Source: Crossiella sp. CA-258035
GTDB taxonomy: Bacteria > Actinomycetota > Actinomycetes > Mycobacteriales > Pseudonocardiaceae
Length of the DNA stretch: 64,000 nucleotides
Assembly: GCF_030064675.1 (NCBI RefSeq)
Contig: NZ_CP116413.1
Coordinates: 5,364,001-5,428,000 of the forward strand
Direction of reading: 5' to 3'
The translations under genes were made by a program, and so were the position numbers. Positions 1-64,000 of this stretch are shown here, in pieces. Every line of letters starts with the position of its first letter. The first letter of the stretch is position 1. Under the pieces are notes generated by a model that worked only from the letters and a program-made list of their open reading frames with translations, was not told where the DNA came from and did not search any database.

Positions 1-510
1 ACCGAGGGCACCGAGAGCATCGAGGCGCTCCGGGACGGCTCGGTCGACCTGGACATCGGCGCGGACCAGGAGGCCACCGCGCCCGACCTGCGCACCGCCC
101 TGCTGTACCGGGAACGCGCGGTCGGCATCGTGCACGCCGACAGCCCGCTGGCCCGCGTCCGCAAGCCGACCTTGGCTCAACTGTGCGAACATCCGCACGT
201 CTCGGCCTCCCGCCGCGGCCGCGCCCGCGGTCCGCTCGACGAGGTGCTGGCGGCCGAGGGTCTGCGCCGCCACGTGGCCACCGTGGTGCCGACCGCCGCG
301 GTGGCCGTGCTGCTGGTCGCGGCCAGCCGCCAGGTCGGCCTGGTGCCGCAACGCCTGGCCGAGCAGTTCGGCGAGGCGCTGAACCTGCGCTGGTTCCCGA
401 TTCCGGCGCGGCTGCCGGGGACCGGGGTGCGAATGTGCTGGCACGCGCGGCTGGACGCCGACCCGGCGCAGCGCTGGCTGCGCGAGACCATCCGCGCCAC
501 GCTGGACTGA
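1..510 (+). CDS. LysR-family transcriptional regulator, C-terminal part (5' end outside window)
   Basis: The reading frame is open from base 1 to a TGA at 508-510, so only the C-terminal ~169 residues are present. They form the effector-binding half of a LysR regulator: segments such as DGSVDLDIGA, LLYRERAVGIVHADSPLA and the late AASRQVGLVPQRLAEQFGEA match the periplasmic-binding-protein-like fold typical of the family (known from family, by eye). The N-terminal helix-turn-helix is outside the window, so the regulated genes cannot be inferred. It is followed 31 bases later by a co-directional winged-helix gene that is not obviously coupled to it. Confidence 0.85.
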   Translation, partial: TEGTESIEALRDGSVDLDIGADQEATAPDLRTALLYRERAVGIVHADSPLARVRKPTLAQLCEHPHVSASRRGRARGPLDEVLAAEGLRRHVATVVPTAAVAVLLVAASRQVGLVPQRLAEQFGEALNLRWFPIPARLPGTGVRMCWHARLDADPAQRWLRETIRATLD

Positions 511-541
511 CGCCGATGTCGGTGCGGTCGTTAAGGTCATC

Positions 542-1636
542 ATGGTGACCGTTCTCGACACCCGGGCGCTCAACCGCGCGACGCTGGCCCGGCAGCTGTT
601 GCTCGACCGCGCCGAGCTGCCGGTGCTCGACGCCGTCGCGCACGTGGGCGGCCTGCAGGCCCAGGAACCGCAGGAACCCTTCATCGGGCTGTGGTCGCGG
701 CTGCGGGCCTTCGACCCCTCGGCGCTCTCCGAGCTGCTGACCGGCCGGCAGGTGGTGCGCACCCACCTGATGCGGCGGACCGTGCACCTGCTGACCGCCG
801 CGGACACCCTCGCCTGGCGGGCCCGCCACAACGCGATGCTCCGCCAGCGGGTGACCGGGGTGTACCGCAGGGAGCTCGCCGGAGTGGACCTGGACGAGCT
901 GGCCGCCGCGGGCCGGGCGGCGATGGCCGACGGGGCGCACCGCTCGATGCCCGAGCTGGCCAGGGCGGTGCTGGAGCGCTGGCCCTCGGCGGATGCCAAG
1001 GCGCTGGGCGAGATGCTGGTCGCCGGGCTGCTGACCATGGTGCAGACCCCGCCGCGCGGGCTGTGGCGGGCCAAGGGCGGCGCGCGCTACGCGCTGCTCT
1101 CCGACTGGGTGGGACGCGAGATCGACCCGCTGGACCCGGATCCGGCCGATCCGGTCGGCCAGCGCCTGCTCCGGCGCTACCTCGCCGCCTTCGGCCCCGC
1201 GGCCACCGCCGACCTGCGGGCCTGGAGCGGTGCGGCCGGGCTGCCCGCCGCGGTGGCCGCGCTGCGCCCGGAGCTGGTCAGCTACCGGGACGAGCGGGGC
1301 AGGGAGCTGCTGGACCTGCCCGGCGCGCCGCTGCCCGATCCGGAAACCCCGGCCCCGGTGCGGTTCCTGCCGGCTTTCGACAACGCGATCCTCGGCTACC
1401 AGGACCGCACCCGGATCATCGACGACGCCCACCGCAACCTGTCCGTGGCCGGCGCCCGCGTGGTGCTGGTGGACGGCCGGGTCGCCGCGACCTGGACCGT
1501 GCAGGCGGACACCGTGGTGGTGACACCGTTGGACCGCTTCACCAAGGCCGACCGGACGGCGGTGGCCGAGGAGGCGGAGGAGCTGGCGTTGTTCCTCTCG
1601 GACAAGGAGAGCAACCGGCTGCGGATCGAGTCCTGA
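542..1636 (+). CDS. winged-helix DNA-binding domain protein (HTH_42 / YcaQ-like family)
   Basis: 364 residues. The opening LNRATLARQLLLDR, the motif VGGLQAQEPQEPFIGLWSRL and RTHLMRRTVHLLTAAD are characteristic of the HTH_42 (winged helix DNA-binding domain-containing) family, which includes YcaQ/AlkX-type DNA glycosylases acting on interstrand crosslinks and unstudied actinobacterial members. Near the C-terminus LPAFDNAILGYQDRTRII followed by a VVDGRVAATW-like strand is also typical. ATG at 542 is used; a GTG follows directly at 545. No strong Shine-Dalgarno is seen (TAAGG about 6 bases upstream). It stands alone and is closed by a strong hairpin. Glycosylase activity is not shown by the sequence; family placement is firmer than function. 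Confidence 0.72.
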   Translation: MVTVLDTRALNRATLARQLLLDRAELPVLDAVAHVGGLQAQEPQEPFIGLWSRLRAFDPSALSELLTGRQVVRTHLMRRTVHLLTAADTLAWRARHNAMLRQRVTGVYRRELAGVDLDELAAAGRAAMADGAHRSMPELARAVLERWPSADAKALGEMLVAGLLTMVQTPPRGLWRAKGGARYALLSDWVGREIDPLDPDPADPVGQRLLRRYLAAFGPAATADLRAWSGAAGLPAAVAALRPELVSYRDERGRELLDLPGAPLPDPETPAPVRFLPAFDNAILGYQDRTRIIDDAHRNLSVAGARVVLVDGRVAATWTVQADTVVVTPLDRFTKADRTAVAEEAEELALFLSDKESNRLRIES

Positions 1637-1684
1637 CACCGGAACGGCCCGTTCGCGCGACGGGCGAACGGGCCGAACCCGGTG
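1637..1684. terminator. bidirectional hairpin terminator
   Basis: An 11-bp perfect stem (1646-1656 with 1664-1674, arms GGCCCGTTCGC / GCGAACGGGCC, 7-base loop) is nested inside an outer CACCGG/CCGGTG pairing (1637-1642 with 1679-1684). It sits between convergent genes and can serve both. There is no U-tract, as is usual in high-GC actinobacteria. Confidence 0.75.
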
Positions 1685-1697
1685 TGGTCACACAGTT

Positions 1698-2270
1698 TCA
1701 GGCACGGGCGCGCACGATGTACTGGCCCATGCCGCCGCAGCCGTTGGGGTTGGTCATGGTGATGACGTAGCCCGGCGGGATCGGCGAGCCCAGGCAGACC
1801 CACTGCCCGTCACGGGGCAGTTCGATGTAGCGCCCCATGCCGCCACAGCCGTTCGGGTTCAGCATGGTGATCACGTAGCCGTCCGGGATCGGTGAGCCGA
1901 GGCAGGTCCACTGCCCGTTGCGCGGCAGCTCGATGTAACGGCCCATGCCGCCACAGCCGTTGCCGTTCAGCATGGTGATCACGTACGGGACCGGGATCGG
2001 CGAACCCAGACAGGTCCACTGCCCGTTGCGGGCGGGCTCCAGGTACCACGAACCGCCCCGGCTGCACCCGTTGGCGTTGAGCATCGTGATCACGTGGTTG
2101 TCCGGGATCGCCGAACCCGCGCACACCCAGCCGGTGAAGGCCGGGCTCGCCGGGGCCGCGACCGGGGCCGCGGCGGCCGGTCCGGCGGCGAGCACACCGC
2201 CGAGCAGGACCATGCCGGTGAGCGCGGCGAGTTTTCTGAACATTGCCGACCAGCGGGACTTGATGTTCAC
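1698..2270 (-). CDS. secreted Cys-rich tandem-repeat protein, four 36-residue repeats
   Basis: 190 residues. The first ~34 residues form a Sec signal peptide (basic start, hydrophobic LTGMVLLGGVLAAG, AAAA-P cleavage region). The mature protein is almost entirely four repeats of ~36 residues with the pattern W-x-C-x-G-S-x-I-P-x-x-x-V-I-T-M-x-N-x-N-G-C followed by a G/Y-rich stretch and E/L-P-R-x-G-Q. Each repeat carries two cysteines, so eight in all, suggesting one disulfide per repeat or inter-repeat bonds. Start is GTG at 2270 with GAGGAG 8-9 bases upstream. It lies 20 bases downstream of a paralogue on the same strand, with a similar leader. No family was recognised; an extracellular structural, binding or defence role is possible but unproven. 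Confidence 0.85.
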   Translation of the reverse strand: MNIKSRWSAMFRKLAALTGMVLLGGVLAAGPAAAAPVAAPASPAFTGWVCAGSAIPDNHVITMLNANGCSRGGSWYLEPARNGQWTCLGSPIPVPYVITMLNGNGCGGMGRYIELPRNGQWTCLGSPIPDGYVITMLNPNGCGGMGRYIELPRDGQWVCLGSPIPPGYVITMTNPNGCGGMGQYIVRARA

Positions 2271-2290
2271 CAGTTCATCTCCTCACGAAT

Positions 2291-3016
2291 TCAGGCGCGC
2301 ACGATGTACTGGCCCATACCACCGCAGCCGTTGGGACTGGTCATGGTGATGACGTAACCGGGCGGAATGGGCGAACCGAGGCAGACCCACATACCACTTC
2401 TGGCGAGTTCGATGTACCGGCCGGTGCCGCCGCAGCCATTCGGGCTGAGCATGCTGATGACGTAACCAGGCGGAATGGGCGAACCGAGACAGGTCCACTG
2501 CCCGTTGCGCGGCAGCTCGATGTACTGACCGGTGCCACCACAGCCGTTCGCGCTGAGCATGGTGATCACGTAGCCGTCCGGCAGCGGCGAGCCGAGGCAG
2601 ATCCACTGCCCGTTGCGCGGCAGCTCGAGGTAGCGGCCGGTGCCGCCGCAGCCGTTCGGGCTGAGCATGGTGATCACGTACGGGGTGGGCACGGGCGAGC
2701 CCAGGCAGGTCCACATCCCGTTGCGCACCGGTTCCAGGTACCAGGAACCGCCCCGGCTGCACCCGTTGGCGTTGAGCATCGTGATCACGTGGTTGTCCGG
2801 GATCGGCGAGCCCGCGCACACCCAGCCGGTGAACGCCGGACCGGCCGGCGCGGCCTTCGCGGGCGCGGACTTGACGGCCTCGACGGTGCCGGCGCTCGCC
2901 GCGGGCGCCGGGGCGGCGTTGGCCCCTCCGGCGGCGATGATGCCGCCGACCACGACCATTCCGGCCACCGCCGCGAGCATTCTGACCGTTCTCGGCCAGC
3001 TGGACTTTGTTCTCAT
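2291..3016 (-). CDS. secreted Cys-rich tandem-repeat protein, five 36-residue repeats
   Basis: 241 residues, paralogue of the next gene downstream. A signal peptide (RMLAAVAGMVVVGGIIAAGG) and an Ala/Pro-rich linker of ~35 residues precede five copies of the same 36-residue unit, each with W-x-C-x-G-S-P and N-G-C cysteines (ten in all). The first repeat is the most divergent (HVITMLNANGCSRGGSWY) and is nearly identical between the two proteins; the last (VITMTSPNGCGGMGQYIVRA) ends both. This points to whole-gene duplication plus internal gain or loss of a repeat. ATG at 3016 with GAGGGG upstream; the leader GTGAGGxGA is conserved between the two genes. Probably co-transcribed. Function unknown. 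Confidence 0.85.
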   Translation of the reverse strand: MRTKSSWPRTVRMLAAVAGMVVVGGIIAAGGANAAPAPAASAGTVEAVKSAPAKAAPAGPAFTGWVCAGSPIPDNHVITMLNANGCSRGGSWYLEPVRNGMWTCLGSPVPTPYVITMLSPNGCGGTGRYLELPRNGQWICLGSPLPDGYVITMLSANGCGGTGQYIELPRNGQWTCLGSPIPPGYVISMLSPNGCGGTGRYIELARSGMWVCLGSPIPPGYVITMTSPNGCGGMGQYIVRA

Positions 3017-3160
3017 CGGATTGTCCCCTCACGAGTACGGGGGTCGAGGAAAACGAAATGACGCAGACCAAACGCCCCCGACAGCTCCGACCGTATAGGA
3101 GCGGACACCGGACGGAAAATACTCCGAACCGCCCAATCGGACGGCGTACGGCAGCGGCCC

Positions 3161-3191
3161 CCAAATGCCGTCAGAATTGACGCGGCATTGG
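3161..3191. other. imperfect palindrome downstream of the DNA ligase gene
   Basis: CCAAATGCCGTCA (3161-3173) pairs with TGACGCGGCATTGG (3178-3191) around GAAT, with a one-base bulge. It lies ~55 bases 3' of the ligase stop and ~145 bases upstream of the repeat-protein start on the same strand. It could be the ligase terminator or an operator for the repeat-protein pair; position alone cannot decide. Confidence 0.4.
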
Positions 3192-3243
3192 TGGCACAAA
3201 TGCCCTACCGGCCCCGCCCGCAGCCGGGTACCGGCCCCGGTCG

Positions 3244-5265
3244 CTAGGCGATGCCCGCCTCGATCAGCTGCCGCCAGATCTCGCTCTGGTCCACCACTTC
3301 CACGCCGAGCTTCTCCGCCTTGGTCAGCTTGCTCGCGCCGACGTCAGCCCCGGTGATCAGCAGGTCGGTGTTGGCCGAGACCGAGGAGGCGATGGTCGCG
3401 CCCGCCTTCTCGCACAGGCGCTGGAAGGTGGGCCGGGGCACCTTCTCCCCCGAACGCGGCTCACTGATCGCACCGGTGACCACCACGGTCTTGCCCGCCA
3501 GCGGCGCGTCCGAGGCGACCACCGGCGGCAGGTCCTCCTCGCGGACGTCAAGACTGACACCGCGTTCGCGCAGCCGGTCGAGCTCGGGGCGCAGCCGGGT
3601 GAGGTGCTCGATGAGCGAGGCGGCCACCTTCGGGCCGATGTCCTCCACCGCCACCAGGCGTTCCTCGCCCGCCTCGGCGACCTCCTCCAGCGAGCCGAAA
3701 CCGGCGCGGCACAACCGGGTGGCGGTGCCCTCGGAGGCCATCGGGATGGCCAGGCCGATCAGGGCCCGGCGCAGGCCGACGTCGCGGCTCTTGTCGATGG
3801 AGTCGATCATGCGGGCGGCGGAGACCTCGCCGATGCGATCGAACTCCAGCAGGCGTTCCGCGGTCAGGGTGTAGAAGTCCGAGGGGTGCTCCAGGTCGCC
3901 GGACTCAGCCAGCCGTTCGATCCACACCGGACCGACGGCCTCGATGTCGGCGGCGGCGCGGGAGGCCCAGTGGATGAGCCTGCGCACCGACTGGGCGGGG
4001 CAGGAAGCGTTGGTGCAGAACAACTCCCGGCTGTTGCCCTGCTCGGTCAGCGGCTGCGCGCAGGACGGGCACAGGCGGGGCGGCAGGATCTCCTTCTCCG
4101 CGCCGGTCCGCTTGGACTCGTCCAGCACCCCGGCCACGAACGGGATCACATCGCCGGCGCGGCGCACCAGCACGGTGTCGCCGATCCGGATGCCGCGGGC
4201 CCGGATCACCTCCTGGTTGGCCAGGGTGGCGCGGGTGACCGTGGTGCCGCCGACGAACACCGGTTCCAGCACCGCGACCGGGGCGATCTTGCCGGTCTTG
4301 CCGACGTCCCAGACCACGTCGGCCAGCACTGTGGTCTTCTCCTCGGCGGCGAACTTGAACGCCAGCGCGCCGCGCGGGGAGCTGGACCGGGTGCCCGCGG
4401 CGCCGTAGGCGTCCCGGTTGGCCAGCCGCAGCACCGCGCCGTCGAGGTCGTAGTCCAGGTCGTTGCGGCCCTGCTCGATCTCGGTGATCACCGCCTGCGC
4501 CTGCTCGGCGTCGGTGCACAGCCGCATGTCCGCGCCGTCCAGGCCGAGGTCGCGCAGGCCCTGTTCCAGGTCGACCGCGGCGCCACCGGCGGAGGTGTCC
4601 AGGTCGAAGCCGAAGAAGCGCAGCCGCCGCTCGGCCACGGTGGCCGGGTCCTTGGCGCGCAGGGTGCCCGCGGCGGCGTTGCGCGGGTTGATCAGCGGCT
4701 TGTCCGGGTGCGCGGTGTTGTAGGCGGCGAAGGTGGAGCGCAGCATCACCGCCTCGCCGCGCACCTCCACCCGGCCGGGCGCGTCCACCCGCTCGGGCAC
4801 GCCGTCGACCAGGGCGCGCACCAGCGGGGTCACGTCATCGCCGGTGCTGCCGTCGCCACGGGTGACCGCCCGCGCCAGCCGTCCGTCCTCGTAGACCACC
4901 GACAGCGAGAGCCCGTCCAGCTTGGGCATCACCACCACCGGCTGGCCGGGGAACCGGTCGAAGAACGCGGCCACCTGCTCCGGTTTGGTCGCCTTCTCCA
5001 GCGAGAGCATCGGGCGGGCGTGCCGGACCGGCGCGTGCAGCACCGTGGGCGCGCCGACCTGCTCCAGCGGGTTCGGATCCGGCGCCAGCTCCGGATTCGC
5101 CTCGATCAAGGCGCGCAGCTCGTCCTCGATCACGTCGTACTCGGCGTCGGCCACCTGCGGCGAGCCGCGGTAGTAGGCGTCGCGCAGCGCGACGATCCGG
5201 TCGGCGAGCTCCTGGATGCGTTCCCCAGCGTTCACAGCGGTCAAACTACCGTTGACCACCGACAA
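3244..5265 (-). CDS. ligA: NAD(+)-dependent DNA ligase, divergent LigA-type
   Basis: 673 residues. Seals nicks using NAD+. Visible in order: Ia domain (AEYDVIEDELRALI, ~41-54), adenylation motif with catalytic Lys115 in MPKLDGLSLS, RGDGSTGDDVT, INPRNAAAGTLR, DYDLDGAVLRL and the KFAAEEKTT segment, OB fold (RATLANQEVI..IGDTVLVRRAGDVIPFV), a four-Cys zinc finger (CPSC..FCTNASC), HhH repeats and a C-terminal BRCT (LAGKTVVVTGAI to the end). Several signature positions differ from housekeeping LigA (MPKLDG for EPKIDG, PMLSLEKA for PMLSLDNA), so it may be a second, accessory ligase. The called start is TTG 5265; GTG at 5259 or 5235 are alternatives and no clear Shine-Dalgarno decides. Confidence 0.88.
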   Translation of the reverse strand: MSVVNGSLTAVNAGERIQELADRIVALRDAYYRGSPQVADAEYDVIEDELRALIEANPELAPDPNPLEQVGAPTVLHAPVRHARPMLSLEKATKPEQVAAFFDRFPGQPVVVMPKLDGLSLSVVYEDGRLARAVTRGDGSTGDDVTPLVRALVDGVPERVDAPGRVEVRGEAVMLRSTFAAYNTAHPDKPLINPRNAAAGTLRAKDPATVAERRLRFFGFDLDTSAGGAAVDLEQGLRDLGLDGADMRLCTDAEQAQAVITEIEQGRNDLDYDLDGAVLRLANRDAYGAAGTRSSSPRGALAFKFAAEEKTTVLADVVWDVGKTGKIAPVAVLEPVFVGGTTVTRATLANQEVIRARGIRIGDTVLVRRAGDVIPFVAGVLDESKRTGAEKEILPPRLCPSCAQPLTEQGNSRELFCTNASCPAQSVRRLIHWASRAAADIEAVGPVWIERLAESGDLEHPSDFYTLTAERLLEFDRIGEVSAARMIDSIDKSRDVGLRRALIGLAIPMASEGTATRLCRAGFGSLEEVAEAGEERLVAVEDIGPKVAASLIEHLTRLRPELDRLRERGVSLDVREEDLPPVVASDAPLAGKTVVVTGAISEPRSGEKVPRPTFQRLCEKAGATIASSVSANTDLLITGADVGASKLTKAEKLGVEVVDQSEIWRQLIEAGIA

Positions 5266-5324
5266 TCGCCGGGCGCCGCGCGCTGCTGAGGACGTTCACA
5301 GCTCGACCGGGGAGAATCGGCGGC

Positions 5325-6425
5325 ATGACCCGATACCTGCTCGGCGCGCTCGCCGCCGCCCTGGCGTGGACGCTGCGGGATCTACCGGCCCAGCTCGGCG
5401 GCCGGGCCGCCGGGGCCAGCCTGGCCCGCTCCCCGCAGTACCGCGACGGGCTGTTCCGCAACCGGGTGGACGCGCTGGCCGCACCCGGCGCGCGGGCCAG
5501 GCTGGCGCGCGAGCTGTTCTTCGGCAAGCAGCGGCGCAAACCGGCAGGCGCGGTGCCGCTGGTCGAACCGGAGCCGCCGGTCGGGCAGGGCGTGCACCTG
5601 ACTTGGTACGGACACTCCAGCTCGCTGGTCGAGCTGGACGGCGCGCTGATCCTGCTCGACCCGGTGTGGGGCGAACGGGTCTCGCCGCTGCCCTTCGGCG
5701 GGCCACGACGGCTGCACGAGGCGCCCGCGCCGGTGGAGGCACTGCCCGCGGTGGACGCGGTGGTGATCTCGCACGACCACTACGACCACCTGGACCTGGC
5801 CACCGTGCGGGCCCTGCTGCGCACCCAGACCGCGCCGTTCGTGGTGCCGCTGGGCGTCGGGGCGCACCTGCGGCGCTGGCGGGTGCCGGAGCAGCGGATC
5901 ATCGAGCTGGACTGGTCGGAGTCCACCACCGTGGCCGGGGTGGAGATCATCGCGACCGAGGCGCAGCACTTCTCCGGGCGGGCGCTCAAACGCGACGACA
6001 CGCTGTGGGCCTCCTATGCGCTGATCGGCCCCGAGCACCGGGTGTTCTACACCGGCGACACCGGCTACTTCCCCGGCTTCGCCGAGATCGGCGCGGCACA
6101 CGGCCCGTTCGACGCGACCCTGGTGCAGATCGGCGCGTATGTGCGGGACTGGCCCGGCATCCACATGACGCCGGAGGAGGGCGTGGCCGCGCACCTGGAC
6201 CTGCGCGGCGGGCTGCTGGTGCCGGTGCACTGGGCCACGTTCGTGCTGGGCGTGCAGGACTGGTCCGAGCCGGTGGACCGGCTGTGGGCCGAGGCGAAGG
6301 CGCGCGAGGTCGCGGTGGCGGTGCCCCGGCCCGGCGAGCGGGTCGACGTGGCCTCACCCGCGCCGGTGGTGCCCTGGTGGAAGCTCCTGGAGCCCCAAGC
6401 ACCAGCCCACAACCCCCACCCATAA
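5325..6425 (+). CDS. MBL-fold metallo-hydrolase (NAPE-PLD/UlaG-like), membrane-anchored N-terminus
   Basis: 366 residues. The metal-binding motif HxHxDH appears as HDHYDH at residues 150-155, with downstream GDTGYFPGF, the late VHWATFVLG histidine and an early WYGHSSSLVELDG strand, which is the layout of the N-acylphosphatidylethanolamine phospholipase D-like branch of metallo-beta-lactamase hydrolases. The N-terminus (YLLGALAAALAWTL) is hydrophobic and may be a signal anchor. ATG 5325 follows GGGGAG by ~9 bases. Divergent from the ligase across 59 bases. The stop is only 2 bases from a modular palindromic repeat. Substrate not predictable; a lipid phosphodiester is plausible from the family. 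Confidence 0.82.
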   Translation: MTRYLLGALAAALAWTLRDLPAQLGGRAAGASLARSPQYRDGLFRNRVDALAAPGARARLARELFFGKQRRKPAGAVPLVEPEPPVGQGVHLTWYGHSSSLVELDGALILLDPVWGERVSPLPFGGPRRLHEAPAPVEALPAVDAVVISHDHYDHLDLATVRALLRTQTAPFVVPLGVGAHLRRWRVPEQRIIELDWSESTTVAGVEIIATEAQHFSGRALKRDDTLWASYALIGPEHRVFYTGDTGYFPGFAEIGAAHGPFDATLVQIGAYVRDWPGIHMTPEEGVAAHLDLRGGLLVPVHWATFVLGVQDWSEPVDRLWAEAKAREVAVAVPRPGERVDVASPAPVVPWWKLLEPQAPAHNPHP

Positions 6426-6427
6426 CC

Positions 6428-6564
6428 CACCGCCGTGTTGGCCGTTGTCGTACACCGTGTTGGCCGAAGTCGTACCCGGTGTTGGCCGAACTGGTACGCC
6501 TGTTCGGCCAACACACCGTCCACAACGGCCAACACTGTGTACGACAACGGCCAACACGGCGGTG
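6428..6564. repeat. modular palindromic repeat, copy A (3+3 units)
   Basis: The ends form a perfect 28-bp inverted repeat (6428-6455 with 6537-6564). Inside, the core GTGTTGGCC recurs on the + strand at 6435, 6457 and 6479, and its complement GGCCAACAC at 6506, 6527 and 6549, a 21-22 bp period. The element fills the gap between two convergent genes: it starts 2 bases after the TAA at 6423-6425 and ends 8 bases before the TGA triplet at 6573-6575. Its reverse complement aligns with copies at 43165 and 58567. It can fold into one long cruciform or hairpin. Confidence 0.9.
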
Positions 6565-6572
6565 TTTGACCG

Positions 6573-7124
6573 TCAGTGCCCGGACTTGCGCTCGCGGAAC
6601 GCGATCATGTTCATCCGGTTGCCGCACCGCACCCCGCAGAACCGCTTGAGCCCGTTGCGGGACAGGTCCAGCAGCAGGCCGGTGCAGTCCGGTGCGGCGC
6701 ACACCCGGAGCCTGCGCATCTCGTCCATCCGGATCACGTCGGCCAGCGCCATCGCGGCCTCCACCCGGATGCGTTCGGCCAGCGGGGCGTCCGGGGCGGT
6801 GGCGTGGATGTGCCAGTCCAGGCCGTCGTGGCGGGCCAGGCGGGGCAGCGCCCGTGCCTCGCGCAGCATCCGGTTGACCACCTCCACCGCCTCGTCGCGG
6901 TCCAGCGTCCACACCTGCCGCAGCAGGTCCCTGGTGGCGCGGACCTCGCCGAGCTCGGCCTCGTCGTGGTCGATGCGGCCGGAGTAGGTGCACCGGGCCA
7001 GCAGGTCGTCCAGCTGCTCGACGGTGGCCAGCTCGTCCGCGCCGCTGCGGGAGGCGCCGGGGTCGGTGTTGCCGAGCATCACCACGAACTCCAGCGACTC
7101 CTCCGTGTCAGGGGCAAAACGCAA
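6573..7124 (-). CDS. CGNR zinc-finger / ABATE-domain transcriptional regulator
   Basis: 183 residues. The N-terminal ABATE-like domain contains a typical LxxxLGNT-like opening (FVVMLGNTDP) and an ExxxxRDLLRQ helix. The C-terminal CGNR zinc finger is clear: CAAPDC, LLLDLSRNGLKRFC and CGNRMNMIAFRER, giving the four cysteines and the stress-response-type Cys-Gly-Asn-Arg box. Start is TTG 7124 with GAGGAG six bases upstream. It diverges from an EamA exporter across 76 bases and is a likely local regulator of it, as is common for CGNR genes (inference). Confidence 0.85.
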   Translation of the reverse strand: MRFAPDTEESLEFVVMLGNTDPGASRSGADELATVEQLDDLLARCTYSGRIDHDEAELGEVRATRDLLRQVWTLDRDEAVEVVNRMLREARALPRLARHDGLDWHIHATAPDAPLAERIRVEAAMALADVIRMDEMRRLRVCAAPDCTGLLLDLSRNGLKRFCGVRCGNRMNMIAFRERKSGH

Positions 7125-7200
7125 TTTGACTCCTCACATCCCCGGACCTAGCGTCAGGACTGAAGCAACGTTAGCCCATGACACACAGCCGGGAGGCGCC

Positions 7201-8166
7201 ATGAAGCTGTCGCCGACGTCCGCGGGGCTTGCCGCGGCGTTCGTCTCCGTAGTCTCCTTCGGCACCTCGGGGCCGTTCGTGAAACCGCTGCTCACCGCGG
7301 GCTGGTCACCCGCGGCCGCGGTGACCGCGCGGGTGCTGGTGGCCGGTCTGGTGCTGCTGCCGTTCACCCTGGCCGCCCTGCGCGGGCGCTGGGAGCTGCT
7401 GTGGCGCGGCCGGTGGCGGGTGCTCGGCATGGGACTCATCGGGGTCGCCTTCACCCAGCTCGCCTACTTCGCCGCGCTCCAGCGCATCCCGGTGGCCACC
7501 GCGCTGCTGGTGGAGTTCCTGGCCCCGCTGCTGCTGGTCGGCGTCACCTGGGTGCTGACCCGGCGCAGGCCGGGGCTGAGCGTGCTGGCCGGTTCGGTGC
7601 TCGCGGTCGGCGGGCTGGTGCTGGTGATCGGACCCGGCGCGGTGCAGGCGGTGGACCCGGTCGGCCTGCTCATCGCCTTCGGCGCGGCGATCGGCTGCGC
7701 GGCCTACTTCGTGATCGCGGCCCGGCCCAGCGAGGGCCTCTCGCCGGTGGCGCTGGCAGGGTCCGGGCTGCTGCTGGCCGGGGTGGTGCTGCTGCTGACC
7801 GGCGCGACGGGCCTGCTGCCGTTCACCGCGACCTTCGGCGAGGTGCCGCTGCTGGGTTCGCCCGCGCCGTGGTGGGTGCCGCTGCTGGTGGTCGGGGTGA
7901 TCTCCACCGCGGTGGCCTACGCGAGCGGGATCGCCGCCTCCAACCTGCTCGGCTCGCGGCTGGCCTCCTTCGTCGGACTGCTGGAGGTGGTCTCGGCCTC
8001 GGTGTTCGCCTGGCTGCTGCTGGGCGAGGAGCTCTCGCCGTTGCAGCTGGCGGGCGGGGCGCTGATCCTCGGCGGGATCGCCGCCGTCCGGGCCGAACGC
8101 CCCGCCCCGCCCGCCGATCAGACTCCGGCCAGCACCTCCGTCACCGCGAGCGCGGTGTCCGGGTAG
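7201..8166 (+). CDS. EamA-family (DMT) transporter, RhtA/YdcZ-like exporter
   Basis: 321 residues with ten hydrophobic segments arranged as two EamA repeats (residues ~10-135 and ~150-300). Typical features: SFGTSGPFVKPLL in TM1, FAALQRIPVATALLVEFLAPLL in the first repeat, and SRLASFVGLLEVVSASVFAWLLLGE in the second, the signature of small-molecule or amino-acid exporters of the drug/metabolite superfamily. ATG 7201 with GGGAGG upstream is preferred to longer in-frame starts. The last 49 bases overlap the tail of the convergent DUF5682 gene. Probably controlled by the divergent CGNR regulator. Substrate unknown. Confidence 0.85.
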   Translation: MKLSPTSAGLAAAFVSVVSFGTSGPFVKPLLTAGWSPAAAVTARVLVAGLVLLPFTLAALRGRWELLWRGRWRVLGMGLIGVAFTQLAYFAALQRIPVATALLVEFLAPLLLVGVTWVLTRRRPGLSVLAGSVLAVGGLVLVIGPGAVQAVDPVGLLIAFGAAIGCAAYFVIAARPSEGLSPVALAGSGLLLAGVVLLLTGATGLLPFTATFGEVPLLGSPAPWWVPLLVVGVISTAVAYASGIAASNLLGSRLASFVGLLEVVSASVFAWLLLGEELSPLQLAGGALILGGIAAVRAERPAPPADQTPASTSVTASAVSG

Positions 8167-10859
8167 CGGCCGAGCAGCGCCACCCCCGCCGGAGCCGCGG
8201 CGGCCCAACCGCCGTCGCAGCCCAGCAGTCCGGCCAGTGCGTCGCAGGTGGCCGGGTGAACGGCCAGCAGCGCGAGACCCTGGGTGGCCCGCCGGGGCTG
8301 CGCCGCAACGGGTTCCGGGGCCAGCCACGGCGGCACCCACTCGTCCAGCGCCGCGAGCCTGCCCGGGAACAGGCGGCCCGCCTCCCGGATGAGCAGCGGC
8401 AACAGCTCCGCGCCGCGGGCGCGCAGGGTGGTGATCAGCGTCGGCAGCCAGGGCAGCAGCACCGGGTCCGGCAGCCGGGCGAAGGCGTTGGACACCGCCT
8501 CCACCACGAAGTCGGCCAGCGCGGGGGCCGGTTCCAGCGCGTGCACGAACCCGCTGAGGTAACGCGGATAAGCGTTCAGCACCAAGGGATTCGCCAGTAG
8601 CTCGTCGCAGCGGGACCGCAGCTCCGCGCGGGAGAGGCGGCCCAGCTGGACCTGCGCCGCCCACAGCAGCGCCACCTTCGAGGGCTCCTGCGGGTGTGAC
8701 TGGGTGATGGCCAGTTCCAGCTGGGTCCGGTCGCAGCCGAGGGACAGCGCCAGGGACTCCATGCTGAACAGGAAGCCCAGCATCGCCGCGACCTGGCCGA
8801 CCCCGGCGTCCTCGTCGGTGAACGCGGTGGGCAGCAGCGTGCAGTAGTGCGCGTAGCCGGCCTTGACGAAGGCCTCGATCCACTGCGGCAGCACGGGTTC
8901 GCTGGTGCGGTAGTGCGCGAGCAGCCCGCGCACCCGCCGCAGCACCTCCGGCGCGCCGTCCACCGTGCGTTCGGTGCTCAGCACCTCCAGCGCCCGCACG
9001 CCCAGCTCCCCGGCCAGCCGGGCGCTGCGCAGGTACCGCAGGGCGTCCTCCACCGCTTCCAGTACCGAGGCGGCGGTGGCCTGCGGGTGGTAAGCCTTGC
9101 GCCGCAAGCGTTGTTCCAGCACCTGCTCGATGCTGACGCCCTCGTAGCCCAGCTCGATCAGCGCCCGCTGGTGGGTGCCCAGCGCCAGGTCCCAGGACTC
9201 CTGGATCGGCCGCTCCCCGAGCCGCCGCTGCCCCATGATCGGCCGCGCGGCGCCCTGCGGCATCAGGTACCGCAGCATCCACAACACGTCCGAGCACAGC
9301 GCCAGCTCCGGCTGACCGGCGATGTCCAGCAACGCCCGCCGCACCCCGCGCTGGTCCAGCTTGAGGTTCAGCGGCGCGAGCCGGTCGTGCACATCCCGGG
9401 CCAGCGGCGGCAGCGCCTCGTAACCGACCTGGCCGATCCGGTCGCCGCCCATCATGATCTCGACCAGCCGGCGCACGTCCCGCCTGCCCGGCACCACGTC
9501 CTTCTCGATGCAGGTGACCGCCGCGTCCTGGAAGTCGTACGGCGTCGGCCGGGCCCGGTCCCGCATACCGGCCAACAGGATCGAGGTCTCGAAGACCGCG
9601 ATCGCGTCGGCGGTGGAGGCGAGGTAGCCGTTGCGGCGGGCGGCGCGCACGATCTCCACACACCAGCCCAGCAGCTCCGCCTCGTCCAGCCCGTCCAGCA
9701 CCGGCGGCCGTCGCAGGAACCCGGACAGCTGGTCCGCGGGCGTGGTCGCGGCCACCGGGGCGGGCAGGGCCGCGGGTTTCTTCCGCTTCGCCCCGGTCTG
9801 CCCGTCCAGCTGGAAGGGTTTCACCTTGGTGCGCTTGAGGTTCTTCGCCCACTCGGTGGCCGCGATGGACACCGAACCGGCGGCCAGCCCGAACTGGGCC
9901 TCGATCGCCGCGTTGCTGGACGGGATCAGCCCGTACTGCCAGGTGCTCGCGCTGCGCGGGCTGATCGTGAAGCCGTCGCTGCCCGCGACGCCGAACTCCG
10001 CGACCCGGCTGGCCGCGTGGAAGGCACCGCAGACGTAGAGGCAGTCGGCGGGATCAGTGCCGCTCGCGGCCAGGTGCTCGCGCATCCGCGTCCACATGTA
10101 CCGCTCGCGGTCCTCATCCACCCGCACCCGGTGTGGATCACCGGGCGCGAGGCGGCGGAACAGGCTGCCGATCAGGAACATCACCTGCCGGTAGCTGTCG
10201 TGGTCGGTGTCGCCCAGCGGCAGCTCGACGTACTGGTGCCACCACTCCGACCAGTGCCGCACCTTGCCGTGGTGCAGCAGGTGCTCCTCCAGTTCGGCGA
10301 AGCGCGGCCGCAGGTCGCCGATCTCCACGCCGACCGCGTCGCCGTGCAGGGCGGCCTCCTCCTCGGCCGGTTCGGCGGCCGGGGTTTCCGGCCGGTCCCA
10401 CTGGAAGACGTGGTCGGCGGAACGGTCCACCAGCACCAGCTCCACCCCGGGGGTGTCCAGCGCGTAGGCGATCGCCTGGTACTCCGCGGATGCCTCGGTG
10501 ATCGGCGCGACCACCGACAGCGGCGACCAGTCGGCCGGGAAACCGTCCACTTCGGACGCGAACGCCTGCACCGCCACCGGCAACCGGCAGTTGCGCAGCT
10601 CGGTGAGCAGCGGGGCCAGGTCCTCGCACAGCTCCAGGTAGACCACCTTGGGCTGCTTCTCCCGCAGCCGCCGTGCCATCGCCACCGCCGAGGCCGGGGA
10701 GTGGTGGCAGACCGGGAAGATCTCCAGCGGCTCGCGCACCGCCCGGTCCACGTCGTCCACGATGCCGAGCAGGATCCCTTCCAGCGCACCGGGTCCGTCC
10801 GCGAACGCGGCGGCGGCCTCGCTCAGCTGGCCGCGCAGGGTGTCGAAGGCACCGCTCAT
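8118..10859 (-). CDS. DUF5682-family protein (YehM-like), last gene of a MoxR/VWA operon
   Basis: 913 residues, cytoplasmic, no membrane segment. The N-terminus (PLEIFPVCHHSPASAVAMA, VVYLELCEDLAPLL, VAVQAFA) is the hallmark of DUF5682, and HAASRVAEFG follows near residue 290. The C-terminal half is a long alpha-helical region. In enterobacteria the homologue YehM is encoded with an AAA ATPase (YehL), a VWA protein (YehP) and a SWIM protein (YehQ); the same partners lie directly upstream here. Its ATG overlaps the stop of the AAA ATPase by four bases, so translation is coupled. The molecular role is unknown; such AAA/VWA systems are thought to act as chaperone-like remodelling machines. Confidence 0.85.
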   Translation of the reverse strand: MSGAFDTLRGQLSEAAAAFADGPGALEGILLGIVDDVDRAVREPLEIFPVCHHSPASAVAMARRLREKQPKVVYLELCEDLAPLLTELRNCRLPVAVQAFASEVDGFPADWSPLSVVAPITEASAEYQAIAYALDTPGVELVLVDRSADHVFQWDRPETPAAEPAEEEAALHGDAVGVEIGDLRPRFAELEEHLLHHGKVRHWSEWWHQYVELPLGDTDHDSYRQVMFLIGSLFRRLAPGDPHRVRVDEDRERYMWTRMREHLAASGTDPADCLYVCGAFHAASRVAEFGVAGSDGFTISPRSASTWQYGLIPSSNAAIEAQFGLAAGSVSIAATEWAKNLKRTKVKPFQLDGQTGAKRKKPAALPAPVAATTPADQLSGFLRRPPVLDGLDEAELLGWCVEIVRAARRNGYLASTADAIAVFETSILLAGMRDRARPTPYDFQDAAVTCIEKDVVPGRRDVRRLVEIMMGGDRIGQVGYEALPPLARDVHDRLAPLNLKLDQRGVRRALLDIAGQPELALCSDVLWMLRYLMPQGAARPIMGQRRLGERPIQESWDLALGTHQRALIELGYEGVSIEQVLEQRLRRKAYHPQATAASVLEAVEDALRYLRSARLAGELGVRALEVLSTERTVDGAPEVLRRVRGLLAHYRTSEPVLPQWIEAFVKAGYAHYCTLLPTAFTDEDAGVGQVAAMLGFLFSMESLALSLGCDRTQLELAITQSHPQEPSKVALLWAAQVQLGRLSRAELRSRCDELLANPLVLNAYPRYLSGFVHALEPAPALADFVVEAVSNAFARLPDPVLLPWLPTLITTLRARGAELLPLLIREAGRLFPGRLAALDEWVPPWLAPEPVAAQPRRATQGLALLAVHPATCDALAGLLGCDGGWAAAAPAGVALLGRYPDTALAVTEVLAGV

Positions 10860-11968
10860 GACAGGGTGGCGATCGCGTCGCGGCCGCCTTCGAGGAACTC
10901 CGGCCAGTTCCCGCCCTCGTCCTTGCTGCGCGGTTCGACGACCCCGTGCAGGTACTTGTTCAGGATCGCCAGGTCCTCCGGCGCGCGCCGGGCCAGTGAA
11001 CCGACCAGCGAGGAGGCCAGCGTGCGGGCGGTCAGCTGCTGGGCGCCGAAGAAGTTGCTGTGCAGGATGGCGTCCTCCAGCACGCCGATCTGCTCCGCGG
11101 TGGACAGCGCGGACTCCAGCTTCTCGTCATCGCTGCCCGCGGCGGCCGCGGCCGCGCGCAGGTCGGCGAAGCTGCGCAGCAGCACGTCCAGCAGGGTGGG
11201 CGGCACGTCCAGCTCGATCTGGTGGCGGCGCAACAGCTCCTCGGTGCGGAAGCGGACGATCTGGGTCTCGCTCTTCTTGTTCGTCACCACCGGGATGCGC
11301 ACGAAGTTGAACCGCCGCTTCAGCGCCGAGGACAGGTCGTTGACGCCCCGGTCCCTGCTGTTCGCGGTGGCGATGATGGAGAAGCCGGGCTTGGCGAAGA
11401 CGATGTTGTCACTGTCCAGCTCCGGCACCGAGATGTACTTCTCGGACAGGATGGAGATCAGCGCGTCCTGCACGTCGCTGGTGGAGCGGGTGAGCTCCTC
11501 GAACCGGCCGATCGCGCCCTGCTCCATCGCGGTCATGATCGGCGAGGGGATCATGGACTGCCTGGACTGGCCCTTGGCGATGACCATGGAGACGTTCCAG
11601 GAGTACTTGATGTGGTCCTCGGTGGTGCCGGCCGTGCCCTGCACGACCAGGGTGGAGTTCCGGGAGATCGCCGCGGCCAGCAGCTCGGCCAGCCAGCTCT
11701 TGCCGGTGCCCGGGTCGCCGATCAGCAGCAGGCCCCGGTCGGAGGCCAGGGTGACGATGGACCGCTCGACGAAACTCCGGTCCCCGTACCACTTCTGCGC
11801 GATCTCCCGGTCCAGGCCGTCGGACCGCTCGGCGCCGAGGATGAACAGGCGCACCATCTTCGGCGAGAGCCGCCAGGCGAAGGGCTTGGGGTTGTCGTCG
11901 ATGGACTCCAGCCAGTCCAGCTCCTCGGCGTACTTGAGCTCGGCGGGGGCGCGCAACAGGTCGGACAT
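10856..11968 (-). CDS. MoxR-like AAA ATPase (YehL-like)
   Basis: 370 residues. AAA core with Walker A GDPGTGKS at residues 84-91, a hydrophobic strand with acidic residues in place of a classical Walker B (QGAIGRFEELTRS), sensor 1 in IIATANSRDRGVNDLSSALKRRF, and a helical C-terminal lid. The MoxR branch typically works with a VWA-domain partner to insert metals or remodel protein complexes; the VWA gene lies immediately upstream with a 10-base gap. It is the third-from-last reading frame in an operon with SWIM, VWA and DUF5682 partners. ATG 11968 with GAAAGG upstream. Confidence 0.88.
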   Translation of the reverse strand: MSDLLRAPAELKYAEELDWLESIDDNPKPFAWRLSPKMVRLFILGAERSDGLDREIAQKWYGDRSFVERSIVTLASDRGLLLIGDPGTGKSWLAELLAAAISRNSTLVVQGTAGTTEDHIKYSWNVSMVIAKGQSRQSMIPSPIMTAMEQGAIGRFEELTRSTSDVQDALISILSEKYISVPELDSDNIVFAKPGFSIIATANSRDRGVNDLSSALKRRFNFVRIPVVTNKKSETQIVRFRTEELLRRHQIELDVPPTLLDVLLRSFADLRAAAAAAGSDDEKLESALSTAEQIGVLEDAILHSNFFGAQQLTARTLASSLVGSLARRAPEDLAILNKYLHGVVEPRSKDEGGNWPEFLEGGRDAIATLS

Positions 11969-11978
11969 GTCGTGCCTT

Positions 11979-13358
11979 TCAGGAAGTCAGGAAGGTCTTG
12001 AGCTCGTGCACGAGCTTGCTGATGTGACCGGAGAGCACCGGCGTGCCGAGGTCCTTGAAACGCTCGCGGAACCACGGGTTCACGCTGCCCCGGCCGGCGC
12101 TGGTGACCGAGCCGACCGGGATGAACTTGGCCCCGGAGCGGTGGATCGCGGCCATGCTCTCGAACAGCGGCTCGCTCTGCCACTCGTAGAAGTCGGAGAT
12201 CCACACCACCACGGTGTTGCGCGGTTCGGCGATCTTCGGCTGGGCCAGCGCCATGGCGACCGTGCCGTCGGTGCCGCCGCCGAGGTTGGTGCGCAGCAAG
12301 GTCTCGAAGGGGTCCTGCACCCACGGCGTGAGGTCCAGGGCCTGGGTGTCGTAGGCGATCAGGTGAACGTCCACTTTGGGCAGTCCGGCGAAGATGGAGG
12401 CCAGGATGGTGCAGTTGACCATCGAGTCCACCATGGAGCCGGACTGGTCGACCACCGCGATCAGCCGCTGCGGGGTGTTCTTGCGCGCGGTGTGCTTGTA
12501 GTAGAGCCGGTCGACGTAGAGCCGTTCCTCTTCCGGGCTCCAGTTGACCAGGTTCTTCCAGATCGTGCGGTCCAGGTCCAGGTTGCGGAAGACCCGCTTG
12601 GGCGGCACCGAGCGGTCCAGCGCGCCGACGGTGGCCTTCTCCACCTGGGTGCGCAGCACCTCGGCGACCTCGTCGACGAACCGGCGGATCAGCGACTTGG
12701 CGTTGGCCAGCGCCACCCCGGAGAGGTTGTCCTTGTCCCGCAACAGCTGCTCGATCAGCGACATGCTCGGCGTCAGCCGCGCGGCCAGCGCCGGGTCGGC
12801 GAGCACCTCGCGCAGGTGCATCCGCTTGACCAGATCCCCTTCCAGGGCAGCGAGTTCCGGCCCGATCTCCGGGATCAGGTTGCCCAGGTCGGGCGTGGGG
12901 CCGCCGATCCCGGTGCCGGTCGGGCTGACACCCCGGCCACCGGACCGGCCACCGCGCAGCTCCCCCGGCTTGCAGCCCAGCGCGCGTTCCAGCCAGGCCG
13001 CGTCGGCCTGCCAGCGGGACAGCTGCCCGGCGCTGACCGTGCCGGAGCCGGTGGCGAAGACGTTGAGCATCACCTTGGACACCAGCGCCGCCCGCCGCAC
13101 CTCGGCCGCCTGGTCCCGGTCCGCGTCCGGGTCCGGGTCGACGAGCATCAGGCCGTCGAACTCCGCGGCCAGTTCCGGATGCCGCTGCACCACCGAGTCG
13201 ACCCCGGCCTGCGGGTCCAGCAGGGCCGGTGGCAGGCCGATGTCCTCGACCACGGCGAGGCTGGCCGACTCCAGCGCGGCCTGCTCCTCCTGGTCGAACA
13301 GCCTGGCCAGCAGCCGCCAGTACAACACCTGGCGACGGTTCTCCTGCGCCTGAGTCAT
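11979..13358 (-). CDS. VWA-domain protein (YehP-like)
   Basis: 459 residues from ATG 13358, chosen because it overlaps the upstream stop as ATGA and gives a sensible N-terminus (MTQAQENRRQVLYWRLLARL). The C-terminal ~200 residues form a von Willebrand factor A domain with an intact MIDAS: DxSxS in VVDQSGSMVDS, the Thr in LGGGTDGTVA and Asp in WISDFYEW. The N-terminal ~230 residues are helical. VWA proteins of this type are paired with MoxR ATPases, and the partner gene follows after 10 bases. Probably cytoplasmic, since no signal or membrane segment is visible. Confidence 0.87.
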   Translation of the reverse strand: MTQAQENRRQVLYWRLLARLFDQEEQAALESASLAVVEDIGLPPALLDPQAGVDSVVQRHPELAAEFDGLMLVDPDPDADRDQAAEVRRAALVSKVMLNVFATGSGTVSAGQLSRWQADAAWLERALGCKPGELRGGRSGGRGVSPTGTGIGGPTPDLGNLIPEIGPELAALEGDLVKRMHLREVLADPALAARLTPSMSLIEQLLRDKDNLSGVALANAKSLIRRFVDEVAEVLRTQVEKATVGALDRSVPPKRVFRNLDLDRTIWKNLVNWSPEEERLYVDRLYYKHTARKNTPQRLIAVVDQSGSMVDSMVNCTILASIFAGLPKVDVHLIAYDTQALDLTPWVQDPFETLLRTNLGGGTDGTVAMALAQPKIAEPRNTVVVWISDFYEWQSEPLFESMAAIHRSGAKFIPVGSVTSAGRGSVNPWFRERFKDLGTPVLSGHISKLVHELKTFLTS

Positions 13359-14725
13359 TTCCGCAGCAACCTTCCGGCGCGCTCGCGCAGCACGGCGGCA
13401 GCGTCGGTGGCGGCCTTCTCCGCCTTGACCCCGGCCTTGTCGCTGGTGCCCCCGGCCCACGCGCCCGCTTGAAGGGCAACGGTTTTCTTGCGCACGGTGG
13501 ACTCCACGGCCAGCGGCTGCACGCGGAAGTCCCCGGCCTCCCAGCGCAGCAGTCCGATGCACGCGGTGGAGGTCGCGACGGCTTCCGGTGTGAGCGGCCC
13601 GGCGACCGGGATGCGGTCGGCGTCCACGGCCAGCCGGTGCCCGGCGATGGTGAGGGTCAGCGTGTCCTCGTCCCGCTCGATGGCATAGCCCTCAAGGAAA
13701 ACCGGGACGGCGATGCGGGCCGGGTGCCGGTCCAGCGGCGCGGTCGCCGGGGTGAGCGCGGCAGGCAGCGCCACCCTGGCGGTGGCGAAGGCGTCGGCCG
13801 GTTCGCCGAGGCGGGCGTGCTCGTCCTGCCAGAGCAGGTCGCCCTCGGCGGTGACCGGCATGTCGGTCAGCTCCATCGCGCGGCCCTCGCTGACCGCGGT
13901 CAGCAGCGACAGGTGCGGCCGCAGCAGCTGCCAGATCCCCGCGCCGATGATGGTGTCCGGCTTGGGCGCGGACACGCTGGCCCGCACCAGCCGGGCCGGT
14001 CCGTCGGCAGGCTCGAACACCGCGTGCACCTGGGCCTGCGCGGCGGTCGGGTGCTCGTGCAGGTCGACGCCGAGCGGCAGCAGGCGGCCGGTGGCCGTGC
14101 TGATGGCGGGAGCGGGGCTGTCCAGGGTCAGCAGCATCGCGCGGGACCACAGGTCGGCCCAGCGGCGCAACGGGACCCGGTCCAGCGCCGCCCCGGGGCA
14201 GGACGCGGCGAGCTCGGCCGCGAAACCGTCCAGCAGGGCGGCCAGTCGCCGCAGGCCGGGCTCTGGCAGCAGTGCGGACACCACTGGCGCGGCACCGGAA
14301 ACCAGGTCGTGGTCGATGCCCTGCCACCCGGCACGGGCCAGGTCGGCCAGCCAGGATCGGGCGGCGGCAAGCAGGTTCGGCGATTGGGGCGCACCGGGCG
14401 CGGACTCGATGTCCGTGTCCAGAGCGCGACCGGTGGCCTCGGTGACGCGGGCCAGCAGCGCGTCGTGCACCGAGCCGAACAGCGCGGTGCGGGCCGCGGC
14501 GAGCACGAGGAAGTGCTCCTCCCCCGCCGCCCCGGCCGCGGTCTTCGCCACCGCCTCGGCGACCCGGTCCGCCAGCGGCGAGCCCGCTAAAGCGTCGGCG
14601 AGCTCGAGCAGACCGGCGTGCTGCGGACGGAGCAGACCGGCGACCAGCGCCCCGTCGAAGGCGTCGATCGCGGCCAGGGCTTCGTCAAGTCCGGCAACGG
14701 GATCGGCGAGCAGGTCGGCGCGCAT
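13355..14725 (-). CDS. conserved hypothetical in SWIM/VWA/AAA operon (possible second half of a YehQ-like protein)
   Basis: 456 residues, Ala/Leu-rich, no recognised domain, no signal peptide or membrane segment. It overlaps by ATGA with both neighbours (upstream SWIM protein, downstream VWA protein), so all are translationally coupled. E. coli YehQ is a longer single protein with an N-terminal SWIM finger; the SWIM protein (165 residues) plus this one would approximate such a protein cut at the overlap. That relation is inference from order and size, not from a motif. ATG at 14725 is fixed by the overlap. Confidence 0.75.
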   Translation of the reverse strand: MRADLLADPVAGLDEALAAIDAFDGALVAGLLRPQHAGLLELADALAGSPLADRVAEAVAKTAAGAAGEEHFLVLAAARTALFGSVHDALLARVTEATGRALDTDIESAPGAPQSPNLLAAARSWLADLARAGWQGIDHDLVSGAAPVVSALLPEPGLRRLAALLDGFAAELAASCPGAALDRVPLRRWADLWSRAMLLTLDSPAPAISTATGRLLPLGVDLHEHPTAAQAQVHAVFEPADGPARLVRASVSAPKPDTIIGAGIWQLLRPHLSLLTAVSEGRAMELTDMPVTAEGDLLWQDEHARLGEPADAFATARVALPAALTPATAPLDRHPARIAVPVFLEGYAIERDEDTLTLTIAGHRLAVDADRIPVAGPLTPEAVATSTACIGLLRWEAGDFRVQPLAVESTVRKKTVALQAGAWAGGTSDKAGVKAEKAATDAAAVLRERAGRLLRK

Positions 14726-15222
14726 CACACCACCGCCCTGGTCGAGGGGAACCACTGCATCTCCGGCAGCGGCGCGGTGCTCGGGGCGAGTTCCAGGTAG
14801 GCCAGGTGCCGCAGGAACTGGCTGAACACCGGCGCGGCCGCGTTGCTGTCCCCCTGCGGCGGGTTGGCGTGGCTCATGGTCGCGGCGATGTCCTGCCCGG
14901 TCAGCTCCCCCGGCTCGACCCGCAGGTAGCGCGCCACCCGCTCGCCGCCGTACTGCACGACCGCCTCGGTGACCAGCGCCAGGATGTGGTTGCAGAAGTA
15001 GCCGCGGGCGCCGCCGCACGGGCGGTTGTTGTTGGTGCTACAGGTGAACGCGTACGTGCCTGCCGCGACCGAGGAGACGTACACCCGCCCGATGTCCGAG
15101 CCACTGGACACCACCCCCTGCACCCGTCCGTCGGCCAGTTCGACGAACGGGACCTTGGCCAGTTTGCGCGGCCGGGCGGGCGCCAGCACCCGGGCCGTGC
15201 TCGACCTCTGCCAATCGGACAA
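14725..15222 (-). CDS. SWIM zinc-finger protein (YehQ N-terminal-like), first gene of operon
   Basis: 165 residues. The SWIM pattern is visible around residues 60-80: an AFTC cysteine, a second cysteine in RPCGG, then the final C-x-H in GYFCNHILAL, preceded by the usual beta-strand VYVSSVAAGTYAF. SWIM domains bind DNA or proteins and occur as accessory factors for AAA/VWA systems. The protein begins with a basic stretch (ARVLAPARPRKLAKV). The start is TTG 15222, eight bases after AGGAG. A strong hairpin at 15237-15278 separates it from the upstream reductase gene, so this is probably the promoter-proximal gene of the five-gene operon. Confidence 0.82.
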   Translation of the reverse strand: MSDWQRSSTARVLAPARPRKLAKVPFVELADGRVQGVVSSGSDIGRVYVSSVAAGTYAFTCSTNNNRPCGGARGYFCNHILALVTEAVVQYGGERVARYLRVEPGELTGQDIAATMSHANPPQGDSNAAAPVFSQFLRHLAYLELAPSTAPLPEMQWFPSTRAVV

Positions 15223-15236
15223 CGCACCATCTCCTT

Positions 15237-15278
15237 CTGCCGAGTCCCGGTCACACCTCCGTGACGGGGACTCGGCAG
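15237..15278 (-). terminator. 18-bp stem hairpin between the reductase gene and the SWIM operon
   Basis: 15237-15254 pairs with 15261-15278 at 17 of 18 positions (arms start CTGCCGAGTCCC), loop six bases. On the minus strand it follows the SDR stop by 54 bases and precedes the SWIM start codon by 14 bases. The loop on the minus strand reads GGAGGT, a perfect Shine-Dalgarno-like sequence. It may be a terminator or a 5'-leader structure controlling the operon. Confidence 0.7.
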
Positions 15279-15332
15279 AACGTAGTGGCGGCCACCGACA
15301 ATTCCGATCTTGCCCAGCTCAGCCCGCCGGCG

Positions 15333-16073
15333 TCAGCTGGCCAGCCAGCCCACCAGCGAGGTCTCGCCGACCAGCGAGCCGGGGCCGGGGATCAGCGTCT
15401 TGCCGTCGAGCAGCGTGCCGAAGTAGCGGGCGGCAGGGTCGGTGACCACCTGGCGGGCGTCCTCGCGCGCCGCCAGCACGGTGCGGATCCACTCGTCCAT
15501 GCCGAAGACCTCGGGGCCGCCGATCTCCACCACCCCGTTGAGCGGCGTGCCGACCGAGGTCCTGGCCACCAGGGCGGCGACGTCGGCCGCGGCCACCGGC
15601 TGCACCGCGCCGTCGGGCAGGATGACCACGCCGTCGGTGGTCGCGCTGTCGGCGATGCCATCGGCGAACTCGAAGAACTGGGTGGCCAGCACCAGCGAGA
15701 AGGGCAGTCCGGAAGCGCGGATCAGCTGCTCCTGGGCCACTTTCGCGCGCAGGTAGCCGGAGTCCGGCGCACGCTCGGAGCCGACCACCGAGAGCGCGAC
15801 GTAGTGGCCGACCCCGGTCGCTTTGGCAGCCTCGACCAGGTTCCCGGTGGCGGTGCGGAAGAACGCGAGCACGTCCTCGTCGGCGAAGGACGGCGAGTTC
15901 GACACGTCGACCACCGCGTCCGCGCCCCGCAACACCTCCCGCAGCCCCTCGCCGGTGAGGGTGTTGACGCCGGTCGAGGGGGCGGCGGCCACCGCCTCGT
16001 GCCCGTGCTCACCCAGGCGGGCGACCACGTTCGACCCGATCAGACCCGTTCCGCCGATCACGACGACCTTCAT
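15333..16073 (-). CDS. NAD(P)-binding atypical SDR (NmrA/QOR2-like reductase)
   Basis: 246 residues from ATG 16073, which follows GAGGAG; longer upstream frames are rejected. Rossmann motif GGTGLIGS at residues 7-14 (MKVVVIGGTG), followed by VVDVSNSPSF and GVGHYVALSVVGSE, the layout of NmrA-like atypical short-chain reductases that act as redox sensors or quinone/flavin-dependent reductases. The canonical YxxxK is partly retained (GYLRAKVAQEQ). It diverges from an Rrf2 regulator across a 115-base region containing a perfect inverted repeat, so it is probably the regulated target, responding to redox or electrophile stress. Confidence 0.82.
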   Translation of the reverse strand: MKVVVIGGTGLIGSNVVARLGEHGHEAVAAAPSTGVNTLTGEGLREVLRGADAVVDVSNSPSFADEDVLAFFRTATGNLVEAAKATGVGHYVALSVVGSERAPDSGYLRAKVAQEQLIRASGLPFSLVLATQFFEFADGIADSATTDGVVILPDGAVQPVAAADVAALVARTSVGTPLNGVVEIGGPEVFGMDEWIRTVLAAREDARQVVTDPAARYFGTLLDGKTLIPGPGSLVGETSLVGWLAS

Positions 16074-16110
16074 GGTTGCTCCTCTCGCCGGCTTCCCCGG
16101 CTTGACTCCA

Positions 16111-16139
16111 CTAATCTGGACATCCAGTATCCAGATTAG
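16111..16139. promoter_or_regulatory. operator palindrome between SDR and Rrf2 genes
   Basis: CTAATCTGGA (16111-16120) and TCCAGATTAG (16130-16139) are perfect inverted repeats around nine bases. The centre contains further TCCAG-like half sites. It lies midway in the divergent intergenic region, 38 bases from the SDR start and 50 from the Rrf2 start, as expected for an autoregulating Rrf2 operator. Confidence 0.75.
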
Positions 16140-16188
16140 CAGGACAGCGAACACGTGCGCAGGCCCCCGTCATGGAATTCTGTCCGTC

Positions 16189-16656
16189 ATGAGAATGGGC
16201 AAGGGCGTCGAGTGGGCACTGCACACGCTGCTCAACCTGAACATGGCCGGACCGGCCGCACTGGGCACCGGTCAGCTCGCCCGCGCCCACGGCCTGCCCG
16301 CGCCGTACCTGAACAAGCAGCTCCAGCAACTGGTCAGGGCCGGCCTGCTGGTCTCCACCGCGGGTTCCCGTGGCGGCTTCACCCTGGCCAAGCCGCTGAC
16401 CGAGATCACCCTGCTGGACGTGGTGCTGGCCATCGAGGGCAACGAGCCGGCCTTCCGCTGCGAGGAGATCCGCTGCGGCGGCCGGATCGGCGAGCTCAGC
16501 CCCAAGCCGACCGGCCCGTGCCAGGTGAAATCGGCCATGTTGCGCGCGGAACAGGCCTGGCGCGAGGCGCTGTCCGCACAGACCCTGGCCGACATCCAGG
16601 CCGAGCTGGACCAGGAACCGGCCATCCGGACCGTGGTGCGGTCCGCTGTGGACTGA
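16189..16656 (+). CDS. Rrf2-family transcriptional regulator
   Basis: 155 residues. Winged helix with GKGVEWALHTLLNL, the recognition region LPAPYLNKQLQQLVRAGLL and the wing VSTAGSRGGFTLAKP, all classical for Rrf2 proteins. Three cysteines lie C-terminally in CEEIRCGGRIGEL and TGPC, spaced like the Fe-S or thiol-sensing cysteines of IscR/NsrR/RsrR-type members, so redox sensing is plausible. ATG at 16189 is used; a second ATG is two codons on. It diverges from an NmrA-like reductase with a strong operator between them. Confidence 0.88.
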   Translation: MRMGKGVEWALHTLLNLNMAGPAALGTGQLARAHGLPAPYLNKQLQQLVRAGLLVSTAGSRGGFTLAKPLTEITLLDVVLAIEGNEPAFRCEEIRCGGRIGELSPKPTGPCQVKSAMLRAEQAWREALSAQTLADIQAELDQEPAIRTVVRSAVD

Positions 16657-16816
16657 CCCGATCGGACTGTCCTGTTCGGACTGACACCGGCGGCCGGTCA
16701 TCGAGAAGGCAAACGCCGTGTTCTCCGCCCGCGACGGCGCGCTGGAGGGGCAGTTCGCCGCGACCTGGTGAGCGTGGGCCGTGCGCGGTGTGGCGACACT
16801 GGGCATGCTGGAACCC

Positions 16817-18178
16817 ATGCCCCACTTCGCGCACGCCCTGGTCCTCGGTGGCGGCATCGCGGGCCTGTGCGCCGCGCTCGCGCTGGCCCCGCACGCGCGC
16901 ACCGTGACCGTGGCCGAGCAGGACGCGGCCGACGCCGATCCCGGCGACCGCCGGGGCGTCCCGCACGCCCGGCACACGCACACCCTCTCCGGCGGCGGCG
17001 CCCGCGCGCTGGACCTGCTCGCCCCCGGCGTCACCGAGGCGCTGTACGCGGCTGGGGCGCAGCACTTCAACATGCCGGGCCGCTATGTCGGGCTGATCCC
17101 GTTCGGCTGGAACATGCGCTACCCGGGCAGGCAGTTCATCATCGGCTGCACCCGCGGCCTGCTGGAGGCGACCATCCGCCACCGGGTGCACGATCTTGCC
17201 AATGTCAAGTTCCTCGACCGCACCACCGTGCGCGGTCTCACCGGCGACACCGCCCGGATCACCGGCGCGCGGCTGGGCGAGTCCGGCACGCTGGCCGCCG
17301 ACCTGGTGGTGGACGCCACCGGCCGCCGGTCGGTCTCGCCGCGCTGGCTGCGCGAACTGGGTTTCCCCGAGGTCGCCGAGGAGCGGGTGAACCCCGGCAT
17401 CTTCTACGCCAGCGCCGCCTACCGGGCACCCGCGCACGTCGGCCCCGGCTTCCCCATCCTCAACATCCAGACCGGCCCCGGCGAGCCCCGGCGTGGCGGC
17501 GTCATCGTGCCGATCGAGGACGACCAGTGGATGGTCACCCTCTCCGGCGCGCCCGGCAGCCAGCCCAGCACCGAGCCCGCGGCCTTCCGCGAGTTCACCG
17601 CCGCCCTCCCCCACCCCAGCCTGGCCCGGCTGCTGGCGCTGGCCACACCGCTGGGCCCGGCCTTCGGCTTCCGCACCGACGCCAACCGGCTCCGGCACTT
17701 CGACCGCCTGCGCCCGGTGCCTGCCGGGTTCCTGGCCATCGGCGACGCCTGCGCCACCTTCAACCCGGTCTACGGCCACGGCATGGGCACCGCCATGCTC
17801 GCCGCCCTGCGCCTGCGCGCGGCCCTCGACCGCGGCCGGACCGGCACCAGGCACCTCCAGCGCACCGTGGCCCGCGCCTCCCGCACCGCCTGGGACCTGG
17901 CCACCGGCCTCGACCTCCGGCACGAGCAGACCGAAGGCCCCCGCCCCGGCCGCCTCGGCCGGCTCCGCGACCGGTTGCAGGACCGGATCGGCGCGGTCGG
18001 CGCGTACTCCCGGCCCATCGCCGACCTCCAGCACGACCTGTTCACCCTGTCCCGCCCGGCCGGTCGGGTGATGAACCGGCACGTGCTGCTGGCCGCGATC
18101 ACCGGACCGCGCCGGCAAGGACTCCGTCAACCACCGTTCACCAGCGAGGAACTGCGCGCCTTCGACCCCCCGCCGTAG
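16817..18178 (+). CDS. FAD-dependent oxidoreductase (group A monooxygenase / halogenase-like fold)
   Basis: 453 residues from ATG 16817. GTG 16781 and ATG 16805 are in-frame alternatives; 16817 places the FAD motif LGGGIAGLCAA at the usual distance from the N-terminus, and GGA lies six bases upstream. The second FAD motif is IGDACATFNPVYGHGMG, and LVVDATGRRSVSPRWL is the DG-like segment. The overall pattern matches tryptophan-halogenase/geranylgeranyl-reductase-like NAD(P)/FAD proteins. The halogenase WxWxIP motif is not seen. The substrate is unknown; it is followed after 9 bases by an unrelated hypothetical gene. Confidence 0.78.
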   Translation: MPHFAHALVLGGGIAGLCAALALAPHARTVTVAEQDAADADPGDRRGVPHARHTHTLSGGGARALDLLAPGVTEALYAAGAQHFNMPGRYVGLIPFGWNMRYPGRQFIIGCTRGLLEATIRHRVHDLANVKFLDRTTVRGLTGDTARITGARLGESGTLAADLVVDATGRRSVSPRWLRELGFPEVAEERVNPGIFYASAAYRAPAHVGPGFPILNIQTGPGEPRRGGVIVPIEDDQWMVTLSGAPGSQPSTEPAAFREFTAALPHPSLARLLALATPLGPAFGFRTDANRLRHFDRLRPVPAGFLAIGDACATFNPVYGHGMGTAMLAALRLRAALDRGRTGTRHLQRTVARASRTAWDLATGLDLRHEQTEGPRPGRLGRLRDRLQDRIGAVGAYSRPIADLQHDLFTLSRPAGRVMNRHVLLAAITGPRRQGLRQPPFTSEELRAFDPPP

Positions 18179-18187
18179 GCTGGCGCG

Positions 18188-19057
18188 GTGGACATCAGTG
18201 ACTGGGTCGAGGACGTGCACATCAAGATCGACGTGCTCGACGACCTCCTCTCCGGCCGCGCTGACCTGGACTTCTCCCCCGGGTCCCTGATCGCGCTGGA
18301 AGCCGAGCTGCTGGACCGGATCGAGGACACAGAAGAGCTGACCGACCCCGACCAGCTGCCGTTCCTGGAGTGCGTGGTGGCCTACCTGGGCGAGATGCTG
18401 CTGCGGGTCGCCGGTGGCCGCTGGGCCGCCCCGTCAAGTGGGCTGCCGGTCCTCCGCCCGGCGGCGGAGCTCGGCCTCGAGGACACCGCGCCGCTGGACC
18501 TGGTCGCCGCCGCGATCCAGCGCCGGGACGGCACCGAGTTCCGCCGGACCCACCGCGCCTGGCAGGAGGCCGTGCGCGAGTACCGCCAGACCCACCCGGG
18601 CTGGGCGCCGGAGAAGGACTACACCCCCGGCCTCGACGTGCCCCGTCCGGAACCGTCTGCCGAGCTGGACGCCTGGCTGGCCCGGCGCGAGCAGGAGTTC
18701 CCGGCCTGGCGCGCCCGCTACGGCGCCGGGGAGGACTGGGACTTCACCGCCGACTCGCTCGACGCGCTCACCGAGGCGGTGTTCCGGGAGACGCCGACCA
18801 CGGCGAAGTTCCAGGAGCACAACGATTTCGTCGAGGGCGCCAGCTGGTACTGGGGCGAGGTGCTGCGCCGCTCCGCACCGGCGGAATGGCAGCACACCCC
18901 CGGCGAACGGACCAACCGCAGCACCACCATCGGGTACTTCTGGGTCCGCCGGCCGGACGCCGACCGGTCCTACACGCCGGAGCTGAACCTGGCGCACATG
19001 GTGGAACTCGGCGACCACAAGCGATTGCACACCGTTCTGGCCCGCTGGAGCGGTTGA
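18188..19057 (+). CDS. hypothetical protein with an internally duplicated domain
   Basis: 289 residues, acidic and Trp-rich, no signal or membrane segment. The N-terminal block LDFSPGSLIALEAELLDRI..VAYLGEMLLRVAGGRW reappears near the C-terminus as WDFTADSLDALTEAVFRET..GASWYWGEVLRRSAPAEW, so the protein seems to be two divergent copies of a ~100-residue module joined by a linker. GTG 18188 is the start. It sits 9 bases after an oxidoreductase gene and 21 before a large surface-protein gene on the same strand, so it may be part of one transcript. No family recognised; the module may be an immunity- or regulatory-type helical domain. Confidence 0.72.
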   Translation: MDISDWVEDVHIKIDVLDDLLSGRADLDFSPGSLIALEAELLDRIEDTEELTDPDQLPFLECVVAYLGEMLLRVAGGRWAAPSSGLPVLRPAAELGLEDTAPLDLVAAAIQRRDGTEFRRTHRAWQEAVREYRQTHPGWAPEKDYTPGLDVPRPEPSAELDAWLARREQEFPAWRARYGAGEDWDFTADSLDALTEAVFRETPTTAKFQEHNDFVEGASWYWGEVLRRSAPAEWQHTPGERTNRSTTIGYFWVRRPDADRSYTPELNLAHMVELGDHKRLHTVLARWSG

Positions 19058-19078
19058 CCGCCCGCCCATACTGAGGGC

Positions 19079-21430
19079 GTGCTGGGGAACACACCCGCGA
19101 GCCTGGGGCGTCGGCTCGCGACTCTGGTCATCGCCGCTGTCCTGTTACTGGCCGGACTGCCGTTCGCACCGGCCTTCGCCGCGCCGCCCTTCGAGCTGCC
19201 CGGGGTGGCCGCTGGGCAGGCGGACGACATCCGGGGTGTGTACGAGTACGACGACTACGACCACCTGAACGCGGTCCCGCCGCCACCGGATCTCGCGGCC
19301 ATCCAGGTCGACTCCTTCGCCAAGTGGGACGAGCTGAAGATGGGCACGAAGGAGCACCTGTACGCGCGCTGGAAGTCCTACGTGACGCTGCAGGAGGCGA
19401 GTGACTGGGCGTCCTGGCGGTTCTTCCACCTGGCCCGCAACCGCTCGAACTCCGCGGCCCTGATGGCCGTCGCGGAGCCGTCGGTGGCGGCGCTGGCCGA
19501 GCTCGACGATCCCAGCGAGTACAAGGCAGGCTCGGTGGAGAAGATGTTCGCCGAGTGGCGCAAGGCGCTGGACCGCCGCAACAGTCCCAGGTGGAAGGCG
19601 CCGGACTGGGAGCGCTGGCGGGCAGGCGTCGTGCGCGGGCAGAACAGCCGCGTCCGCGGCGGCCAGGAAGGCTTCGAGCGGTTCTTCAAGGTGGAGTACT
19701 TCGAGCGGGAAGGGTTGCTGGAGCAGGGCGAGTTCCGGTTCAACGAGCAGATCCCCGCCGACATCAAGGCAAAGCTGCCGCCGGACATGGCGAAGTTCAA
19801 CCGCCCCTTGGACGTCGCCGACTTCACCAAGACGAAGCTCATCTTCGAGGAGAAGTCCGGCAACAAGCTCGGCAAGGAGCAGTGGAAGCAGCTCGCGGAC
19901 ATCCTCAAGATCGCCGAGGTGGCCCGTTGCGAGGTCGTCTACGTCTTCGGCGCCCAGCCGAGCAAGGCCACCATCGACCGGATCAAGAAGATGGCTGCTG
20001 CCGCCGGGGTGCCGATGGAGGTCCGGCACTTCCGCGCCGTGCCGCAGAAGAAATCAGAACTCGCGCAGTCCGGCGGCCGGCGCGCCGGGCCGGGCGTGCT
20101 CACCCCGCCGGGCCAGTTCACCGCGGACACCCCGTTCACCGACCTGGTCGAGGCCGCGCCGGACTCCCCCGAGGAAGCCGCCGAGCAGGAGGCGATCCGC
20201 GAGTCCCTGATCGAGACCACCGAGGACAACCCCGAAGGCAACCGCGCCGACCTGGAGCCGGACCTCGGCGGGGTGGACTTCACCAACCTGGAGCTGCGCT
20301 ACGTCTCCGACACCTACCACAACGGCCCCGGCGTGCAGTACGCGTTCAAGGCCGACAGCCTGCCGGAGGACCAGCAGTCCTTCGGCGGCAGGCGCAACGC
20401 GCGGCTGGCCTCGGACTCCTTCTTCGTCTGGCTGGCGCTGACCCCGGACAAGTTCTGGGTCAACCTCAACCCGGACGAGCCGAACCGGATCATCGACGCG
20501 CAGTTCGGCAGGACCGACGCGGGCCGGGTGCTGCTGGAGGCGGACCTGGCGATGAAGAAGTCGGTGGCCAGGTTCATCCACCCGGACAGCCCGGGCGGCA
20601 AGCGGTACTGGGACGCCCTGCGCGGCAAGACCCGCTGCGTGTCCATGCGGCAGTGGATCGTGCCCGCCCCCGCCGTGGTGCGCGAGGACGGCAACGAGCT
20701 GTTCATCCTGGACACGCCGTTGCAGGTGAAGATGGAGACCGAGTACTACAAGAGCAAGCAGACCGGGGACGTCTCCTGTGACGCGCAACAGGATCCGGAG
20801 ATCACCCGGCACAACGAGCAGGTCTACCGCACCCAGATCCTGCCCCAGGTGCAGGACGCGGTGAACAAGGCGCCGGAGTACGCCGACCTGCGCCGGGTCT
20901 ACGCCAGCCGGGTCGCCGCCGAGTGGTTCCGCAAGCGCGAGATCACCAAGCGCACCGCCTACGCCGAGGTGATCAACCGGGGTGACATCAGCCGCTGGGC
21001 CTCCCAGGACAAGTGGACGCCGCGGGAGGTCTTCGACCGGTACGTGCACTCGTACCGGAACGGCGAGTTCAACATCACCCGCACCACCACCGAGGGCAAC
21101 GTCATCTACACCCACACCTTCATCTACGGCGGGGTGAACTTCAGCCAGGTCGACCGCAGACCCATGGACGGCACCAGGTTCTCCCGCGAACACCCGGCCC
21201 TGGCGGCCTCGGCCAAGAACGCGCTGCACGGCGAGAACACCGACGGCCGCACGGTGTGGGCCGGTGGCCTGACCACCAAACGCCCATTGACCGAGGCGCT
21301 GCGCACACCCGCTCCGGCCACCTCGAACGCGCTGTTCTGGACCCTGGCCACGATCCCACTGGCCGGTTGGCTGGTAGTCGGCTTCTGGCTGGTCCGCAGG
21401 CGCCGCAACGGGATCGAGGCCACGGCATGA
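19079..21430 (+). CDS. large surface-anchored protein with PD-(D/E)XK-like segment, unknown function
   Basis: 783 residues. N-terminal signal peptide (RRLATLVIAAVLLLAGL..APAFA) and a C-terminal membrane span (LFWTLATIPLAGWLVVGFWL) followed by RRRRNG, giving an extracytoplasmic type I protein. Residues ~245-320 read like a restriction-endonuclease-fold core: an Asp in LDVADF, the ExK motif in LIFEEKSGNKLGKEQWK, and a following helix/strand (CEVVYVFGAQPSKATIDRI). Residues ~400-520 form a second conserved block (SFFVWLALTPDKFWVNLNP, GRTDAGRVLLEADLAMKK), then a helical part. The stop overlaps the ATG of a four-TM protein. No family name is known to me; an exported nuclease or toxin-like role is only a hypothesis. 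Confidence 0.75.
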   Translation: MLGNTPASLGRRLATLVIAAVLLLAGLPFAPAFAAPPFELPGVAAGQADDIRGVYEYDDYDHLNAVPPPPDLAAIQVDSFAKWDELKMGTKEHLYARWKSYVTLQEASDWASWRFFHLARNRSNSAALMAVAEPSVAALAELDDPSEYKAGSVEKMFAEWRKALDRRNSPRWKAPDWERWRAGVVRGQNSRVRGGQEGFERFFKVEYFEREGLLEQGEFRFNEQIPADIKAKLPPDMAKFNRPLDVADFTKTKLIFEEKSGNKLGKEQWKQLADILKIAEVARCEVVYVFGAQPSKATIDRIKKMAAAAGVPMEVRHFRAVPQKKSELAQSGGRRAGPGVLTPPGQFTADTPFTDLVEAAPDSPEEAAEQEAIRESLIETTEDNPEGNRADLEPDLGGVDFTNLELRYVSDTYHNGPGVQYAFKADSLPEDQQSFGGRRNARLASDSFFVWLALTPDKFWVNLNPDEPNRIIDAQFGRTDAGRVLLEADLAMKKSVARFIHPDSPGGKRYWDALRGKTRCVSMRQWIVPAPAVVREDGNELFILDTPLQVKMETEYYKSKQTGDVSCDAQQDPEITRHNEQVYRTQILPQVQDAVNKAPEYADLRRVYASRVAAEWFRKREITKRTAYAEVINRGDISRWASQDKWTPREVFDRYVHSYRNGEFNITRTTTEGNVIYTHTFIYGGVNFSQVDRRPMDGTRFSREHPALAASAKNALHGENTDGRTVWAGGLTTKRPLTEALRTPAPATSNALFWTLATIPLAGWLVVGFWLVRRRRNGIEATA

Positions 21431-22005
21431 CCGCCCCCGCCCTGCCCAAGGCGCCGAACCCGGTGCTGCTGGGCAACTTCCTGTTCGCGGGCGCCGGGGC
21501 GTGGGCGCTGGTGGCCATGGTCGGCGGTTTCTTCGCCATCCCGGAATACCACTTCCAGCAAGGAAAACTGACCGGCGACGAACTGCTGACCAGGGTGGCC
21601 GGACTCGGCCTGACCGTGTTCGCCGTCGGCGCGCTCCTCTTCGCCCTCGTCGCCGTCCTGCTGGCCCTGCTGTCGGGCAGCGGCCGCAACCCGGCCCGGA
21701 TCCTGATCTGGATCCTGGGCAGTGCGGCGGTGCTGGCCAACCTCGGGTTCGTCGTCTTCGGCGCGTTCTCTTCGCTGCCGTGGTACGGGGTTCTGGTCGA
21801 CGTCACCGGGGTGGCGATCCTGTTGTGCGCGGGCGCGTCGATCGTGCTGCTGGCGCTGCCCGCCTCGCGGCAGTTCTACCACGCGGCGCGGCAGGCGCGG
21901 CTGGCCGAGCACCAGCGGTGGCAGCAGGCGCAGCTCGCACAGCAGCCCGGGTACTGGCCGCCCCCGCCGCAGGGGCCGTACGGACCACCGGAGCAGCCCC
22001 GCTAG
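21427..22005 (+). CDS. small membrane protein coupled to the surface protein
   Basis: 192 residues. Four hydrophobic segments (about residues 15-36, 58-84, 91-113 and 121-143) and a cytoplasmic-type Gln/Pro-rich tail (HQRWQQAQLAQQPGY, then PPPPQGPYGPPEQPR). The ATGA overlap with the preceding 783-residue gene implies translational coupling and a joint function, perhaps as membrane partner, chaperone or immunity factor. No family recognised. Confidence 0.75.
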   Translation: MTAPALPKAPNPVLLGNFLFAGAGAWALVAMVGGFFAIPEYHFQQGKLTGDELLTRVAGLGLTVFAVGALLFALVAVLLALLSGSGRNPARILIWILGSAAVLANLGFVVFGAFSSLPWYGVLVDVTGVAILLCAGASIVLLALPASRQFYHAARQARLAEHQRWQQAQLAQQPGYWPPPPQGPYGPPEQPR

Positions 22006-22114
22006 AGGTGTTGTGGCCGGTCACAATCCGCTGTGGAAAAGTCTGGATCCGGTTCCGTACTCAGCCGAACCGCCCGCTGTGATGATGACGGGCATCCGGC
22101 CAAGAGGAGGAACA

Positions 22115-22942
22115 ATGGCGTACCGATCGAGGCGGATGGCAGGACTGGCGTTCATCACCACGGCCCTGCTCCTGACACCCGTCCAGGCCGCCGCGGCCCC
22201 GCCCAGCCACTTCGAGGCGCCGGGGCCGCACGCGGTGACCAAGGTCCGCGGCGGCCCCGACCACACCCTCTACTACCCGAGCGACCTGGGCAGCGGCGGC
22301 ATCCAGCACCCGGTGCTGGTCTGGGGCAACGGCACCGGCGTCTCCCCGGAACCCTATGACGCGCAACTGCGCCACCTGGCCTCCTGGGGCTTCGTGGTCG
22401 CGGCGGCGAACACCACCCAAGCGGGCTCCGGCCGGGAGATGCTCGACGGCGCGCGCTTCCTGATCGCCGAGGATTCCCGGCCGGGCAGCGTCTTCCACGG
22501 CAAGATCGACGAGACGAAGGTGGGCGCGGCCGGTCACTCCCAGGGCGGTGGCGGCGCGATCGCGGCCGGCGCGGATCCGTTGGTGGACACCACCGTTCCG
22601 CTCATGCCCGGCCCGCAGGGCTCGGTGCCCGCGCTCAACGGGCCGAGCCTGTTCCTGGCCGGTCAGCTCGACCTCATCGTGCCCTCGGTCTACGTCCGCG
22701 GCCGCTACTCCTGGGCCGGGCACGTGCCCGCGGTCTTCGCCGAGCTGAAGGGAGCCGACCACTTCTTCCCCGGTGACACCCGGATCCGCGCTGCCGGAGT
22801 GATGACCGCGTGGTTCCGGCACTGGCTCTCCGGTGATGCGAACGCCCGGGAGATCTTCTTCGGCGCGGACTGCCTGCTGTGCCAGGACAAGTCCTGGTCC
22901 GCGGTGGCCCGCAACGAGAAGGCCAGGCAGGTCAGGGACTGA
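22115..22942 (+). CDS. secreted alpha/beta hydrolase of the PETase/cutinase-like (dienelactone-hydrolase) type
   Basis: 275 residues. Signal peptide (MAGLAFITTALLLTPVQAAAA). The nucleophile elbow is AAGHSQGGGG, the acid is Asp in GQLDLIVP and the His is in KGADHFFPG, the order and spacing of Streptomyces-type lipases, cutinases and polyester hydrolases. HPVLVWGNGTGVSPEPY would carry the oxyanion-hole backbone. Two C-terminal cysteines (CLLC) may form the stabilising disulfide seen near the C-terminus in that family. ATG 22115 has AGAGGAGG four to eight bases upstream, the best ribosome site in the region. Its 3' end overlaps by 11 bases the convergent monooxygenase gene. Confidence 0.82.
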   Translation: MAYRSRRMAGLAFITTALLLTPVQAAAAPPSHFEAPGPHAVTKVRGGPDHTLYYPSDLGSGGIQHPVLVWGNGTGVSPEPYDAQLRHLASWGFVVAAANTTQAGSGREMLDGARFLIAEDSRPGSVFHGKIDETKVGAAGHSQGGGGAIAAGADPLVDTTVPLMPGPQGSVPALNGPSLFLAGQLDLIVPSVYVRGRYSWAGHVPAVFAELKGADHFFPGDTRIRAAGVMTAWFRHWLSGDANAREIFFGADCLLCQDKSWSAVARNEKARQVRD

Positions 22943-24476
22943 GCATCAGCGCGGGACCGAACCAGCTGTCCAGCGCCTCGGGCAGCCCGGTCAGCTCGGC
23001 GTCCGAGGTGGCCCAGGCGACGTAGCCGTCCGGGCGGAGCAGCACCGCGGTCAGTTCCGGATGGGACGGGCAGGCCGCGCCGACCACCCGGACCCGGTCG
23101 GCGTGGCCCGCCCCGATATCGCGGATCTCCTTGCGGTCCACCAGGTCCAGCAGCACCGCGCGGCCCCCGCCCAGCAGCACCGGCAGCGGGTCGGCACCGG
23201 TCAGTTCGAGCGGCGGTGCGAACCGGCCGACGAGAGGGTGTGCGGAGCCCGGGGCGTAGTCGATGTCGAGCCCGTTGGCCATCTCGATGAAGTGCCGCTT
23301 GGCCGCCGGGATCGTCAGGGTCTCCCGCAACACTTCGCGCAATGCGGCCACTTGAGCGCCGGGCCGCAGCAGCGCCACCTGGGCCCTGGTGTTGCGCAAC
23401 ACCCGCTCCCCCACCGGGTGCCGCTCGGCGGTGTAGCTGTCCAGCAGCGACTCCGGGGCCAGGCCGCGCACCACCAGGCCGAGCTTCCAGCCGAGGTTCA
23501 GCGCGTCCTGCAACCCGAGGTTGAGGCCCTGCCCGCCGATCGGTGAGTGCACGTGCGCGGCGTCCCCGGCCAGCAGCACCCGGCCCCGCCGGTAGGTCTC
23601 GGCCTGCCTGGTGTTGTCGCTGTACCGGATGGCGGCGGCCAGCTCGGTGATGGTCACCTCGGTCCCGCTGACCCGGCTGATGCTGGCCGCCATCTCCTCG
23701 GCGGTGACCGGCTCGTCCCGGTCGGCCGGTCCGCCGTCGAACTCGATGGTGGCGATCTCCCCCGGCACCATCGACAGGCTGAGCAGCCCGCGCGGGCCGT
23801 GCAGGGCGGCGGTGATCGCGCCGGGATCGGCGAGCTGGGCGACAGCCGTCCGGCCGGTCATCGTCGCGTCCGTGCCGGGGAAGGCGATCCCGGCCCGCTT
23901 GCGCACGGTGCTGCGGCCGCCGTCGCAGCCCACCAGGTAGGCCGCGCGTACCGAGCTCCCGTCGGCCAGCACCGCCCGGACCCCGGTGTCCTCGGGCTGC
24001 ACGTCCACCACCGGGCAGCCGGCGCGGATCCGGACGCCCAGCTCTGCCAACCGGTCGGCCAGCAGCCGCTCCAGCACGTGTTGCTGGAGGACGAACTGGG
24101 TGGGCGGGCCCCCGGGATCGGCCGCGTCCTCGATCAGTGGCAGGCCGCCGAAGTGCCCCTTGGCCCGGTTCGCCGAGAGCAAGCGCACCAGGTCGCGGGT
24201 CGGGTCCTCGCCGTCAGCTTCCCCGCCGGAGGCGAGCAGGTCGAACAGCTCTGCCTGGGCCGCGGCCAGCCGATCGGTCAGTCCGCGCAGCCGCAGCGAC
24301 TGCACGGTCCGGCCGTTGAGGCCGCGCAGGCCCAGGCTGCGGGTCCGGCGCAGCGCCCCGTCGGCCGCCTCCAGCACCAACGGATCGGCCCCGGCCAGGC
24401 GCAGCTCGGCAGCCAGCAGCAACCCGGTCGGCCCGCCGCCCACCACGATGACCTCAGTCAGCGCACTCACCCCCAC
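22932..24476 (-). CDS. FAD-dependent aromatic monooxygenase (PHBH/rifampicin-monooxygenase-like)
   Basis: 514 residues. GxGxxG motif in VVGGGPTGLLLAAEL, the DG motif YLVGCDGGRSTVRKRAGI, and the second FAD motif RVLLAGDAAHVHSPIGGQG with GLNLGLQDALNLGWKL, all diagnostic of group A flavin monooxygenases. The C-terminal ~110 residues form the thioredoxin-like domain found in polyketide hydroxylases and Rox-type rifampicin monooxygenases. Start GTG 24476; GTG 24470 is possible. It is divergent from a TetR regulator with an operator array directly at its start, suggesting inducible detoxification of an aromatic compound or antibiotic. Confidence 0.88.
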   Translation of the reverse strand: MGVSALTEVIVVGGGPTGLLLAAELRLAGADPLVLEAADGALRRTRSLGLRGLNGRTVQSLRLRGLTDRLAAAQAELFDLLASGGEADGEDPTRDLVRLLSANRAKGHFGGLPLIEDAADPGGPPTQFVLQQHVLERLLADRLAELGVRIRAGCPVVDVQPEDTGVRAVLADGSSVRAAYLVGCDGGRSTVRKRAGIAFPGTDATMTGRTAVAQLADPGAITAALHGPRGLLSLSMVPGEIATIEFDGGPADRDEPVTAEEMAASISRVSGTEVTITELAAAIRYSDNTRQAETYRRGRVLLAGDAAHVHSPIGGQGLNLGLQDALNLGWKLGLVVRGLAPESLLDSYTAERHPVGERVLRNTRAQVALLRPGAQVAALREVLRETLTIPAAKRHFIEMANGLDIDYAPGSAHPLVGRFAPPLELTGADPLPVLLGGGRAVLLDLVDRKEIRDIGAGHADRVRVVGAACPSHPELTAVLLRPDGYVAWATSDAELTGLPEALDSWFGPALMLSP

Positions 24477-24520
24477 TTACGGCGTATATGTACGCTGTAA
24501 ATATGATATGTACACCGTAA
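24477..24520. promoter_or_regulatory. TetR operator array
   Basis: TTACGGCGTA (24477-24486) and TACGCTGTAA (24491-24500) form a 10+4+10 palindrome with one mismatch per arm; a third half site TACACCGTAA lies at 24511-24520. The AT-rich block contrasts with its surroundings and directly abuts the monooxygenase start codon, so it should cover both divergent promoters. Confidence 0.8.
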
Positions 24521-24544
24521 ACCTGTCAAGCGAGGGAGAACCGG

Positions 24545-25195
24545 ATGGCGCGCAGGGAGCCGTTGAACCGGGAGAAGGTCCTGGACGCGGCCCTCGCGCT
24601 GGCCGCGGCGGAGGGCCTGGACGGGCTGTCCATGCGCAAGCTGGCCAAGTCCCTCGGCGTCGAGGCGATGGCGCTGTACAACCACGTGGCGAACAAGACC
24701 GACATCCTGGACGGCATCGCCGCGCGGGTCTACGCCGAGATCGAGCGCCCCGACCCGGCCCTGCCCTGGGCCGAGCGGGTCCGCGCCACCGCGCTGAGCT
24801 TCTACCGCGTGCTCAGCCGCCACCCGGTGGTGCCGCTGGCCCTGGTCACCGACCAGGCCAACCCCACCACACTGCGCGCGCTGCAACCGATCGACGACCT
24901 GATCGGCGCGCTCTACGAAGCCGGTCTTGACGATGACGGCGTGCGCCAAGCGCTGGGCGCGCTGAACGGCCTGATCTTCGGCTCACTGCTGCTGACCACC
25001 GCCGGGTTCGCCCGCGCGCACAGCGAACCCGGCGAGACCGGGCACACCGAGATCTACCTCCGGCGGGTGGATCCGGCCAAGCTGCCGCACTTCAGCCGGG
25101 CCCTGCCCGCACTCGGCGCGGCCCGGCCGGAACAGGACTTCGAGCGGGCGCTGGACCTGTTGCTCACCGGCCTGACCGCAGCCGCTCCTTCCTGA
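24545..25195 (+). CDS. TetR-family regulator (TetR_C_1, TetR(A)-like)
   Basis: 216 residues. The helix-turn-helix KVLDAALALAAAEGLDGLSMRKLAKSLGVE with the recognition helix MALYNHVANKTDILDG is the TetR(A)-type opening rather than the AcrR type. The C-terminal domain includes FYRVLSRHPVVPLALV and a GALNGLIFGSLLL helix typical of TetR_C_1, which often binds planar aromatic antibiotics. ATG 24545 follows GAGGGAG. Divergent from an aromatic monooxygenase, its probable target through the operator at 24477-24520. Confidence 0.9.
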   Translation: MARREPLNREKVLDAALALAAAEGLDGLSMRKLAKSLGVEAMALYNHVANKTDILDGIAARVYAEIERPDPALPWAERVRATALSFYRVLSRHPVVPLALVTDQANPTTLRALQPIDDLIGALYEAGLDDDGVRQALGALNGLIFGSLLLTTAGFARAHSEPGETGHTEIYLRRVDPAKLPHFSRALPALGAARPEQDFERALDLLLTGLTAAAPS

Positions 25196-25302
25196 TCGGC
25201 AGTTCCACCGGAGGTTTTCCCGGTATGGCCTCCTCGCCCCGATGATGTTGCTGGAAAAGTGCTTCGTGGCCCGCCCGCCTGGCACCACGGAGGAACCGCA
25301 CC

Positions 25303-27420
25303 ATGCACCATCACCTGCCCCGGTCGTCGCCACCAGGCAGCCGGGTCCTGCTTGCCCTCGGTCTCGGCCTGACCTTGCTCGCCACCGGCTGCACCGGCCC
25401 GGAGCCCAGCCAGCCGCCCAAGCCGTTCGTGCTCCAGGACGCCGGGATCGCCGAGATCGGGCGCGCGCTCGGCTCGGGCGCGCTGACCAGCGTCGAGCTG
25501 ACCGCGATGTACCTCAACCGCATCCAGGCCTACGACGCCAACGGGATCAGGCTGAACTCGGTCGTGGTGCCCAACCCGGAGGCGCTGGCCGAGGCCGCGG
25601 CCGCCGACCAGCGGCGCGCGGCGGGCAAGGTGCTCGGGCCGCTGGACGGGATCCCGTTCACGGTCAAGGACAGCTACATGGTCAAGGGGCTCACCGTGGC
25701 CTCGGGATCACCGGCGTTCAAGGACCTGGTGGCCGGTAGTGACGCCTTCACCGTGCGCAAGATCCGCGAGGCCGGCGGGGTGCTGATCGGCAAGACGAAC
25801 ATGCCGCCGATGGCCGCCGGTGGCATGCAGCGCGGGCTGTACGGCCGCCCGGAGAGTCCCTACCACCGCGACTACCTGGCCGCGGCCTGGAACTCCGGTT
25901 CCTCCAACGGTTCCGCGGTGGCCACCGCGGCGAACTTCGCGGTGTTCGGCATGGGCGAGGAGACGGTTTCCTCCGGTCGCTCCCCCGCCTCCAACAACGC
26001 ACTCGTCGCCTACACCCCCTCCCGCGGCCTGCTCTCCATCCGCGGCAACTGGCCGCTGTGGCCGGTGATGGACGTGATCGTCCCGCAGACGCGCGGCATG
26101 GACGACCTGCTCACCCTGCTCAACACCATCGCGGTCAAGGACGAGCAGACCGCCACCGACTTCTGGCGGGACCAGCGCGCGGTCGCGCTGCCCTCGGTGG
26201 AGCAGCTGCGCCCGGCCGACCACGCCTCGCTGCGGAAGCCGGATGCGTTGCGCGGCAAGCGGTTGGGCGTGCCGAAGATCTACATCGGCGAGGACCTCGG
26301 CGGCACCGACCCGATCGAGATCCGGCCGTCGGTCCGCGTCCTGTGGCAGCAGGCGGCCGAAGACCTGCGCAAGCTGGGCGCCGAGGTGGTGCCGGTGGAC
26401 TTCCCGGTGGCGCACAACCAGGAGCTCGACCGGGTAGGCGCGGTGTCGGCCTACGAACGCGGCCTGCTGCCGCCGGACTTCCTGCGCACCATGGAAAAAG
26501 TGGACGCCTACAGCGCGGAGCGGTTCCTCAAGTCCGTCGGCGACCCGCGGCTGAGCTCCTGGACCCAGGTGGACATGGCCAAGGTCTTCCCGGTCGACCC
26601 CGGTTCGATCGAGGAGAAGGAGGGCGTGGACAACCTGGAGTTCTTCCGCAACCATCCCCGGCTGGTGGCCGAGGGGGTGCCCAACCAGTGGAGCGAGGTG
26701 CCGGGACTGGCGGAGTCGTTGCGGGGCTTGGAGAACACCCGCAAGGCCGACTTCGAGGACTGGCTCAAGGCGCGTGGCCTGGACGGCGTGGTGTTCCCGG
26801 CCAACACCGACATCGGCCGGGCCGAGGCGGATGTGGACAAGGCGGCCAACGCGGCGGCCAGGAAGAACGGCACCCGGCTGTCCACCATGAACCAGACCAT
26901 GCGGCTGCTGGGCATCCCGAGCGTGTCGGTGCCGATGGGGCTGATGGAGGACACCCGGATGCCGGTGAACCTGACCTTCGCCGGCCCGGCCTACCAGGAC
27001 AACACCCTGCTGTCCTTCGCCTACGCCTACGAGCAGGCCACCCACCGCAGGGTGCCGCCCACCCGCCCGGCCCCACTGGCCGACGAGACGGTCGAACTGG
27101 CCAAGAACCCCTTCCCCGAACCGGGAACGCGCACCGAGCGGGACGGTCCACAGGTCACGCTGACGTCCACAGTGGACGGAGAGGCGCTGAAGGTCAACGG
27201 CACCGCGGCCGATCCCAGTGGCATCGCGCAGACCCGGTTGTACGTCAACGGCGAGCGGCTCACCACCACCGGCGACGAGAAGGCCTGGGCGGCGGAGGTC
27301 CCGCTGGCGAAGTACCGGTCCCCCGGCGCGCACCGGGCGGACAGCCTGCTGGTGCTCGCGGTGGTGAAGGACCGCGGCGGCAACACCACGGTCAAGACGG
27401 TGACAACCCCGCTGAAGTGA
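25303..27420 (+). CDS. secreted lipoprotein amidase (amidase-signature family)
   Basis: 705 residues. Lipobox LLATGC with Cys30 predicts an extracytoplasmic lipoprotein. Amidase-signature triad: Lys122 (FTVKDS), cis-Ser in NSGSSNGSA (~200) and nucleophile Ser224 in ETVSSGRSPAS, where the usual DTGGSIR is modified to ETVSSGR, so chemistry or specificity may differ. The core ends near residue 590; the last ~115 residues look like an Ig/CARDB-like beta domain (VTLTSTVDGEALKVNG, IAQTRLYVNGERL). ATG 25303 with GGAGGAAC upstream. Monocistronic, with a strong terminator. It could hydrolyse peptide amides or cell-wall-derived amides. Confidence 0.85.
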   Translation: MHHHLPRSSPPGSRVLLALGLGLTLLATGCTGPEPSQPPKPFVLQDAGIAEIGRALGSGALTSVELTAMYLNRIQAYDANGIRLNSVVVPNPEALAEAAAADQRRAAGKVLGPLDGIPFTVKDSYMVKGLTVASGSPAFKDLVAGSDAFTVRKIREAGGVLIGKTNMPPMAAGGMQRGLYGRPESPYHRDYLAAAWNSGSSNGSAVATAANFAVFGMGEETVSSGRSPASNNALVAYTPSRGLLSIRGNWPLWPVMDVIVPQTRGMDDLLTLLNTIAVKDEQTATDFWRDQRAVALPSVEQLRPADHASLRKPDALRGKRLGVPKIYIGEDLGGTDPIEIRPSVRVLWQQAAEDLRKLGAEVVPVDFPVAHNQELDRVGAVSAYERGLLPPDFLRTMEKVDAYSAERFLKSVGDPRLSSWTQVDMAKVFPVDPGSIEEKEGVDNLEFFRNHPRLVAEGVPNQWSEVPGLAESLRGLENTRKADFEDWLKARGLDGVVFPANTDIGRAEADVDKAANAAARKNGTRLSTMNQTMRLLGIPSVSVPMGLMEDTRMPVNLTFAGPAYQDNTLLSFAYAYEQATHRRVPPTRPAPLADETVELAKNPFPEPGTRTERDGPQVTLTSTVDGEALKVNGTAADPSGIAQTRLYVNGERLTTTGDEKAWAAEVPLAKYRSPGAHRADSLLVLAVVKDRGGNTTVKTVTTPLK

Positions 27421-27426
27421 ACCGCG

Positions 27427-27460
27427 GTCCGTGCCCTGCCGGGATGGACAGGGCACGGAC
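27427..27460. terminator. bidirectional hairpin terminator
   Basis: GTCCGTGCCCTG (27427-27438) pairs perfectly with CAGGGCACGGAC (27449-27460), 10-base loop, between the convergent amidase and aminopeptidase-like genes. Confidence 0.85.
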
Positions 27461-27467
27461 CCGGTGG

Positions 27468-29066
27468 TCAGTGGATGCCGCTGGTCTCCAGCCGCCGCAC
27501 GATCCCGGTGGCCAGCTCGACCACATCCGGTTCGCCCTGCGGGGCCTGCACGGTGGCGCCGTCGACCGGGATGTCGGCCGGCTTGTCCACGCCTGCGCAC
27601 TCCGAGCGGGTGGCCGGCAGGATGCCGTCGACCAGGTAGCGGTTGACCGTGCTGTCCACGCAGGCGCCGCCGCTGCCGTACTGGCCGTGCTCACCGTCGT
27701 TGGGCACGCTGATCAGGTGGTGCCGCAGGGTTTCGGCCATCGCCACCCCGTTGGGGTAGGCGGTCTGGGTGTCGCCCTCGGCGTGCACGACCAGGCCGGT
27801 CGGGTAGGCGGTGCGGGTGATCCGGGGCAGCGGCTCGGTGCGGGTGAAGCCGCGGAATGCGCAGTTGGTGGGGGCCAGGAAGGACACCGTGCGGCCGTAG
27901 GGGTGGCTGTCCCGCCACTGCCGCATGTCCCGGTAGTAGTCCCGCTGGTCGCTCGGCCAGTCCCACTCGCAGGTCACCGCCTGGAAGGCGCCGGCCGAGG
28001 TCGGCTTGACCAGCGAACGCTTGGCCAGCTCCAGCAGGGCGGCGTTGCGCTTGGCCAGCTCGGGATTCCCGTTGCCGTGCAAGGAGTCCAGCAGCTCGCG
28101 GACCTGCTGGGAGAACCCGGCCCACACCGCGCGGTAGCGGGTGTAGAAGCCGGTGAAGGTGTCCAGGTCGGTGACGTCGCCCAGCCCGCCGACCGGCTTG
28201 GTGGCCAGCGCGGCGGCGATCTCGTCCAGTCCCGCGCGGATCTGCGCCGGGGTGGTGCCCAGGCGGAAGGTCTTGTGCCGCGCGGCGGTCCAGGCGGCCC
28301 AGGAGTCGAAGTTGAACTTGATCGAGTGCGCCGAGTCGAGGTCCTGCTCGTGCCAGGTCTTGTTCGGGTCCATCGCGGAGTCCAGGACGCTGCGGTCCAG
28401 GTTGCGCGGGAACAGCGTGCCGTACATCGCGCCGAGCCAGGTGCCGTAGGAGTAGCCGAAGTAGTTGATCTTCTTCTCACCCAGCGCGCCGCGGATGACG
28501 TCCATGTCCCGCGCGGTGTTGCGAGTGGTCACGTGCTTGCGGTAGTCCCCGCCCGCGCGCACGCACCCGTCCTCGACATCCCGGGCCGTCGCGGTGAAGT
28601 TCGGCAGCTGCGCCTCGGTCGGCCGGGATGGCTGCGGCAGCTCCAGCAGGCTGGCCTCGCACCGCAGCTGGGTGGACTGCCCCACCCCGCGCGGATCGAA
28701 CCCGACCACGTCGTAGACCCGGCCGACCGGCTGGCCGGCGAACCGGTTCGGCAGCCCCAGCCCCGAACCGCCAGGACCGCCGGGGTTGACCAGCAGCACC
28801 CCGCGCCGACCGGCCGGGTCGGTGGCCTTGCGGCGGCTGATCGCCACCTGCACCCGCTCCGCGCCGGGCTTGGCGTAGTCCATCGGGACCACCACCGTCG
28901 CGCACTCCAGCCCGGCCAGGGCCGCGCACGGCGCCCAGCTGAGCTGCTGCTGGTAGAAAGCCTTCAGCCTGGCAGGCACCCCGTCGGCGGCCAGCGCGGG
29001 CACCCCGCCCGCGCCGAGTAACGCCACACCCGCCATGCCCGCCACGCCCCACTGCCGCAACCGCAC
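27468..29066 (-). CDS. secreted tripeptidyl aminopeptidase-like alpha/beta hydrolase
   Basis: 532 residues. Signal peptide (GVAGMAGVALLGAGGVPALA). The N-terminal VNPGGPGGSG oxyanion region, VGFDPRGVGQST, nucleophile GYSYGTWLGAMYGTLFP and the C-terminal TAP-like domain (TGLVVHAEGDTQTAYP, NDGEHGQYGSGGACVD) with Asp and His are the layout of Streptomyces tripeptidyl aminopeptidases (Tap/SlpD/SlpE) that trim secreted proteins. Start GTG 29066 with GGGAGATC upstream. A paralogue lies 2.6 kb away on the other strand beyond the MFS/MsrA pair. Confidence 0.88.
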   Translation of the reverse strand: MRLRQWGVAGMAGVALLGAGGVPALAADGVPARLKAFYQQQLSWAPCAALAGLECATVVVPMDYAKPGAERVQVAISRRKATDPAGRRGVLLVNPGGPGGSGLGLPNRFAGQPVGRVYDVVGFDPRGVGQSTQLRCEASLLELPQPSRPTEAQLPNFTATARDVEDGCVRAGGDYRKHVTTRNTARDMDVIRGALGEKKINYFGYSYGTWLGAMYGTLFPRNLDRSVLDSAMDPNKTWHEQDLDSAHSIKFNFDSWAAWTAARHKTFRLGTTPAQIRAGLDEIAAALATKPVGGLGDVTDLDTFTGFYTRYRAVWAGFSQQVRELLDSLHGNGNPELAKRNAALLELAKRSLVKPTSAGAFQAVTCEWDWPSDQRDYYRDMRQWRDSHPYGRTVSFLAPTNCAFRGFTRTEPLPRITRTAYPTGLVVHAEGDTQTAYPNGVAMAETLRHHLISVPNDGEHGQYGSGGACVDSTVNRYLVDGILPATRSECAGVDKPADIPVDGATVQAPQGEPDVVELATGIVRRLETSGIH

Positions 29067-29121
29067 CCTGATCTCCCGTCCGTAGCCGAAAGATCATCCT
29101 CGCCCGGCGGGCTTGCCAGGT

Positions 29122-29796
29122 CTACCTACTCGCGTCCTGGCGGCGCACCATCTCGTTGATCCAGCTGGGCGCGAACGGGGAGGTGCAGTTCGGCGGGGTC
29201 GGGTAGTCCTTGAGCACCTCAAGGCGCTCCCCGATGTCCAGGGCGCGGGCGCGGTGCCCGGCGTGCTCGATGCCGATCTGGGCCAGGCAGTGGTTCATCG
29301 CCCACTGCAACCGGTCCGGGGCTTGCTTCATCCGCGCCTCGATGAGGTCGAGCAGGCCGGACAGGTCGAGGCCCTCCGGCTTCTTGACCACGCGTTCGCT
29401 GGTCAGCGCCCAGCCCGCGCTGGCCACCACCGGGTCGGGGTCGGCGAACCAGGCCTGCCGCAGCTCCTCGGCGTGCGGGCCCTTCTTCACCACGTAGTTC
29501 ACCAGCCAGTCGTGCACCTTGGGGACGCGCGCCTCGCGCAGCATGGCGTCCAGCTCGTCCCGCTCGAAGGCCTTCGGACGGCAGATCAGCAGCGCCAGCA
29601 GCCTGGCCGCGGTGTCGCCGGTGGCCCAGAGCTCGCGGGCCAGGTCCTGCTGGGTCTTCAGCCGCTTGGCGATCGCACGCAGCTTGCCCAGGTTCACCCC
29701 GTGGTCGTCGCCGTGCTTCTCGTTCACCGCGCGCATCTTCGGGTCCTCGAGCGCGGCCAGCTCGGCCCGCAGCTCGGCCACCGTCGTCTCCGCCAC
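29122..29796 (-). CDS. DNA alkylation repair protein (AlkD-like HEAT repeats)
   Basis: 224 residues, cytoplasmic, all-helical. The sequence VNLGKLRAIAKRLKTQQDLARELWATGDTA matches the first HEAT repeats of the AlkC/AlkD superfamily, with RLLALLICRPK, VHDWLVNYVVKK and WALTSERVVKK as further repeats. This branch (PF08713) is common in actinobacteria; the catalytic Asp/Trp arrangement of Bacillus AlkD was not traced with certainty, so glycosylase activity on N3/N7-alkylpurines is inferred. Start GTG 29796 with GAGGAG seven bases upstream. It is divergent from an MFS exporter across ~93 bases. Confidence 0.8.
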   Translation of the reverse strand: MAETTVAELRAELAALEDPKMRAVNEKHGDDHGVNLGKLRAIAKRLKTQQDLARELWATGDTAARLLALLICRPKAFERDELDAMLREARVPKVHDWLVNYVVKKGPHAEELRQAWFADPDPVVASAGWALTSERVVKKPEGLDLSGLLDLIEARMKQAPDRLQWAMNHCLAQIGIEHAGHRARALDIGERLEVLKDYPTPPNCTSPFAPSWINEMVRRQDASR

Positions 29797-29889
29797 CGAT
29801 GTCTCCTCGCCTCGCCAGTGGTCGCCAGCCTACGAGCAAGGCCCGACAAACCAGGTGATCGACGGGGGCGCGGCGGGGAGGATGACCGG

Positions 29890-31122
29890 GTGACGCTCAC
29901 CAGCGAGTCCCCCGCACCGCTGACCTTCCGCTCGCTGCTGCCACTGGCCTCGGTCAGCATCTCGGTGGGTCTGGCCGTCGCGCTGGCGATGCCGTTCTTC
30001 GGGCTGTTCCTGACCACCCAGGTCGGCGTCGGCCCAGTCGGCCTTGGCGGCTTCCTGCTGGTCATGCCGTTGGCGGGGCTGGTGGTAAGCGCGTACCTCG
30101 GCAGGCTGTCCGACCGGCGGGCGGTGCGGCGCAACCTGCTGGTGGCCGGCTCGCTGGCGGGCGCGCTGGGCTCGCTGGCCTTCGCCGTGGTGCGCGACTA
30201 CTGGGTGCTGCTCGGCATCTCGGTGACCCTGCTGGCGGTGGCCTCCTCGGTGCTGGCGCAGATGTTCGCCTACGCGCGGCAGGCCGTGGAGCGCAGCGGG
30301 TCGGCCAGGGCGCCGGTGGTGATCAGCAGCCTGCGCACGCTGATCTCGCTGGCCTGGGTGGGCGGGCCGCCGCTGGCCGCGCTGCTGGTGTCCTGGGCCG
30401 GGTACACCGGGCTGTACCTGGCCAGCGCCGGGTTCTACCTGCTGGTCGCGGTGTTCACCTTCCGGCTGCCGGAGCTCGGCGGCCACAGCTCGTCCCGGCT
30501 GACCGGTCGGCCGGGCGGTCCGGCGCGGCCGGAGCTGGTGTGCGCGGTGCTGGCCTTCGCCGCGTTGCAGGGCGCGCTGTCGCTGGGGGGCAAGGCGCTG
30601 CCGCTGTACGTGACCGCGGACCTGGGCGGCACCGAGTCCGACGCGGGCCTGATCCTCGGGCTGTGCGCCGCGCTGGAGATCCCGCTGATGCTGGGCTTCG
30701 GGGTGCTCGCGGTGAAGCTGGACCAGCGGCGGCTGGTGCTGCTCGGCGCGGTGGTCTCGGTGGTGTACCAGGCGAGCATGGCGGCCACCGTGGCCACCTG
30801 GCAGGTCGCCGCGGCCCAGGCGCTCAACGCGGTGGTGATCTCGGCGCTGATGGGCGTGGGCATCTCCTACTTCCAGGCGCTGGCCCCGGACCGGCCGGGC
30901 TTCACCACCACGCTGTACTCCAACACGCTGACCGCGGGCGGCATGCTCGCCGGTCCGCTGCTCGGCCTGGCCCACCAGCTCGGCTACCGCACCGCATACT
31001 TGATGAGCCTGGCCCTGGCCGTGCTCGGCGTGGTGCTGCTGGTCATAACCGGGATGATCGCGCGCAGGGCCGGTGTTGTGCCTGGTGGCGAGACGAGCGA
31101 AGAGAGCGGAGCGAGAACATGA
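29890..31122 (+). CDS. MFS exporter, sugar-efflux (SetA/SetB)-like
   Basis: 410 residues from GTG 29890 (GGGGAGG upstream). About twelve hydrophobic segments; the loop [16 protein letters not shown] is the MFS motif A between TM2 and TM3. The pattern [13 protein letters not shown] in TM1, [21 protein letters not shown] in TM5 and [22 protein letters not shown] is typical of the SetB-like sugar efflux family. It overlaps msrA by ATGA, so the two are co-translated; the reason for linking efflux with methionine-sulfoxide repair is unclear but suggests a stress setting. Substrate not certain. Confidence 0.83.
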
Positions 31123-31622
31123 CCGCGGCGAGTGAGAAGGCCGTACTGGCCGGTGGCTGCTTCTGGGGCATGCAGGACCTGTTCCGCAGGCACCCCGGCG
31201 TGCTCACCACCAGGGTCGGCTACACCGGCGGCGACGTGCCCAACGCGACCTACCGCAACCACGGCAGCCACGCCGAGGCCATCGAGATCGTCTTCGACCC
31301 TGCCCAGCTGAGCTACCGCCAGATCCTGGAGTTCTTCTTCCAGATCCACGACCCCAGCACCCGCGACCGGCAGGGCAACGACATCGGCGCCAGCTACCGC
31401 TCGGCCATCTTCTACCTCGACGAGGAGCAGAAGCGCCTCGCCGAGCAGGTCATCGCCGAGGTGGACGCCTCCGGCAAGTGGCCGGGCAAGGTGGTCACCG
31501 AGGTCACCCAGGCGGGGGACTTCTGGGAGGCCGAGCCGGAGCACCAGGACTACCTGGAGCGCTACCCGAACGGCTACACCTGCCACTACGTGCGGCCGGA
31601 GTGGCAGCTCGGCGAGCGCTGA
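31119..31622 (+). CDS. msrA: peptide methionine (S)-S-oxide reductase MsrA
   Basis: 167 residues, the usual size. Catalytic GCFW motif is at residues 13-16 ([12 protein letters not shown]); the substrate-binding pieces [20 protein letters not shown] and [11 protein letters not shown] follow, and [19 protein letters not shown] closes the protein. A late cysteine (YTCHY) is the only other Cys, so recycling probably uses one or no resolving Cys as in short MsrA forms. It repairs oxidised methionine in proteins. Translation is coupled to the MFS gene through ATGA. Confidence 0.95.
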
Positions 31623-31682
31623 CCCTGGGATTACCCTGATCTTTCTGGCGGTGCGCCGCCGTTGTGGGCAGTATCGGGTCGT

Positions 31683-33200
31683 GTGAGACCTGCTACCACA
31701 CGTAATCGAACCCTGCTGACGTTGGTCGCCGGCGCGCTGGCGGTGTCCGGCGCGGTCGTGGCGCCGGGCGTGGCCTCGGCCGCACCGGCGCCCTCGGTCA
31801 ACTGGCAGCCCTGTCCGGACGCCGCCGGCGTCGACTGCGCGACCATCGACGTCCCGGTGGACTGGGCCAAGCCTGCCGGCGACAAGATCCAGATCGGGCT
31901 GGCCCGGCGCAAGGCCAAGGACCCGGCCAAGCGCATCGGCGCGATCCTGATGGACCCGGGCGGCCCCGGCGGCTCCGGCGTCGGCTCGGTCAAGTCGAGC
32001 GAGCAGTTCACCGAGGCCGCCCGCGAGCGCTTCGACCAGGTCGGCTTCGACCCGCGCGGGATCAACACCAGCAGCAAGCTGCTCTGCGACCGCGACCTGG
32101 CCAGCCAGGCCACCGCGGCGCGGCACCCCACCAGCCAGGCCGACTTCGACAGGCTGGCCGGGCTGAACCGGCAGCTGCACGACAGCTGCCGGGCCAACTC
32201 CGGCAAGCTGGCCGACCACGTGGACAACCTGAACACCGTCCGCGACATGGACGCCATCCGGGCCGCGCTCGGCGAGCAGAAGCTGACCTACGTCGGCTAC
32301 TCCTACGGCAGCCTGATGGGCCAGCAGTACGCGGAGAAGTTCCCGCACCGGGTCCGCGCGCTGGTGCTCGACGGCAACATGGACCACAGCCTGAACAGCG
32401 CCTGGGACTTCATGCGCAGCGAGACCGCGCCGGTCGAGCTGGGCTTCCTGAAGTTCGCCAAGTGGTGTGACACCACCACGACCTGCGCGCTCCACGGCCA
32501 GGACACCAAGAAGGTCTACGCCGAGCTGAAGGCCAAGGCCAAGGCGGGCAAGCTGATCGGCTCCGGCGGCAAGCCGGTGGACTTCTACCAGCTGGCCGGC
32601 CAGGCCTTCGGCGTCACCCGCCCGGCGAACTGGAGCCACCTGGCCACCGCGCTGCGCAACCTCAAGGACGGCTCCGGCTCCGAGGCGCTGGAGGCCCTGG
32701 CCGGCCCGGTGGCCAACGTGCCGTACCCGTCGATCTGGTGCAGCGACTGGAGCTACCCGGTGCGCGACTACGCCGAGTACCAGCGCCTGCGCGACCGGCT
32801 GTCCCGCCAGTTCAGCAACGTCGAGTGGACCCCCTACGTCGACCACGCGCTGACCTGCGTGAACAGCGGCACCAAGACCACCAACCCGCAGCGCCGCCTG
32901 GAGATCCGCAACGCGCCGCCGCTGGTGATGATCGGCAACATCCACGACCCGGCCACCGTGTACGAGTGGAACCTCACCGCGGCCAGGCAGAGCGGCGCCC
33001 ACCTGATCACCTATGAGGGCTGGGGCCACACCGCCTACCGGCAGACCGGTCCGAGCCCGTGCGTGAACGCGGCGGTGGACGACTACCTGATCAACCTCAA
33101 GACGCCGAAGCGGGGCCTGTCCTGCCCGGCCACCGAGAAGCCCGGCGCGGCCGAGAAGGCCAGCCAGGAACCGATGGTCGGCCCGTACCAGGCCGCCTGA
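31683..33200 (+). CDS. secreted tripeptidyl aminopeptidase-like alpha/beta hydrolase (second paralogue)
   Basis: 505 residues from GTG 31683, chosen because the signal peptide (NRTLLTLVAGALAVSGAVVA..ASAAPA) then starts with basic residues; TTG 31662 is a longer alternative. MDPGGPGGSG, VGFDPRGINTSS, nucleophile YVGYSYGSLMGQQY and the C-terminal MIGNIHDPATVY / EGWGHTAYRQ Asp and His mirror the paralogue at 27468-29066. Four or more cysteines could form disulfides. It ends at a strong terminator. Role: extracellular peptide trimming for nutrition or protein maturation. Confidence 0.87.
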   Translation: MRPATTRNRTLLTLVAGALAVSGAVVAPGVASAAPAPSVNWQPCPDAAGVDCATIDVPVDWAKPAGDKIQIGLARRKAKDPAKRIGAILMDPGGPGGSGVGSVKSSEQFTEAARERFDQVGFDPRGINTSSKLLCDRDLASQATAARHPTSQADFDRLAGLNRQLHDSCRANSGKLADHVDNLNTVRDMDAIRAALGEQKLTYVGYSYGSLMGQQYAEKFPHRVRALVLDGNMDHSLNSAWDFMRSETAPVELGFLKFAKWCDTTTTCALHGQDTKKVYAELKAKAKAGKLIGSGGKPVDFYQLAGQAFGVTRPANWSHLATALRNLKDGSGSEALEALAGPVANVPYPSIWCSDWSYPVRDYAEYQRLRDRLSRQFSNVEWTPYVDHALTCVNSGTKTTNPQRRLEIRNAPPLVMIGNIHDPATVYEWNLTAARQSGAHLITYEGWGHTAYRQTGPSPCVNAAVDDYLINLKTPKRGLSCPATEKPGAAEKASQEPMVGPYQAA

Positions 33201-33210
33201 CGGACGCGAT

Positions 33211-33241
33211 GGCCACGGACTCGCCCAGCGGGTCCGTGGCC
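33211..33241. terminator. bidirectional hairpin terminator
   Basis: GGCCACGGAC (33211-33220) pairs with GTCCGTGGCC (33232-33241), 11-base loop, between convergent genes. Confidence 0.82.
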
Positions 33242-33248
33242 ACCCCGG

Positions 33249-33728
33249 TCACGCCATCTGACCGAGCGGCAGCCGCAGCACGAGCTCCCCCTCGTCGACC
33301 TCCCCGGTGAGCTCGAAGCCGAACCGCCGGTAGAACGGCCACGGCTCCCCCTCCCCCGGCTGGTAGCTGGTGAGCAGCTCGGTGCCCCCGTCCGCGCGGA
33401 TCAGCGCCACCACCAGCCGCAGCACCTGCTCGCCGTAGCCGCGCCGCTGGTGCCGGTGGTCGATCAGCAGCCGCCACAGGAAGTACGGGCCGAGCACGCC
33501 GGGACGGCCGGGCGGCACGTTCCAGCTGAGCATGACGAACCCGACCGGCTCGTCCCCGGCGTAGACGGCCCGGTACCAGGGCTCGTCCTCCGGGTTCTCG
33601 GCGGCGTCGGCCAGCGACTGGGTCACCGAGGCGACGAACTGCTCCTGGTCGGGCCGCACGCGCAGCGCGCACACCGCGTCCCGGTTCTCCTCGGTGATCT
33701 CGCGCAACCGCACCTCGGTGGTCCCCAT
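33249..33728 (-). CDS. GNAT-family N-acetyltransferase
   Basis: 159 residues. The acetyl-CoA pyrophosphate loop is RRGYGEQVLRL (R/Q-x-x-G-x-G/A), preceded by the strand FLWRLLIDHRHQ, and the C-terminal PFYRRFGFELTGEV is the usual GNAT motif B region. The N-terminal TEVRLREITEENRDAVCAL with EQFVASVTQSLADA resembles the spermidine/aminoglycoside-type branch (BltD/PaiA-like), so a polyamine or amine substrate is possible. ATG 33728 with AAGGTGG upstream. It lies 30 bases downstream of the FMO-patatin-SDR operon and could be its last gene. Confidence 0.87.
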   Translation of the reverse strand: MGTTEVRLREITEENRDAVCALRVRPDQEQFVASVTQSLADAAENPEDEPWYRAVYAGDEPVGFVMLSWNVPPGRPGVLGPYFLWRLLIDHRHQRRGYGEQVLRLVVALIRADGGTELLTSYQPGEGEPWPFYRRFGFELTGEVDEGELVLRLPLGQMA

Positions 33729-33758
33729 GGAACCACCTTCCCACGGCGGGCGCGCCAG

Positions 33759-34589
33759 TCAGCCACCTTCCCGCTCGGTGAGCCTGGCGCGGTAGGCCAC
33801 CCGGTCCGGGCTGTCCGGGCGCAGCGCGCGGTCGTCGCGGAACAGCTTGCGGATGGCGTTGAGGACCGGTTCGGGGGTGATCGAGGCGGCTGCCGCGAGC
33901 GCGCCGACGTAGCCGGGGACCGCGATCTCGGCCCGGCGGGTGCGCACCGAGCGCAGCACGGCCGCGGCGATGGCCTCGGGGGTGACCTTGGGGATGGGCT
34001 TCATGTCCAGGCCCGCGGACAGGGCGGTGTCCACCGCGGAGGGGAGCACGGTGGTGATGCTGACGCCGCGGCTGGCGTACTCGCGGCGGGTGGCGGCGCT
34101 GAGGCCGACCACGGCGAACTTGCTCGCGTTGTACATGGCCAGTCCGGGCACCGGGAACTTCCCGGCCAGCGAGGCGATGTTGACGATGTGGCCGCGGCCG
34201 CGGGCCAGCATGCCGGGCAGGGCCAGTCGCATGCCGTGCACCACGCCGAACAGGTTGACCTCCACCATCAGGCGGTTGACCCGCTCGTCCAGGTCCAGGA
34301 AGCCGCCGTTGGGCATCACACCGGCGTTGTTGACCAGCACGGCCGGCTCGCCGTCGGCAGCCTCGGTCAGGAAGGCCCGGAAGGAGTCTTGGTCGCGGAC
34401 GTCGAGGTGGTGCGCGGTGCCACCGAGCTCGGCCGCGGTCTTCCTGGCCAGTGCCAGGTCCAGGTCGCCGATGGCCACCCGGGCGCCCCGGCTGGCGAAG
34501 GCGGCCGCGGTGGCGCGGCCGATGCCCTGTGCGCCACCGGTGATCGCGACCGTGGCCCCACGCAGGTCCAGCGGCGGGTAGCGGGTCAT
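33759..34589 (-). CDS. short-chain dehydrogenase/reductase (classical SDR)
   Basis: 276 residues. NAD(P) motif TGGAQGIGRA, NNAGVMPNG, catalytic Ser in IVNIASLAGK and YNASK (YxxxK) are all present. Acidic D in IGDLDLALA after strand 2 suggests NAD(H) preference. A C-terminal extension rich in small residues follows (EIAVPGYVGALAAAASITP), like the mycobacterial SadH/Rv3085 group. The ATG overlaps the patatin stop (ATGA), so it is the third gene of the FMO-patatin-SDR operon. It probably oxidises or reduces an alcohol/ketone arising from FMO and lipase action. Confidence 0.88.
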   Translation of the reverse strand: MTRYPPLDLRGATVAITGGAQGIGRATAAAFASRGARVAIGDLDLALARKTAAELGGTAHHLDVRDQDSFRAFLTEAADGEPAVLVNNAGVMPNGGFLDLDERVNRLMVEVNLFGVVHGMRLALPGMLARGRGHIVNIASLAGKFPVPGLAMYNASKFAVVGLSAATRREYASRGVSITTVLPSAVDTALSAGLDMKPIPKVTPEAIAAAVLRSVRTRRAEIAVPGYVGALAAAASITPEPVLNAIRKLFRDDRALRPDSPDRVAYRARLTEREGG

Positions 34590-35536
34590 GCGGCGACTCC
34601 CCTGGCGATCGCCGCGCGCACGCGGTCGGGCGCGTGCCGCCTGGCAGCGTCCACTGTGGACTGAACTCGGCGCGGGTCCATGAAGTTGAAGCCCATCGCG
34701 ACCAGTTCGGCCGGACCCGGTTCGACGCGGATCACCTTGGTGCCGCGCAACTTGCGGAGCTCTCGGTTGAGGCCGAGGGTCATCCGGCGGCGCAGCAGGC
34801 GCTCCAGGCGGGACAGGCCGGTGGCGGGGGCCGGGTGTTCGCTGGTCATCGGGGCCAGCACGACGAGCTCGTCGAGTTCGAGCGGGGCGAGCAGGTCGGC
34901 GGAGACCGAGGAGACCGTGCCGCCGTCCAGGTAGTGCCGACCGGCGATGAGCACCGGCGGGAACCAGCCGGGGATGGCCCAGGACGCGGCGATCGCCTGT
35001 CCCAGACCGGCTTTGGGCGCATCCGGCGAGCCGAAGGCGACCCTGGCGCCGGTGCCGGCGTCGGCGGCCACGATCCAGGTGGCCGGGTGGGCGACCCAGT
35101 CGCCGACGCTCGCGGTCCGCTCGTCCGCGCGCCGTTCATCGGCCAGGCTGGCACCCAGCTCGCGCAGCCAGCCCGCGTCACCCCCGCCCCTGGGCAGCAG
35201 TCCGGCCAACCGCGCGGTGAGGTCGATCTCGCCGCTGCTGAGGAGTCCGCGCGCGGGCCAGCCGAAGCGCGGCAGCGGCGGCCGTTTCCCTGGATGGTGG
35301 GCCAGGTGCCGGGCGAGGACCGGGTCCTCGGTGCCGTCGAGCGCGGCCACGATGTCGTCAGCGGAACGGCCGGAACCCAGCAGCGCCACCATCTCCGAGC
35401 CCGCCGAGGTGCCGAGCAGGACCTCGGCGGTGCGCGGGTCCCAGTCGAGTTGCCGTTGCACCGCTTGCAGGGCGATGGCGGTCCAGGCGAAGCCGAGGGT
35501 GCCGCCGCAGCCGATCGCGAGCCCCCGCCTAGGCAT
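34586..35536 (-). CDS. patatin-like phospholipase / serine hydrolase
   Basis: 316 residues. The glycine-rich oxyanion region GCGGTLGFAW at the N-terminus, nucleophile GTSAGS (GxSxG) and the Asp dyad partner in HYLDGGTVSSVSADLL (DGG) are classical patatin motifs. No signal peptide. It overlaps the FMO gene by 8 bases upstream and the SDR by 4 bases downstream. By context it acts as an esterase on a lipid or on an ester product of a Baeyer-Villiger-type reaction, analogous to LipR in the mycobacterial mymA operon (inference). Confidence 0.88.
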   Translation of the reverse strand: MPRRGLAIGCGGTLGFAWTAIALQAVQRQLDWDPRTAEVLLGTSAGSEMVALLGSGRSADDIVAALDGTEDPVLARHLAHHPGKRPPLPRFGWPARGLLSSGEIDLTARLAGLLPRGGGDAGWLRELGASLADERRADERTASVGDWVAHPATWIVAADAGTGARVAFGSPDAPKAGLGQAIAASWAIPGWFPPVLIAGRHYLDGGTVSSVSADLLAPLELDELVVLAPMTSEHPAPATGLSRLERLLRRRMTLGLNRELRKLRGTKVIRVEPGPAELVAMGFNFMDPRRVQSTVDAARRHAPDRVRAAIARGVAA

Positions 35537-37010
35537 AGGAGTAGTCCGAGAGCGGGAAGCGGGAGGCTTCGCGGTGCGCGTTCACCGTGGAGGTCGGGCG
35601 GAGCAGGGTGGCCTCGCCGTGCTGGTTGAAGTAGTAGCTGTTCGCGGTGGCGCACTGGCCGAGGGCGAACACCGAGTCGCCCACCCGGTCGGTCATCCGG
35701 GCCAGGAACCGCTCGTTGGCCTGCTCGGTGACCTCGAAGACCTGCGCGCCACGCTTGCGCATCGCGGTGAACAGCCGGTCCATGTGCTTCATCTGGCACT
35801 CGATGGTGGTGAAGTAGGACAGGCCGCTGTAGGAGTACGGGCTGTTCAGCGAGACGAAGTTGGGGAAGCCGGGCACGGTCACGCCCTCGTAGGCCTGGAA
35901 CCGGTTCTCCCGCCACCACTTGCCCAGGTTCTTGCCGTCCCGGCCGATGATCTCGATGGCCGGGAAGTTGACGTCCCACAGGTTGAAGCCGGTGGCCAGC
36001 AGCAGCACGTCGATGTCGGTGCGGCGGCCGTCCGCGGTGACGATGCCGCGCTCGTCGACCCGCTCGATCCTGGTCGTCTCCAGGTGCACGTGCGGGCGGG
36101 TGAAGGCGCGGAAGTAGGTGTTGGAGAAGGTGGGCCGCTTGCAGCCGAAGGAGTAGTCCGGGGTGAGCTTGCGGCGCAGCTCCGGGTCGGGCACCTGGCG
36201 GCGCAGGTGCGCGCGGCAGGACCGCTCGGCCAGCCGGTTGGCGATCCGCAGCCGCCGGTAGTGCACCACGCCGGTGATCATCAGCAGTTCCAGCACCGCG
36301 CTGCCGATCAGCCGCACCGCGCGCTGGGCCGGTGGGAAGGCCGCGAACAGCCGCCGGACCGCGGCCGGGATGCGGTAGTCAGGTTTGGCGCTGACCCAGA
36401 TCGGCGTGCGCTGGTAGACGGTCAGCTCGGCGGCGACCTTGGCCACCTCGGGGATCAGCTGCACCGCGGTCGCCCCGGTGCCGATGATGGCCGCCCGCTT
36501 GCCGGTCAGGTCGTAGTCGTCGTCCCAGGCGGTGGTGTGGATGACCTTGCCGCCGAAGGAGTCGATGCCCTCGATGTCGGGCACCTTCGGCTGGGAGAGG
36601 AAGCCGGTCGCGGTGAGCAGGTACCACGCGGTGACGCTCTCCCCGCCCGCGATCGACACCCGCCAGTGGGTCTCGGCGTCCTCCCAGTACGCGCCGGTGA
36701 CCACCGTGCCGAAGCGCATCGAGGAGCGCAGGTCGTACTTGTCCGCCACGTGCTCGGCGTAGCGCTTGAGCTCGGCGCCGGGGGCGAACAGCCGGGACCA
36801 GTGCGGGTTGGGCTCGAAGGAGTAGGAGTAGGTGGACGAGGGGATGTCCACCGCGAGGCCCGGGTAGCGGTTGACGTGCCAGGTGCCGCCGAGGTCGTCC
36901 TCCCGCTCCAGGATGAGCAGCCGGTGGAAGCCGAGCCGTTTCAACTGGATCGCGGCGCCCATGCCGCCAAAACCGGCTCCCACGATCACGGCGTCGTACT
37001 GCGCGGCCAT
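35529..37010 (-). CDS. flavin-containing monooxygenase (MymA/Baeyer-Villiger-like)
   Basis: 493 residues from ATG 37010, chosen over an upstream start because GGAGGG lies seven bases before it and the FAD motif then sits at VIVGAGFGGMGAAIQL (residues ~8-23). The second Rossmann motif for NADPH is AAIIGTGATAVQLIPEV. The FMO/BVMO fingerprint appears as GKVIHTTAWDDDYDL, close to FxGxxxHxxxW, with LLATGFN downstream. The DDLGGTWHVNRYPGLAVD segment is typical of Baeyer-Villiger and MymA-like enzymes. First gene of an operon with patatin and SDR, divergent from a TetR regulator. Confidence 0.9.
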   Translation of the reverse strand: MAAQYDAVIVGAGFGGMGAAIQLKRLGFHRLLILEREDDLGGTWHVNRYPGLAVDIPSSTYSYSFEPNPHWSRLFAPGAELKRYAEHVADKYDLRSSMRFGTVVTGAYWEDAETHWRVSIAGGESVTAWYLLTATGFLSQPKVPDIEGIDSFGGKVIHTTAWDDDYDLTGKRAAIIGTGATAVQLIPEVAKVAAELTVYQRTPIWVSAKPDYRIPAAVRRLFAAFPPAQRAVRLIGSAVLELLMITGVVHYRRLRIANRLAERSCRAHLRRQVPDPELRRKLTPDYSFGCKRPTFSNTYFRAFTRPHVHLETTRIERVDERGIVTADGRRTDIDVLLLATGFNLWDVNFPAIEIIGRDGKNLGKWWRENRFQAYEGVTVPGFPNFVSLNSPYSYSGLSYFTTIECQMKHMDRLFTAMRKRGAQVFEVTEQANERFLARMTDRVGDSVFALGQCATANSYYFNQHGEATLLRPTSTVNAHREASRFPLSDYSYA

Positions 37011-37024
37011 AGGTGACCCTCCGT

Positions 37025-37064
37025 AGCGGAATGGGATGTCACTAGCGGAACGATATGTCATTCC
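37025..37064. promoter_or_regulatory. operator region between FMO operon and TetR gene
   Basis: AGCGGAATGGGATGTCA (37025-37041) and AGCGGAACGATATGTCA (37044-37060) are direct repeats offset by 19 bp. The second also forms a pseudo-palindrome GGAACGATA/TGTCATTCC (37047-37064, 7 of 9 pairs). Placed between the divergent start codons (37010 and 37091). Confidence 0.7.
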
Positions 37065-37090
37065 AGTGTCGGCGACAATAGACTGCGACC

Positions 37091-37735
37091 ATGACGTCCA
37101 GTGCCACCTCGCCCAGCCGGGCCGAGCGGAAGAAGCAGGAGCTGCGCCGCGAGATCATCGACGCGGCCTTCGACTGCTTCGCCGAACGCGGGTACCACGC
37201 GACCGCGATCGCCGACATCGCCACCCGCCTCGGCATCGGGCACGGCACCTTCTACCGCTACTTCCAGAACAAGCGGGACATCGTCGACCACGTCATCGAC
37301 GACCTGATCGACCGCATCAAGACCGCGCTCACCGAGGAGAACGCACCCGACGCGGTGTCCACTTTGGACGGTTACCGGGCGCAGACCGCGCGGATCGGCG
37401 AGTCACTGGCCCGGATCTTCCAGCAGGACTCCCGGGTGCCCCGCCTGCTGCTGTTCGAGGCCGCGGGCATCGACAAGGCCATGGCCGACCGGGTGCTGGA
37501 CTTCTTCGACCTGGCCACCGCGCTGACCGCGGCCTACCTCACCCACGGCGTCGAGCTGGGCTACCTGCGCGCCGACCTGGACGTGGACAACACCGCCAGC
37601 GCGATCACCGGCATGATCCTGGCCTCCGCGCTGTCCTCGCTGCGCAAACCGGAGGGCGAGCACCAGCGCAAGCTCAGCGAGGCGGTGCGCCGGCTGATGT
37701 ACGACGGCATCGCCGCTCAGCCGGCCGAGCACTGA
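37091..37735 (+). CDS. TetR/AcrR-family regulator
   Basis: 214 residues. HTH: RREIIDAAFDCFAERGYHATAIADIATRLGIGHGTFYRYFQNKRDIVDHV, quoted in parts here as IADIATRLGIGHGTFYRYF, is canonical. The C-terminal domain is all-helical with no special signature. It diverges from the FMO-patatin-SDR operon and probably represses it and itself through the repeats at 37025-37064; fatty acids or ketones would be natural ligands in this context. The 3' end overlaps a convergent pseudogene by 19 bases. Confidence 0.9.
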   Translation: MTSSATSPSRAERKKQELRREIIDAAFDCFAERGYHATAIADIATRLGIGHGTFYRYFQNKRDIVDHVIDDLIDRIKTALTEENAPDAVSTLDGYRAQTARIGESLARIFQQDSRVPRLLLFEAAGIDKAMADRVLDFFDLATALTAAYLTHGVELGYLRADLDVDNTASAITGMILASALSSLRKPEGEHQRKLSEAVRRLMYDGIAAQPAEH

Positions 37736-38205
37736 CCCGAGGTCCGCAGCAGGTCCGCCGCCGCCGAGGACCAGTCGGGGAAGTCGAACTCGAAGCCCGC
37801 GTCCAGCAGCCCGGCCGGGATCCGCTGGGCGGCGCGCAGCTCGCGGATGAACTCCCGCTGGGGCAGCGGATGCGGCGCGGCGAGGTTGACCGGGCCGCTC
37901 AGCTCCGGCCGCGCCAGCAGGAAACGGATCGCGCGCACCAGGTCCCGCCCGTGGATCCAGGACAGCCACTGCGCGATGGCCGCGCCGACGGCCCTGGTGG
38001 AGTCGATCCGGGAGTCCATCATCTCGCGCAGGTTGGCCGCGGTGTAGCGGCAGCTCACGGCGCGCCCGGCCAGGTTCACCACGGCGTCGCAGCGTCGATC
38101 TCCCGCGCCCACGGGCCTGGCGTGCGGCCGTCCCAGCGCACCTGACGAATACCGGGGGGTGGCCACCGGTCGTCTGCTCAGCACCACCACCTCGTGCCCG
38201 AGCAA
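37717..38205 (-). pseudogene. remnant of a TIGR01777-type NAD-dependent epimerase (DUF1731)
   Basis: 162 readable residues. GHEVVVLSRRP, VVNLAGRAVSCRYTAANLREMMDSRIDSTRAVGAAI and, after a junction near base 37960, WIHGRDLVRAIRFLL..LSGPVNLAAPHPLPQREF match the beginning, middle and end of SDR39U1/YfcH-like epimerases, which are normally ~300 residues. The N-terminal GGxGxxG nucleotide-binding motif is not recoverable and ~100 or more central residues, including the usual catalytic region, are missing at the AIAQ/WLSWIHG junction. The frame itself stays open. Best read as a decayed gene with internal and 5' deletions. Confidence 0.72.
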
Positions 38206-38399
38206 GGCCAGGTCGCGCAGTCGCTCACTATTCCCCTCGGGCTGTGACCGGTGACTCGTTTCCGCCAGCCGCTTAATCAGGCGATTGCCACCGCGAAACC
38301 GGTTACCCTAATTGAGTGAAGCTGGGGGGCCGAACACGCTTGCCTCCCCCAGCCGCAGTCCTGATCGCCACTGGCTCAGACCCGCCGGGAGCCCCACCG

Positions 38400-39845
38400 A
38401 TGTCAAGCAGTACCGCCATTTCCGAACCGCGCCAGGAGCAAGCTCCAGCGCGCACCGGGCTCCTGATCGGAGTGCTGGTCGCCTCGGCCTTCGTGATGAT
38501 CCTCAATGAGACGATCATGAGCGTCGCGCTGCGGGACCTCACTGTCGACCTCAAGGTGCCGACCACCACCGTGCAGTGGCTGACCAGCGGCTTCCTGCTC
38601 ACCATGGCCGTGGTCATCCCGACCACCGGCTTCCTGCTCGAACGCTTCACCCCGCGCCAGGTCTTCCTGGTCTCGCTCTCGCTGTTCAGCCTCGGCACGC
38701 TGCTCTCCGGTGTCGCGCCCGGCTTCGAGGTGCTGCTGGCCGGCCGGATCGTGCAGGCCATGGGCACCGCGGTGATGATCCCGCTGCTGATGACCACGGT
38801 GATGCGCCTGGTGCCGCTGGAGCGGCGCGGCGCGACCATGGGCACCATCAGCATCGTGATCGCGGTGGCCCCGGCCATCGGGCCGACCATCGGCGGCGCC
38901 GTGCTCAACTGGCTGGGCTGGCGCTGGATGTTCCTGATCGTGCTGCCGCTGGCCCTCGCCGCGCTGGTGACCGGCGCGCTGCTGCTGAAGGTGGAGAGCG
39001 AGACCCGGCTGGTGCCGCTGGACGTGCTCTCGGTGTTCCTGTCCGCGATCGGTTTCGGCGGCGTGCTGTACGGGCTGTCCTCCTCCGGCGAGTCCGCCGG
39101 TGGGCACGCGCCGGTGCCGCCGTGGCTCTCCGTGGTCATCGGCGTGATCTCGCTGCTGGTCTTCGGCTGGCGGCAGCTGCGGTTGCAGCGGGAGGACCGG
39201 GCGCTGCTGGACCTGCGGCCGTTCACCCACCGCCGCTACGTCATCGGGCTGGTGCTCTCCGCGCTGCTGTTCATCTGCCTGATCGGCGTCGGCGCGATCA
39301 TGCTGCCGCTGTACCTGCAGACCGTGCTGAAGACCACGACCTTCGTCAGCGGCCTCGCGGTGCTGCCCGGTGGCCTGGTCCTCGGCCTGCTCGGCCGCCC
39401 GGTGGGCAAGCTGTTCGACAAGGTCGGCGCCCGCCCGCTGGTCATCCCCGGCGCGGCAGCCATGGCGGTGGCGATCTGGCTGTTCTCCGCACTCGGCCCC
39501 GGCTCGCCGCTGATCGCGGTGATCGGCATCCACGTGCTGCTGATGATCGGCCTCGGCCTGATGATGACCCCGCTGATGACCGAGAGCCTGTCCTCGCTGC
39601 CCGAGCAGCTGTACTCGCACGGCAGCGCCATCCTGGCCACGCTGCAGCAGGTCGCGGGCGCCCTCGGCACCGCGGTGTTCATCACCGTGTCCACCCTGGG
39701 CAGTGCGCCCGGCGCGACCAGCCCGGACGTGGACGGCCTGCACCTGGCGTTCATGGTGGCAGGCGGCATCGGCGTGGTGGCCTTCGTCGGCGCGCTGTTC
39801 GTCCGCTCCTCCGGCAAGAGCACGGCGGCCACACCCGTCCACTGA
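38400..39845 (+). CDS. MFS multidrug exporter, DHA2 family (14 TM)
   Basis: 481 residues from ATG 38400 (GGGAG about 7 bases upstream); an in-frame GTG at 38316 would add an unlikely Pro/Gly-rich leader. Motifs: NETIMSVALRDLTVDL (motif D1-like), LERFTPRQVFLVSL (motif A), RIVQAMGTAVMIPLLMTTV (motif B) and AIGPTIGGAVLNWLGWRWMF (motif C, antiporter signature). Fourteen hydrophobic segments. Such pumps (EmrB/LfrA-like) expel drugs with proton antiport. It ends at a perfect 15-bp terminator stem. The pseudogene remnant lies upstream; no dedicated regulator is adjacent. Confidence 0.9.
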   Translation: MSSSTAISEPRQEQAPARTGLLIGVLVASAFVMILNETIMSVALRDLTVDLKVPTTTVQWLTSGFLLTMAVVIPTTGFLLERFTPRQVFLVSLSLFSLGTLLSGVAPGFEVLLAGRIVQAMGTAVMIPLLMTTVMRLVPLERRGATMGTISIVIAVAPAIGPTIGGAVLNWLGWRWMFLIVLPLALAALVTGALLLKVESETRLVPLDVLSVFLSAIGFGGVLYGLSSSGESAGGHAPVPPWLSVVIGVISLLVFGWRQLRLQREDRALLDLRPFTHRRYVIGLVLSALLFICLIGVGAIMLPLYLQTVLKTTTFVSGLAVLPGGLVLGLLGRPVGKLFDKVGARPLVIPGAAAMAVAIWLFSALGPGSPLIAVIGIHVLLMIGLGLMMTPLMTESLSSLPEQLYSHGSAILATLQQVAGALGTAVFITVSTLGSAPGATSPDVDGLHLAFMVAGGIGVVAFVGALFVRSSGKSTAATPVH

Positions 39846-39874
39846 GCGCTTGACGACAGCGCTTCACGACAAGG

Positions 39875-39908
39875 AGAACGGCGGTGGCCACCCGGCCACC
39901 GCCGTTCT
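39875..39908. terminator. bidirectional terminator with perfect 15-bp stem
   Basis: AGAACGGCGGTGGCC (39875-39889) and GGCCACCGCCGTTCT (39894-39908) with a four-base ACCC loop, followed by TTGTGTGTCT. Between convergent genes. Confidence 0.92.
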
Positions 39909-39926
39909 TGTGTGTCTGGCCCGGTC

Positions 39927-41330
39927 TCAGCGCACAGCCGCCGGACGACAGTCCGCGGACCACTGGTTGATGTCATACGGCGGCGCGGCCACGTCGATGA
40001 GCTTGTCCTGGCCGAGGTCGCAGCCGGGCGAGGTCAGCCGGTAGCGCCCGGCCGGACCGGACACTCGCGCCTTCCCTGCGGCGTCGGTCCTGGCGGTGAA
40101 CTCGTGCCCGTTGTGCACATCGGTCAGCCGCAGTTCCCGGTCCGCCAGCTCCTCGCCCGTATCCGCCCGGCCGTTGCCGTCGGCGTCCTGGAACAGCACA
40201 CCGGTGGCGCTGCCGTCCAGCCCGGTCACCTTGGCCTGCGAGTCGTCGCTGGGCTGGCCGTCGGAGTACTCCTCAGCCTGGCTGAAGTCGCAAGCCTGGT
40301 GCAGGTAGCCACGCTCGGCGCTCTTCGGCCGCACGGTCCCGCGCGCCCGGTACTCCCTGGTCTGGCCCGGCTGCACCGTGGTCCCCGCGCCGTAGGCGAG
40401 TTCGCCCCACGCCTGGTCCGAGATGTCCAGGGCGAGCCCGTTGTCGCCGCGGTCGCAGGCGATGCTGACGCCGGTCAGCGGCCGCGCGCTGATGTTGGTC
40501 AGGGTCACCGTCACCTCGCCCTTGCTCCCGGCCGGGTAGCTCGCCTTGTCCAGGACGAGCTTGGCCCGCAAGGACTCCGACAGCGGGCGCAGCGCCCGGA
40601 CCGGCACCACCGTGTCGGCCACCGACCCGTCCAGGCGGAGCTGGGCCGAGAAGTTGCGGACCCAGCCATCCGGCAGGCTCGCCGTCGACAGGTCGTGCGT
40701 GCCCACGGGCACGCCGGGGAAGACGTAGCGGCCCTCGGCGTCGGTGACCGCGATGCGTTCCTCGGGCTCGTCCTGCACGCGCAGCGCCATCCTGGCCCCG
40801 GCCAGCCCCTCCCCCGGCGCCGGCGAGCCGCTCAGGTCGGCGTCGCCGTAGACCTGTCCGCTGACCGACACCTTGGTCTCCGCCGGGACCACCCGCACCA
40901 GCGCGGGTCCCTGGTCGTCGGCGGGGTTGACGTCATTCGGCGAGAGTGGGCCAAGCGCGAACTGGGCGTCGCCGCGGTACTGGCCGAGCCTGCCGCGCAG
41001 CGTGTACTCCCTGGTCTGCCCCGGCAGGTAGCTCGCGCCCAGCCCGGTGGGACCAAGGTCGCCCCAGTCGGCCATGTCCTGGATGTGGAACCCGGTGCCG
41101 GAGATCGAGCGTTCGTGCTTGCGCAGGTAGTAGGCGCCCCGGTCACCGACGTTGGTCACGGTGAGCTTGACGGTGAGCGGGTCCCCGGCCAGGTAGGTGC
41201 CGCTCGGCACGGTGACCGTGCTGCGGATGTCCGGCCCGGACGCCGCGCTCGCCGTGCCCACGACCAACCCGTTGGCCAGCAACGACAACACGACCGCGCC
41301 GGTCAGGATCCGGGCGGATGAGAATGCCAT
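39927..41330 (-). CDS. secreted SdrD-B/CARDB-like beta-domain protein
   Basis: 467 residues. Signal peptide (RILTGAVVLSLLANGLVVGTASA). The mature part alternates CARDB/DUF11-like strands (YLAGDPLTVKLTVTNVGDRG, and again YPAGSKGEVTVTLTNIS) with SdrD-B-like modules (GQVYGDADLSGSPAPGEGLAGARM and GVLFQDADGNGRADTGEELADREL), so the architecture is a duplicated CARDB+SdrB pair. The DADxxGxxD-like segments may bind calcium. No sortase or membrane anchor is visible, so it is probably released. Start ATG 41330. Likely a cell-surface or extracellular matrix protein. Confidence 0.82.
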   Translation of the reverse strand: MAFSSARILTGAVVLSLLANGLVVGTASAASGPDIRSTVTVPSGTYLAGDPLTVKLTVTNVGDRGAYYLRKHERSISGTGFHIQDMADWGDLGPTGLGASYLPGQTREYTLRGRLGQYRGDAQFALGPLSPNDVNPADDQGPALVRVVPAETKVSVSGQVYGDADLSGSPAPGEGLAGARMALRVQDEPEERIAVTDAEGRYVFPGVPVGTHDLSTASLPDGWVRNFSAQLRLDGSVADTVVPVRALRPLSESLRAKLVLDKASYPAGSKGEVTVTLTNISARPLTGVSIACDRGDNGLALDISDQAWGELAYGAGTTVQPGQTREYRARGTVRPKSAERGYLHQACDFSQAEEYSDGQPSDDSQAKVTGLDGSATGVLFQDADGNGRADTGEELADRELRLTDVHNGHEFTARTDAAGKARVSGPAGRYRLTSPGCDLGQDKLIDVAAPPYDINQWSADCRPAAVR

Positions 41331-41402
41331 GCGATGCCCCCTAGTTCGCTTCTGCCACTCACACCCCGGGGACGCGACCGAGGTTGCCAGCGGTGACCCA
41401 CG

Positions 41403-41954
41403 TCACTCCCCCGGCTCCGGGTAGACCATCACCAGCACGGCCCGGTCCGCACCGGTGCGCCCCTGGTAGAGGTGCGGACGGGCGGCGTCGAAGCGCACCG
41501 AGTCGCCCGCGTCCAGCTCGACCGGCGCGTCGGCCGGACCGGTGGTCAGGCCGCCACTGGTGAGCACCAGGCACTCCTGCACACCGGCCGCGTGCGCGCG
41601 CGAGTCCTGCCTGGCCTGGGCGACCTCGATGTCGTAGATCTCCACCGTGCCGCGCGCCCGCAACCGGTGCAGCAACCGGGCGCTGACCGCCTCGCCCAGC
41701 ACCTCCGGCCGGTCGTCCGCGGCGCGCACCACCTCCACCGCGACGGCGGGCCGGTCCAGCAGCTCGCCGAGCGGCACGCGCAGCGCGGTGGCCAGCGCCC
41801 ACAGCGTGCTCAGGGTCGGGTTGCCCTGGCCCTGCTCGATGCCGTGCAGCGTGGTCTTGCTGATGTCGGCGGCCGCGGCCAGGTCCGCCAGCGAGATACC
41901 GGCGGCCGAGCGCAGCCGCTGCACGTTCCCACCGACGACTTGCGTCAACTCCAT
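41403..41954 (-). CDS. XRE-family regulator with C-terminal cupin
   Basis: 183 residues from ATG 41954; ATG 41966 is an alternative inside the putative operator. HTH: NVQRLRSAAGISLADLAAAADISKTTLHGIEQGQGNPTLSTLW, seen as SLADLAAAADISKTTLHGIE. The C-terminal half is a cupin_2 barrel (ECLVLTSGGLTTGP, LDAGDSVRFDAARPHLYQ). This class senses small metabolites and controls adjacent catabolic or amino-acid genes. It diverges from a PLP-dependent aminotransferase over 50 bases that contain three half sites, so that gene is its probable target. Confidence 0.88.
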   Translation of the reverse strand: MELTQVVGGNVQRLRSAAGISLADLAAAADISKTTLHGIEQGQGNPTLSTLWALATALRVPLGELLDRPAVAVEVVRAADDRPEVLGEAVSARLLHRLRARGTVEIYDIEVAQARQDSRAHAAGVQECLVLTSGGLTTGPADAPVELDAGDSVRFDAARPHLYQGRTGADRAVLVMVYPEPGE

Positions 41955-41956
41955 GC

Positions 41957-41984
41957 GTACCAGCATAGTGGTATACACGTACCA
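41957..41984. promoter_or_regulatory. operator for XRE-cupin regulator
   Basis: Half sites GTACCA (41957-41962), TGGTA (41969-41973) and TACCA (41980-41984). The pair TGGTA/TACCA is an inverted repeat with a six-base spacer, and CGTACCAGCA occurs twice. Midway between the divergent start codons. Confidence 0.65.
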
Positions 41985-42004
41985 GCACAACGAACGGGGT
42001 CACG

Positions 42005-43162
42005 ATGACAGTGAGCAGGCTCCGGGAGATCCCCGGCATCGGAGTGGACCTGCTGGCCGACGCGGCGGACGCCACCGCCGACCCGGACCTGCTCCGCCTG
42101 GAGAACCTGGACACCGACCTGCGTCCACCCGCCATCGCCTTGGCGCACACCAGGTCGGCGATCGAGGAGGACGCCGCCAACAGCTACCTCCCGTTCCAGG
42201 GCAGGCACTCCTTACGCGCGGCCGCGGCGGCGCACGTCGGCCGCATCGCCGGCCGCGAGTACGACCCGGACACCGACTGCGTGAGCGTGGTCGGCGGCCT
42301 CAACGGCATCCTCAACACCCTGCTGGCCACCGTGGAACCGGGCCAGGAGGTGGTGCTGTGCGACCCGGTCTACGCGGGCCTGGTCAACCGGGTCCGGCTC
42401 GCGGGCGGCCGCCCCCGCTTCGTCCGCACCGAGCCAACCCCCGCGGGCTGGCAGCTCGACCCGGACGCGCTGGCCGCCGCGGTCGGCCCGGACACCGCCG
42501 CCGTGCTGATGATGGCCCCGGCCATGCCCAGCGGCCTGGTCCTGGACCACCGGCACTGGGCGGCGCTGGCCGATGCCTGCACGCGGCACAACGCCTGGCT
42601 GGTCTACGACGCGGCCATGGAACGCATCCGCTTCGACGGCCTGCCACCAAGTCACCCGGCCGCGCACGAGGGCCTGGCCGACCGGGTGATCACCGTGGGC
42701 TCGGCCTCCAAGGAACTGCGGATGACCGGCTGGCGGGTGGGCTGGGTGGTCGGCCCGGCGCCGATCGTGGCCGACATCCGCCTGGTGGGCCTGACCAACG
42801 TGGTCGCCCAGGTCGGCCTGGCCCAGGAGGCGGTCGCGGCCGCGCTGAGCGCCCCCGACGCCGAGTCCGACGTGGCCGCGGCGACCGCCGAGTGGCAACG
42901 GCGCTGCGAGACCGTGCTCGCCCAGCTCGACGGCTACCCGGTGATCCGCCCGCACGGCGGTTGGTCCCTGTTGCTGGACACCCGGCCACTGGGCCTCACC
43001 CCGAAGGAACTCTCCGGCCGCCTGTTCGAACGCGGCCGGATCGCGGCCACCCCGATGAACTGGTGGGGCCCCAGCGGCGAGCACTACTTACGCCTGGTCT
43101 TCACCAACGAACCAGCCGAGCGACTCAACGACCTCGCCGACCGTTTCCGCCAGTCGCTCTAA
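42005..43162 (+). CDS. PLP-dependent class I/II aminotransferase, atypical active site
   Basis: 385 residues. PLP lysine is K236 in SASKELRMTGWRVGW; the Asp that pairs with the pyridine N is D202 in VYDAAMERI; the substrate-carboxylate Arg is in YLRLVF. The usual NPxNPTG motif is replaced by MMAPAMPSG (168-177), so the Asn that hydrogen-bonds the PLP phenolate is Met174, which is unusual. The family is the aspartate/aromatic aminotransferase fold. ATG 42005 with GGGG upstream. Regulated, most likely, by the divergent XRE-cupin protein. The stop is 2 bases from modular repeat copy B. Reaction uncertain: aminotransferase, lyase or racemase. Confidence 0.85.
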   Translation: MTVSRLREIPGIGVDLLADAADATADPDLLRLENLDTDLRPPAIALAHTRSAIEEDAANSYLPFQGRHSLRAAAAAHVGRIAGREYDPDTDCVSVVGGLNGILNTLLATVEPGQEVVLCDPVYAGLVNRVRLAGGRPRFVRTEPTPAGWQLDPDALAAAVGPDTAAVLMMAPAMPSGLVLDHRHWAALADACTRHNAWLVYDAAMERIRFDGLPPSHPAAHEGLADRVITVGSASKELRMTGWRVGWVVGPAPIVADIRLVGLTNVVAQVGLAQEAVAAALSAPDAESDVAAATAEWQRRCETVLAQLDGYPVIRPHGGWSLLLDTRPLGLTPKELSGRLFERGRIAATPMNWWGPSGEHYLRLVFTNEPAERLNDLADRFRQSL

Positions 43163-43164
43163 CT

Positions 43165-43303
43165 CCACCGCCGTGTTGGCCGTTGTCGTACGGAGTGTTG
43201 GCCGTTGTCGTACCGGGTGTTGGCCGTTATGGACGGCGTGTTGGCCGGGTGGGCGTACCAGTTCGGCCAACACTGTGTGCGACAACGGCCAACACGGCGG
43301 TGG
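43165..43303. repeat. modular palindromic repeat, copy B (4+2 units)
   Basis: Terminal inverted repeats are 24-bp perfect (43165-43188 with 43280-43303). The core GTGTTGGCC occurs at 43173, 43195, 43217 and 43238, and GGCCAACAC at 43265 and 43287, again with 21-22 bp spacing. The element exactly fills the space between two convergent stop codons (TAA ends 43162, the reverse TGA begins at 43305). Compared with copy C it carries one extra forward unit. Confidence 0.9.
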
Positions 43304-43304
43304 G

Positions 43305-44120
43305 TCAGCGCAGCGCGCCCGCGGTGGCGCCGGCTTGGATCTGGCGCTGGAAGACCACGTACGCGACGAGCACCGGCAGCATCGCGATGGTCAGTCCGGC
43401 GAACAGGCCGCTCCAGTCGCCGCGGTAGCCCTGGCTGGTGGACAGCGCGGCCAGGCCCTGGGCCAGCACGTAGTCGTCCGGGTCCGGGTTGAGCACCAGG
43501 GGCAGCAGGTACTGGTTCCACAGGCCGAGGAAGTTGAAGATGGCCACCGAGACCAGGCCCGGCTTGGCCATCGGCAGCATCACCCGGAAGAACACCCCGG
43601 CGTGCGAGCAGCCGTCCAGGAAGGCGGCCTCGGCGATCGCGGTGGGCAGGCCGCGGAAGAAGGCGTGCAGGAAGAAGATGGTGAACGGGGTGGCGAAGGC
43701 GGTGTAGACCAGGACCAGGCCGAGCTGGGTGCCCAGCAGGCCCAGCTGCTGCACGGTGAAGAACAGCGGCACCAGCGCCAGGAAGGTGGGGAAGAACATC
43801 GAGGCGACGAACAAGTAGTAGACGAACCTGTTGCCGGGGAAGGGATAGCGGGCCAGGGCATAGGCGGCGAGCGAGCCGAGCAGCATGGTCAGGGCAAGTG
43901 CGCTGCCGACCACGACCGCGGAGTTGAGGAAGTAGCGGCCGATGTCGGCCTCGGTCCAGGCCCGGCCGAAGTTCGTCCACTGTGGACTCTGCGGCAGCGA
44001 CCACGGGCTGGACAGGATCTCCCGGTCGGTCTTGAGCGCGCTGAGCACCGCCCACAGCAACGGGAACGCGGTGACCAGCGTCCAGGACAGCAGCGCCAGG
44101 TGCAGCGGGATCCGTCTCAT
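43305..44120 (-). CDS. ngcG: carbohydrate ABC transporter permease, NgcG-like
   Basis: 271 residues from ATG 44120, fixed by ATGA overlap with the upstream permease. Six TM segments, and the MalG-type EAA loop EAAFLDGCSHAGVFFRVMLP, which contacts the ATPase. The order solute-binding protein, permease, permease and the solute-binding protein's similarity to NgcE place it as NgcG of an N-acetylglucosamine/chitobiose importer. No ATPase gene is in the operon; in Streptomyces such systems borrow the shared MsiK ATPase (known of the family). The stop abuts repeat copy B. Confidence 0.82.
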   Translation of the reverse strand: MRRIPLHLALLSWTLVTAFPLLWAVLSALKTDREILSSPWSLPQSPQWTNFGRAWTEADIGRYFLNSAVVVGSALALTMLLGSLAAYALARYPFPGNRFVYYLFVASMFFPTFLALVPLFFTVQQLGLLGTQLGLVLVYTAFATPFTIFFLHAFFRGLPTAIAEAAFLDGCSHAGVFFRVMLPMAKPGLVSVAIFNFLGLWNQYLLPLVLNPDPDDYVLAQGLAALSTSQGYRGDWSGLFAGLTIAMLPVLVAYVVFQRQIQAGATAGALR

Positions 44121-45073
44121 GCCACCTCCACCCGTTCCCGGTGGCCCGCGCGCAGCGCCAGCACCGCGAAGACCAGCGTGCCGAAGAACAGCGCCACGCC
44201 CATCGCGGCCGCGTAGCCGAACTTGCCGTAGCTGAAGGCGGTCCGGTACAGCGACAGCCCGATCACCTCGGTCGCGCCGTCCGGCCCGCCCGGTCCCACG
44301 GTCATGATCTGCACCAGCGCGAACCCGTCCAGCGCGGCCATGCCCAGGTAGACGAAGGCCACCTGCACGTTCTCCCGCAGCAGCGGCAGGGTGATCCGCC
44401 AGAACGCGGTCCACCGGCCGGCCCCGTCCAGCAGTGCGGCCTCGTAGTACTCGCGCGGGATGCCGTCGATGGCCGCACTGAACAGCACCAGGTAGAACCC
44501 GACGCCGGACCAGATCAGCACCGCCAGCACCGCGAACAGCGCCAGTCCCGGCTCGGCCAGCCAGCTGCGCGCCAGCCCGTCCAGGCCGACCGCGCGCAGC
44601 GCGCCGTTGATCAGGCCGCTGTTCGGGTTGTAGGCGAAACCCCACAGCACGGCCACGATCGAGACCGACAGCAGCTGTGGGAAGAAGAACACGATCGAGT
44701 AGAACCGCGCCCCGCGCACGCCGGAGCGCCCGCTGCGGCCGCCGAAGCGGAGCAGGGTGGCCAGGAACAGTCCAATCGCGACGGTGGCCACCGGCAATGT
44801 CAGCAGCAGCACCAGGTTGTTGCGCACCCCGGCCAGGAACAGCGAGTCCTCGGCCAGTTGGGCGAAGTTGGCCAGACCGACGAACCGCGCGGTGCCGCCG
44901 ACCCCGTTCCAGTCGGTCAGCGACAGGTAGAACGCCTGCGCGTACGGGGACAGCACGAAGACCACGTGCAGCACCAGCGCGGGCAACAGGGCACAGGCGA
45001 GGAAGCCCAGGGCGGGTCCGCCGGGCCGCGCCCGCGAGGGCCGGCCGACTCGCCGCGCCGGTGTGCCCGCCAT
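44117..45073 (-). CDS. ngcF: carbohydrate ABC transporter permease, NgcF-like
   Basis: 318 residues. Basic N-terminus and six TM segments typical of MalF-like permeases: ALVLHVVFVLSPYAQAFYLSLTDW in TM1, EAA loop EYYEAALLDGAGRWTAFWRI. Start ATG 45073 shares its last base with the end of the upstream binding-protein gene, and the downstream permease overlaps by four bases, so the three genes form one tightly coupled operon. It should heterodimerise with the following permease for amino-sugar import. Confidence 0.83.
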   Translation of the reverse strand: MAGTPARRVGRPSRARPGGPALGFLACALLPALVLHVVFVLSPYAQAFYLSLTDWNGVGGTARFVGLANFAQLAEDSLFLAGVRNNLVLLLTLPVATVAIGLFLATLLRFGGRSGRSGVRGARFYSIVFFFPQLLSVSIVAVLWGFAYNPNSGLINGALRAVGLDGLARSWLAEPGLALFAVLAVLIWSGVGFYLVLFSAAIDGIPREYYEAALLDGAGRWTAFWRITLPLLRENVQVAFVYLGMAALDGFALVQIMTVGPGGPDGATEVIGLSLYRTAFSYGKFGYAAAMGVALFFGTLVFAVLALRAGHRERVEVA

Positions 45074-46476
45074 CAGCGGGTGTACTTCTTGACGCTGCCG
45101 TCCTTGGCCAGCGCGTCGGCCGCCTGCTGCACCCGCTCGGTGAAGGCCACCGGGCTGAGCCTGCCGGTGATCAGCTCACCCACCGCGTCATCGGCCGCCT
45201 TGCGCAGCACCGGATACCAGCCTCGGTGCCGGAAGCTGACCAGTTCGGTGCCCGCGGCCTTCACCGCGGCGCTCACCGAGCCAAGGCCGCTGGAGAGGGT
45301 CAGCCCGTCGGTGGCGCCCGCGACCGAGGGCAGGGTGCCCGCGGTGCGCGCGAACTCCCGGCAGGCGTTGCGGGAGAACAACATCCGCAGGAACTCCAGG
45401 CCGCCGGCCACGTTCTTCGCCTTGGCCGGGACCAGGTAGGACTCGGTGCTGGACGCCTCCACCGCGGCCGGTTTGAGCTTGTCCGACGCAGTGCGCGCGG
45501 GCACTACGCCCATGGTCATCTGGAAGCCCTGCGGGGTGACCGCCTGCTGTTCGCTCTCCAGCCAGGACCCGGACGGGATGAACGCCGCCTTGCCCTGGCA
45601 CCAGGCGGCCTGCGCCTCGGTGTGCGACAACGCTTCCGAGCCGGGCATCAGGTAGCCCCGCCCGGCCAGTTCGGCGAATGCCTCGGCCGCGCCGCGCACC
45701 GCATCCTGCCGCCAGGCCCCCGGTTCCAGGTTGTCCAGCGCCTTGATCAGGTCCATGCCCCCGGTCTTGGCGGCCATGGTGAGCAGCGGGTCGGTGACGT
45801 AGTCGGGGTACTTGCCCTGGTAGGTCCACGGCGCGATGCCGGTCTTCTTGATCTCCGCGCAGAGCGCGAGCATCGCGTCCCAGGTGGCCGGATAGGTCCA
45901 GCCGTGCTTGTCGAACAGGGACTTGGAGTACCACAGGCCCCACACGGTGAAGGTGTAGTTGAGGTGCACGCAGGTCCCGTCCCGGCTGCCGTCCTCCACC
46001 ACCCCCGGCAGCAGGGTGGCCTGCACGGTGGTGTTCGGATCATCCCAGGACGGGGCGTCGAGCAGCTCGGCCAGGTTGGTCAGCTGCCCGGCGGCGGCCA
46101 GCGCGGAGATGTCCAGCGCGCCCGCGCCGGTGTTGTCCACCACGTCCGGCGGGGTGTTGGCCACGAACCGGGGCCGCAGCGCGTCGCCGACCTGCTGGAT
46201 GCCCTTGTGGTCGATCACCGCGCCCGGGTACCGCTGTTTGTAGACCTGTCCGGCCGCCTTGACGTAGTCATCGCCGTAGCCGCCCTTGAAGACCACCACT
46301 TCCAACGGCGCGTCCGCCTTCACCCCGAACGGGTTCTCCGGGCTCCGCTCCCCGCGCGCGGCCGGCGCGTCCCCGCTGCCGCCGCCGGTCACGCAGGCGC
46401 CGAGCAGGGGCGCGGACACCCCGAGCGCGGCGGCGGCGCGCAGCAGGGTCCGGCGGGAGATGTTGCTCGTTGTCAT
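45073..46476 (-). CDS. ngcE: sugar-binding lipoprotein of ABC importer, NgcE-like
   Basis: 467 residues from ATG 46476. The N-terminus SRRTLLRAAAALG with APLLGAC is a twin-arginine plus lipobox signal, predicting Tat export and lipidation at the LGAC cysteine. The mature start NPFGVKADAPLEVVVFKGGYGDDYV and HKGIQQVGDALRP match the N-acetylglucosamine/N,N'-diacetylchitobiose-binding protein NgcE of Streptomyces (recognised by memory, not searched). WTYQGKYPDYV and SGSWLESEQ are further solute-binding features. Supports chitin utilisation. No dasR-type operator was recognised upstream. Confidence 0.82.
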   Translation of the reverse strand: MTTSNISRRTLLRAAAALGVSAPLLGACVTGGGSGDAPAARGERSPENPFGVKADAPLEVVVFKGGYGDDYVKAAGQVYKQRYPGAVIDHKGIQQVGDALRPRFVANTPPDVVDNTGAGALDISALAAAGQLTNLAELLDAPSWDDPNTTVQATLLPGVVEDGSRDGTCVHLNYTFTVWGLWYSKSLFDKHGWTYPATWDAMLALCAEIKKTGIAPWTYQGKYPDYVTDPLLTMAAKTGGMDLIKALDNLEPGAWRQDAVRGAAEAFAELAGRGYLMPGSEALSHTEAQAAWCQGKAAFIPSGSWLESEQQAVTPQGFQMTMGVVPARTASDKLKPAAVEASSTESYLVPAKAKNVAGGLEFLRMLFSRNACREFARTAGTLPSVAGATDGLTLSSGLGSVSAAVKAAGTELVSFRHRGWYPVLRKAADDAVGELITGRLSPVAFTERVQQAADALAKDGSVKKYTR

Positions 46477-46602
46477 CTCGGGCACCCTTCTGGTGGAGGG
46501 ATTTCCGGCTCTGATCGTGACCCAGCCCACGCGCGGTGTCGATGACCCAACCGGTCAGGATTCAAGAAGCGCGGCCCCCTGCCCGCTCCTATCGTGACCA
46601 GC

Positions 46603-46998
46603 ATGAACACCAAGTTGCAGGTCAGCGCCATCATGCTCGGGGTACAGGACGTGGAGCGCGCCAAGCGGTTCTACGTCGAGGGCCTCGGCTGCGCACTCGA
46701 GAAGGACTACCCCGGCTTCGCCACCTGTCTGCTCGGCGACGGCACCAGCAAGCTCGCGCTCTACGAATGGGACGCCGTGGCCAAGGACGCCGGGGTCCCG
46801 GCGGAGGGCTCCGGGTTCCGCGGTTCCTCCTTGCACTTCATCACCGACTCCAGGGAGGTGGTGGACGAGGTCATCCAGGCCGCGGTGGCCGCCGGTGGCA
46901 CCGTGGTCAACGAGGCGACCGCGGCCGAGTGGGGCGGGTACTCGGGGTACTTCAGCGATCCGGACGGACACCTGTGGAAGGTCGCGACCGCGTCCTGA
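46603..46998 (+). CDS. VOC-family (glyoxalase-fold) protein
   Basis: 131 residues from ATG 46603; GTG 46594 would add three residues. Two beta-alpha-beta-beta-beta modules: VSAIMLGVQDVERAKRFYVEGLG and LHFITDSREVVDEVIQAAVAAGG, ending in GYFSDPDGHLWKVA, the standard C-terminal motif. Metal-site residues are incomplete (Glu in the LALYEWD strand is not certain), so it may be a non-catalytic binding or resistance type. Followed by an 8-bp hairpin. Confidence 0.85.
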   Translation: MNTKLQVSAIMLGVQDVERAKRFYVEGLGCALEKDYPGFATCLLGDGTSKLALYEWDAVAKDAGVPAEGSGFRGSSLHFITDSREVVDEVIQAAVAAGGTVVNEATAAEWGGYSGYFSDPDGHLWKVATAS

Positions 46999-47018
46999 GC
47001 ACCGGCGGGAGCAAGACT

Positions 47019-47046
47019 GCCGGGGCTGTCGCCGATCGGCCCCGGC
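47019..47046. terminator. probable terminator after the VOC gene
   Basis: GCCGGGGC (47019-47026) pairs with GCCCCGGC (47039-47046), 12-base loop, 20 bases after the VOC stop. Confidence 0.5.
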
Positions 47047-47083
47047 CTGCACAATGGACCCATGTCGAACCCACGAAAGGGCC

Positions 47084-47437
47084 ATGGCGCGTAGATCGCC
47101 GGCCCAGGTCAGAGGAGACGCGCCGCGCCGCAGGCCCGGTGCGACCGCCACACCCATCCCGCCAAACCTGTCCCGGCGTGGCCGGGCACAGCTCGCCCGG
47201 CTCGAACGCACCCGGCTCTGGCCGGAGGCCGCCGTCGAGGCGTTGCGCGGCAAGCGGAACTTCGTCCGCGATCCGATGCACCGGTTGTGGGATCCCCAGT
47301 ACGGCTGCGGATTCCTGGAGTGCTGCCCGAATCCGGCCGAGCTGAACCACGTCCTGAACCTCATCCTCGCGGTCCTGCCGCCACGGGATGCCAGGCTCAT
47401 CCGCAAACGACTGGCCGCGCTCGACGAGCTGTGGTGA
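47084..47437 (+). CDS. small conserved hypothetical protein
   Basis: 117 residues from ATG 47084, with GAAAGGG immediately upstream. A basic, Pro/Arg-rich N-terminus (~35 residues) precedes a compact C-terminal domain with three cysteines (YGCGFLECCPNPAEL) and LNLILAVLPPRDARLIRKRLAALDELW. The basic tail and Cys cluster could indicate nucleic-acid or metal binding, but no family was recognised. Monocistronic: hairpins lie on both sides. Confidence 0.7.
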   Translation: MARRSPAQVRGDAPRRRPGATATPIPPNLSRRGRAQLARLERTRLWPEAAVEALRGKRNFVRDPMHRLWDPQYGCGFLECCPNPAELNHVLNLILAVLPPRDARLIRKRLAALDELW

Positions 47438-47438
47438 C

Positions 47439-47473
47439 CGGCCGGGACTGTCCTGCTTGGACAGTCCCGGCCG
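47439..47473 (+). terminator. strong terminator, 14-15 bp stem
   Basis: GGCCGGGACTGTCC (47440-47453) pairs perfectly with GGACAGTCCCGGCC (47459-47472), extended by one C-G pair, loop TGCTT. It begins 2 bases after the stop of the 117-residue gene. Confidence 0.9.
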
Positions 47474-47512
47474 TTCGTGATCACACCGATCCTAACTGTT
47501 CGAGCACACCAG

Positions 47513-47631
47513 CCGACCGTCGAACCGGTCGGCATTTTGGCGACCCGTGGGTATGCTCCGGCAACATCAAGACGACGTCCGCGGACTTTGTTTCCTAAGT
47601 CCTGTCGGCATTCGAGTAAGAAAGTCGGTCA
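47513..47631 (+). promoter_or_regulatory. structured 5' region of the SAM-synthetase gene
   Basis: A 7-bp stem CCGACCG/CGGTCGG (47513-47519 with 47526-47532) is followed at once by ATTTTGG, resembling an intrinsic terminator or attenuator. A second small hairpin GGACTT/AAGTCC lies nearer the start codon. The region is AT-richer than its surroundings and must hold the promoter. No known SAM-riboswitch core was recognised. Confidence 0.35.
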
Positions 47632-48822
47632 ATGCTGCAGATTCATCGGGACTCGCGTTCGGTCGAAGATCTGCCCTACGAGCTGGTGGAGCGGAAGGGT
47701 GTCGGGCACCCGGACACCATGTGCGACGCGATGGCCGAGCGCATGTCGCGCTACTACTCCCAGCACTGCCTGAAGGAGTTCGGCGGGGTCGCGCACCACT
47801 GGTTCGACAAGGTGACCCTCTACGGTGGCGGCGCGGACATCGACTACGGCCGTGGCGAGATCACCGCGCCGTACCGGGTGAAGGTCTTCGGCAAGGGCGC
47901 CTACCGGGTGGGCAGCACCGAGATTCCGGTGCAGGACATCATGTTCCGGGCCGCCTCCGATGTGCTCTCGCAGGTCACCACCGGCTTCGACCCGTCGAAG
48001 CACCTGGTGGTCGAGCTGGGCATCGTGGACCACCACGGTTCCGGCCGCGGGGTCTCCCGGTACCAGCCGCAGTCCGTCGCGGACCTGGTCAAGGTCCGCT
48101 CCGGCGGCCTGGTCTCCAACGACACCAACCTGCTGCACGGTTTCGCGCCGCTGTCCCGGCTGGAGAACCTGGTGCAGGGCCTGGAGCACCTGATCAACGG
48201 GTCCGACTTCAAGCAGCGGCACCCCGACAGCGGCTGGGACGTCAAGGTTTTCGGCAGCCGCCGCGGCGACAAGTTCAGCCTGGTCGTCAACATGCCGTTC
48301 CTGGCCGCGCACATCGAGTCGATGGACCAGTACTGGGCGCGCAAGGCGGTCATCCAGCAGGAGCTCAACGAGTTCATCCAGGGCCTCGGCATCGCCGACT
48401 ACGAGCTGCTGATGAACGCCACCGACCGCAACGGCCGCCCTTACCTCACCGCGCTCGGCTCGGTGGCCGACACCGGTGACGTCGGTGTGGTCGGCCGAGG
48501 CAACCGGGTCAACGGACTGATCACGCCGATGCGCCCGATGAGCATCGAGGCGCCGGCCGGCAAGAACCCGCTGGACCACACCGGCAAGATCTACAACGTG
48601 ATGGCCATGCGGCTGGCCCAGCAGGTGCACGAGAAGTGCGGCGGGGCGACCCAGGTGCACATCTTCACCTCCAAGGAAGCGCCGCTGGAGAGCCCCGACG
48701 AGGTCGTGGTGACCGCGCCGGACCCGGACGAGGCCATGGTGGCCGCGCTGGTCGAGGAAGCCATTGCCAACACCGGTGAGCTGACCGTCGAGCTGATCGA
48801 GAAGGGCATCACCCTGTGGTGA
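47632..48822 (+). CDS. S-adenosylmethionine synthetase, archaeal type (PF01941)
   Basis: 396 residues. The signature [15 protein letters not shown], the DHHGSGRG block, [14 protein letters not shown] and [17 protein letters not shown] with [14 protein letters not shown] are those of archaeal methionine adenosyltransferases, which share almost no sequence with bacterial MetK. It makes S-adenosylmethionine from methionine and ATP. In bacteria this form is rare and usually occurs as an extra copy next to biosynthetic genes. ATG 47632 with weak AAGAAAG upstream. The stop overlaps the start of the downstream NDK-like gene by 7 bases, so the two are coupled. Probably supplies SAM to the neighbouring locus. 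Confidence 0.92.
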
Positions 48823-49811
48823 GTCCCGCCCAGGTGCGGCCGCTGCTCGCGGAGGTGCTGCGCACGGGCCGCCGCCAGGACACCGGACCGCTCGGCGGGC
48901 CGGTGCCGGGCGGCGGCACGCACTTCGTGACCATGGTCAAACCTGAGGTGCTGCAAGACGGAAGTGCCGCTGAGGTGCTGGGCGAGGTCGTCCGGGTGCT
49001 CGGTGACGGCAAGGTGGACATCCTGCGCTGCGCGGTGACCACGGCCAGGGAGTTCGGCGAGCGGGGTTACCTGCTCCAGCACTACCCCCGGCTGCACCGG
49101 GTGGCCGCTGACGGGGCCGCCGCGCTGAGTTCTGGTGCCAGCCGGGAGTTGGCAGCGCTGCTGGACTCCTCGGGCGCCAGCGGCGCGCTGGGGGCCTTCG
49201 AGGCGATGACCCTGGACCCCGGGCTGGACCCGGCGGCGCTGGAGGCCCGGTGCCGCCAGGCCGGGATCCACAAGCTTGGCTCGGGCTCCTACGCCTCGGT
49301 GGTCCAGCTGCACGGGCGCGATGTGGTGGTGCTCAACGGGTTCCTGCCGGTGCTCGCCGCGGGTTATCGCGGCAGCGCCGGACTGGTCGGCCTGTTGGAG
49401 TGCCACAGCGAGCGCGAGATCGAGGACCTGCGGGACAACCTGCTCGGCGAGCTGCACCCCGGCAAGGCCGATCCGGCCTCGCTGCGCGGCGCGGTGCACG
49501 CGCTGGTCGGCGGGCCGGGCAGGATCGCGCTGTCCGAGGGCCGCAACGCGGTGCACCTGTCCGCGGGCCACCTGGAAGGCATGTTCCAGAGCTGGCGCTA
49601 CTTCAGCGCCGCGGACGGGCGGGGCCTGGACGCCACCGTGCTGGGCCGCTCGCTCGCCGGGCTCGGCCTGCCGATGGACGCGGTGGCGGCGCTGGCCGGG
49701 GACCACAACGTGGCCGAGGAGTCCGGGGAGACGGTGTCCCCGCACGGCGCCACCGAGGGCCTGAGCCGCGAGCAGACCCTGGACGCGGTCCGGCGCTGGA
49801 CCGCGCGCTAG
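48816..49811 (+). CDS. nucleoside-diphosphate-kinase-like protein with large insertion
   Basis: 331 residues, about 2.3 times normal NDK. THFVTMVKPEVLQDGSAAEVL corresponds to the NDK opening (IKPDAV), here seen as VTMVKPEVLQDGS; CAVTTAREFGERGYLLQHYP to the second helix; LVGLLEC, LRDNLLGELHPGKADPASLRG and finally GRNAVHLSAG to the substrate-binding and catalytic region, with the NDK catalytic His retained at about residue 247. Roughly 70-80 residues are inserted between the two halves and ~60 added at the C-terminus. Start GTG 48816 overlaps the SAM-synthetase end. A phosphotransferase role is likely but the substrate may not be a free NDP. Its tail overlaps the convergent kinase by 4 bases. 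Confidence 0.72.
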   Translation: MVSPAQVRPLLAEVLRTGRRQDTGPLGGPVPGGGTHFVTMVKPEVLQDGSAAEVLGEVVRVLGDGKVDILRCAVTTAREFGERGYLLQHYPRLHRVAADGAAALSSGASRELAALLDSSGASGALGAFEAMTLDPGLDPAALEARCRQAGIHKLGSGSYASVVQLHGRDVVVLNGFLPVLAAGYRGSAGLVGLLECHSEREIEDLRDNLLGELHPGKADPASLRGAVHALVGGPGRIALSEGRNAVHLSAGHLEGMFQSWRYFSAADGRGLDATVLGRSLAGLGLPMDAVAALAGDHNVAEESGETVSPHGATEGLSREQTLDAVRRWTAR

Positions 49812-50722
49812 CCGCGGCTGACCAGGTCCAGGTTCGCCGGGAACCGCGCCCAGAAGCGGGAAACCCAGCCGAGGTACCACGGGATGAACTCGGCGTCGCG
49901 CTGCGCGAGCAGCGTCACGTGGTGGTACCTCGGCAGGAACCAGATCGCGCCGAGCCTGGCCAGGTCGGCCGCCTCGACAGTCGGGAGCGCCGGGTTGGCG
50001 CGCAGCAGCGCCAGGAACCGGCGCACCGCGGACGGATCCAGCTCGAAGTCACCCCGGCCCTTGCGGCAGGACAGCCACAGCGCCTTGCCGATGTCGGCCG
50101 GCCGGTGGGAGAACCCGGTCTCGTCCCAGTCGATCACGGTCAGCGGCCGGGACTCGTGCCAGATCAGGTTCCGGCCGTGCAGGTCACCGTGGTACAGCGC
50201 GGGTTCACCGGTCCCGGTCAGCCGGAGCGCCGCGGCCAGCAGGTCGCCGAGGTGCTCGTCCATGGCGCGCAACAGGTTGTCCCACTCGCCGGTCAGCACC
50301 TCCTTGGCCTCAAGCTGTTCTCGCTCGCCCTCGGTCAGCCACGGTGTCGCGTAGTCCCAGACCAGCTCGGCGGGGACCGCCGCAGTACCGGCGGCCAGCT
50401 CGCCGAGCACACCGGCCAGCACGTCCAGGTGCCGGGCCGCGTCCTCGGAGGCCGCTCCGGGCACGAACGGCCGGATGACCACCAGCCGATCCGGTGCGGC
50501 GTAACCAATGTCGAGTACCGGCGGGTACCAGTCGGTGCCGCTCAGCGCCTCGTCCACCCGCCGGATCCGCCGGTGGTCGGTCTCGGCCGAGGTGGCCGCG
50601 CAGTGCGCCTTCACCGACAGCACCCGGTCGCCGTCGATGAGCCGGTAGGAGCGGTTGACGCCCCTGCCCTCCAGCTCCTCCGCCTCGCCCGCGTCGATGA
50701 GCCGCACCGCCCGCTCGATCAC
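49808..50722 (-). CDS. APH-fold phosphotransferase (aminoglycoside/homoserine kinase-like)
   Basis: 304 residues from GTG 50722, fixed by GTGA overlap with the upstream P-loop kinase gene. The catalytic loop is LYHGDLHGRNLIW (HGDLHxxN), followed by VIDWDETGFSHRPADIGKAL (metal-binding D and ADIG). The N-lobe has a Lys in VLSVKAHCAA. These are the motifs of the APH/choline-kinase superfamily. In this locus it may phosphorylate a pathway intermediate or confer self-resistance; the sequence cannot tell which. Confidence 0.85.
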   Translation of the reverse strand: MIERAVRLIDAGEAEELEGRGVNRSYRLIDGDRVLSVKAHCAATSAETDHRRIRRVDEALSGTDWYPPVLDIGYAAPDRLVVIRPFVPGAASEDAARHLDVLAGVLGELAAGTAAVPAELVWDYATPWLTEGEREQLEAKEVLTGEWDNLLRAMDEHLGDLLAAALRLTGTGEPALYHGDLHGRNLIWHESRPLTVIDWDETGFSHRPADIGKALWLSCRKGRGDFELDPSAVRRFLALLRANPALPTVEAADLARLGAIWFLPRYHHVTLLAQRDAEFIPWYLGWVSRFWARFPANLDLVSRG

Positions 50723-51288
50723 GGGCCGGACTCCCCCACGACCAGTTCGGCGCTGGTCCACCGCTCCACCGCGGCCACCAGGTCGGCCACCGGCTGCGCG
50801 CTGTCCAGGCGCAGCACCGGACAGGTCAGTCCGGCCAGCCACTTCTCGTCGCTGGCCAGGCTGCGGCTGGCGGTGTCGTCGTCGTATCCCCTTGCCCAGT
50901 CGAGGAACTCGTGGTGGGCCGCCTCGTTGCTGCCGCCCGGCTTGATGCTGTCGCCGTAGCGCAGCACCTCCCGCTCCAGCAACCGCGCCATCCGGGCCTG
51001 CTGGTCGATGGTGAGGAACACCACGCCCTCCAGCCGGGCCGGGATCACCTCGCCCCAGCCCTTCACCGAACCGGAGAGCACCCAGGAGTCCCTGGGCAGG
51101 AACACCGCCTGCATCAGCGCGATCCGGTCCTCCATCGGCCGCTTGTGCAGATAGGGCGGGGAGGTCGGCAGCCAGAGGTAGTCGTCGGCCTCGGCGTGCG
51201 GCACCGAGTGCAGGGAGGCCAGTGCCCGGCCCAGGGTGGTGGTGCCCGCCCCGCTCGCTCCCGTGATCAGCAGCCGATGCCAGCGCAT
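50719..51288 (-). CDS. small P-loop kinase / adenylate-kinase-like ATPase
   Basis: 189 residues from ATG 51288, preceded by GAGGGAC. Walker A variant ITGASGAGTTTLGRAL (GASGAGTTT, with Thr replacing the canonical Lys at GxxxxGK[S/T], so the invariant Lys appears to be missing), followed by AEADDYLWLP and RPMEDRIALM. This pattern occurs in a family annotated as adenylate kinase or AAA ATPase of unknown substrate. It is cotranslated with the APH-fold kinase. Possibly a metabolite kinase; the loss of the P-loop Lys makes activity uncertain. Confidence 0.75.
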   Translation of the reverse strand: MRWHRLLITGASGAGTTTLGRALASLHSVPHAEADDYLWLPTSPPYLHKRPMEDRIALMQAVFLPRDSWVLSGSVKGWGEVIPARLEGVVFLTIDQQARMARLLEREVLRYGDSIKPGGSNEAAHHEFLDWARGYDDDTASRSLASDEKWLAGLTCPVLRLDSAQPVADLVAAVERWTSAELVVGESGP

Positions 51289-51422
51289 GTGCCGTCCCTC
51301 GTCCCGTCCTGGTTCGCTATACAGCCTCATCCGGCCCGTGCTAAGGATAGATCACCAGGCCGGAAGGGCCGAGGCCGTCGCGCTTTCCGTTCGCGGACAA
51401 CCACATCGTTGGGGGCAACACT

Positions 51423-53162
51423 ATGTGCCGGATCTACGGCTACTTCGGACATGGGTTCCACCCCACCGCACTCGACGGCGCGCGGGACGCCCAGCTCTCC
51501 GGCGGACCGGACGTCCAGCAGCACACCAGCGGCCCGGACTGGGGCATCGGCTGCAACCGTCTGTCCATTCAGGACCCCAGCACCGGCAGGCAGCCATTCC
51601 GCAACGCCGAGGGCACGGTGCACGCGGTGTTCAACGGCGAGATCTACAACTTCCGGGCCATCCGGGCCGAGCTGGCCGCGCACGGCGTGCACGTGGACGG
51701 CGACTCCGACGGCTCGGTCCTGGTGCCCTACTACGAGCTGCACGGGGACCGGTTCACAGAGCGGCTGGAGGGCATGTTCGCCATCGCCGTGGTGGACCTG
51801 CGCCGCGGCCGCGAGCTCAAGCTGTGGTGCGACCACCTCGCGGTGAAGAGCCTGTACTACGCGCACACCCAGGACGGCATCGCCTTCTCCTCCGAGCTGC
51901 GCGGCCTGACCGCGCTGGTGGAGAAGCCCCTGGACGTGGACCCGCTCGCGGTCGACGACTACCTCAACTGGCAGTGCCAGCCCAACGGATCCTCCTGGCA
52001 CACCGGGGTTTCCGCGCTGCACCCCGGCGAGGTGCTGGTCTACGACGGCCGGTCCGCGCGCACCCGGCGGTGGTGGCAGGAGACCGAGCCGGTCACCGAC
52101 GAGGGCAACGACCCCGAGCGCCTGGCCGCGTTGCTGGAACGGGAGGTGGCGCAGATGTCGTTGCAGTCCGCGCCGATCGCGGTGCAGGTCTCCGGTGGCC
52201 TGGACTCCAGCGTGCTGGCCACCCTGCTCAAGCAGCGCCGCGGCGACGTGACCGGCTTCCACGTCACGCACGAGGGCACGCACGACTCCGACGAGCTGGC
52301 CTACGCCAGGGACTCGGCCGCCTTCGCCGGGATTCCCCTTGAGGTGGTGGAGATCCGCGAGGCCGAGCTGCCGGAGCTGATCCCGGCCACGGTGGCCGCC
52401 CTGGGCGCGCCCAACGCCACCCCGCACGCGCTGAGCGCCTACGCGCTGTTCCGGGAGATCTCCGCCGGCGGCTTCCGGGTCTGCTTCGTCGGCGACGGCG
52501 CGGACGAGCAGTTCGGCGGCTACCGGCGCTACAGCACCGCGCTGGCCGCCGATGAGGACAGCTGGGCCGCCCGCTACCTGGACCGGCTTTCCCTTGTGCC
52601 GGAAGCGGAGTACCGGCGGCTCTACACCCCGGAGTACCGCGAGCTGCTCGACTCCAGGGGCAGCAGCAGGCAGCGCGCGCTGGAGCTGCTCGCCCGCCCC
52701 GCGCCCTCCCGGCTGGAGCAGCTGCTCAGCTTCGACCGGCTGCACAAGCTGCCCAGCCTCAACCTGCGCAAGCTGGACCACCTGTCCATGGCGCACGCGG
52801 TGGAGGGCCGGGTGCCCTACTGCCAGCCGGAGGTCACCCGGTTCGCCCGGCGCACCCCGGACACGTGGAAGATCAACGGGTCCAGCCGCAAGAAGATCCT
52901 CTGGGACGCCGGCGCCCGGTCCATCCCGGCCTCGGTCGCGGCCAGGGAGAAGCAGCCGTTCACCTTCCCGGTCAGCGCTTTCATGGCCCCCGGCGGCACG
53001 CTGTGGGACTTCGCCCGCGAGGTGCTCGCCCGGCCCCGGCTGTGCGCCTCGGGCTTCCTCAGCGAGGCCGCCGTGCGCCAGGTGGTCACCGAGCACGGCG
53101 CGGGCCAGGACCACTCGCGACTGCTGTGGGGCCTGATGGTGCTGGAGATCTCCCTGCCCTGA
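51423..53162 (+). CDS. asparagine synthase-like glutamine-dependent amidotransferase
   Basis: 579 residues. The N-terminal glutaminase domain begins MCRIYGYFG, so the catalytic Cys is present, with NGEIYNFRAIR as the second motif. The synthetase domain has the PP-loop SGGLDSSV and FVGDGADEQFGGYRRY. AsnB homologues activate a carboxylate as acyl-adenylate and form an amide; in natural-product loci they amidate, or close lactams as in lasso cyclases. The C-terminus REKQPFTFPVSAFMAPGG departs from housekeeping AsnB. ATG 51423 with GGGGG upstream. Divergent from the kinase pair and closed by a long hairpin. Confidence 0.88.
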   Translation: MCRIYGYFGHGFHPTALDGARDAQLSGGPDVQQHTSGPDWGIGCNRLSIQDPSTGRQPFRNAEGTVHAVFNGEIYNFRAIRAELAAHGVHVDGDSDGSVLVPYYELHGDRFTERLEGMFAIAVVDLRRGRELKLWCDHLAVKSLYYAHTQDGIAFSSELRGLTALVEKPLDVDPLAVDDYLNWQCQPNGSSWHTGVSALHPGEVLVYDGRSARTRRWWQETEPVTDEGNDPERLAALLEREVAQMSLQSAPIAVQVSGGLDSSVLATLLKQRRGDVTGFHVTHEGTHDSDELAYARDSAAFAGIPLEVVEIREAELPELIPATVAALGAPNATPHALSAYALFREISAGGFRVCFVGDGADEQFGGYRRYSTALAADEDSWAARYLDRLSLVPEAEYRRLYTPEYRELLDSRGSSRQRALELLARPAPSRLEQLLSFDRLHKLPSLNLRKLDHLSMAHAVEGRVPYCQPEVTRFARRTPDTWKINGSSRKKILWDAGARSIPASVAAREKQPFTFPVSAFMAPGGTLWDFAREVLARPRLCASGFLSEAAVRQVVTEHGAGQDHSRLLWGLMVLEISLP

Positions 53163-53219
53163 CACGACAAATGGGCCGGGCGGTGGCGAGAACAGCCACT
53201 GCCCCGCCCGTTTGTCGTG
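53163..53219. terminator. long imperfect hairpin terminator
   Basis: The outer arms CACGACAAA and TTTGTCGTG and inner GGGC/GCCC and GTGGC/GCCAC pairings give a ~22-bp stem with single mismatches, between the convergent asparagine-synthase-like and nucleotidyltransferase genes. Confidence 0.85.
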
Positions 53220-53225
53220 CTGGAA

Positions 53226-54347
53226 CTACTTCCGGCCAAGCTCCGGGATGTTGAGGTCACCCTCCAGCTCACGCAGCCGGTGCACGTCGAACATCCGGCG
53301 CACCATCGGCGTCTGCCAGCGGTGCACCACGGTCTTGCCGTCGTCCACCTCGTCCAGGTAGGCCAGGTCGTTGGGGCGCAACGGGTCCAGCAGCTCGGTC
53401 GGCACCCGGCCGGGGAAGATCTCCGCGCAGTGGTGCAGCGCGAAGTAGGCCTCCTTGGTGAAGCCGAGCTGCCCGGCCCGCGCGGCCAGGTCGCTGAAGT
53501 CGTGCTCCCCGGCCAGCAGCGCCAGGATGTCGACCAGCTTGTAGAGCACCAGGTCCTTGAGCGCGAGCACCTCGTTGCGGTGCGCGGCCTCCCTGGCGAA
53601 GTGCAGACAGCTGAAGATCAGCATGTCGGTCGGGGAGATCACGCTGAGCCCGTTGAGCTCGATCCGGTTGTCCAGCAACGCGGATACCGCGGCGTCGCTG
53701 CGGTTGCCGGTCATCAGGTCGATGGAGAAGTGCACGTCCAGGCGGTGGCACTCCAGCACCGAGGCTTCCGGCGTGGGCTTCATGTAGGAGTAGGTCTGGT
53801 GCGAGTGCATGGCCATGAACATGACCTGCCGCCGCGCCGCCGGGCGCACCGAGCTCGTCTCGTAGTCCCAGCTGCCCTGCACGTACCCGGCCTCCTGCAA
53901 CGCCGCGGTGGCCGCGGGCAGCTGCTCCCGGTCCACCAGCAGGTCGTTGTCGTGGAAGGCGCGCATGCCCGGCGAGGGGTAGGCCATCGCGGCCACCGCG
54001 GCGCCCTTGAGCACCGCGCTGCGCACCCCGGCCGCGCTCAGCGCCGCCTGCACTTCGGCGGTGCGCGAGCGCTGCTCCTCGGCCATCAGCTCCTGGCCGG
54101 CCGCGGTGACCTTGAGCGACTTGATGAAGTAGGAGGAGCGCAGGGTCTGCCGGTGCGCGATGACGAAGCGCAGGATGTTGTGCCAGGCCACGCCGATGAC
54201 CCGGTGCACGGTCAGCATGCCCAGCACCTGGTTCCAGTCCAGCGGGGTGTTGAGCAGCTTGAGCATCGCGTCGGCCTCGTCGGGCCGCGGATCGGGCAGG
54301 GACAGCAGGAGGACGAGCTCCGTCTCCTGGGACACCGGTTCGGTCAC
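53226..54347 (-). CDS. nucleotidyltransferase-fold protein (NTP_transf_5)
   Basis: 373 residues. The motif LKGAAVAAMAYPSPGMRAFHDNDLLVD (K-G..Y....R...D.D.LV), seen as GMRAFHDNDLLVD, is that of PF14907 nucleotidyltransferases; ECHRLDVHFSIDL supplies the third acidic residue. Such proteins occur in RiPP and other peptide loci (for instance with HPr-kinase-like proteins in lasso-peptide clusters), where they transfer nucleotides or nucleotide sugars. Last gene of the PhyH-transketolase-HAD operon, 4 bases after the HAD gene. ATG 54347... the frame reads from GTG or ATG there with AAGGGTGG upstream. Activity unproven. Confidence 0.82.
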   Translation of the reverse strand: MTEPVSQETELVLLLSLPDPRPDEADAMLKLLNTPLDWNQVLGMLTVHRVIGVAWHNILRFVIAHRQTLRSSYFIKSLKVTAAGQELMAEEQRSRTAEVQAALSAAGVRSAVLKGAAVAAMAYPSPGMRAFHDNDLLVDREQLPAATAALQEAGYVQGSWDYETSSVRPAARRQVMFMAMHSHQTYSYMKPTPEASVLECHRLDVHFSIDLMTGNRSDAAVSALLDNRIELNGLSVISPTDMLIFSCLHFAREAAHRNEVLALKDLVLYKLVDILALLAGEHDFSDLAARAGQLGFTKEAYFALHHCAEIFPGRVPTELLDPLRPNDLAYLDEVDDGKTVVHRWQTPMVRRMFDVHRLRELEGDLNIPELGRK

Positions 54348-54351
54348 GGTC

Positions 54352-55140
54352 TTACCACCCTTCGGGACGGAAGTCGTGCAGGAATGCGGCGAGGTCGCCG
54401 TCGAGCTTGCGGTCGGCGGCCGCGCTGGCCGCCTCGTCGGCGTGCTGGGTCGCGATGCCGAGGGCGCAGGCCGCCAGCATCGAGGCGTCGGTGGCGGTGT
54501 CGCCGATGGCCATGGTGGCGCTGAGGTCCGGCTCGTTGAACCGCCGGCGCAGGTGCCTGCGCAGCGCGGCGGCCTTGGAGGTGCCGCGCGGGCGCACCAC
54601 GTGCGCGCCGAACGGGCCGATGGTGACCGCCTCGCAGTCCAGCCCCGCCACCATCTCCGGCACCGGGACGCGGCTGCGGAAGATGGTCACCGCGGTGAAC
54701 CACGGGATGTCCGCGGTGCCCTTGCCGGTGACCTCGATCTGCCGCCTTGGCACCCGGTAGGCCATCGCGAACTGGGCCGCGGCCCGCGCGCTGCTGGCGT
54801 AGAACTCGCCGGAGCACTCCGCCACCAGGTCGGTGGCGGAGTCCTCGGCCAGCGTGCGCAGCACCTCGTTCGGGCAGCTCAGTGAGAAGGACAACTCGTT
54901 GACGCCCAAGGCGATCCGCACGTTGCCCTCGCTGAGCAGCACCTCGTCGTCGACCTCGGCGAACAGGTCGTCCAGGTGCCGCAGGTTGCGGAAGGAGCGG
55001 GCCGCCCTGCCGGTGATCACCAGCGGCAGCACCCCGCGCTTGCGCAGTGCCCGCAGTCCGGCCACCACGCCCTCGTAGGGCTCGTCGGCCTCGTCGATCA
55101 GCGTGCCGTCCAGGTCCAGCGCGGCGTACCGGATCCTCAC
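54352..55140 (-). CDS. HAD-superfamily phosphatase (Cof/SPP-like)
   Basis: 262 residues. Motif I is ALDLDGTLID at residues ~6-15 with nucleophile and acid Asp; motif II is VITGRAARSF; motif III Lys is in GTSKAAALRRHL; motif IV is AIGDTATDASMLAACALGIA. The type IIB cap lies between. Probably removes a phosphate from a sugar-like intermediate made by the neighbouring transketolase or kinases. ATG 55140 overlaps the transketolase-C stop (ATGA). Confidence 0.88.
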   Translation of the reverse strand: MRIRYAALDLDGTLIDEADEPYEGVVAGLRALRKRGVLPLVITGRAARSFRNLRHLDDLFAEVDDEVLLSEGNVRIALGVNELSFSLSCPNEVLRTLAEDSATDLVAECSGEFYASSARAAAQFAMAYRVPRRQIEVTGKGTADIPWFTAVTIFRSRVPVPEMVAGLDCEAVTIGPFGAHVVRPRGTSKAAALRRHLRRRFNEPDLSATMAIGDTATDASMLAACALGIATQHADEAASAAADRKLDGDLAAFLHDFRPEGW

Positions 55141-56108
55141 GTCGCCGCGACGGTGGTCGGCACCCGGCCGGCCCCGCGCACCGCCTCCAGCCAGTCCCGC
55201 AGCTCGGGCACGCCCGGGATGTTGAAGTGCCCGTGCAGGTAGTCCGGCGTGCCGACGATGTACGGGTACTCATCCGGCACGCCGACCCGCCGGAACGGGA
55301 CGCCACGGCCGGTCTCCGCGATCGCCTCGGCCACCGCGGTGCCCAGGCCGCCGATCACCGAGTGGTCCTCCAGCGTGATGATCGGCAGTCCCTCGGCCAC
55401 CAGCTCAGCCACCGCGGCGGCGTCGAAGGGCTTGATGCTGGGCATGCTCACCAGCCGCACCCGCAGGCCGGACTCGGCGAACCTGTCCACCCAGTCCCTG
55501 GCCACCGGCAGCATGTTCCCGGTGGCGATCAGCGCCGCGTCCCCGCCGTCGGTGACGGTGATGGCCTTGCCCAGCTGGATCTTGGTGCCGGGAGCGTGGA
55601 TCTCGGGCAGGGCGTGGTTCTCCAGCGCGAAGCGCACGTACACCGGGCCGTCCACCTCGTGCGCCTGGGCCAGCAGCTGCCGGGTCTCGGCCAGGTCGCC
55701 GGGGCAGAGCACGGTCATGTTCGGCAGCGCCCGCATGATGGCCAGGTCCTCGATCGCCAGGTGCGCGATGCCGGAGGCGCTGCGGGACAGCCCGGAGCTG
55801 GTGCCGATCAGCCGCAGCCGGGTCTTGGCGAAGGCGGCGTCCACCCGCACCTGGTCGAAGGGCCGGTAGAGCAGGAAGGTGCTGCAGTTCCACAGGTAGA
55901 CCTGCTTGCCTGCCGAGGCCAGCCCGGCGGCGACCGAGATCGCGTTCTGCTCGGCGATGCCCACGTTGAGGAACCGCTGCGGGTAGGTCTCGATGAACGG
56001 CTCGGTGCCGTTGAGCTTGCCGTCGGCCACGATCAGGTAGGTGTCCCCGAACTCGCGGCCCTTCTCCAGCAACAGGTCTCCGACCGCCTGGCCGACCGTG
56101 GTGGTCAT
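55137..56108 (-). CDS. transketolase C-terminal (pyrimidine-binding) subunit
   Basis: 323 residues from ATG 56108 (ATGA overlap with the N-subunit stop). YPQRFLNVGIAEQNAISVAAGLA carries the catalytic Glu of the TPP pyrimidine domain; seen as VGIAEQNAISVAAGLA. Then SGLSRSASGIAHLAIEDLA and the C-terminal domain with EDHSVIGGLGTAVAEAI. With its neighbour it forms a split transketolase/DXS-like enzyme that moves two-carbon units between sugars; split versions are frequent in secondary metabolism (known generally). Substrate unknown. Confidence 0.9.
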   Translation of the reverse strand: MTTTVGQAVGDLLLEKGREFGDTYLIVADGKLNGTEPFIETYPQRFLNVGIAEQNAISVAAGLASAGKQVYLWNCSTFLLYRPFDQVRVDAAFAKTRLRLIGTSSGLSRSASGIAHLAIEDLAIMRALPNMTVLCPGDLAETRQLLAQAHEVDGPVYVRFALENHALPEIHAPGTKIQLGKAITVTDGGDAALIATGNMLPVARDWVDRFAESGLRVRLVSMPSIKPFDAAAVAELVAEGLPIITLEDHSVIGGLGTAVAEAIAETGRGVPFRRVGVPDEYPYIVGTPDYLHGHFNIPGVPELRDWLEAVRGAGRVPTTVAAT

Positions 56109-56887
56109 CGCAGGCCTCGCAGACTCACGACCAGCTCGCTGAAGGTCAGCCGCCGATAGTGCCAGTCGGGCTCGTGTTCCATCATGGCAACCCCCTTGCC
56201 TTTCACGGTGGTGGCCAGGACGACCTTCGGCCGGTCCTGCGGCGCCCGCAGCGCCTCCTCCAGCTCCTCGACCGAGTGCCCGTCCACCCGGTGCACCTGC
56301 CAGCCGAAGGCGGCGAACTGCTCGTCCAGCTTGCTCTCGATCACCTCGTTGGTGACGAAGGAGCCCTGCAGCCGGTTGTCGTCCACGATGACCACCAGGT
56401 TGTCCAGCTTCAGGGTGGGCGCCAGCATGGCCGCCTCCCAGATCTGGCCCTCCTGGCACTCGCCGTCGCCGACCAGCACGTAGGTGCGGTAGTCCCGGTT
56501 GTCGTGCTTGGCCGCCAGCGCCACCCCGATGCCGATGGAGATGCCGCGGCCCAGCGGACCGGAGTCGGCTTCCAGACCGGGCAGGCCGTAGCGGGCCAGG
56601 ATGGCCGGCACCTCGCCGCCGTCGACGTTGAAGGCGTCCAGGCGCTTGCGGTCGAAGAGCCCGGCCGCGGCCATGGCCAGGTAGATCGCGGCCGCGCAGT
56701 GGCCCTTGCTCGGGATGAAGCGGTCCCGGTCCGGCCAGTCCGGGCGCTCCGGATCCAGCTTCAGCACCCGCATGAACAGGGTGTGGACGATCTCGATCGC
56801 GGACAGGTTGGACGGGATGTGCCCGGTCTCGGCGTGCGCGGTCATCCGGATCGCCTCGCGCCGGAGCTGCTGTGGCGTGGTCATCAC
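56105..56887 (-). CDS. transketolase N-terminal (TPP-binding) subunit
   Basis: 260 residues. The TPP motif GDG-x(n)-N is VLVGDGECQEGQIWEAAM followed by VVIVDDNRLQGS. HAETGHIPSNLSAIEIV and DRFIPSKGHCAAAIYLAM are typical of transketolase N-subunits. The start is GTG 56887 overlapping the PhyH stop as GTGA; ATG 56884 follows directly. It is co-translated with the C-subunit and together they make one active alpha2beta2-type enzyme in the cytoplasm. Confidence 0.9.
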   Translation of the reverse strand: MMTTPQQLRREAIRMTAHAETGHIPSNLSAIEIVHTLFMRVLKLDPERPDWPDRDRFIPSKGHCAAAIYLAMAAAGLFDRKRLDAFNVDGGEVPAILARYGLPGLEADSGPLGRGISIGIGVALAAKHDNRDYRTYVLVGDGECQEGQIWEAAMLAPTLKLDNLVVIVDDNRLQGSFVTNEVIESKLDEQFAAFGWQVHRVDGHSVEELEEALRAPQDRPKVVLATTVKGKGVAMMEHEPDWHYRRLTFSELVVSLRGLR

Positions 56888-57741
56888 CCGTTGCCTCCCG
56901 CTCTGGCCTCGTGGCCCTTGATGCCCTGGCTGGCCCGGCGGCGGCGCATGGTCTCGGCGAGGGAGAGCGGGTGCGCGTCGTCCCAGGCGATGGTGTTGGC
57001 CATCATCTCCCGCACCACCGGCGTCATCCGGTCCAGGTAGCCCTCCTGGCGCATGAACCGCCAGGAGGTGTGCCCGCCGGTGGGCTCGTCGGCGGCCTGC
57101 AGGTTGATGTGCAGGGTGCGGCGCTCGACCCCGGCCGAACCGGAGCCCCGGTGCAGGGTGTGGTGGTTCATGAACAGCACGTCGCCGGCCTTGGCGCGCA
57201 CCACCTTCTCGCCGGGCAGCGTGCCGGTGCCCTTGCTCTCGGCCTGGGCGCGTTCTTCCTCGGTCAGCGGCCGCTTGTGCGAGCCGGGGACCACCCGGAA
57301 GCAGTCGTCGTCGGTGAGGCAGACGTTGAACTGGACGTGGGTGCTGCGGCCGTCCGGGGAGTACCGGTCGGTCTCCATGTTGTCCTTGTGCCAGTTCAGC
57401 TCATAGTCCACTGTGGACGGTTCCCACAGCGCGTGCGCGGTCCAGAAGCGCAGTCTCCCACCCAGCACCGCGTGCACGAAACCCATCACGCCGGGGTGCT
57501 CGAACACCTCGGCGAAGACCGGGTCGTACAGGCTCGGCTCGAAGATGTGGCTGACCCCCCAGGTATCGGTCTCCTGCTCGGTGCGCAGGGTGTACCTGGT
57601 GTCGTAGTCCCCGGGTTTGGCGCGCACCGCGGCCGCGGCACGGTCCACCGCGGCCCGCCAGGTGGCGCGGGTGGACTCCTCGATCACTCCTGGGACTAGG
57701 ACGAATCCTTCGTCCACGAATCCGTGAACGTACTGGTTCAT
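56884..57741 (-). CDS. phytanoyl-CoA dioxygenase-family (PhyH) Fe(II)/2-oxoglutarate oxygenase
   Basis: 285 residues from ATG 57741 with GAGAGG four bases upstream. Metal triad: HxD in NWHKDNMETDRY and the distal His in MNHHTLHRGSG, with the 2-oxoglutarate Arg in RRTLHINL. FRVVPGSHKRPL is the usual PhyH strand. These enzymes hydroxylate, halogenate or desaturate small molecules. First gene of the operon PhyH, transketolase N and C, HAD, NTP_transf_5; the upstream 116 bases contain two short palindromes (TCCACAGTGGA and GTCCATAATGGAC). Confidence 0.9.
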   Translation of the reverse strand: MNQYVHGFVDEGFVLVPGVIEESTRATWRAAVDRAAAAVRAKPGDYDTRYTLRTEQETDTWGVSHIFEPSLYDPVFAEVFEHPGVMGFVHAVLGGRLRFWTAHALWEPSTVDYELNWHKDNMETDRYSPDGRSTHVQFNVCLTDDDCFRVVPGSHKRPLTEEERAQAESKGTGTLPGEKVVRAKAGDVLFMNHHTLHRGSGSAGVERRTLHINLQAADEPTGGHTSWRFMRQEGYLDRMTPVVREMMANTIAWDDAHPLSLAETMRRRRASQGIKGHEARAGGNG

Positions 57742-57857
57742 CTTGCCTCTCCACAGTGGACACAATCCTTGGGTGCGTCGTTCGCATCCTGCCAGTCAGT
57801 CCACTGTTTTCCCACCGTCGCGCGACAACGGCGGAGATCACTGTCCATAATGGACGA

Positions 57858-58544
57858 TCAGCCGACCATCGGTCCCCTGGTGTCCCAGCCCAGTTCGGCC
57901 GTGCCGCGGAAGAACCGGCCGTTGGACCGGTCGGCGGGCAGGGTCAGCAGCTCGACCAGGTTCGCTGCCGCGGGCTCCGGCTCGTGCGGTGCGTCCTCGG
58001 TGCCCATCTCGGTCCGGATCCAGCCCGGGCAGTAGGCGAAGGCCGCCAGGTCGCCTGCGGTGAAGTGCTGCGCCAGCGACAGGATCAACGAGTTGGCCGC
58101 CAGTTTTGATGCGCGGTAGGCGAAGGAGGCCCCGTCGGCGTCCTGGAGCCTGCCCATCCCCGAGGAGACGCAGACGATCCGGCCGCTCCCCCGCGCGATC
58201 ATCGCCGGCGCGTAGGCCTGCACCAGCGCCACCGCGCCGAAGAGGTTGACCTCGAAGGTCTGCCGCAGGTCCTGCGCGGAGAGCGCGAACAGGTCGCCGT
58301 AGCCACGCCGGGGATCGTCCAGGTACACCCCGGCGTTGCTGACCAGCACATCCACCTCAGCCGGGTCGAACGGCCTTGCCACATCGGGGTTTCGCAGGTC
58401 GAGCACCCGGTAGTCATCGACGTCCTGGTGGTCGGGCGAGGCGGCCAGTCCCGCCCCCAGCACCCGGTAGCCCGCGGCGCGCAACGCCCGGCACAGGTGC
58501 CGTCCCAGGCCGCGCGATACTCCGGTGACCAGGACGTTGTGCAT
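57858..58544 (-). CDS. short-chain dehydrogenase/reductase
   Basis: 228 residues. VLVTGVSRGLGRHLCRAL (TGxxxGxG), SNAGVYLDD (NAG), catalytic Ser in VCVSSGMGRL and YRASK. A short SDR with a Trp-rich tail (FFRGTAELGWDTRGP). It lies 116 bases upstream of the PhyH operon on the same strand and downstream of the ABC exporter, with repeat copy C between. Likely part of the same biosynthetic locus, acting on a sugar or alcohol intermediate. ATG 58544. Confidence 0.88.
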   Translation of the reverse strand: MHNVLVTGVSRGLGRHLCRALRAAGYRVLGAGLAASPDHQDVDDYRVLDLRNPDVARPFDPAEVDVLVSNAGVYLDDPRRGYGDLFALSAQDLRQTFEVNLFGAVALVQAYAPAMIARGSGRIVCVSSGMGRLQDADGASFAYRASKLAANSLILSLAQHFTAGDLAAFAYCPGWIRTEMGTEDAPHEPEPAAANLVELLTLPADRSNGRFFRGTAELGWDTRGPMVG

Positions 58545-58566
58545 ACTCGAAGCCTAACCCCCAACC

Positions 58567-58680
58567 CGCCGCCGTGTTGGCCGTTGTCGTACACAGTGTT
58601 GGCCGTTCTGGACGGTGTGTTGGCCGGAGGGCGTACAAGTTCGGCCAACACCCTGTACGACAACGGCCAACACGGTGGGT
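58567..58680. repeat. modular palindromic repeat, copy C (3+2 units)
   Basis: Inner 22-bp perfect inverted repeats (58572-58593 with 58654-58675). The core GTGTTGGCC occurs at 58574, 58596 and 58617, and GGCCAACAC at 58643 and 58665. It begins 4 bases after the reverse-strand TAA of the ABC exporter gene (58685-58687) and lies 23 bases upstream of the SDR start. It is the shortest copy and aligns with the reverse complement of copy A minus one unit. Confidence 0.9.
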
Positions 58681-58684
58681 GGGG

Positions 58685-60526
58685 TTATCTCGGTTTCCCT
58701 TCTGGGGCACCGGAAACCAGGTCGAAACCGGGTCGCATGCTGTAGGCCCTGGCCTGGAGGGTGTAGAGCTCGCTGTAGCGTCCGCCCGTGGCCAGCAGCT
58801 CCTCGTGCGTGCCCTGCTCGACCAGCTTTCCGCGGTCCAGCACCAGCACCAGGTCGGCTCCGGCCACAGTGGACAGCCGGTGCGAGACCACCAGGGTGAT
58901 CGCCCCGGTGTGCTCGGCCAGCTGCCGGGCCCGGCGCATGTAGCGCTGGAAGATGGCGTGCTCACTGGGCGCGTCCAGCGAGGCGGTGGGCTCGTCCAGC
59001 ATGAACAGCAACGGATCCGTGCGCATGCTGCCCCTGGCCAGCGCGGTCTTCTGCCACTGGCCCTCGGACAGGTCGAGTCCGCCGTAGACCGGGGACAGCC
59101 GGGTGTTCAGCCCGTCCGGCAGCCGGCGGACCAGCCCGTCGGCGTCGGCGGTGTCGATCGCCCTGGCCAGCGCGGCCTCGTCGGTCAGGTGCGCGATGTC
59201 GCCCAGCCCGACCGCCTCGGCGAAGGTCATCTGCGGGTAGCGGCCGAAGTCCTGGTACGCGGCGCTGGTTCTCGCCCGCCAGGCTTCGGTGTCCAGTTCG
59301 GACAGTTCGATCCCGTCCACCGTGATGGCGCCGGAGTCGGGCTGGTAGAACCGGCTGAGCAGCTTGACCATGGTGGACTTGCCGGAGCCGAACTCGCCGA
59401 CCAGCGCGACCACACTGCCCGCGGGCAGCTCGATGCTGACCTCGTCCAGCACCACCTTGTCGGTGCCGGGATAGGTGAACCGCACCTGCTCGAACCGGAT
59501 CCCGGACTCCAGCTTGGCCGGCGGCTGCCTGTCGCCCCGGCGGGCGTTGGCTTCGTCGGCCAGGTAGGCGCGCAGCCAGAGGTAGGGCTCGACGTAGATG
59601 CCCACGCTCATCGTGGTGGTCAGCTGTCCCACCGCGGTCTGCACGGTCTGTTGCAGGGTCAGCGTCAGTGTCACCACCAGCACGACGTCGCCGGGGGTCG
59701 CCGCGCCGGTGGCGGCCTGCCGGGCCACCAGCCACAGCAGCACGATGAACCCGGTGACGAACACCGTCCAGCCCAGCGCGCGCAACCAGGCCGCGCTGAC
59801 CCTGGCCCGGTAACGGCCCCGCGTCACCTCGGCCATCGCCGCGGCCTGGAACCGGCCCACCGAGGGACCGGCCTGCCCGGTGCGGATCTCCTTGCCCGCG
59901 GCGGCGTCGGTGGCGATGTCGAAGAGCTGCTGCTGCAACCGGAAGGACTCGGCGGTGTCGATCTCGGCGTCGGCCTCGCGCTCGCGGGCCAGGCCGTCGC
60001 ACCACAGCGGGGCCATCGCCAGCACCAGCAGCACCAGCAGCCAGGCGCTGACCGTGCCCAGCAGCACCAGCGTGAGGATGAGCTGCACGATGGTGAAGCA
60101 GGCGCGCACCGCGTTCCACATGCCGCTGACCATCCGCTTGGGCGCGCCGCGCAGCACGGTGATCCGGTCCAGGTAGTCGCTGCGCTCCAGGTGCTCGATC
60201 TGCTCCAGCGAGGCGATGTCGCGCATCAGCCGGTCCTCGATGACCACGCCGACCCGCTCCACGATCAGGAACAGCCCGACCAGCCCGTGCAACCGGTTGA
60301 GCACGAACACCGCCACCGCCGCGGTGGCCGCCACCACCGCGGCCACGATCGCGGGCGTCACCTGCCGGGCGATCAGCTCGTCCACCGCGTCGCGCATGGC
60401 CAGCGCGATGGCGATGTTGGCGATCACCAGGCCGATCTCGATGCCGAAGACGGTGAGGGTCAGGCCGCGGGCGTGCCGCCAGGACAGGCCCAGGATCTCC
60501 GTCCACAGCCGCACGTAGCGGATCAC
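58685..60526 (-). CDS. ABC exporter half-transporter (permease-ATPase fusion), second subunit
   Basis: 613 residues from GTG 60526 (GTGA overlap with the first subunit). Residues ~20-300 hold six TM helices; the ATPase has Walker A VGEFGSGKSTM, Q-loop YQDFGRYPQMT, signature LSEGQWQK (Ser-Glu variant of LSGGQ), Walker B LLFMLDEPTASLDAP and switch His in SHRLSTV. Works as a heterodimer with the 621-residue protein. Exporter type, probably for the product of the neighbouring locus. Ends at repeat copy C. Confidence 0.9.
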   Translation of the reverse strand: MIRYVRLWTEILGLSWRHARGLTLTVFGIEIGLVIANIAIALAMRDAVDELIARQVTPAIVAAVVAATAAVAVFVLNRLHGLVGLFLIVERVGVVIEDRLMRDIASLEQIEHLERSDYLDRITVLRGAPKRMVSGMWNAVRACFTIVQLILTLVLLGTVSAWLLVLLVLAMAPLWCDGLAREREADAEIDTAESFRLQQQLFDIATDAAAGKEIRTGQAGPSVGRFQAAAMAEVTRGRYRARVSAAWLRALGWTVFVTGFIVLLWLVARQAATGAATPGDVVLVVTLTLTLQQTVQTAVGQLTTTMSVGIYVEPYLWLRAYLADEANARRGDRQPPAKLESGIRFEQVRFTYPGTDKVVLDEVSIELPAGSVVALVGEFGSGKSTMVKLLSRFYQPDSGAITVDGIELSELDTEAWRARTSAAYQDFGRYPQMTFAEAVGLGDIAHLTDEAALARAIDTADADGLVRRLPDGLNTRLSPVYGGLDLSEGQWQKTALARGSMRTDPLLFMLDEPTASLDAPSEHAIFQRYMRRARQLAEHTGAITLVVSHRLSTVAGADLVLVLDRGKLVEQGTHEELLATGGRYSELYTLQARAYSMRPGFDLVSGAPEGKPR

Positions 60527-62388
60527 AGCGTGTCTCCCTCGTCGACCAGGTTGTCGAAGCCCTGGTTGAAGCGTTCGGCCTGGATCGTGAACAGCTTGGC
60601 GTACTTGCCGTCGTAGGCCATCAGCTCGTCGTGCGTGCCGGACTCCACGATCCGGCCGCCGTCGAGCAGCACGATCCGGTCGGCCAGCCGCACGGTGGAC
60701 AGCCGGTGCGAGATCAGCACCACGCCGGCCCGCCGCTTGTTCCTGGCGAGCTGGTGGAAGACCTCGAACTCGGACTTGACGTCCAGGTGCGCGGTCGGCT
60801 CGTCCAGCACCAGCAGCCGCGCACCACTTTGCAGCGCGTACATCGCCCTGGTCAGCACGACCTTCTGCCACTGGCCGCCGGAGAGGTCGACACCGCCGGT
60901 GCGTGCCCTGGCCAGCGGGGTCTCCCAGTGCAGCGGCAGCCGCTCCATCAGCTTGTCAAGGCCGGACTCGGCGGCGGCCCGCTCGGCCCGTTCCCGGTCG
61001 GCGGGCACCGCCGCGTAGCCCAGGGCCACGTTGTCCAGCAACGACAACGGGTAGCGCACGAAGTCCTGGAACACGATGCAGGAGCGGCTGCGCCACTGCC
61101 CGATGTCGGTGCCCGCGAGGTCGTTCCCGTCCACCGTGATCCGCCCGCCGGTGGGCGTGTAGAGGCCGCCGAGCAGTTTGATCAGCGTGGACTTGCCCGC
61201 GCCGTTGAGGCCGACGATGGCCAGCAGCTCGCCGGGGCGGATCTCCAGGTCCAGCCGGTCCAGCACCGCGGATCCCTTGCCGGGATAGGAGAAGGAGACC
61301 TCCTCGAAGCGCACCAGCGGCGCCTCCTGGTGCTCGGTGGCGGCCACCGGCGCGTCCGAGGCGGCCCGCTCACTCGCGATGGAGCGCGCGCGCAGCTCCG
61401 CGTAGGCCCGGCAGCCGGGAATGGCGCCCTCGATCTCCAGCGCGTCGGCGAAACCCATCAGGTTCAGGATCGACCAGCCCGCGCCCAGCACCGCGGCCGC
61501 GGCGGCCACGCTGCCACCGGGCTGGGCGGCCTGCCAGACGCTGAGCGCGAACGCCGCGATCAGCGGCGGCCCGGTCACCACCGCGATCTGCCACTGGGCC
61601 AGCACACTGCGCAGGCCCGCGGTCCACTTCGGCGAGAGCATCGCCATCAGGTTCTGCCGCCAGCGGTCCACCGCCCAGCCCTGCAAGCCGAAGGTGCGGC
61701 TCTCCTTGCCGTCGGTCCACTCCACGGCCATCCGCCGCCAGTGGTCGGCCTCGATCCCGGAGAGCACGCCCGCGCGCTCGATCTCGATGTGCTCCATGAA
61801 CTGCCGCCGCCAGATGAACCGGCTCACCAGCGCCGGGATGATCACCAGCGGGGCCAGCCACCAGGCGAAGCTGGTCAGCACCGCGGCGGCGGCGAACACG
61901 CCGATCCACCGGGCCATCAGGTCCAGCTGCGCGGTCGCCCCGGTGCCCGGTGGGCGTTCGGCCCAGAACTCCGGATCGGCCCTGGCCAGCCGGAGCAGCT
62001 CGCGGGTCCTGGACTGCTCCAGCGGGCCGATCTCCTTGCTGGAGACCGCGAGCCGGGTCAGGTCGGCCTGCCGGGCGGCGTCGATGCGCTGCCCGACCAG
62101 GTAGTCAACCGGCAGCGCGACCGCCTGGCCGAGCCGTCCGGCCAGGATGATCACGCCGAGGGCGATCAGCGGGAAGGTGGTCGACCGGCCACCGAGCAGC
62201 GCGCCGACCAGTTCGTTGATCACCAGCGCGGTCAGCGCGGGCACGAAGCTGACCACCAGCAGCACCGCGACCAGGCCACCGACCGCGACCGGACCGGCAT
62301 GGCGCAACTCGCTCAGCAGCATCAACCGATCACGCAGGATCGACACGATCTTCACCGGTTGTTGGTCCTTATCTGAACGAGTGGCCAT
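60523..62388 (-). CDS. ABC exporter half-transporter (permease-ATPase fusion), first subunit
   Basis: 621 residues. N-terminal TM domain (VAVGGLVAVLLVVSFVPALTALVI opens it) and C-terminal ATPase with Walker A VGLNGAGKSTL, Q-loop VFQDFVRYPLS, signature LSGGQWQK, Walker B LLVLDEPTAHLDV and SHRLSTV. Both subunits share the uncommon WQK after the signature, as in RiPP/peptide exporters. No N-terminal C39 peptidase domain is present, so leader removal would need another enzyme. ATG 62388; divergent from the HprK-like kinase across 161 AT-richer bases holding both promoters. Confidence 0.9.
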   Translation of the reverse strand: MATRSDKDQQPVKIVSILRDRLMLLSELRHAGPVAVGGLVAVLLVVSFVPALTALVINELVGALLGGRSTTFPLIALGVIILAGRLGQAVALPVDYLVGQRIDAARQADLTRLAVSSKEIGPLEQSRTRELLRLARADPEFWAERPPGTGATAQLDLMARWIGVFAAAAVLTSFAWWLAPLVIIPALVSRFIWRRQFMEHIEIERAGVLSGIEADHWRRMAVEWTDGKESRTFGLQGWAVDRWRQNLMAMLSPKWTAGLRSVLAQWQIAVVTGPPLIAAFALSVWQAAQPGGSVAAAAAVLGAGWSILNLMGFADALEIEGAIPGCRAYAELRARSIASERAASDAPVAATEHQEAPLVRFEEVSFSYPGKGSAVLDRLDLEIRPGELLAIVGLNGAGKSTLIKLLGGLYTPTGGRITVDGNDLAGTDIGQWRSRSCIVFQDFVRYPLSLLDNVALGYAAVPADRERAERAAAESGLDKLMERLPLHWETPLARARTGGVDLSGGQWQKVVLTRAMYALQSGARLLVLDEPTAHLDVKSEFEVFHQLARNKRRAGVVLISHRLSTVRLADRIVLLDGGRIVESGTHDELMAYDGKYAKLFTIQAERFNQGFDNLVDEGDTL

Positions 62389-62549
62389 CGCGCACCATGC
62401 TAGATGACCGGAGTCGAACGGCGAACAGCGCTGATTGTTTCCCAGAACGCCCGTCGTTATGGTTCGGACCGACCCGGAAACACATTTGCCCGGTCCATTT
62501 CTTGCTCATTCTTCACGGCATTCGACTGAAATACAGGAGGTGGTCGCAC

Positions 62550-63575
62550 GTGACCGCGGAATTGACCGGTGCGATTGGTCGGTACACCGTCCGCTCACGT
62601 TTCGCGCGCACCGGACTGACGTGTCCGGCCCCCGTCGCCGAGCAGCTGCACCGCCTGGCCGCGCCCTACCTGGTCATCGAGCAGGGCGAGGCCGCGCCCG
62701 GCGAGTGGCAGATGATCGCCGGTCAGGAACCCTCGGCGGAGGCGGTGCCGGAGTCGGTGACCGCGCAGGGCGAGGTGGCCGTGGAGTACGCGGTCGACCA
62801 CCGGGCCAAGCAGCTGTTCCACCTCGCGCCGGTGAGCGAGGCGTGGGTGGTGCAGTCCCTGCTGCGGGCGAGCAGGGCGGTGCACCGCTCCGCGGCCAGC
62901 CGGGCCGGTGTGCTGCTGCTGCACGCCGGACTGGTGCAGCTCAACGGGATCGGGGTGGCCCTGGTCGGCTCCAGCCGGGCGGGCAAGACCTCGCTGATCA
63001 TGGCCAGCGTGCTCAACGGCGCGGGCGTGATGGTGTGCAACGACGACGTGAGCCTGGTGGCCGAGCACGGCGAGGTGACCGGGGTGGGCTGGCCGCGGTC
63101 GATCTCGGTGCGGCTGGACAGCATGGACCTGCTCTTCGGCCGGGAGCGCTCGGTGGCCATCCAGTCCGAGCTGACCCACCCGGCCAACCAGACCCTGCTC
63201 AGCCTGCGCGAGTCCGGCGTCGAACCGCACGGCACCGCGCTGCTCTACCCCTGGGAGTACGCCGACCTGCTCGGCTCCAAGATCGGGCAGCACATGAAGG
63301 TCGACGCGCTGGTGCACCTGAGCCTGGCCGACGACCCCGCGGAGGCGGAGTTCCGGCCGATGGCCCAGGCCGAGAGCGGCGAGCTGCTGGCGAACCGGCT
63401 GCTGGACCTGCCCAACAAGCACCTCAACATCTTCGGCCACCAGCCCGCCCCCGGCAGCGCCGAGCGCACCCTGGAGGCGGTGAACTCGCTGCCGTCCTTC
63501 CGGTTCCGCTACGACTTCGCCGATGTGCGCAGGCAGGCGGACCGGCTCGGGGAAGAGCTCGCCAGCAGGCTCTGA
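62550..63575 (+). CDS. HPr-kinase-like P-loop protein
   Basis: 341 residues from GTG 62550, with a near-perfect AGGAGGTGG eight bases upstream. Walker A GSSRAGKTS at 140-148, then VMVCNDDVSLV (164-170), the acidic pair as in HPr kinase/phosphorylase. Upstream LLLHAGLVQLNGIGVAL is the usual strand-turn-strand. This subfamily is found in lasso-peptide and related loci as a peptide or small-molecule kinase (PadeK/ThcoK-type), and the presence of NTP_transf_5, AsnB-like and ABC exporter genes nearby agrees. The N-terminal ~100 residues are unassigned. Substrate unknown. Confidence 0.82.
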   Translation: MTAELTGAIGRYTVRSRFARTGLTCPAPVAEQLHRLAAPYLVIEQGEAAPGEWQMIAGQEPSAEAVPESVTAQGEVAVEYAVDHRAKQLFHLAPVSEAWVVQSLLRASRAVHRSAASRAGVLLLHAGLVQLNGIGVALVGSSRAGKTSLIMASVLNGAGVMVCNDDVSLVAEHGEVTGVGWPRSISVRLDSMDLLFGRERSVAIQSELTHPANQTLLSLRESGVEPHGTALLYPWEYADLLGSKIGQHMKVDALVHLSLADDPAEAEFRPMAQAESGELLANRLLDLPNKHLNIFGHQPAPGSAERTLEAVNSLPSFRFRYDFADVRRQADRLGEELASRL

Positions 63576-63605
63576 ACCCCGCACCGCCCGCCTCGCCCGC
63601 GCTGG

Positions 63606-64000
63606 TCAGCCCGCGAGGTGGGCGGTGTCGCCCAGCACCCGCACCTGGCGGTTGTGGAAGTAGTCGTCCTGGCGCAGCACGGTGATGCTGCCCGACGGAC
63701 CGTTGAAGTTGGCGTAACCGGCCGACTCCAGCGGGAACTTGATCCAGTTGGCCACCACGAAGGTCAGCGCGCCGCCGTGGGTGACGATGATCTGGTGCTC
63801 GGCCGGGCGGGCCAGGATCTCGTCCATGACCTCGTAGATCCGCACCGCCATGTCGCCCTTGGTCTCCGCGCCGGGGATGTTCTCGTCGTGGAACATCCGC
63901 TCCCCCTCCGCGGGCGGCGGCACGAACCGCTCCCGCAGCCAGGGGTCCGGCCTGCCCTCGGCCTCGCCGTAGGACTTCTCCCGCAACCGCTTGTCCTGCA
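63606..64000 (-). CDS. histidine phosphatase-family protein, C-terminal part (runs off window)
   Basis: About 131 C-terminal residues. LREKSYGEAEGRP, GAETKGDMAVRIYEVMDEI and the second catalytic His in IIVTHGGALTFVV are the phosphoglycerate-mutase-like branch-1 signatures; the N-terminal RHG motif lies beyond base 64000. It converges on the HprK-like gene with a 30-base gap and may belong to the same locus as a phosphatase. Start not visible. Confidence 0.88.
   Translation of the reverse strand, partial: QDKRLREKSYGEAEGRPDPWLRERFVPPPAEGERMFHDENIPGAETKGDMAVRIYEVMDEILARPAEHQIIVTHGGALTFVVANWIKFPLESAGYANFNGPSGSITVLRQDDYFHNRQVRVLGDTAHLAG

Follow-up and report, generated by a model that had tools for sequence, protein, structure and literature searches.

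REPINs, with RAYT, are short, non-autonomous inverted repeats that form genome-wide populations, and MITEs with a TA duplication, such as RUP and the Correia elements, are also short inverted-repeat elements. In Neisseria, inverted DNA uptake sequences provide a repeated short word that is used as a hairpin terminator after genes. REPs lie in convergent and tandem gaps, in many cases no more than about 20 bp from a stop codon, and their ends can supply the stop codon (PMC3733652); another study describes them as frequent between convergent genes and as binding gyrase, IHF and Pol I, and does not consider them specific terminators (PMC1525189).

Here we describe inverted arrays of a 22-bp unit in the genus Crossiella, starting from three copies (A, B and C) in a window of 64 kb, the whole stretch of DNA that was analysed. 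By comparison with the account in PMC3733652, the arrays resemble GTAG and CGTC REPs and the BIMEs of E. coli in their high copy number, variability between strains, inverted pairs, position at 3′ ends and supply of stop codons. On the other hand, a REP unit is a palindrome of 20-40 bp, whereas the Crossiella 22-bp unit alone forms no hairpin; the GTAG or CGTC tag is absent, the edges of the arrays being TAACCCCACC-like; and the units stand in tandem before inverting. Since neither the palindromic unit nor the tag, both of which define REPs, is present, we regard the arrays as a variant of the REP/MITE kind and not as REPs. Like REPINs, they are short, non-autonomous, inverted and genome-wide, but they reach eight recognised units in place of paired REPs. 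They share short inverted repeats with RUP and Correia elements, and three Crossiella sites would fit a TA duplication, though two stop codons would place TA on each side in any case. The repeat also resembles the Neisseria uptake sequences in being a short, inverted word that forms a hairpin after genes, but its units stand in tandem arrays and show no sign of a link to DNA uptake. Finally, the arrays recall two-way intrinsic terminators in that a stable hairpin immediately follows the stop codons on either strand. A literature search, which reached few subscription papers, returned no repeat of this kind in Crossiella, and comparison of the 64-kb window and eight loci with Rfam gave no match at the gathering score.

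Anatomy of the three copies in the window

Copy A (6428..6564, no strand assigned, as for the other two) consists of three units followed by three inverted units, and sits between the convergent genes of a metallo-beta-lactamase-fold protein (5325-6425, + strand) and an ABATE/CGNR zinc-finger regulator (6573-7124, - strand). The TAA stop of the left gene (6423..6425, +) is followed by CCCACCGCC and then by the first unit, and the TGA stop of the right gene (6573..6575, -) adjoins the copy. Copy B (43165..43303), with four units and two inverted units, also sits between convergent genes, encoding a class I/II aminotransferase (42005-43162, +) and an ABC permease (43305-44120, -); its first unit starts 10 bp beyond the aminotransferase TAA stop (43160..43162, +), and the permease TGA stop (43305..43307, -) is 9 bp off the copy. 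Copy C (58567..58680), with three units and two inverted units, occupies a tandem gap directly after the stop of an ABC transporter gene (58685-60526, -), whose TAA (58685..58687, -) is 11 bp off the copy; the next gene beyond it encodes a short-chain dehydrogenase (57858-58544, -).

A search with the unit GTGTTGGCCGTTGTCGTAC at up to three mismatches returned eight matches in the window, all inside the three copies, whereas 100 shuffles gave 0.02 on average. The inverted arms measured 39 nt (97% identity) in copy A, 49 nt (86%) in copy B and 37 nt (92%) in copy C, and the tandem period was 22 in copies A and B and 21 in copy C. The reverse complement of copy A matched copy C with 92% identity over 109 bp and copy B with 86% over 103 bp, the direct alignment of A and B giving 81%. 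These data agree with the preliminary description of the sequence, which had placed three copies at these positions with units repeating every 21-22 bp and perfect outer arms of 28, 24 and 22 bp; the same unbroken runs were found on reading the arms, and the reverse-complement alignments indicate the common ancestry that it had proposed for the copies, asymmetric centre included. The predicted RNA fold of copy A had an energy of −110.7 kcal/mol (z −12.6), and none of 200 shuffled sequences was equally stable.

Copy number and taxonomic range

The genome under study (G000), a single contig of 9.17 Mb, contained 214 matches to the unit at up to two mismatches, with none in the reversed control. 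Three sister species of the genus contained 239 (G001), 684 (G002) and 28 (G003) matches. A strain of the same species as G000 (G060, an assembly of 80 contigs), 95-97% identical over pieces of the window, showed only two matches, a count that covers units with up to two mismatches plus 13 sites read individually and that divergent arrays elsewhere could escape. The search comprised 60 genomes including G000; among the 56 outside Crossiella, 42 had no match and 14 had one to three, which is the level expected by chance since the reversed control gave 11 in these genomes. In named genomes, the exact unit was found in 103 stretches, of which 101 belonged to Crossiella sp. S99.2, one to a metagenome bin and one to Weissella cibaria. 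Altogether, the family looks confined to Crossiella, and G060, of the same species as G000, looks almost devoid of it. Two situations that, according to the preliminary description, would make a mobile or functional family unlikely, a genome with these three copies only or a pattern common to unrelated GC-rich genomes, were not encountered, and the wider unit search that it had recommended revealed a dispersed and apparently genus-restricted family.

Unit consensus and architecture of the arrays

The unit consensus was GTGTTGGCCGWWSTSGTACNNN, repeated every 21-22 bp. Alignment of 374 units of G000 anchored on TTGGCC, a motif that is consequently fixed by the method, gave the consensus GTGTTGGCCG-W-W-S-T-S-GTAC-NNN. 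Despite the GC-rich genomes, A or T was present at positions 11 and 12 in 333/374 and 351/374 units of G000 and in 381/398 and 377/398 units of G001, and position 14 was mostly T. A looser version of the consensus was observed in G001, with positions 1-3 and 10 less fixed and with further unit cores such as CAACTGGTAC (24/398). The array edge was approximately TAACCCCACCNCG-GTGTTGG.

The number of recognised units per array (up to five mismatches) ranged from one to eight, so the variable unit number first noticed in the window extends to the family. Among 61 arrays with both orientations, + units preceded - units in 49 and the reverse order was found in 12. The only palindromes within the unit are the 4-bp GGCC and GTAC, and a long stem requires two opposed units; as units run in one orientation and are then inverted, either strand of an array is predicted to fold into a long hairpin. 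The median folding z of −9.4 across these 61 arrays, together with the value for copy A, substantiates the RNA hairpin potential suggested in the preliminary description. The two arms of an array were also found to co-vary: in the 49 arrays of + then - order, identity between the flanks of an array's own arms was 0.546, vs 0.479 for permuted partners (0/5000 permutations), and the corresponding values for outer units were 0.925 and 0.909 (55/5000 permutations).

Position of the arrays at gene ends

Gene context was analysed for at least 70 arrays of G000, mapped from units with up to two mismatches in stretches around the listed matches plus similarity matches, a set smaller than a full census. 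Genes were called with a home-made codon-score program, which missed at least one gene of the window (about 7.15-8.12 kb) and possibly called false reverse genes. Fifty of the 70 arrays were located in convergent gaps, 20 in tandem gaps and none in divergent gaps; array-free gaps of the same loci were convergent in 22, tandem in 134 and divergent in 64 cases. The median distance from stop codon to first unit was 10 bp, and in both orientation and spacing the arrays occupy the position described for GTAG and CGTC REPs. TAA was used at 41/101 array-side stops (those within 40 bp) vs 15/352 in a 400-kb background (chi-square p 1.6e-21), the frequency at background convergent ends being 10/146. 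CCC directly followed 52/101 array-side stops, and at some arrays (L147, L155, L183) the stop codon was inside the outer unit. The edge of an array seems to abut the stop of one neighbouring gene or of both, and in many cases seems to be that stop itself. These results provide, for the arrays mapped, the tabulation of flanks called for in the preliminary description, and tie the arrays to stop codons, mainly between convergent genes.

Arrays were present in 4/31 convergent pairs of a 200-kb stretch that was chosen by coordinate and was already known to hold arrays, and in 0/42 pairs of a 200-kb stretch near the origin. Convergent pairs without an array frequently overlapped at their ends or contained simple hairpins. 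No hairpin-plus-T-tract terminator was detected on scanning 43000-43500, around copy B; this counts against two-way termination, as does the statement in PMC1525189 that REPs are not specific terminators.

Gain, loss and probable copying of arrays

In total, 13 sites, those of copies A, B and C plus ten others, were followed into the relatives. None of the 13 carried an array in G060. At site A and six others the stop-to-stop gap in this strain was −26 to 18 bp; two sites held, in place of the array, a hairpin resembling that of an ordinary terminator, and two others 2-2.5 kb of other DNA; at site B, 14 nt of the array edge were kept and followed by other DNA, and at site C a different long palindrome was present. 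An assembly artefact was discarded as the origin of these absences, as the spacers at these sites look natural, being short or bearing a terminator, although the assembly is in 80 contigs.

At L165, G060, G001, G002 and G003 all show a 4-nt overlap of the facing genes, whereas in G000 these are 145 bp apart with an array between them, which reads as a clean gain in this genome. Together with the 13 array-free sites of G060, this is the outcome of the empty-site comparison in sister strains that the preliminary description had advised. The gap at L150 is 5 bp in G060 and G003, and arrays are present in G000, G001 and G002. In G060, the right-hand gene at L145 no longer has its stop, which makes a deletion of the array in this strain probable; both L145 and site B are likely array losses in G060. 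In G001, an array or variant array was found at five of six test sites with conserved neighbours, and for this reason much of the array pattern may be inherited; eight of the 70 G000 arrays share their site with an array in G001, as judged from 79 of the 103 exact-unit stretches. As read from these alignments, arrays have been both gained and lost, with some sites reused or inherited. It has to be noted that three sites with a 4-nt gene overlap in G060 (L162, L163 and L165) have the TA of the stop codon at either end of the additional DNA, a repeat that the requirement for two stop codons may suffice to explain.

Near-identical arrays were found at separate loci. Copy C was 94.6% identical over 130 bp to an array at 5.68 Mb, at a distance of 258 kb, with homology extending from 15 bp before the array to 12-15 bp after it, and two arrays at 5.747 and 5.751 Mb, 4 kb apart, were 93.7% identical over 127 bp. 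These pairs point to dispersal of whole arrays. They are hard to explain, given their unrelated flanks, if the arrays were ordinary terminators that had grown locally, through duplication and template switching, and had been homogenised by gene conversion with no movement at all; the clean gain at L165 would be equally hard to obtain locally between overlapping genes. Such local growth would be consistent with the co-varying arms and with the simple hairpins often found in array-free convergent gaps, and slippage occurs readily at hairpins and tandem units; on balance we consider it improbable.

Composite elements with a common core

Many arrays of G002 are paired 0.65-0.81 kb apart around a common core. 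In ten of these composites the arrays were separated by 655-807 bp, and the cores were 83-92% identical. In the ten cores, the codon score was negative for all listed frames of at least 100 codons; in L327, one of these composites, the longest ORF was interrupted by stops in its best match in eight of the nine other copies. A coding core was therefore ruled out. The core folds into large hairpins. Alignment of hairpin 1 from 22 of the 25 located copies (omitting L336, the same copy as L318, as well as L124 and L128) showed changes on both sides in 12 of 46 predicted pairs, with a small covariation term (−3.8 of −98.7) among copies that are related. Comparison of L327 with Rfam gave loose matches only, all below the cut-off, and an origin of the core in a plasmid or phage was dismissed after no matches were found in collections of either.

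The core, whole or partial, was also found in G001, in G060, and in G000 at L158, L191 and L290, and L199 had a weak 103-bp match distant from its array. These observations bear on the possibility that bare arrays are core-deleted, MITE-like derivatives of an array-core-array element with a core of about 700 bp, the mobile entity being the composite itself or a coding version since lost. The similarity of the ten G002 cores, the paired changes in hairpin 1, the presence of the core at L158 and L191 in G000, and locus L155, where G000 has a bare array and G002 the composite L327, would fit such an origin. However, the core is non-coding and has no plasmid or phage matches, it lies beside an array only at L158 and L191 among 67 G000 sources (the window and 66 loci), and it may just as well have been inserted into arrays at a later time. 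We therefore hold a composite origin as a tentative and rather doubtful explanation.

Search for a mobilising enzyme

Candidate drivers were sought among Y1_Tnp (PF01797) and DDE_3 genes. At E ≤ 0.001, PF01797 had no match in G000, G060 or G003, three in G001 and one in G002. A RAYT was discarded as the mover on the basis of the absence of PF01797 matches from the first three genomes, and this sets the arrays apart from REPINs and from GTAG REPs, which have a RAYT in the genome. The MITE/REP-like nature put forward in the preliminary description is accordingly sustained by the dispersed family, the REP-like position and the near-identical whole arrays, and lacks support as regards a linked RAYT. 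G000 holds a single DDE_3 gene, and G001 and G002, which are richer in units, have no DDE_3 match. None of 16 DDE_3 loci contained a unit (up to four mismatches, either strand), and no TAACCC edges were found on the one strand scanned at these loci; an IS630-type link was ruled out on the absence of units, and the arrays differ from IS630-type MITEs in having no ends in common with the resident DDE_3 element. An autonomous element with an internal gene was also considered at L144, where half-arrays flank a gene whose match to DUF559 is marginal, and was rejected as a single case with no transposase.

Counting against a reading of the arrays as spreading cassettes are the lack in G000 of a Y1_Tnp match and of units beside its single DDE_3 gene, the fact that the G060 differences are partly losses, and the share of the pattern that may be inherited.

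Distribution along the chromosome

A dnaA-like gene, assigned by its own sequence and by the dnaN-, recF- and gyrase-like genes that follow it, is located at base 1 of G000, its relatives lying at 1.15 Mb (G002) and 4.84 Mb (G003). The array nearest to the origin was 0.85 Mb away in G000 (p 5e-7 under a uniform distribution of 71 places, two of which come from the 200-kb surveys of convergent pairs), 0.62 Mb in G002 (p 1.4e-5, 85 places) and 0.96 Mb in G003 (p 0.013, 19 places). The tests are weaker in G002 and G003 than in G000: the strict two-unit pattern in G002, covering the best 101 of 114 places, leaves a second empty gap at 5.69-7.24 Mb equal in size to the origin gap, and G003 has only 19 array clusters. 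Similarity matches in G002, among those listed, include some in the 5.69-7.24 Mb gap and none in the origin gap. A second palindrome family, with at least 15 loci in G000 (matches with E below 1e-7 among those listed), had six of 15 within 0.6 Mb of the origin vs 2.0 expected. Arrays avoid the replication origin, and the second family does not.

This difference would fit arrays that serve as binding sites for a DNA-binding protein, such as gyrase or a nucleoid protein, and are maintained because they help to organise the chromosome. A period of 22 bp, two helical turns, would place the sites on one face, and the conserved A/T at positions 11 and 12 and frequent T at 14 would also suit protein binding. 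However, the arrays seem dispensable, given the two unit matches of the same-species strain G060, G001 is less strict at positions 1-3 and 10, and such a role requires neither the link to stop codons nor the covariation of the arms, so that we regard it as unlikely.

Discussion

The reading that we favour, and consider reasonably probable, is that the arrays are genus-restricted, non-autonomous, REP/BIME-like hairpin cassettes at gene ends, which supply stop codons, probably terminate transcription in both directions and spread as whole arrays. According to this proposal, an array would enter, or grow within, a convergent gap whose stops otherwise overlap, lie a few bp apart or are separated by a terminator, and would give the facing genes separate stop codons. 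It would probably act there as a two-way transcription terminator and 3′-end protector. Whole arrays would spread to new 3′ ends through a putative enzyme acting in trans, and would gain or lose single units afterwards. The link to stop codons, the gains and losses of arrays between strains, the composites and the array-free zone at the origin add to what the preliminary description had noted.

A more specific version of these events, which we advance with considerable reserve, is that of a mobile, protein-free stop-codon and terminator cassette that enters overlapping convergent stops (CTAA) and duplicates the TA, so that each gene would receive its own stop, often UAA, and the pair a shared two-way hairpin. 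This cassette would exist in long (array-core-array) and short forms and would be kept from a zone of 1.4-2 Mb around the origin in three species.

If the favoured reading of REP/BIME-like cassettes at gene ends is true, a repeat that supplies stops and terminators rebuilds gene ends across a genus. Strains of the same species with some 70 arrays or almost none would offer a natural test of repeat function, and the Crossiella arrays raise the question of what moves REP-like repeats where no RAYT is present.

A second palindrome family and the origin zone

Analysis of another genome (G060) of the same species as Crossiella sp. CA-258035 revealed, at the site occupied by array copy C in the window, a near-perfect palindrome of 163 bp (TAGCCCGTGTCCCGTGGATCTCG..., L212:1538-1700), which belongs to a second family distinct from the arrays of 21-22 bp units. 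Matches to this family were found in all five Crossiella genomes, and copies in CA-258035 include those at 0.053, 0.501, 0.537, 3.31, 6.16 and 6.61 Mb, among others. The six copies inspected in this genome occupied divergent, tandem and convergent gaps. In the chromosomes of CA-258035 and of two sister species (G002 and G003), the dnaA-like gene was surrounded by 1.4-2 Mb lacking arrays; the 163-bp palindrome family is not excluded from this origin zone in CA-258035.

Other sequences

Another hairpin repeat, GATTTTTCGCTCCTGAGTCGCC..., adjoins an array in the fetched stretch L143 (about 2799-2964) and flanks one on both sides in L151 (about 2775-3200). A piece resembling it was seen by eye in a convergent gap without array at 7.0-7.2 Mb.

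Outside Crossiella, one exact unit match each was found in a Weissella cibaria contig (L111) and in a metagenome bin (L081), both probably reflecting chance or stray DNA. Within the window, 108-bp tandem repeats (78-83%) span positions 1715-2813, where two reverse-strand genes are predicted (1698-2270 and 2291-2980).

Finally, the segment L144:1932-3041 comprises two half-arrays with a gene between them whose match to DUF559 is marginal, as if the gene had been inserted into an array, or the reverse.
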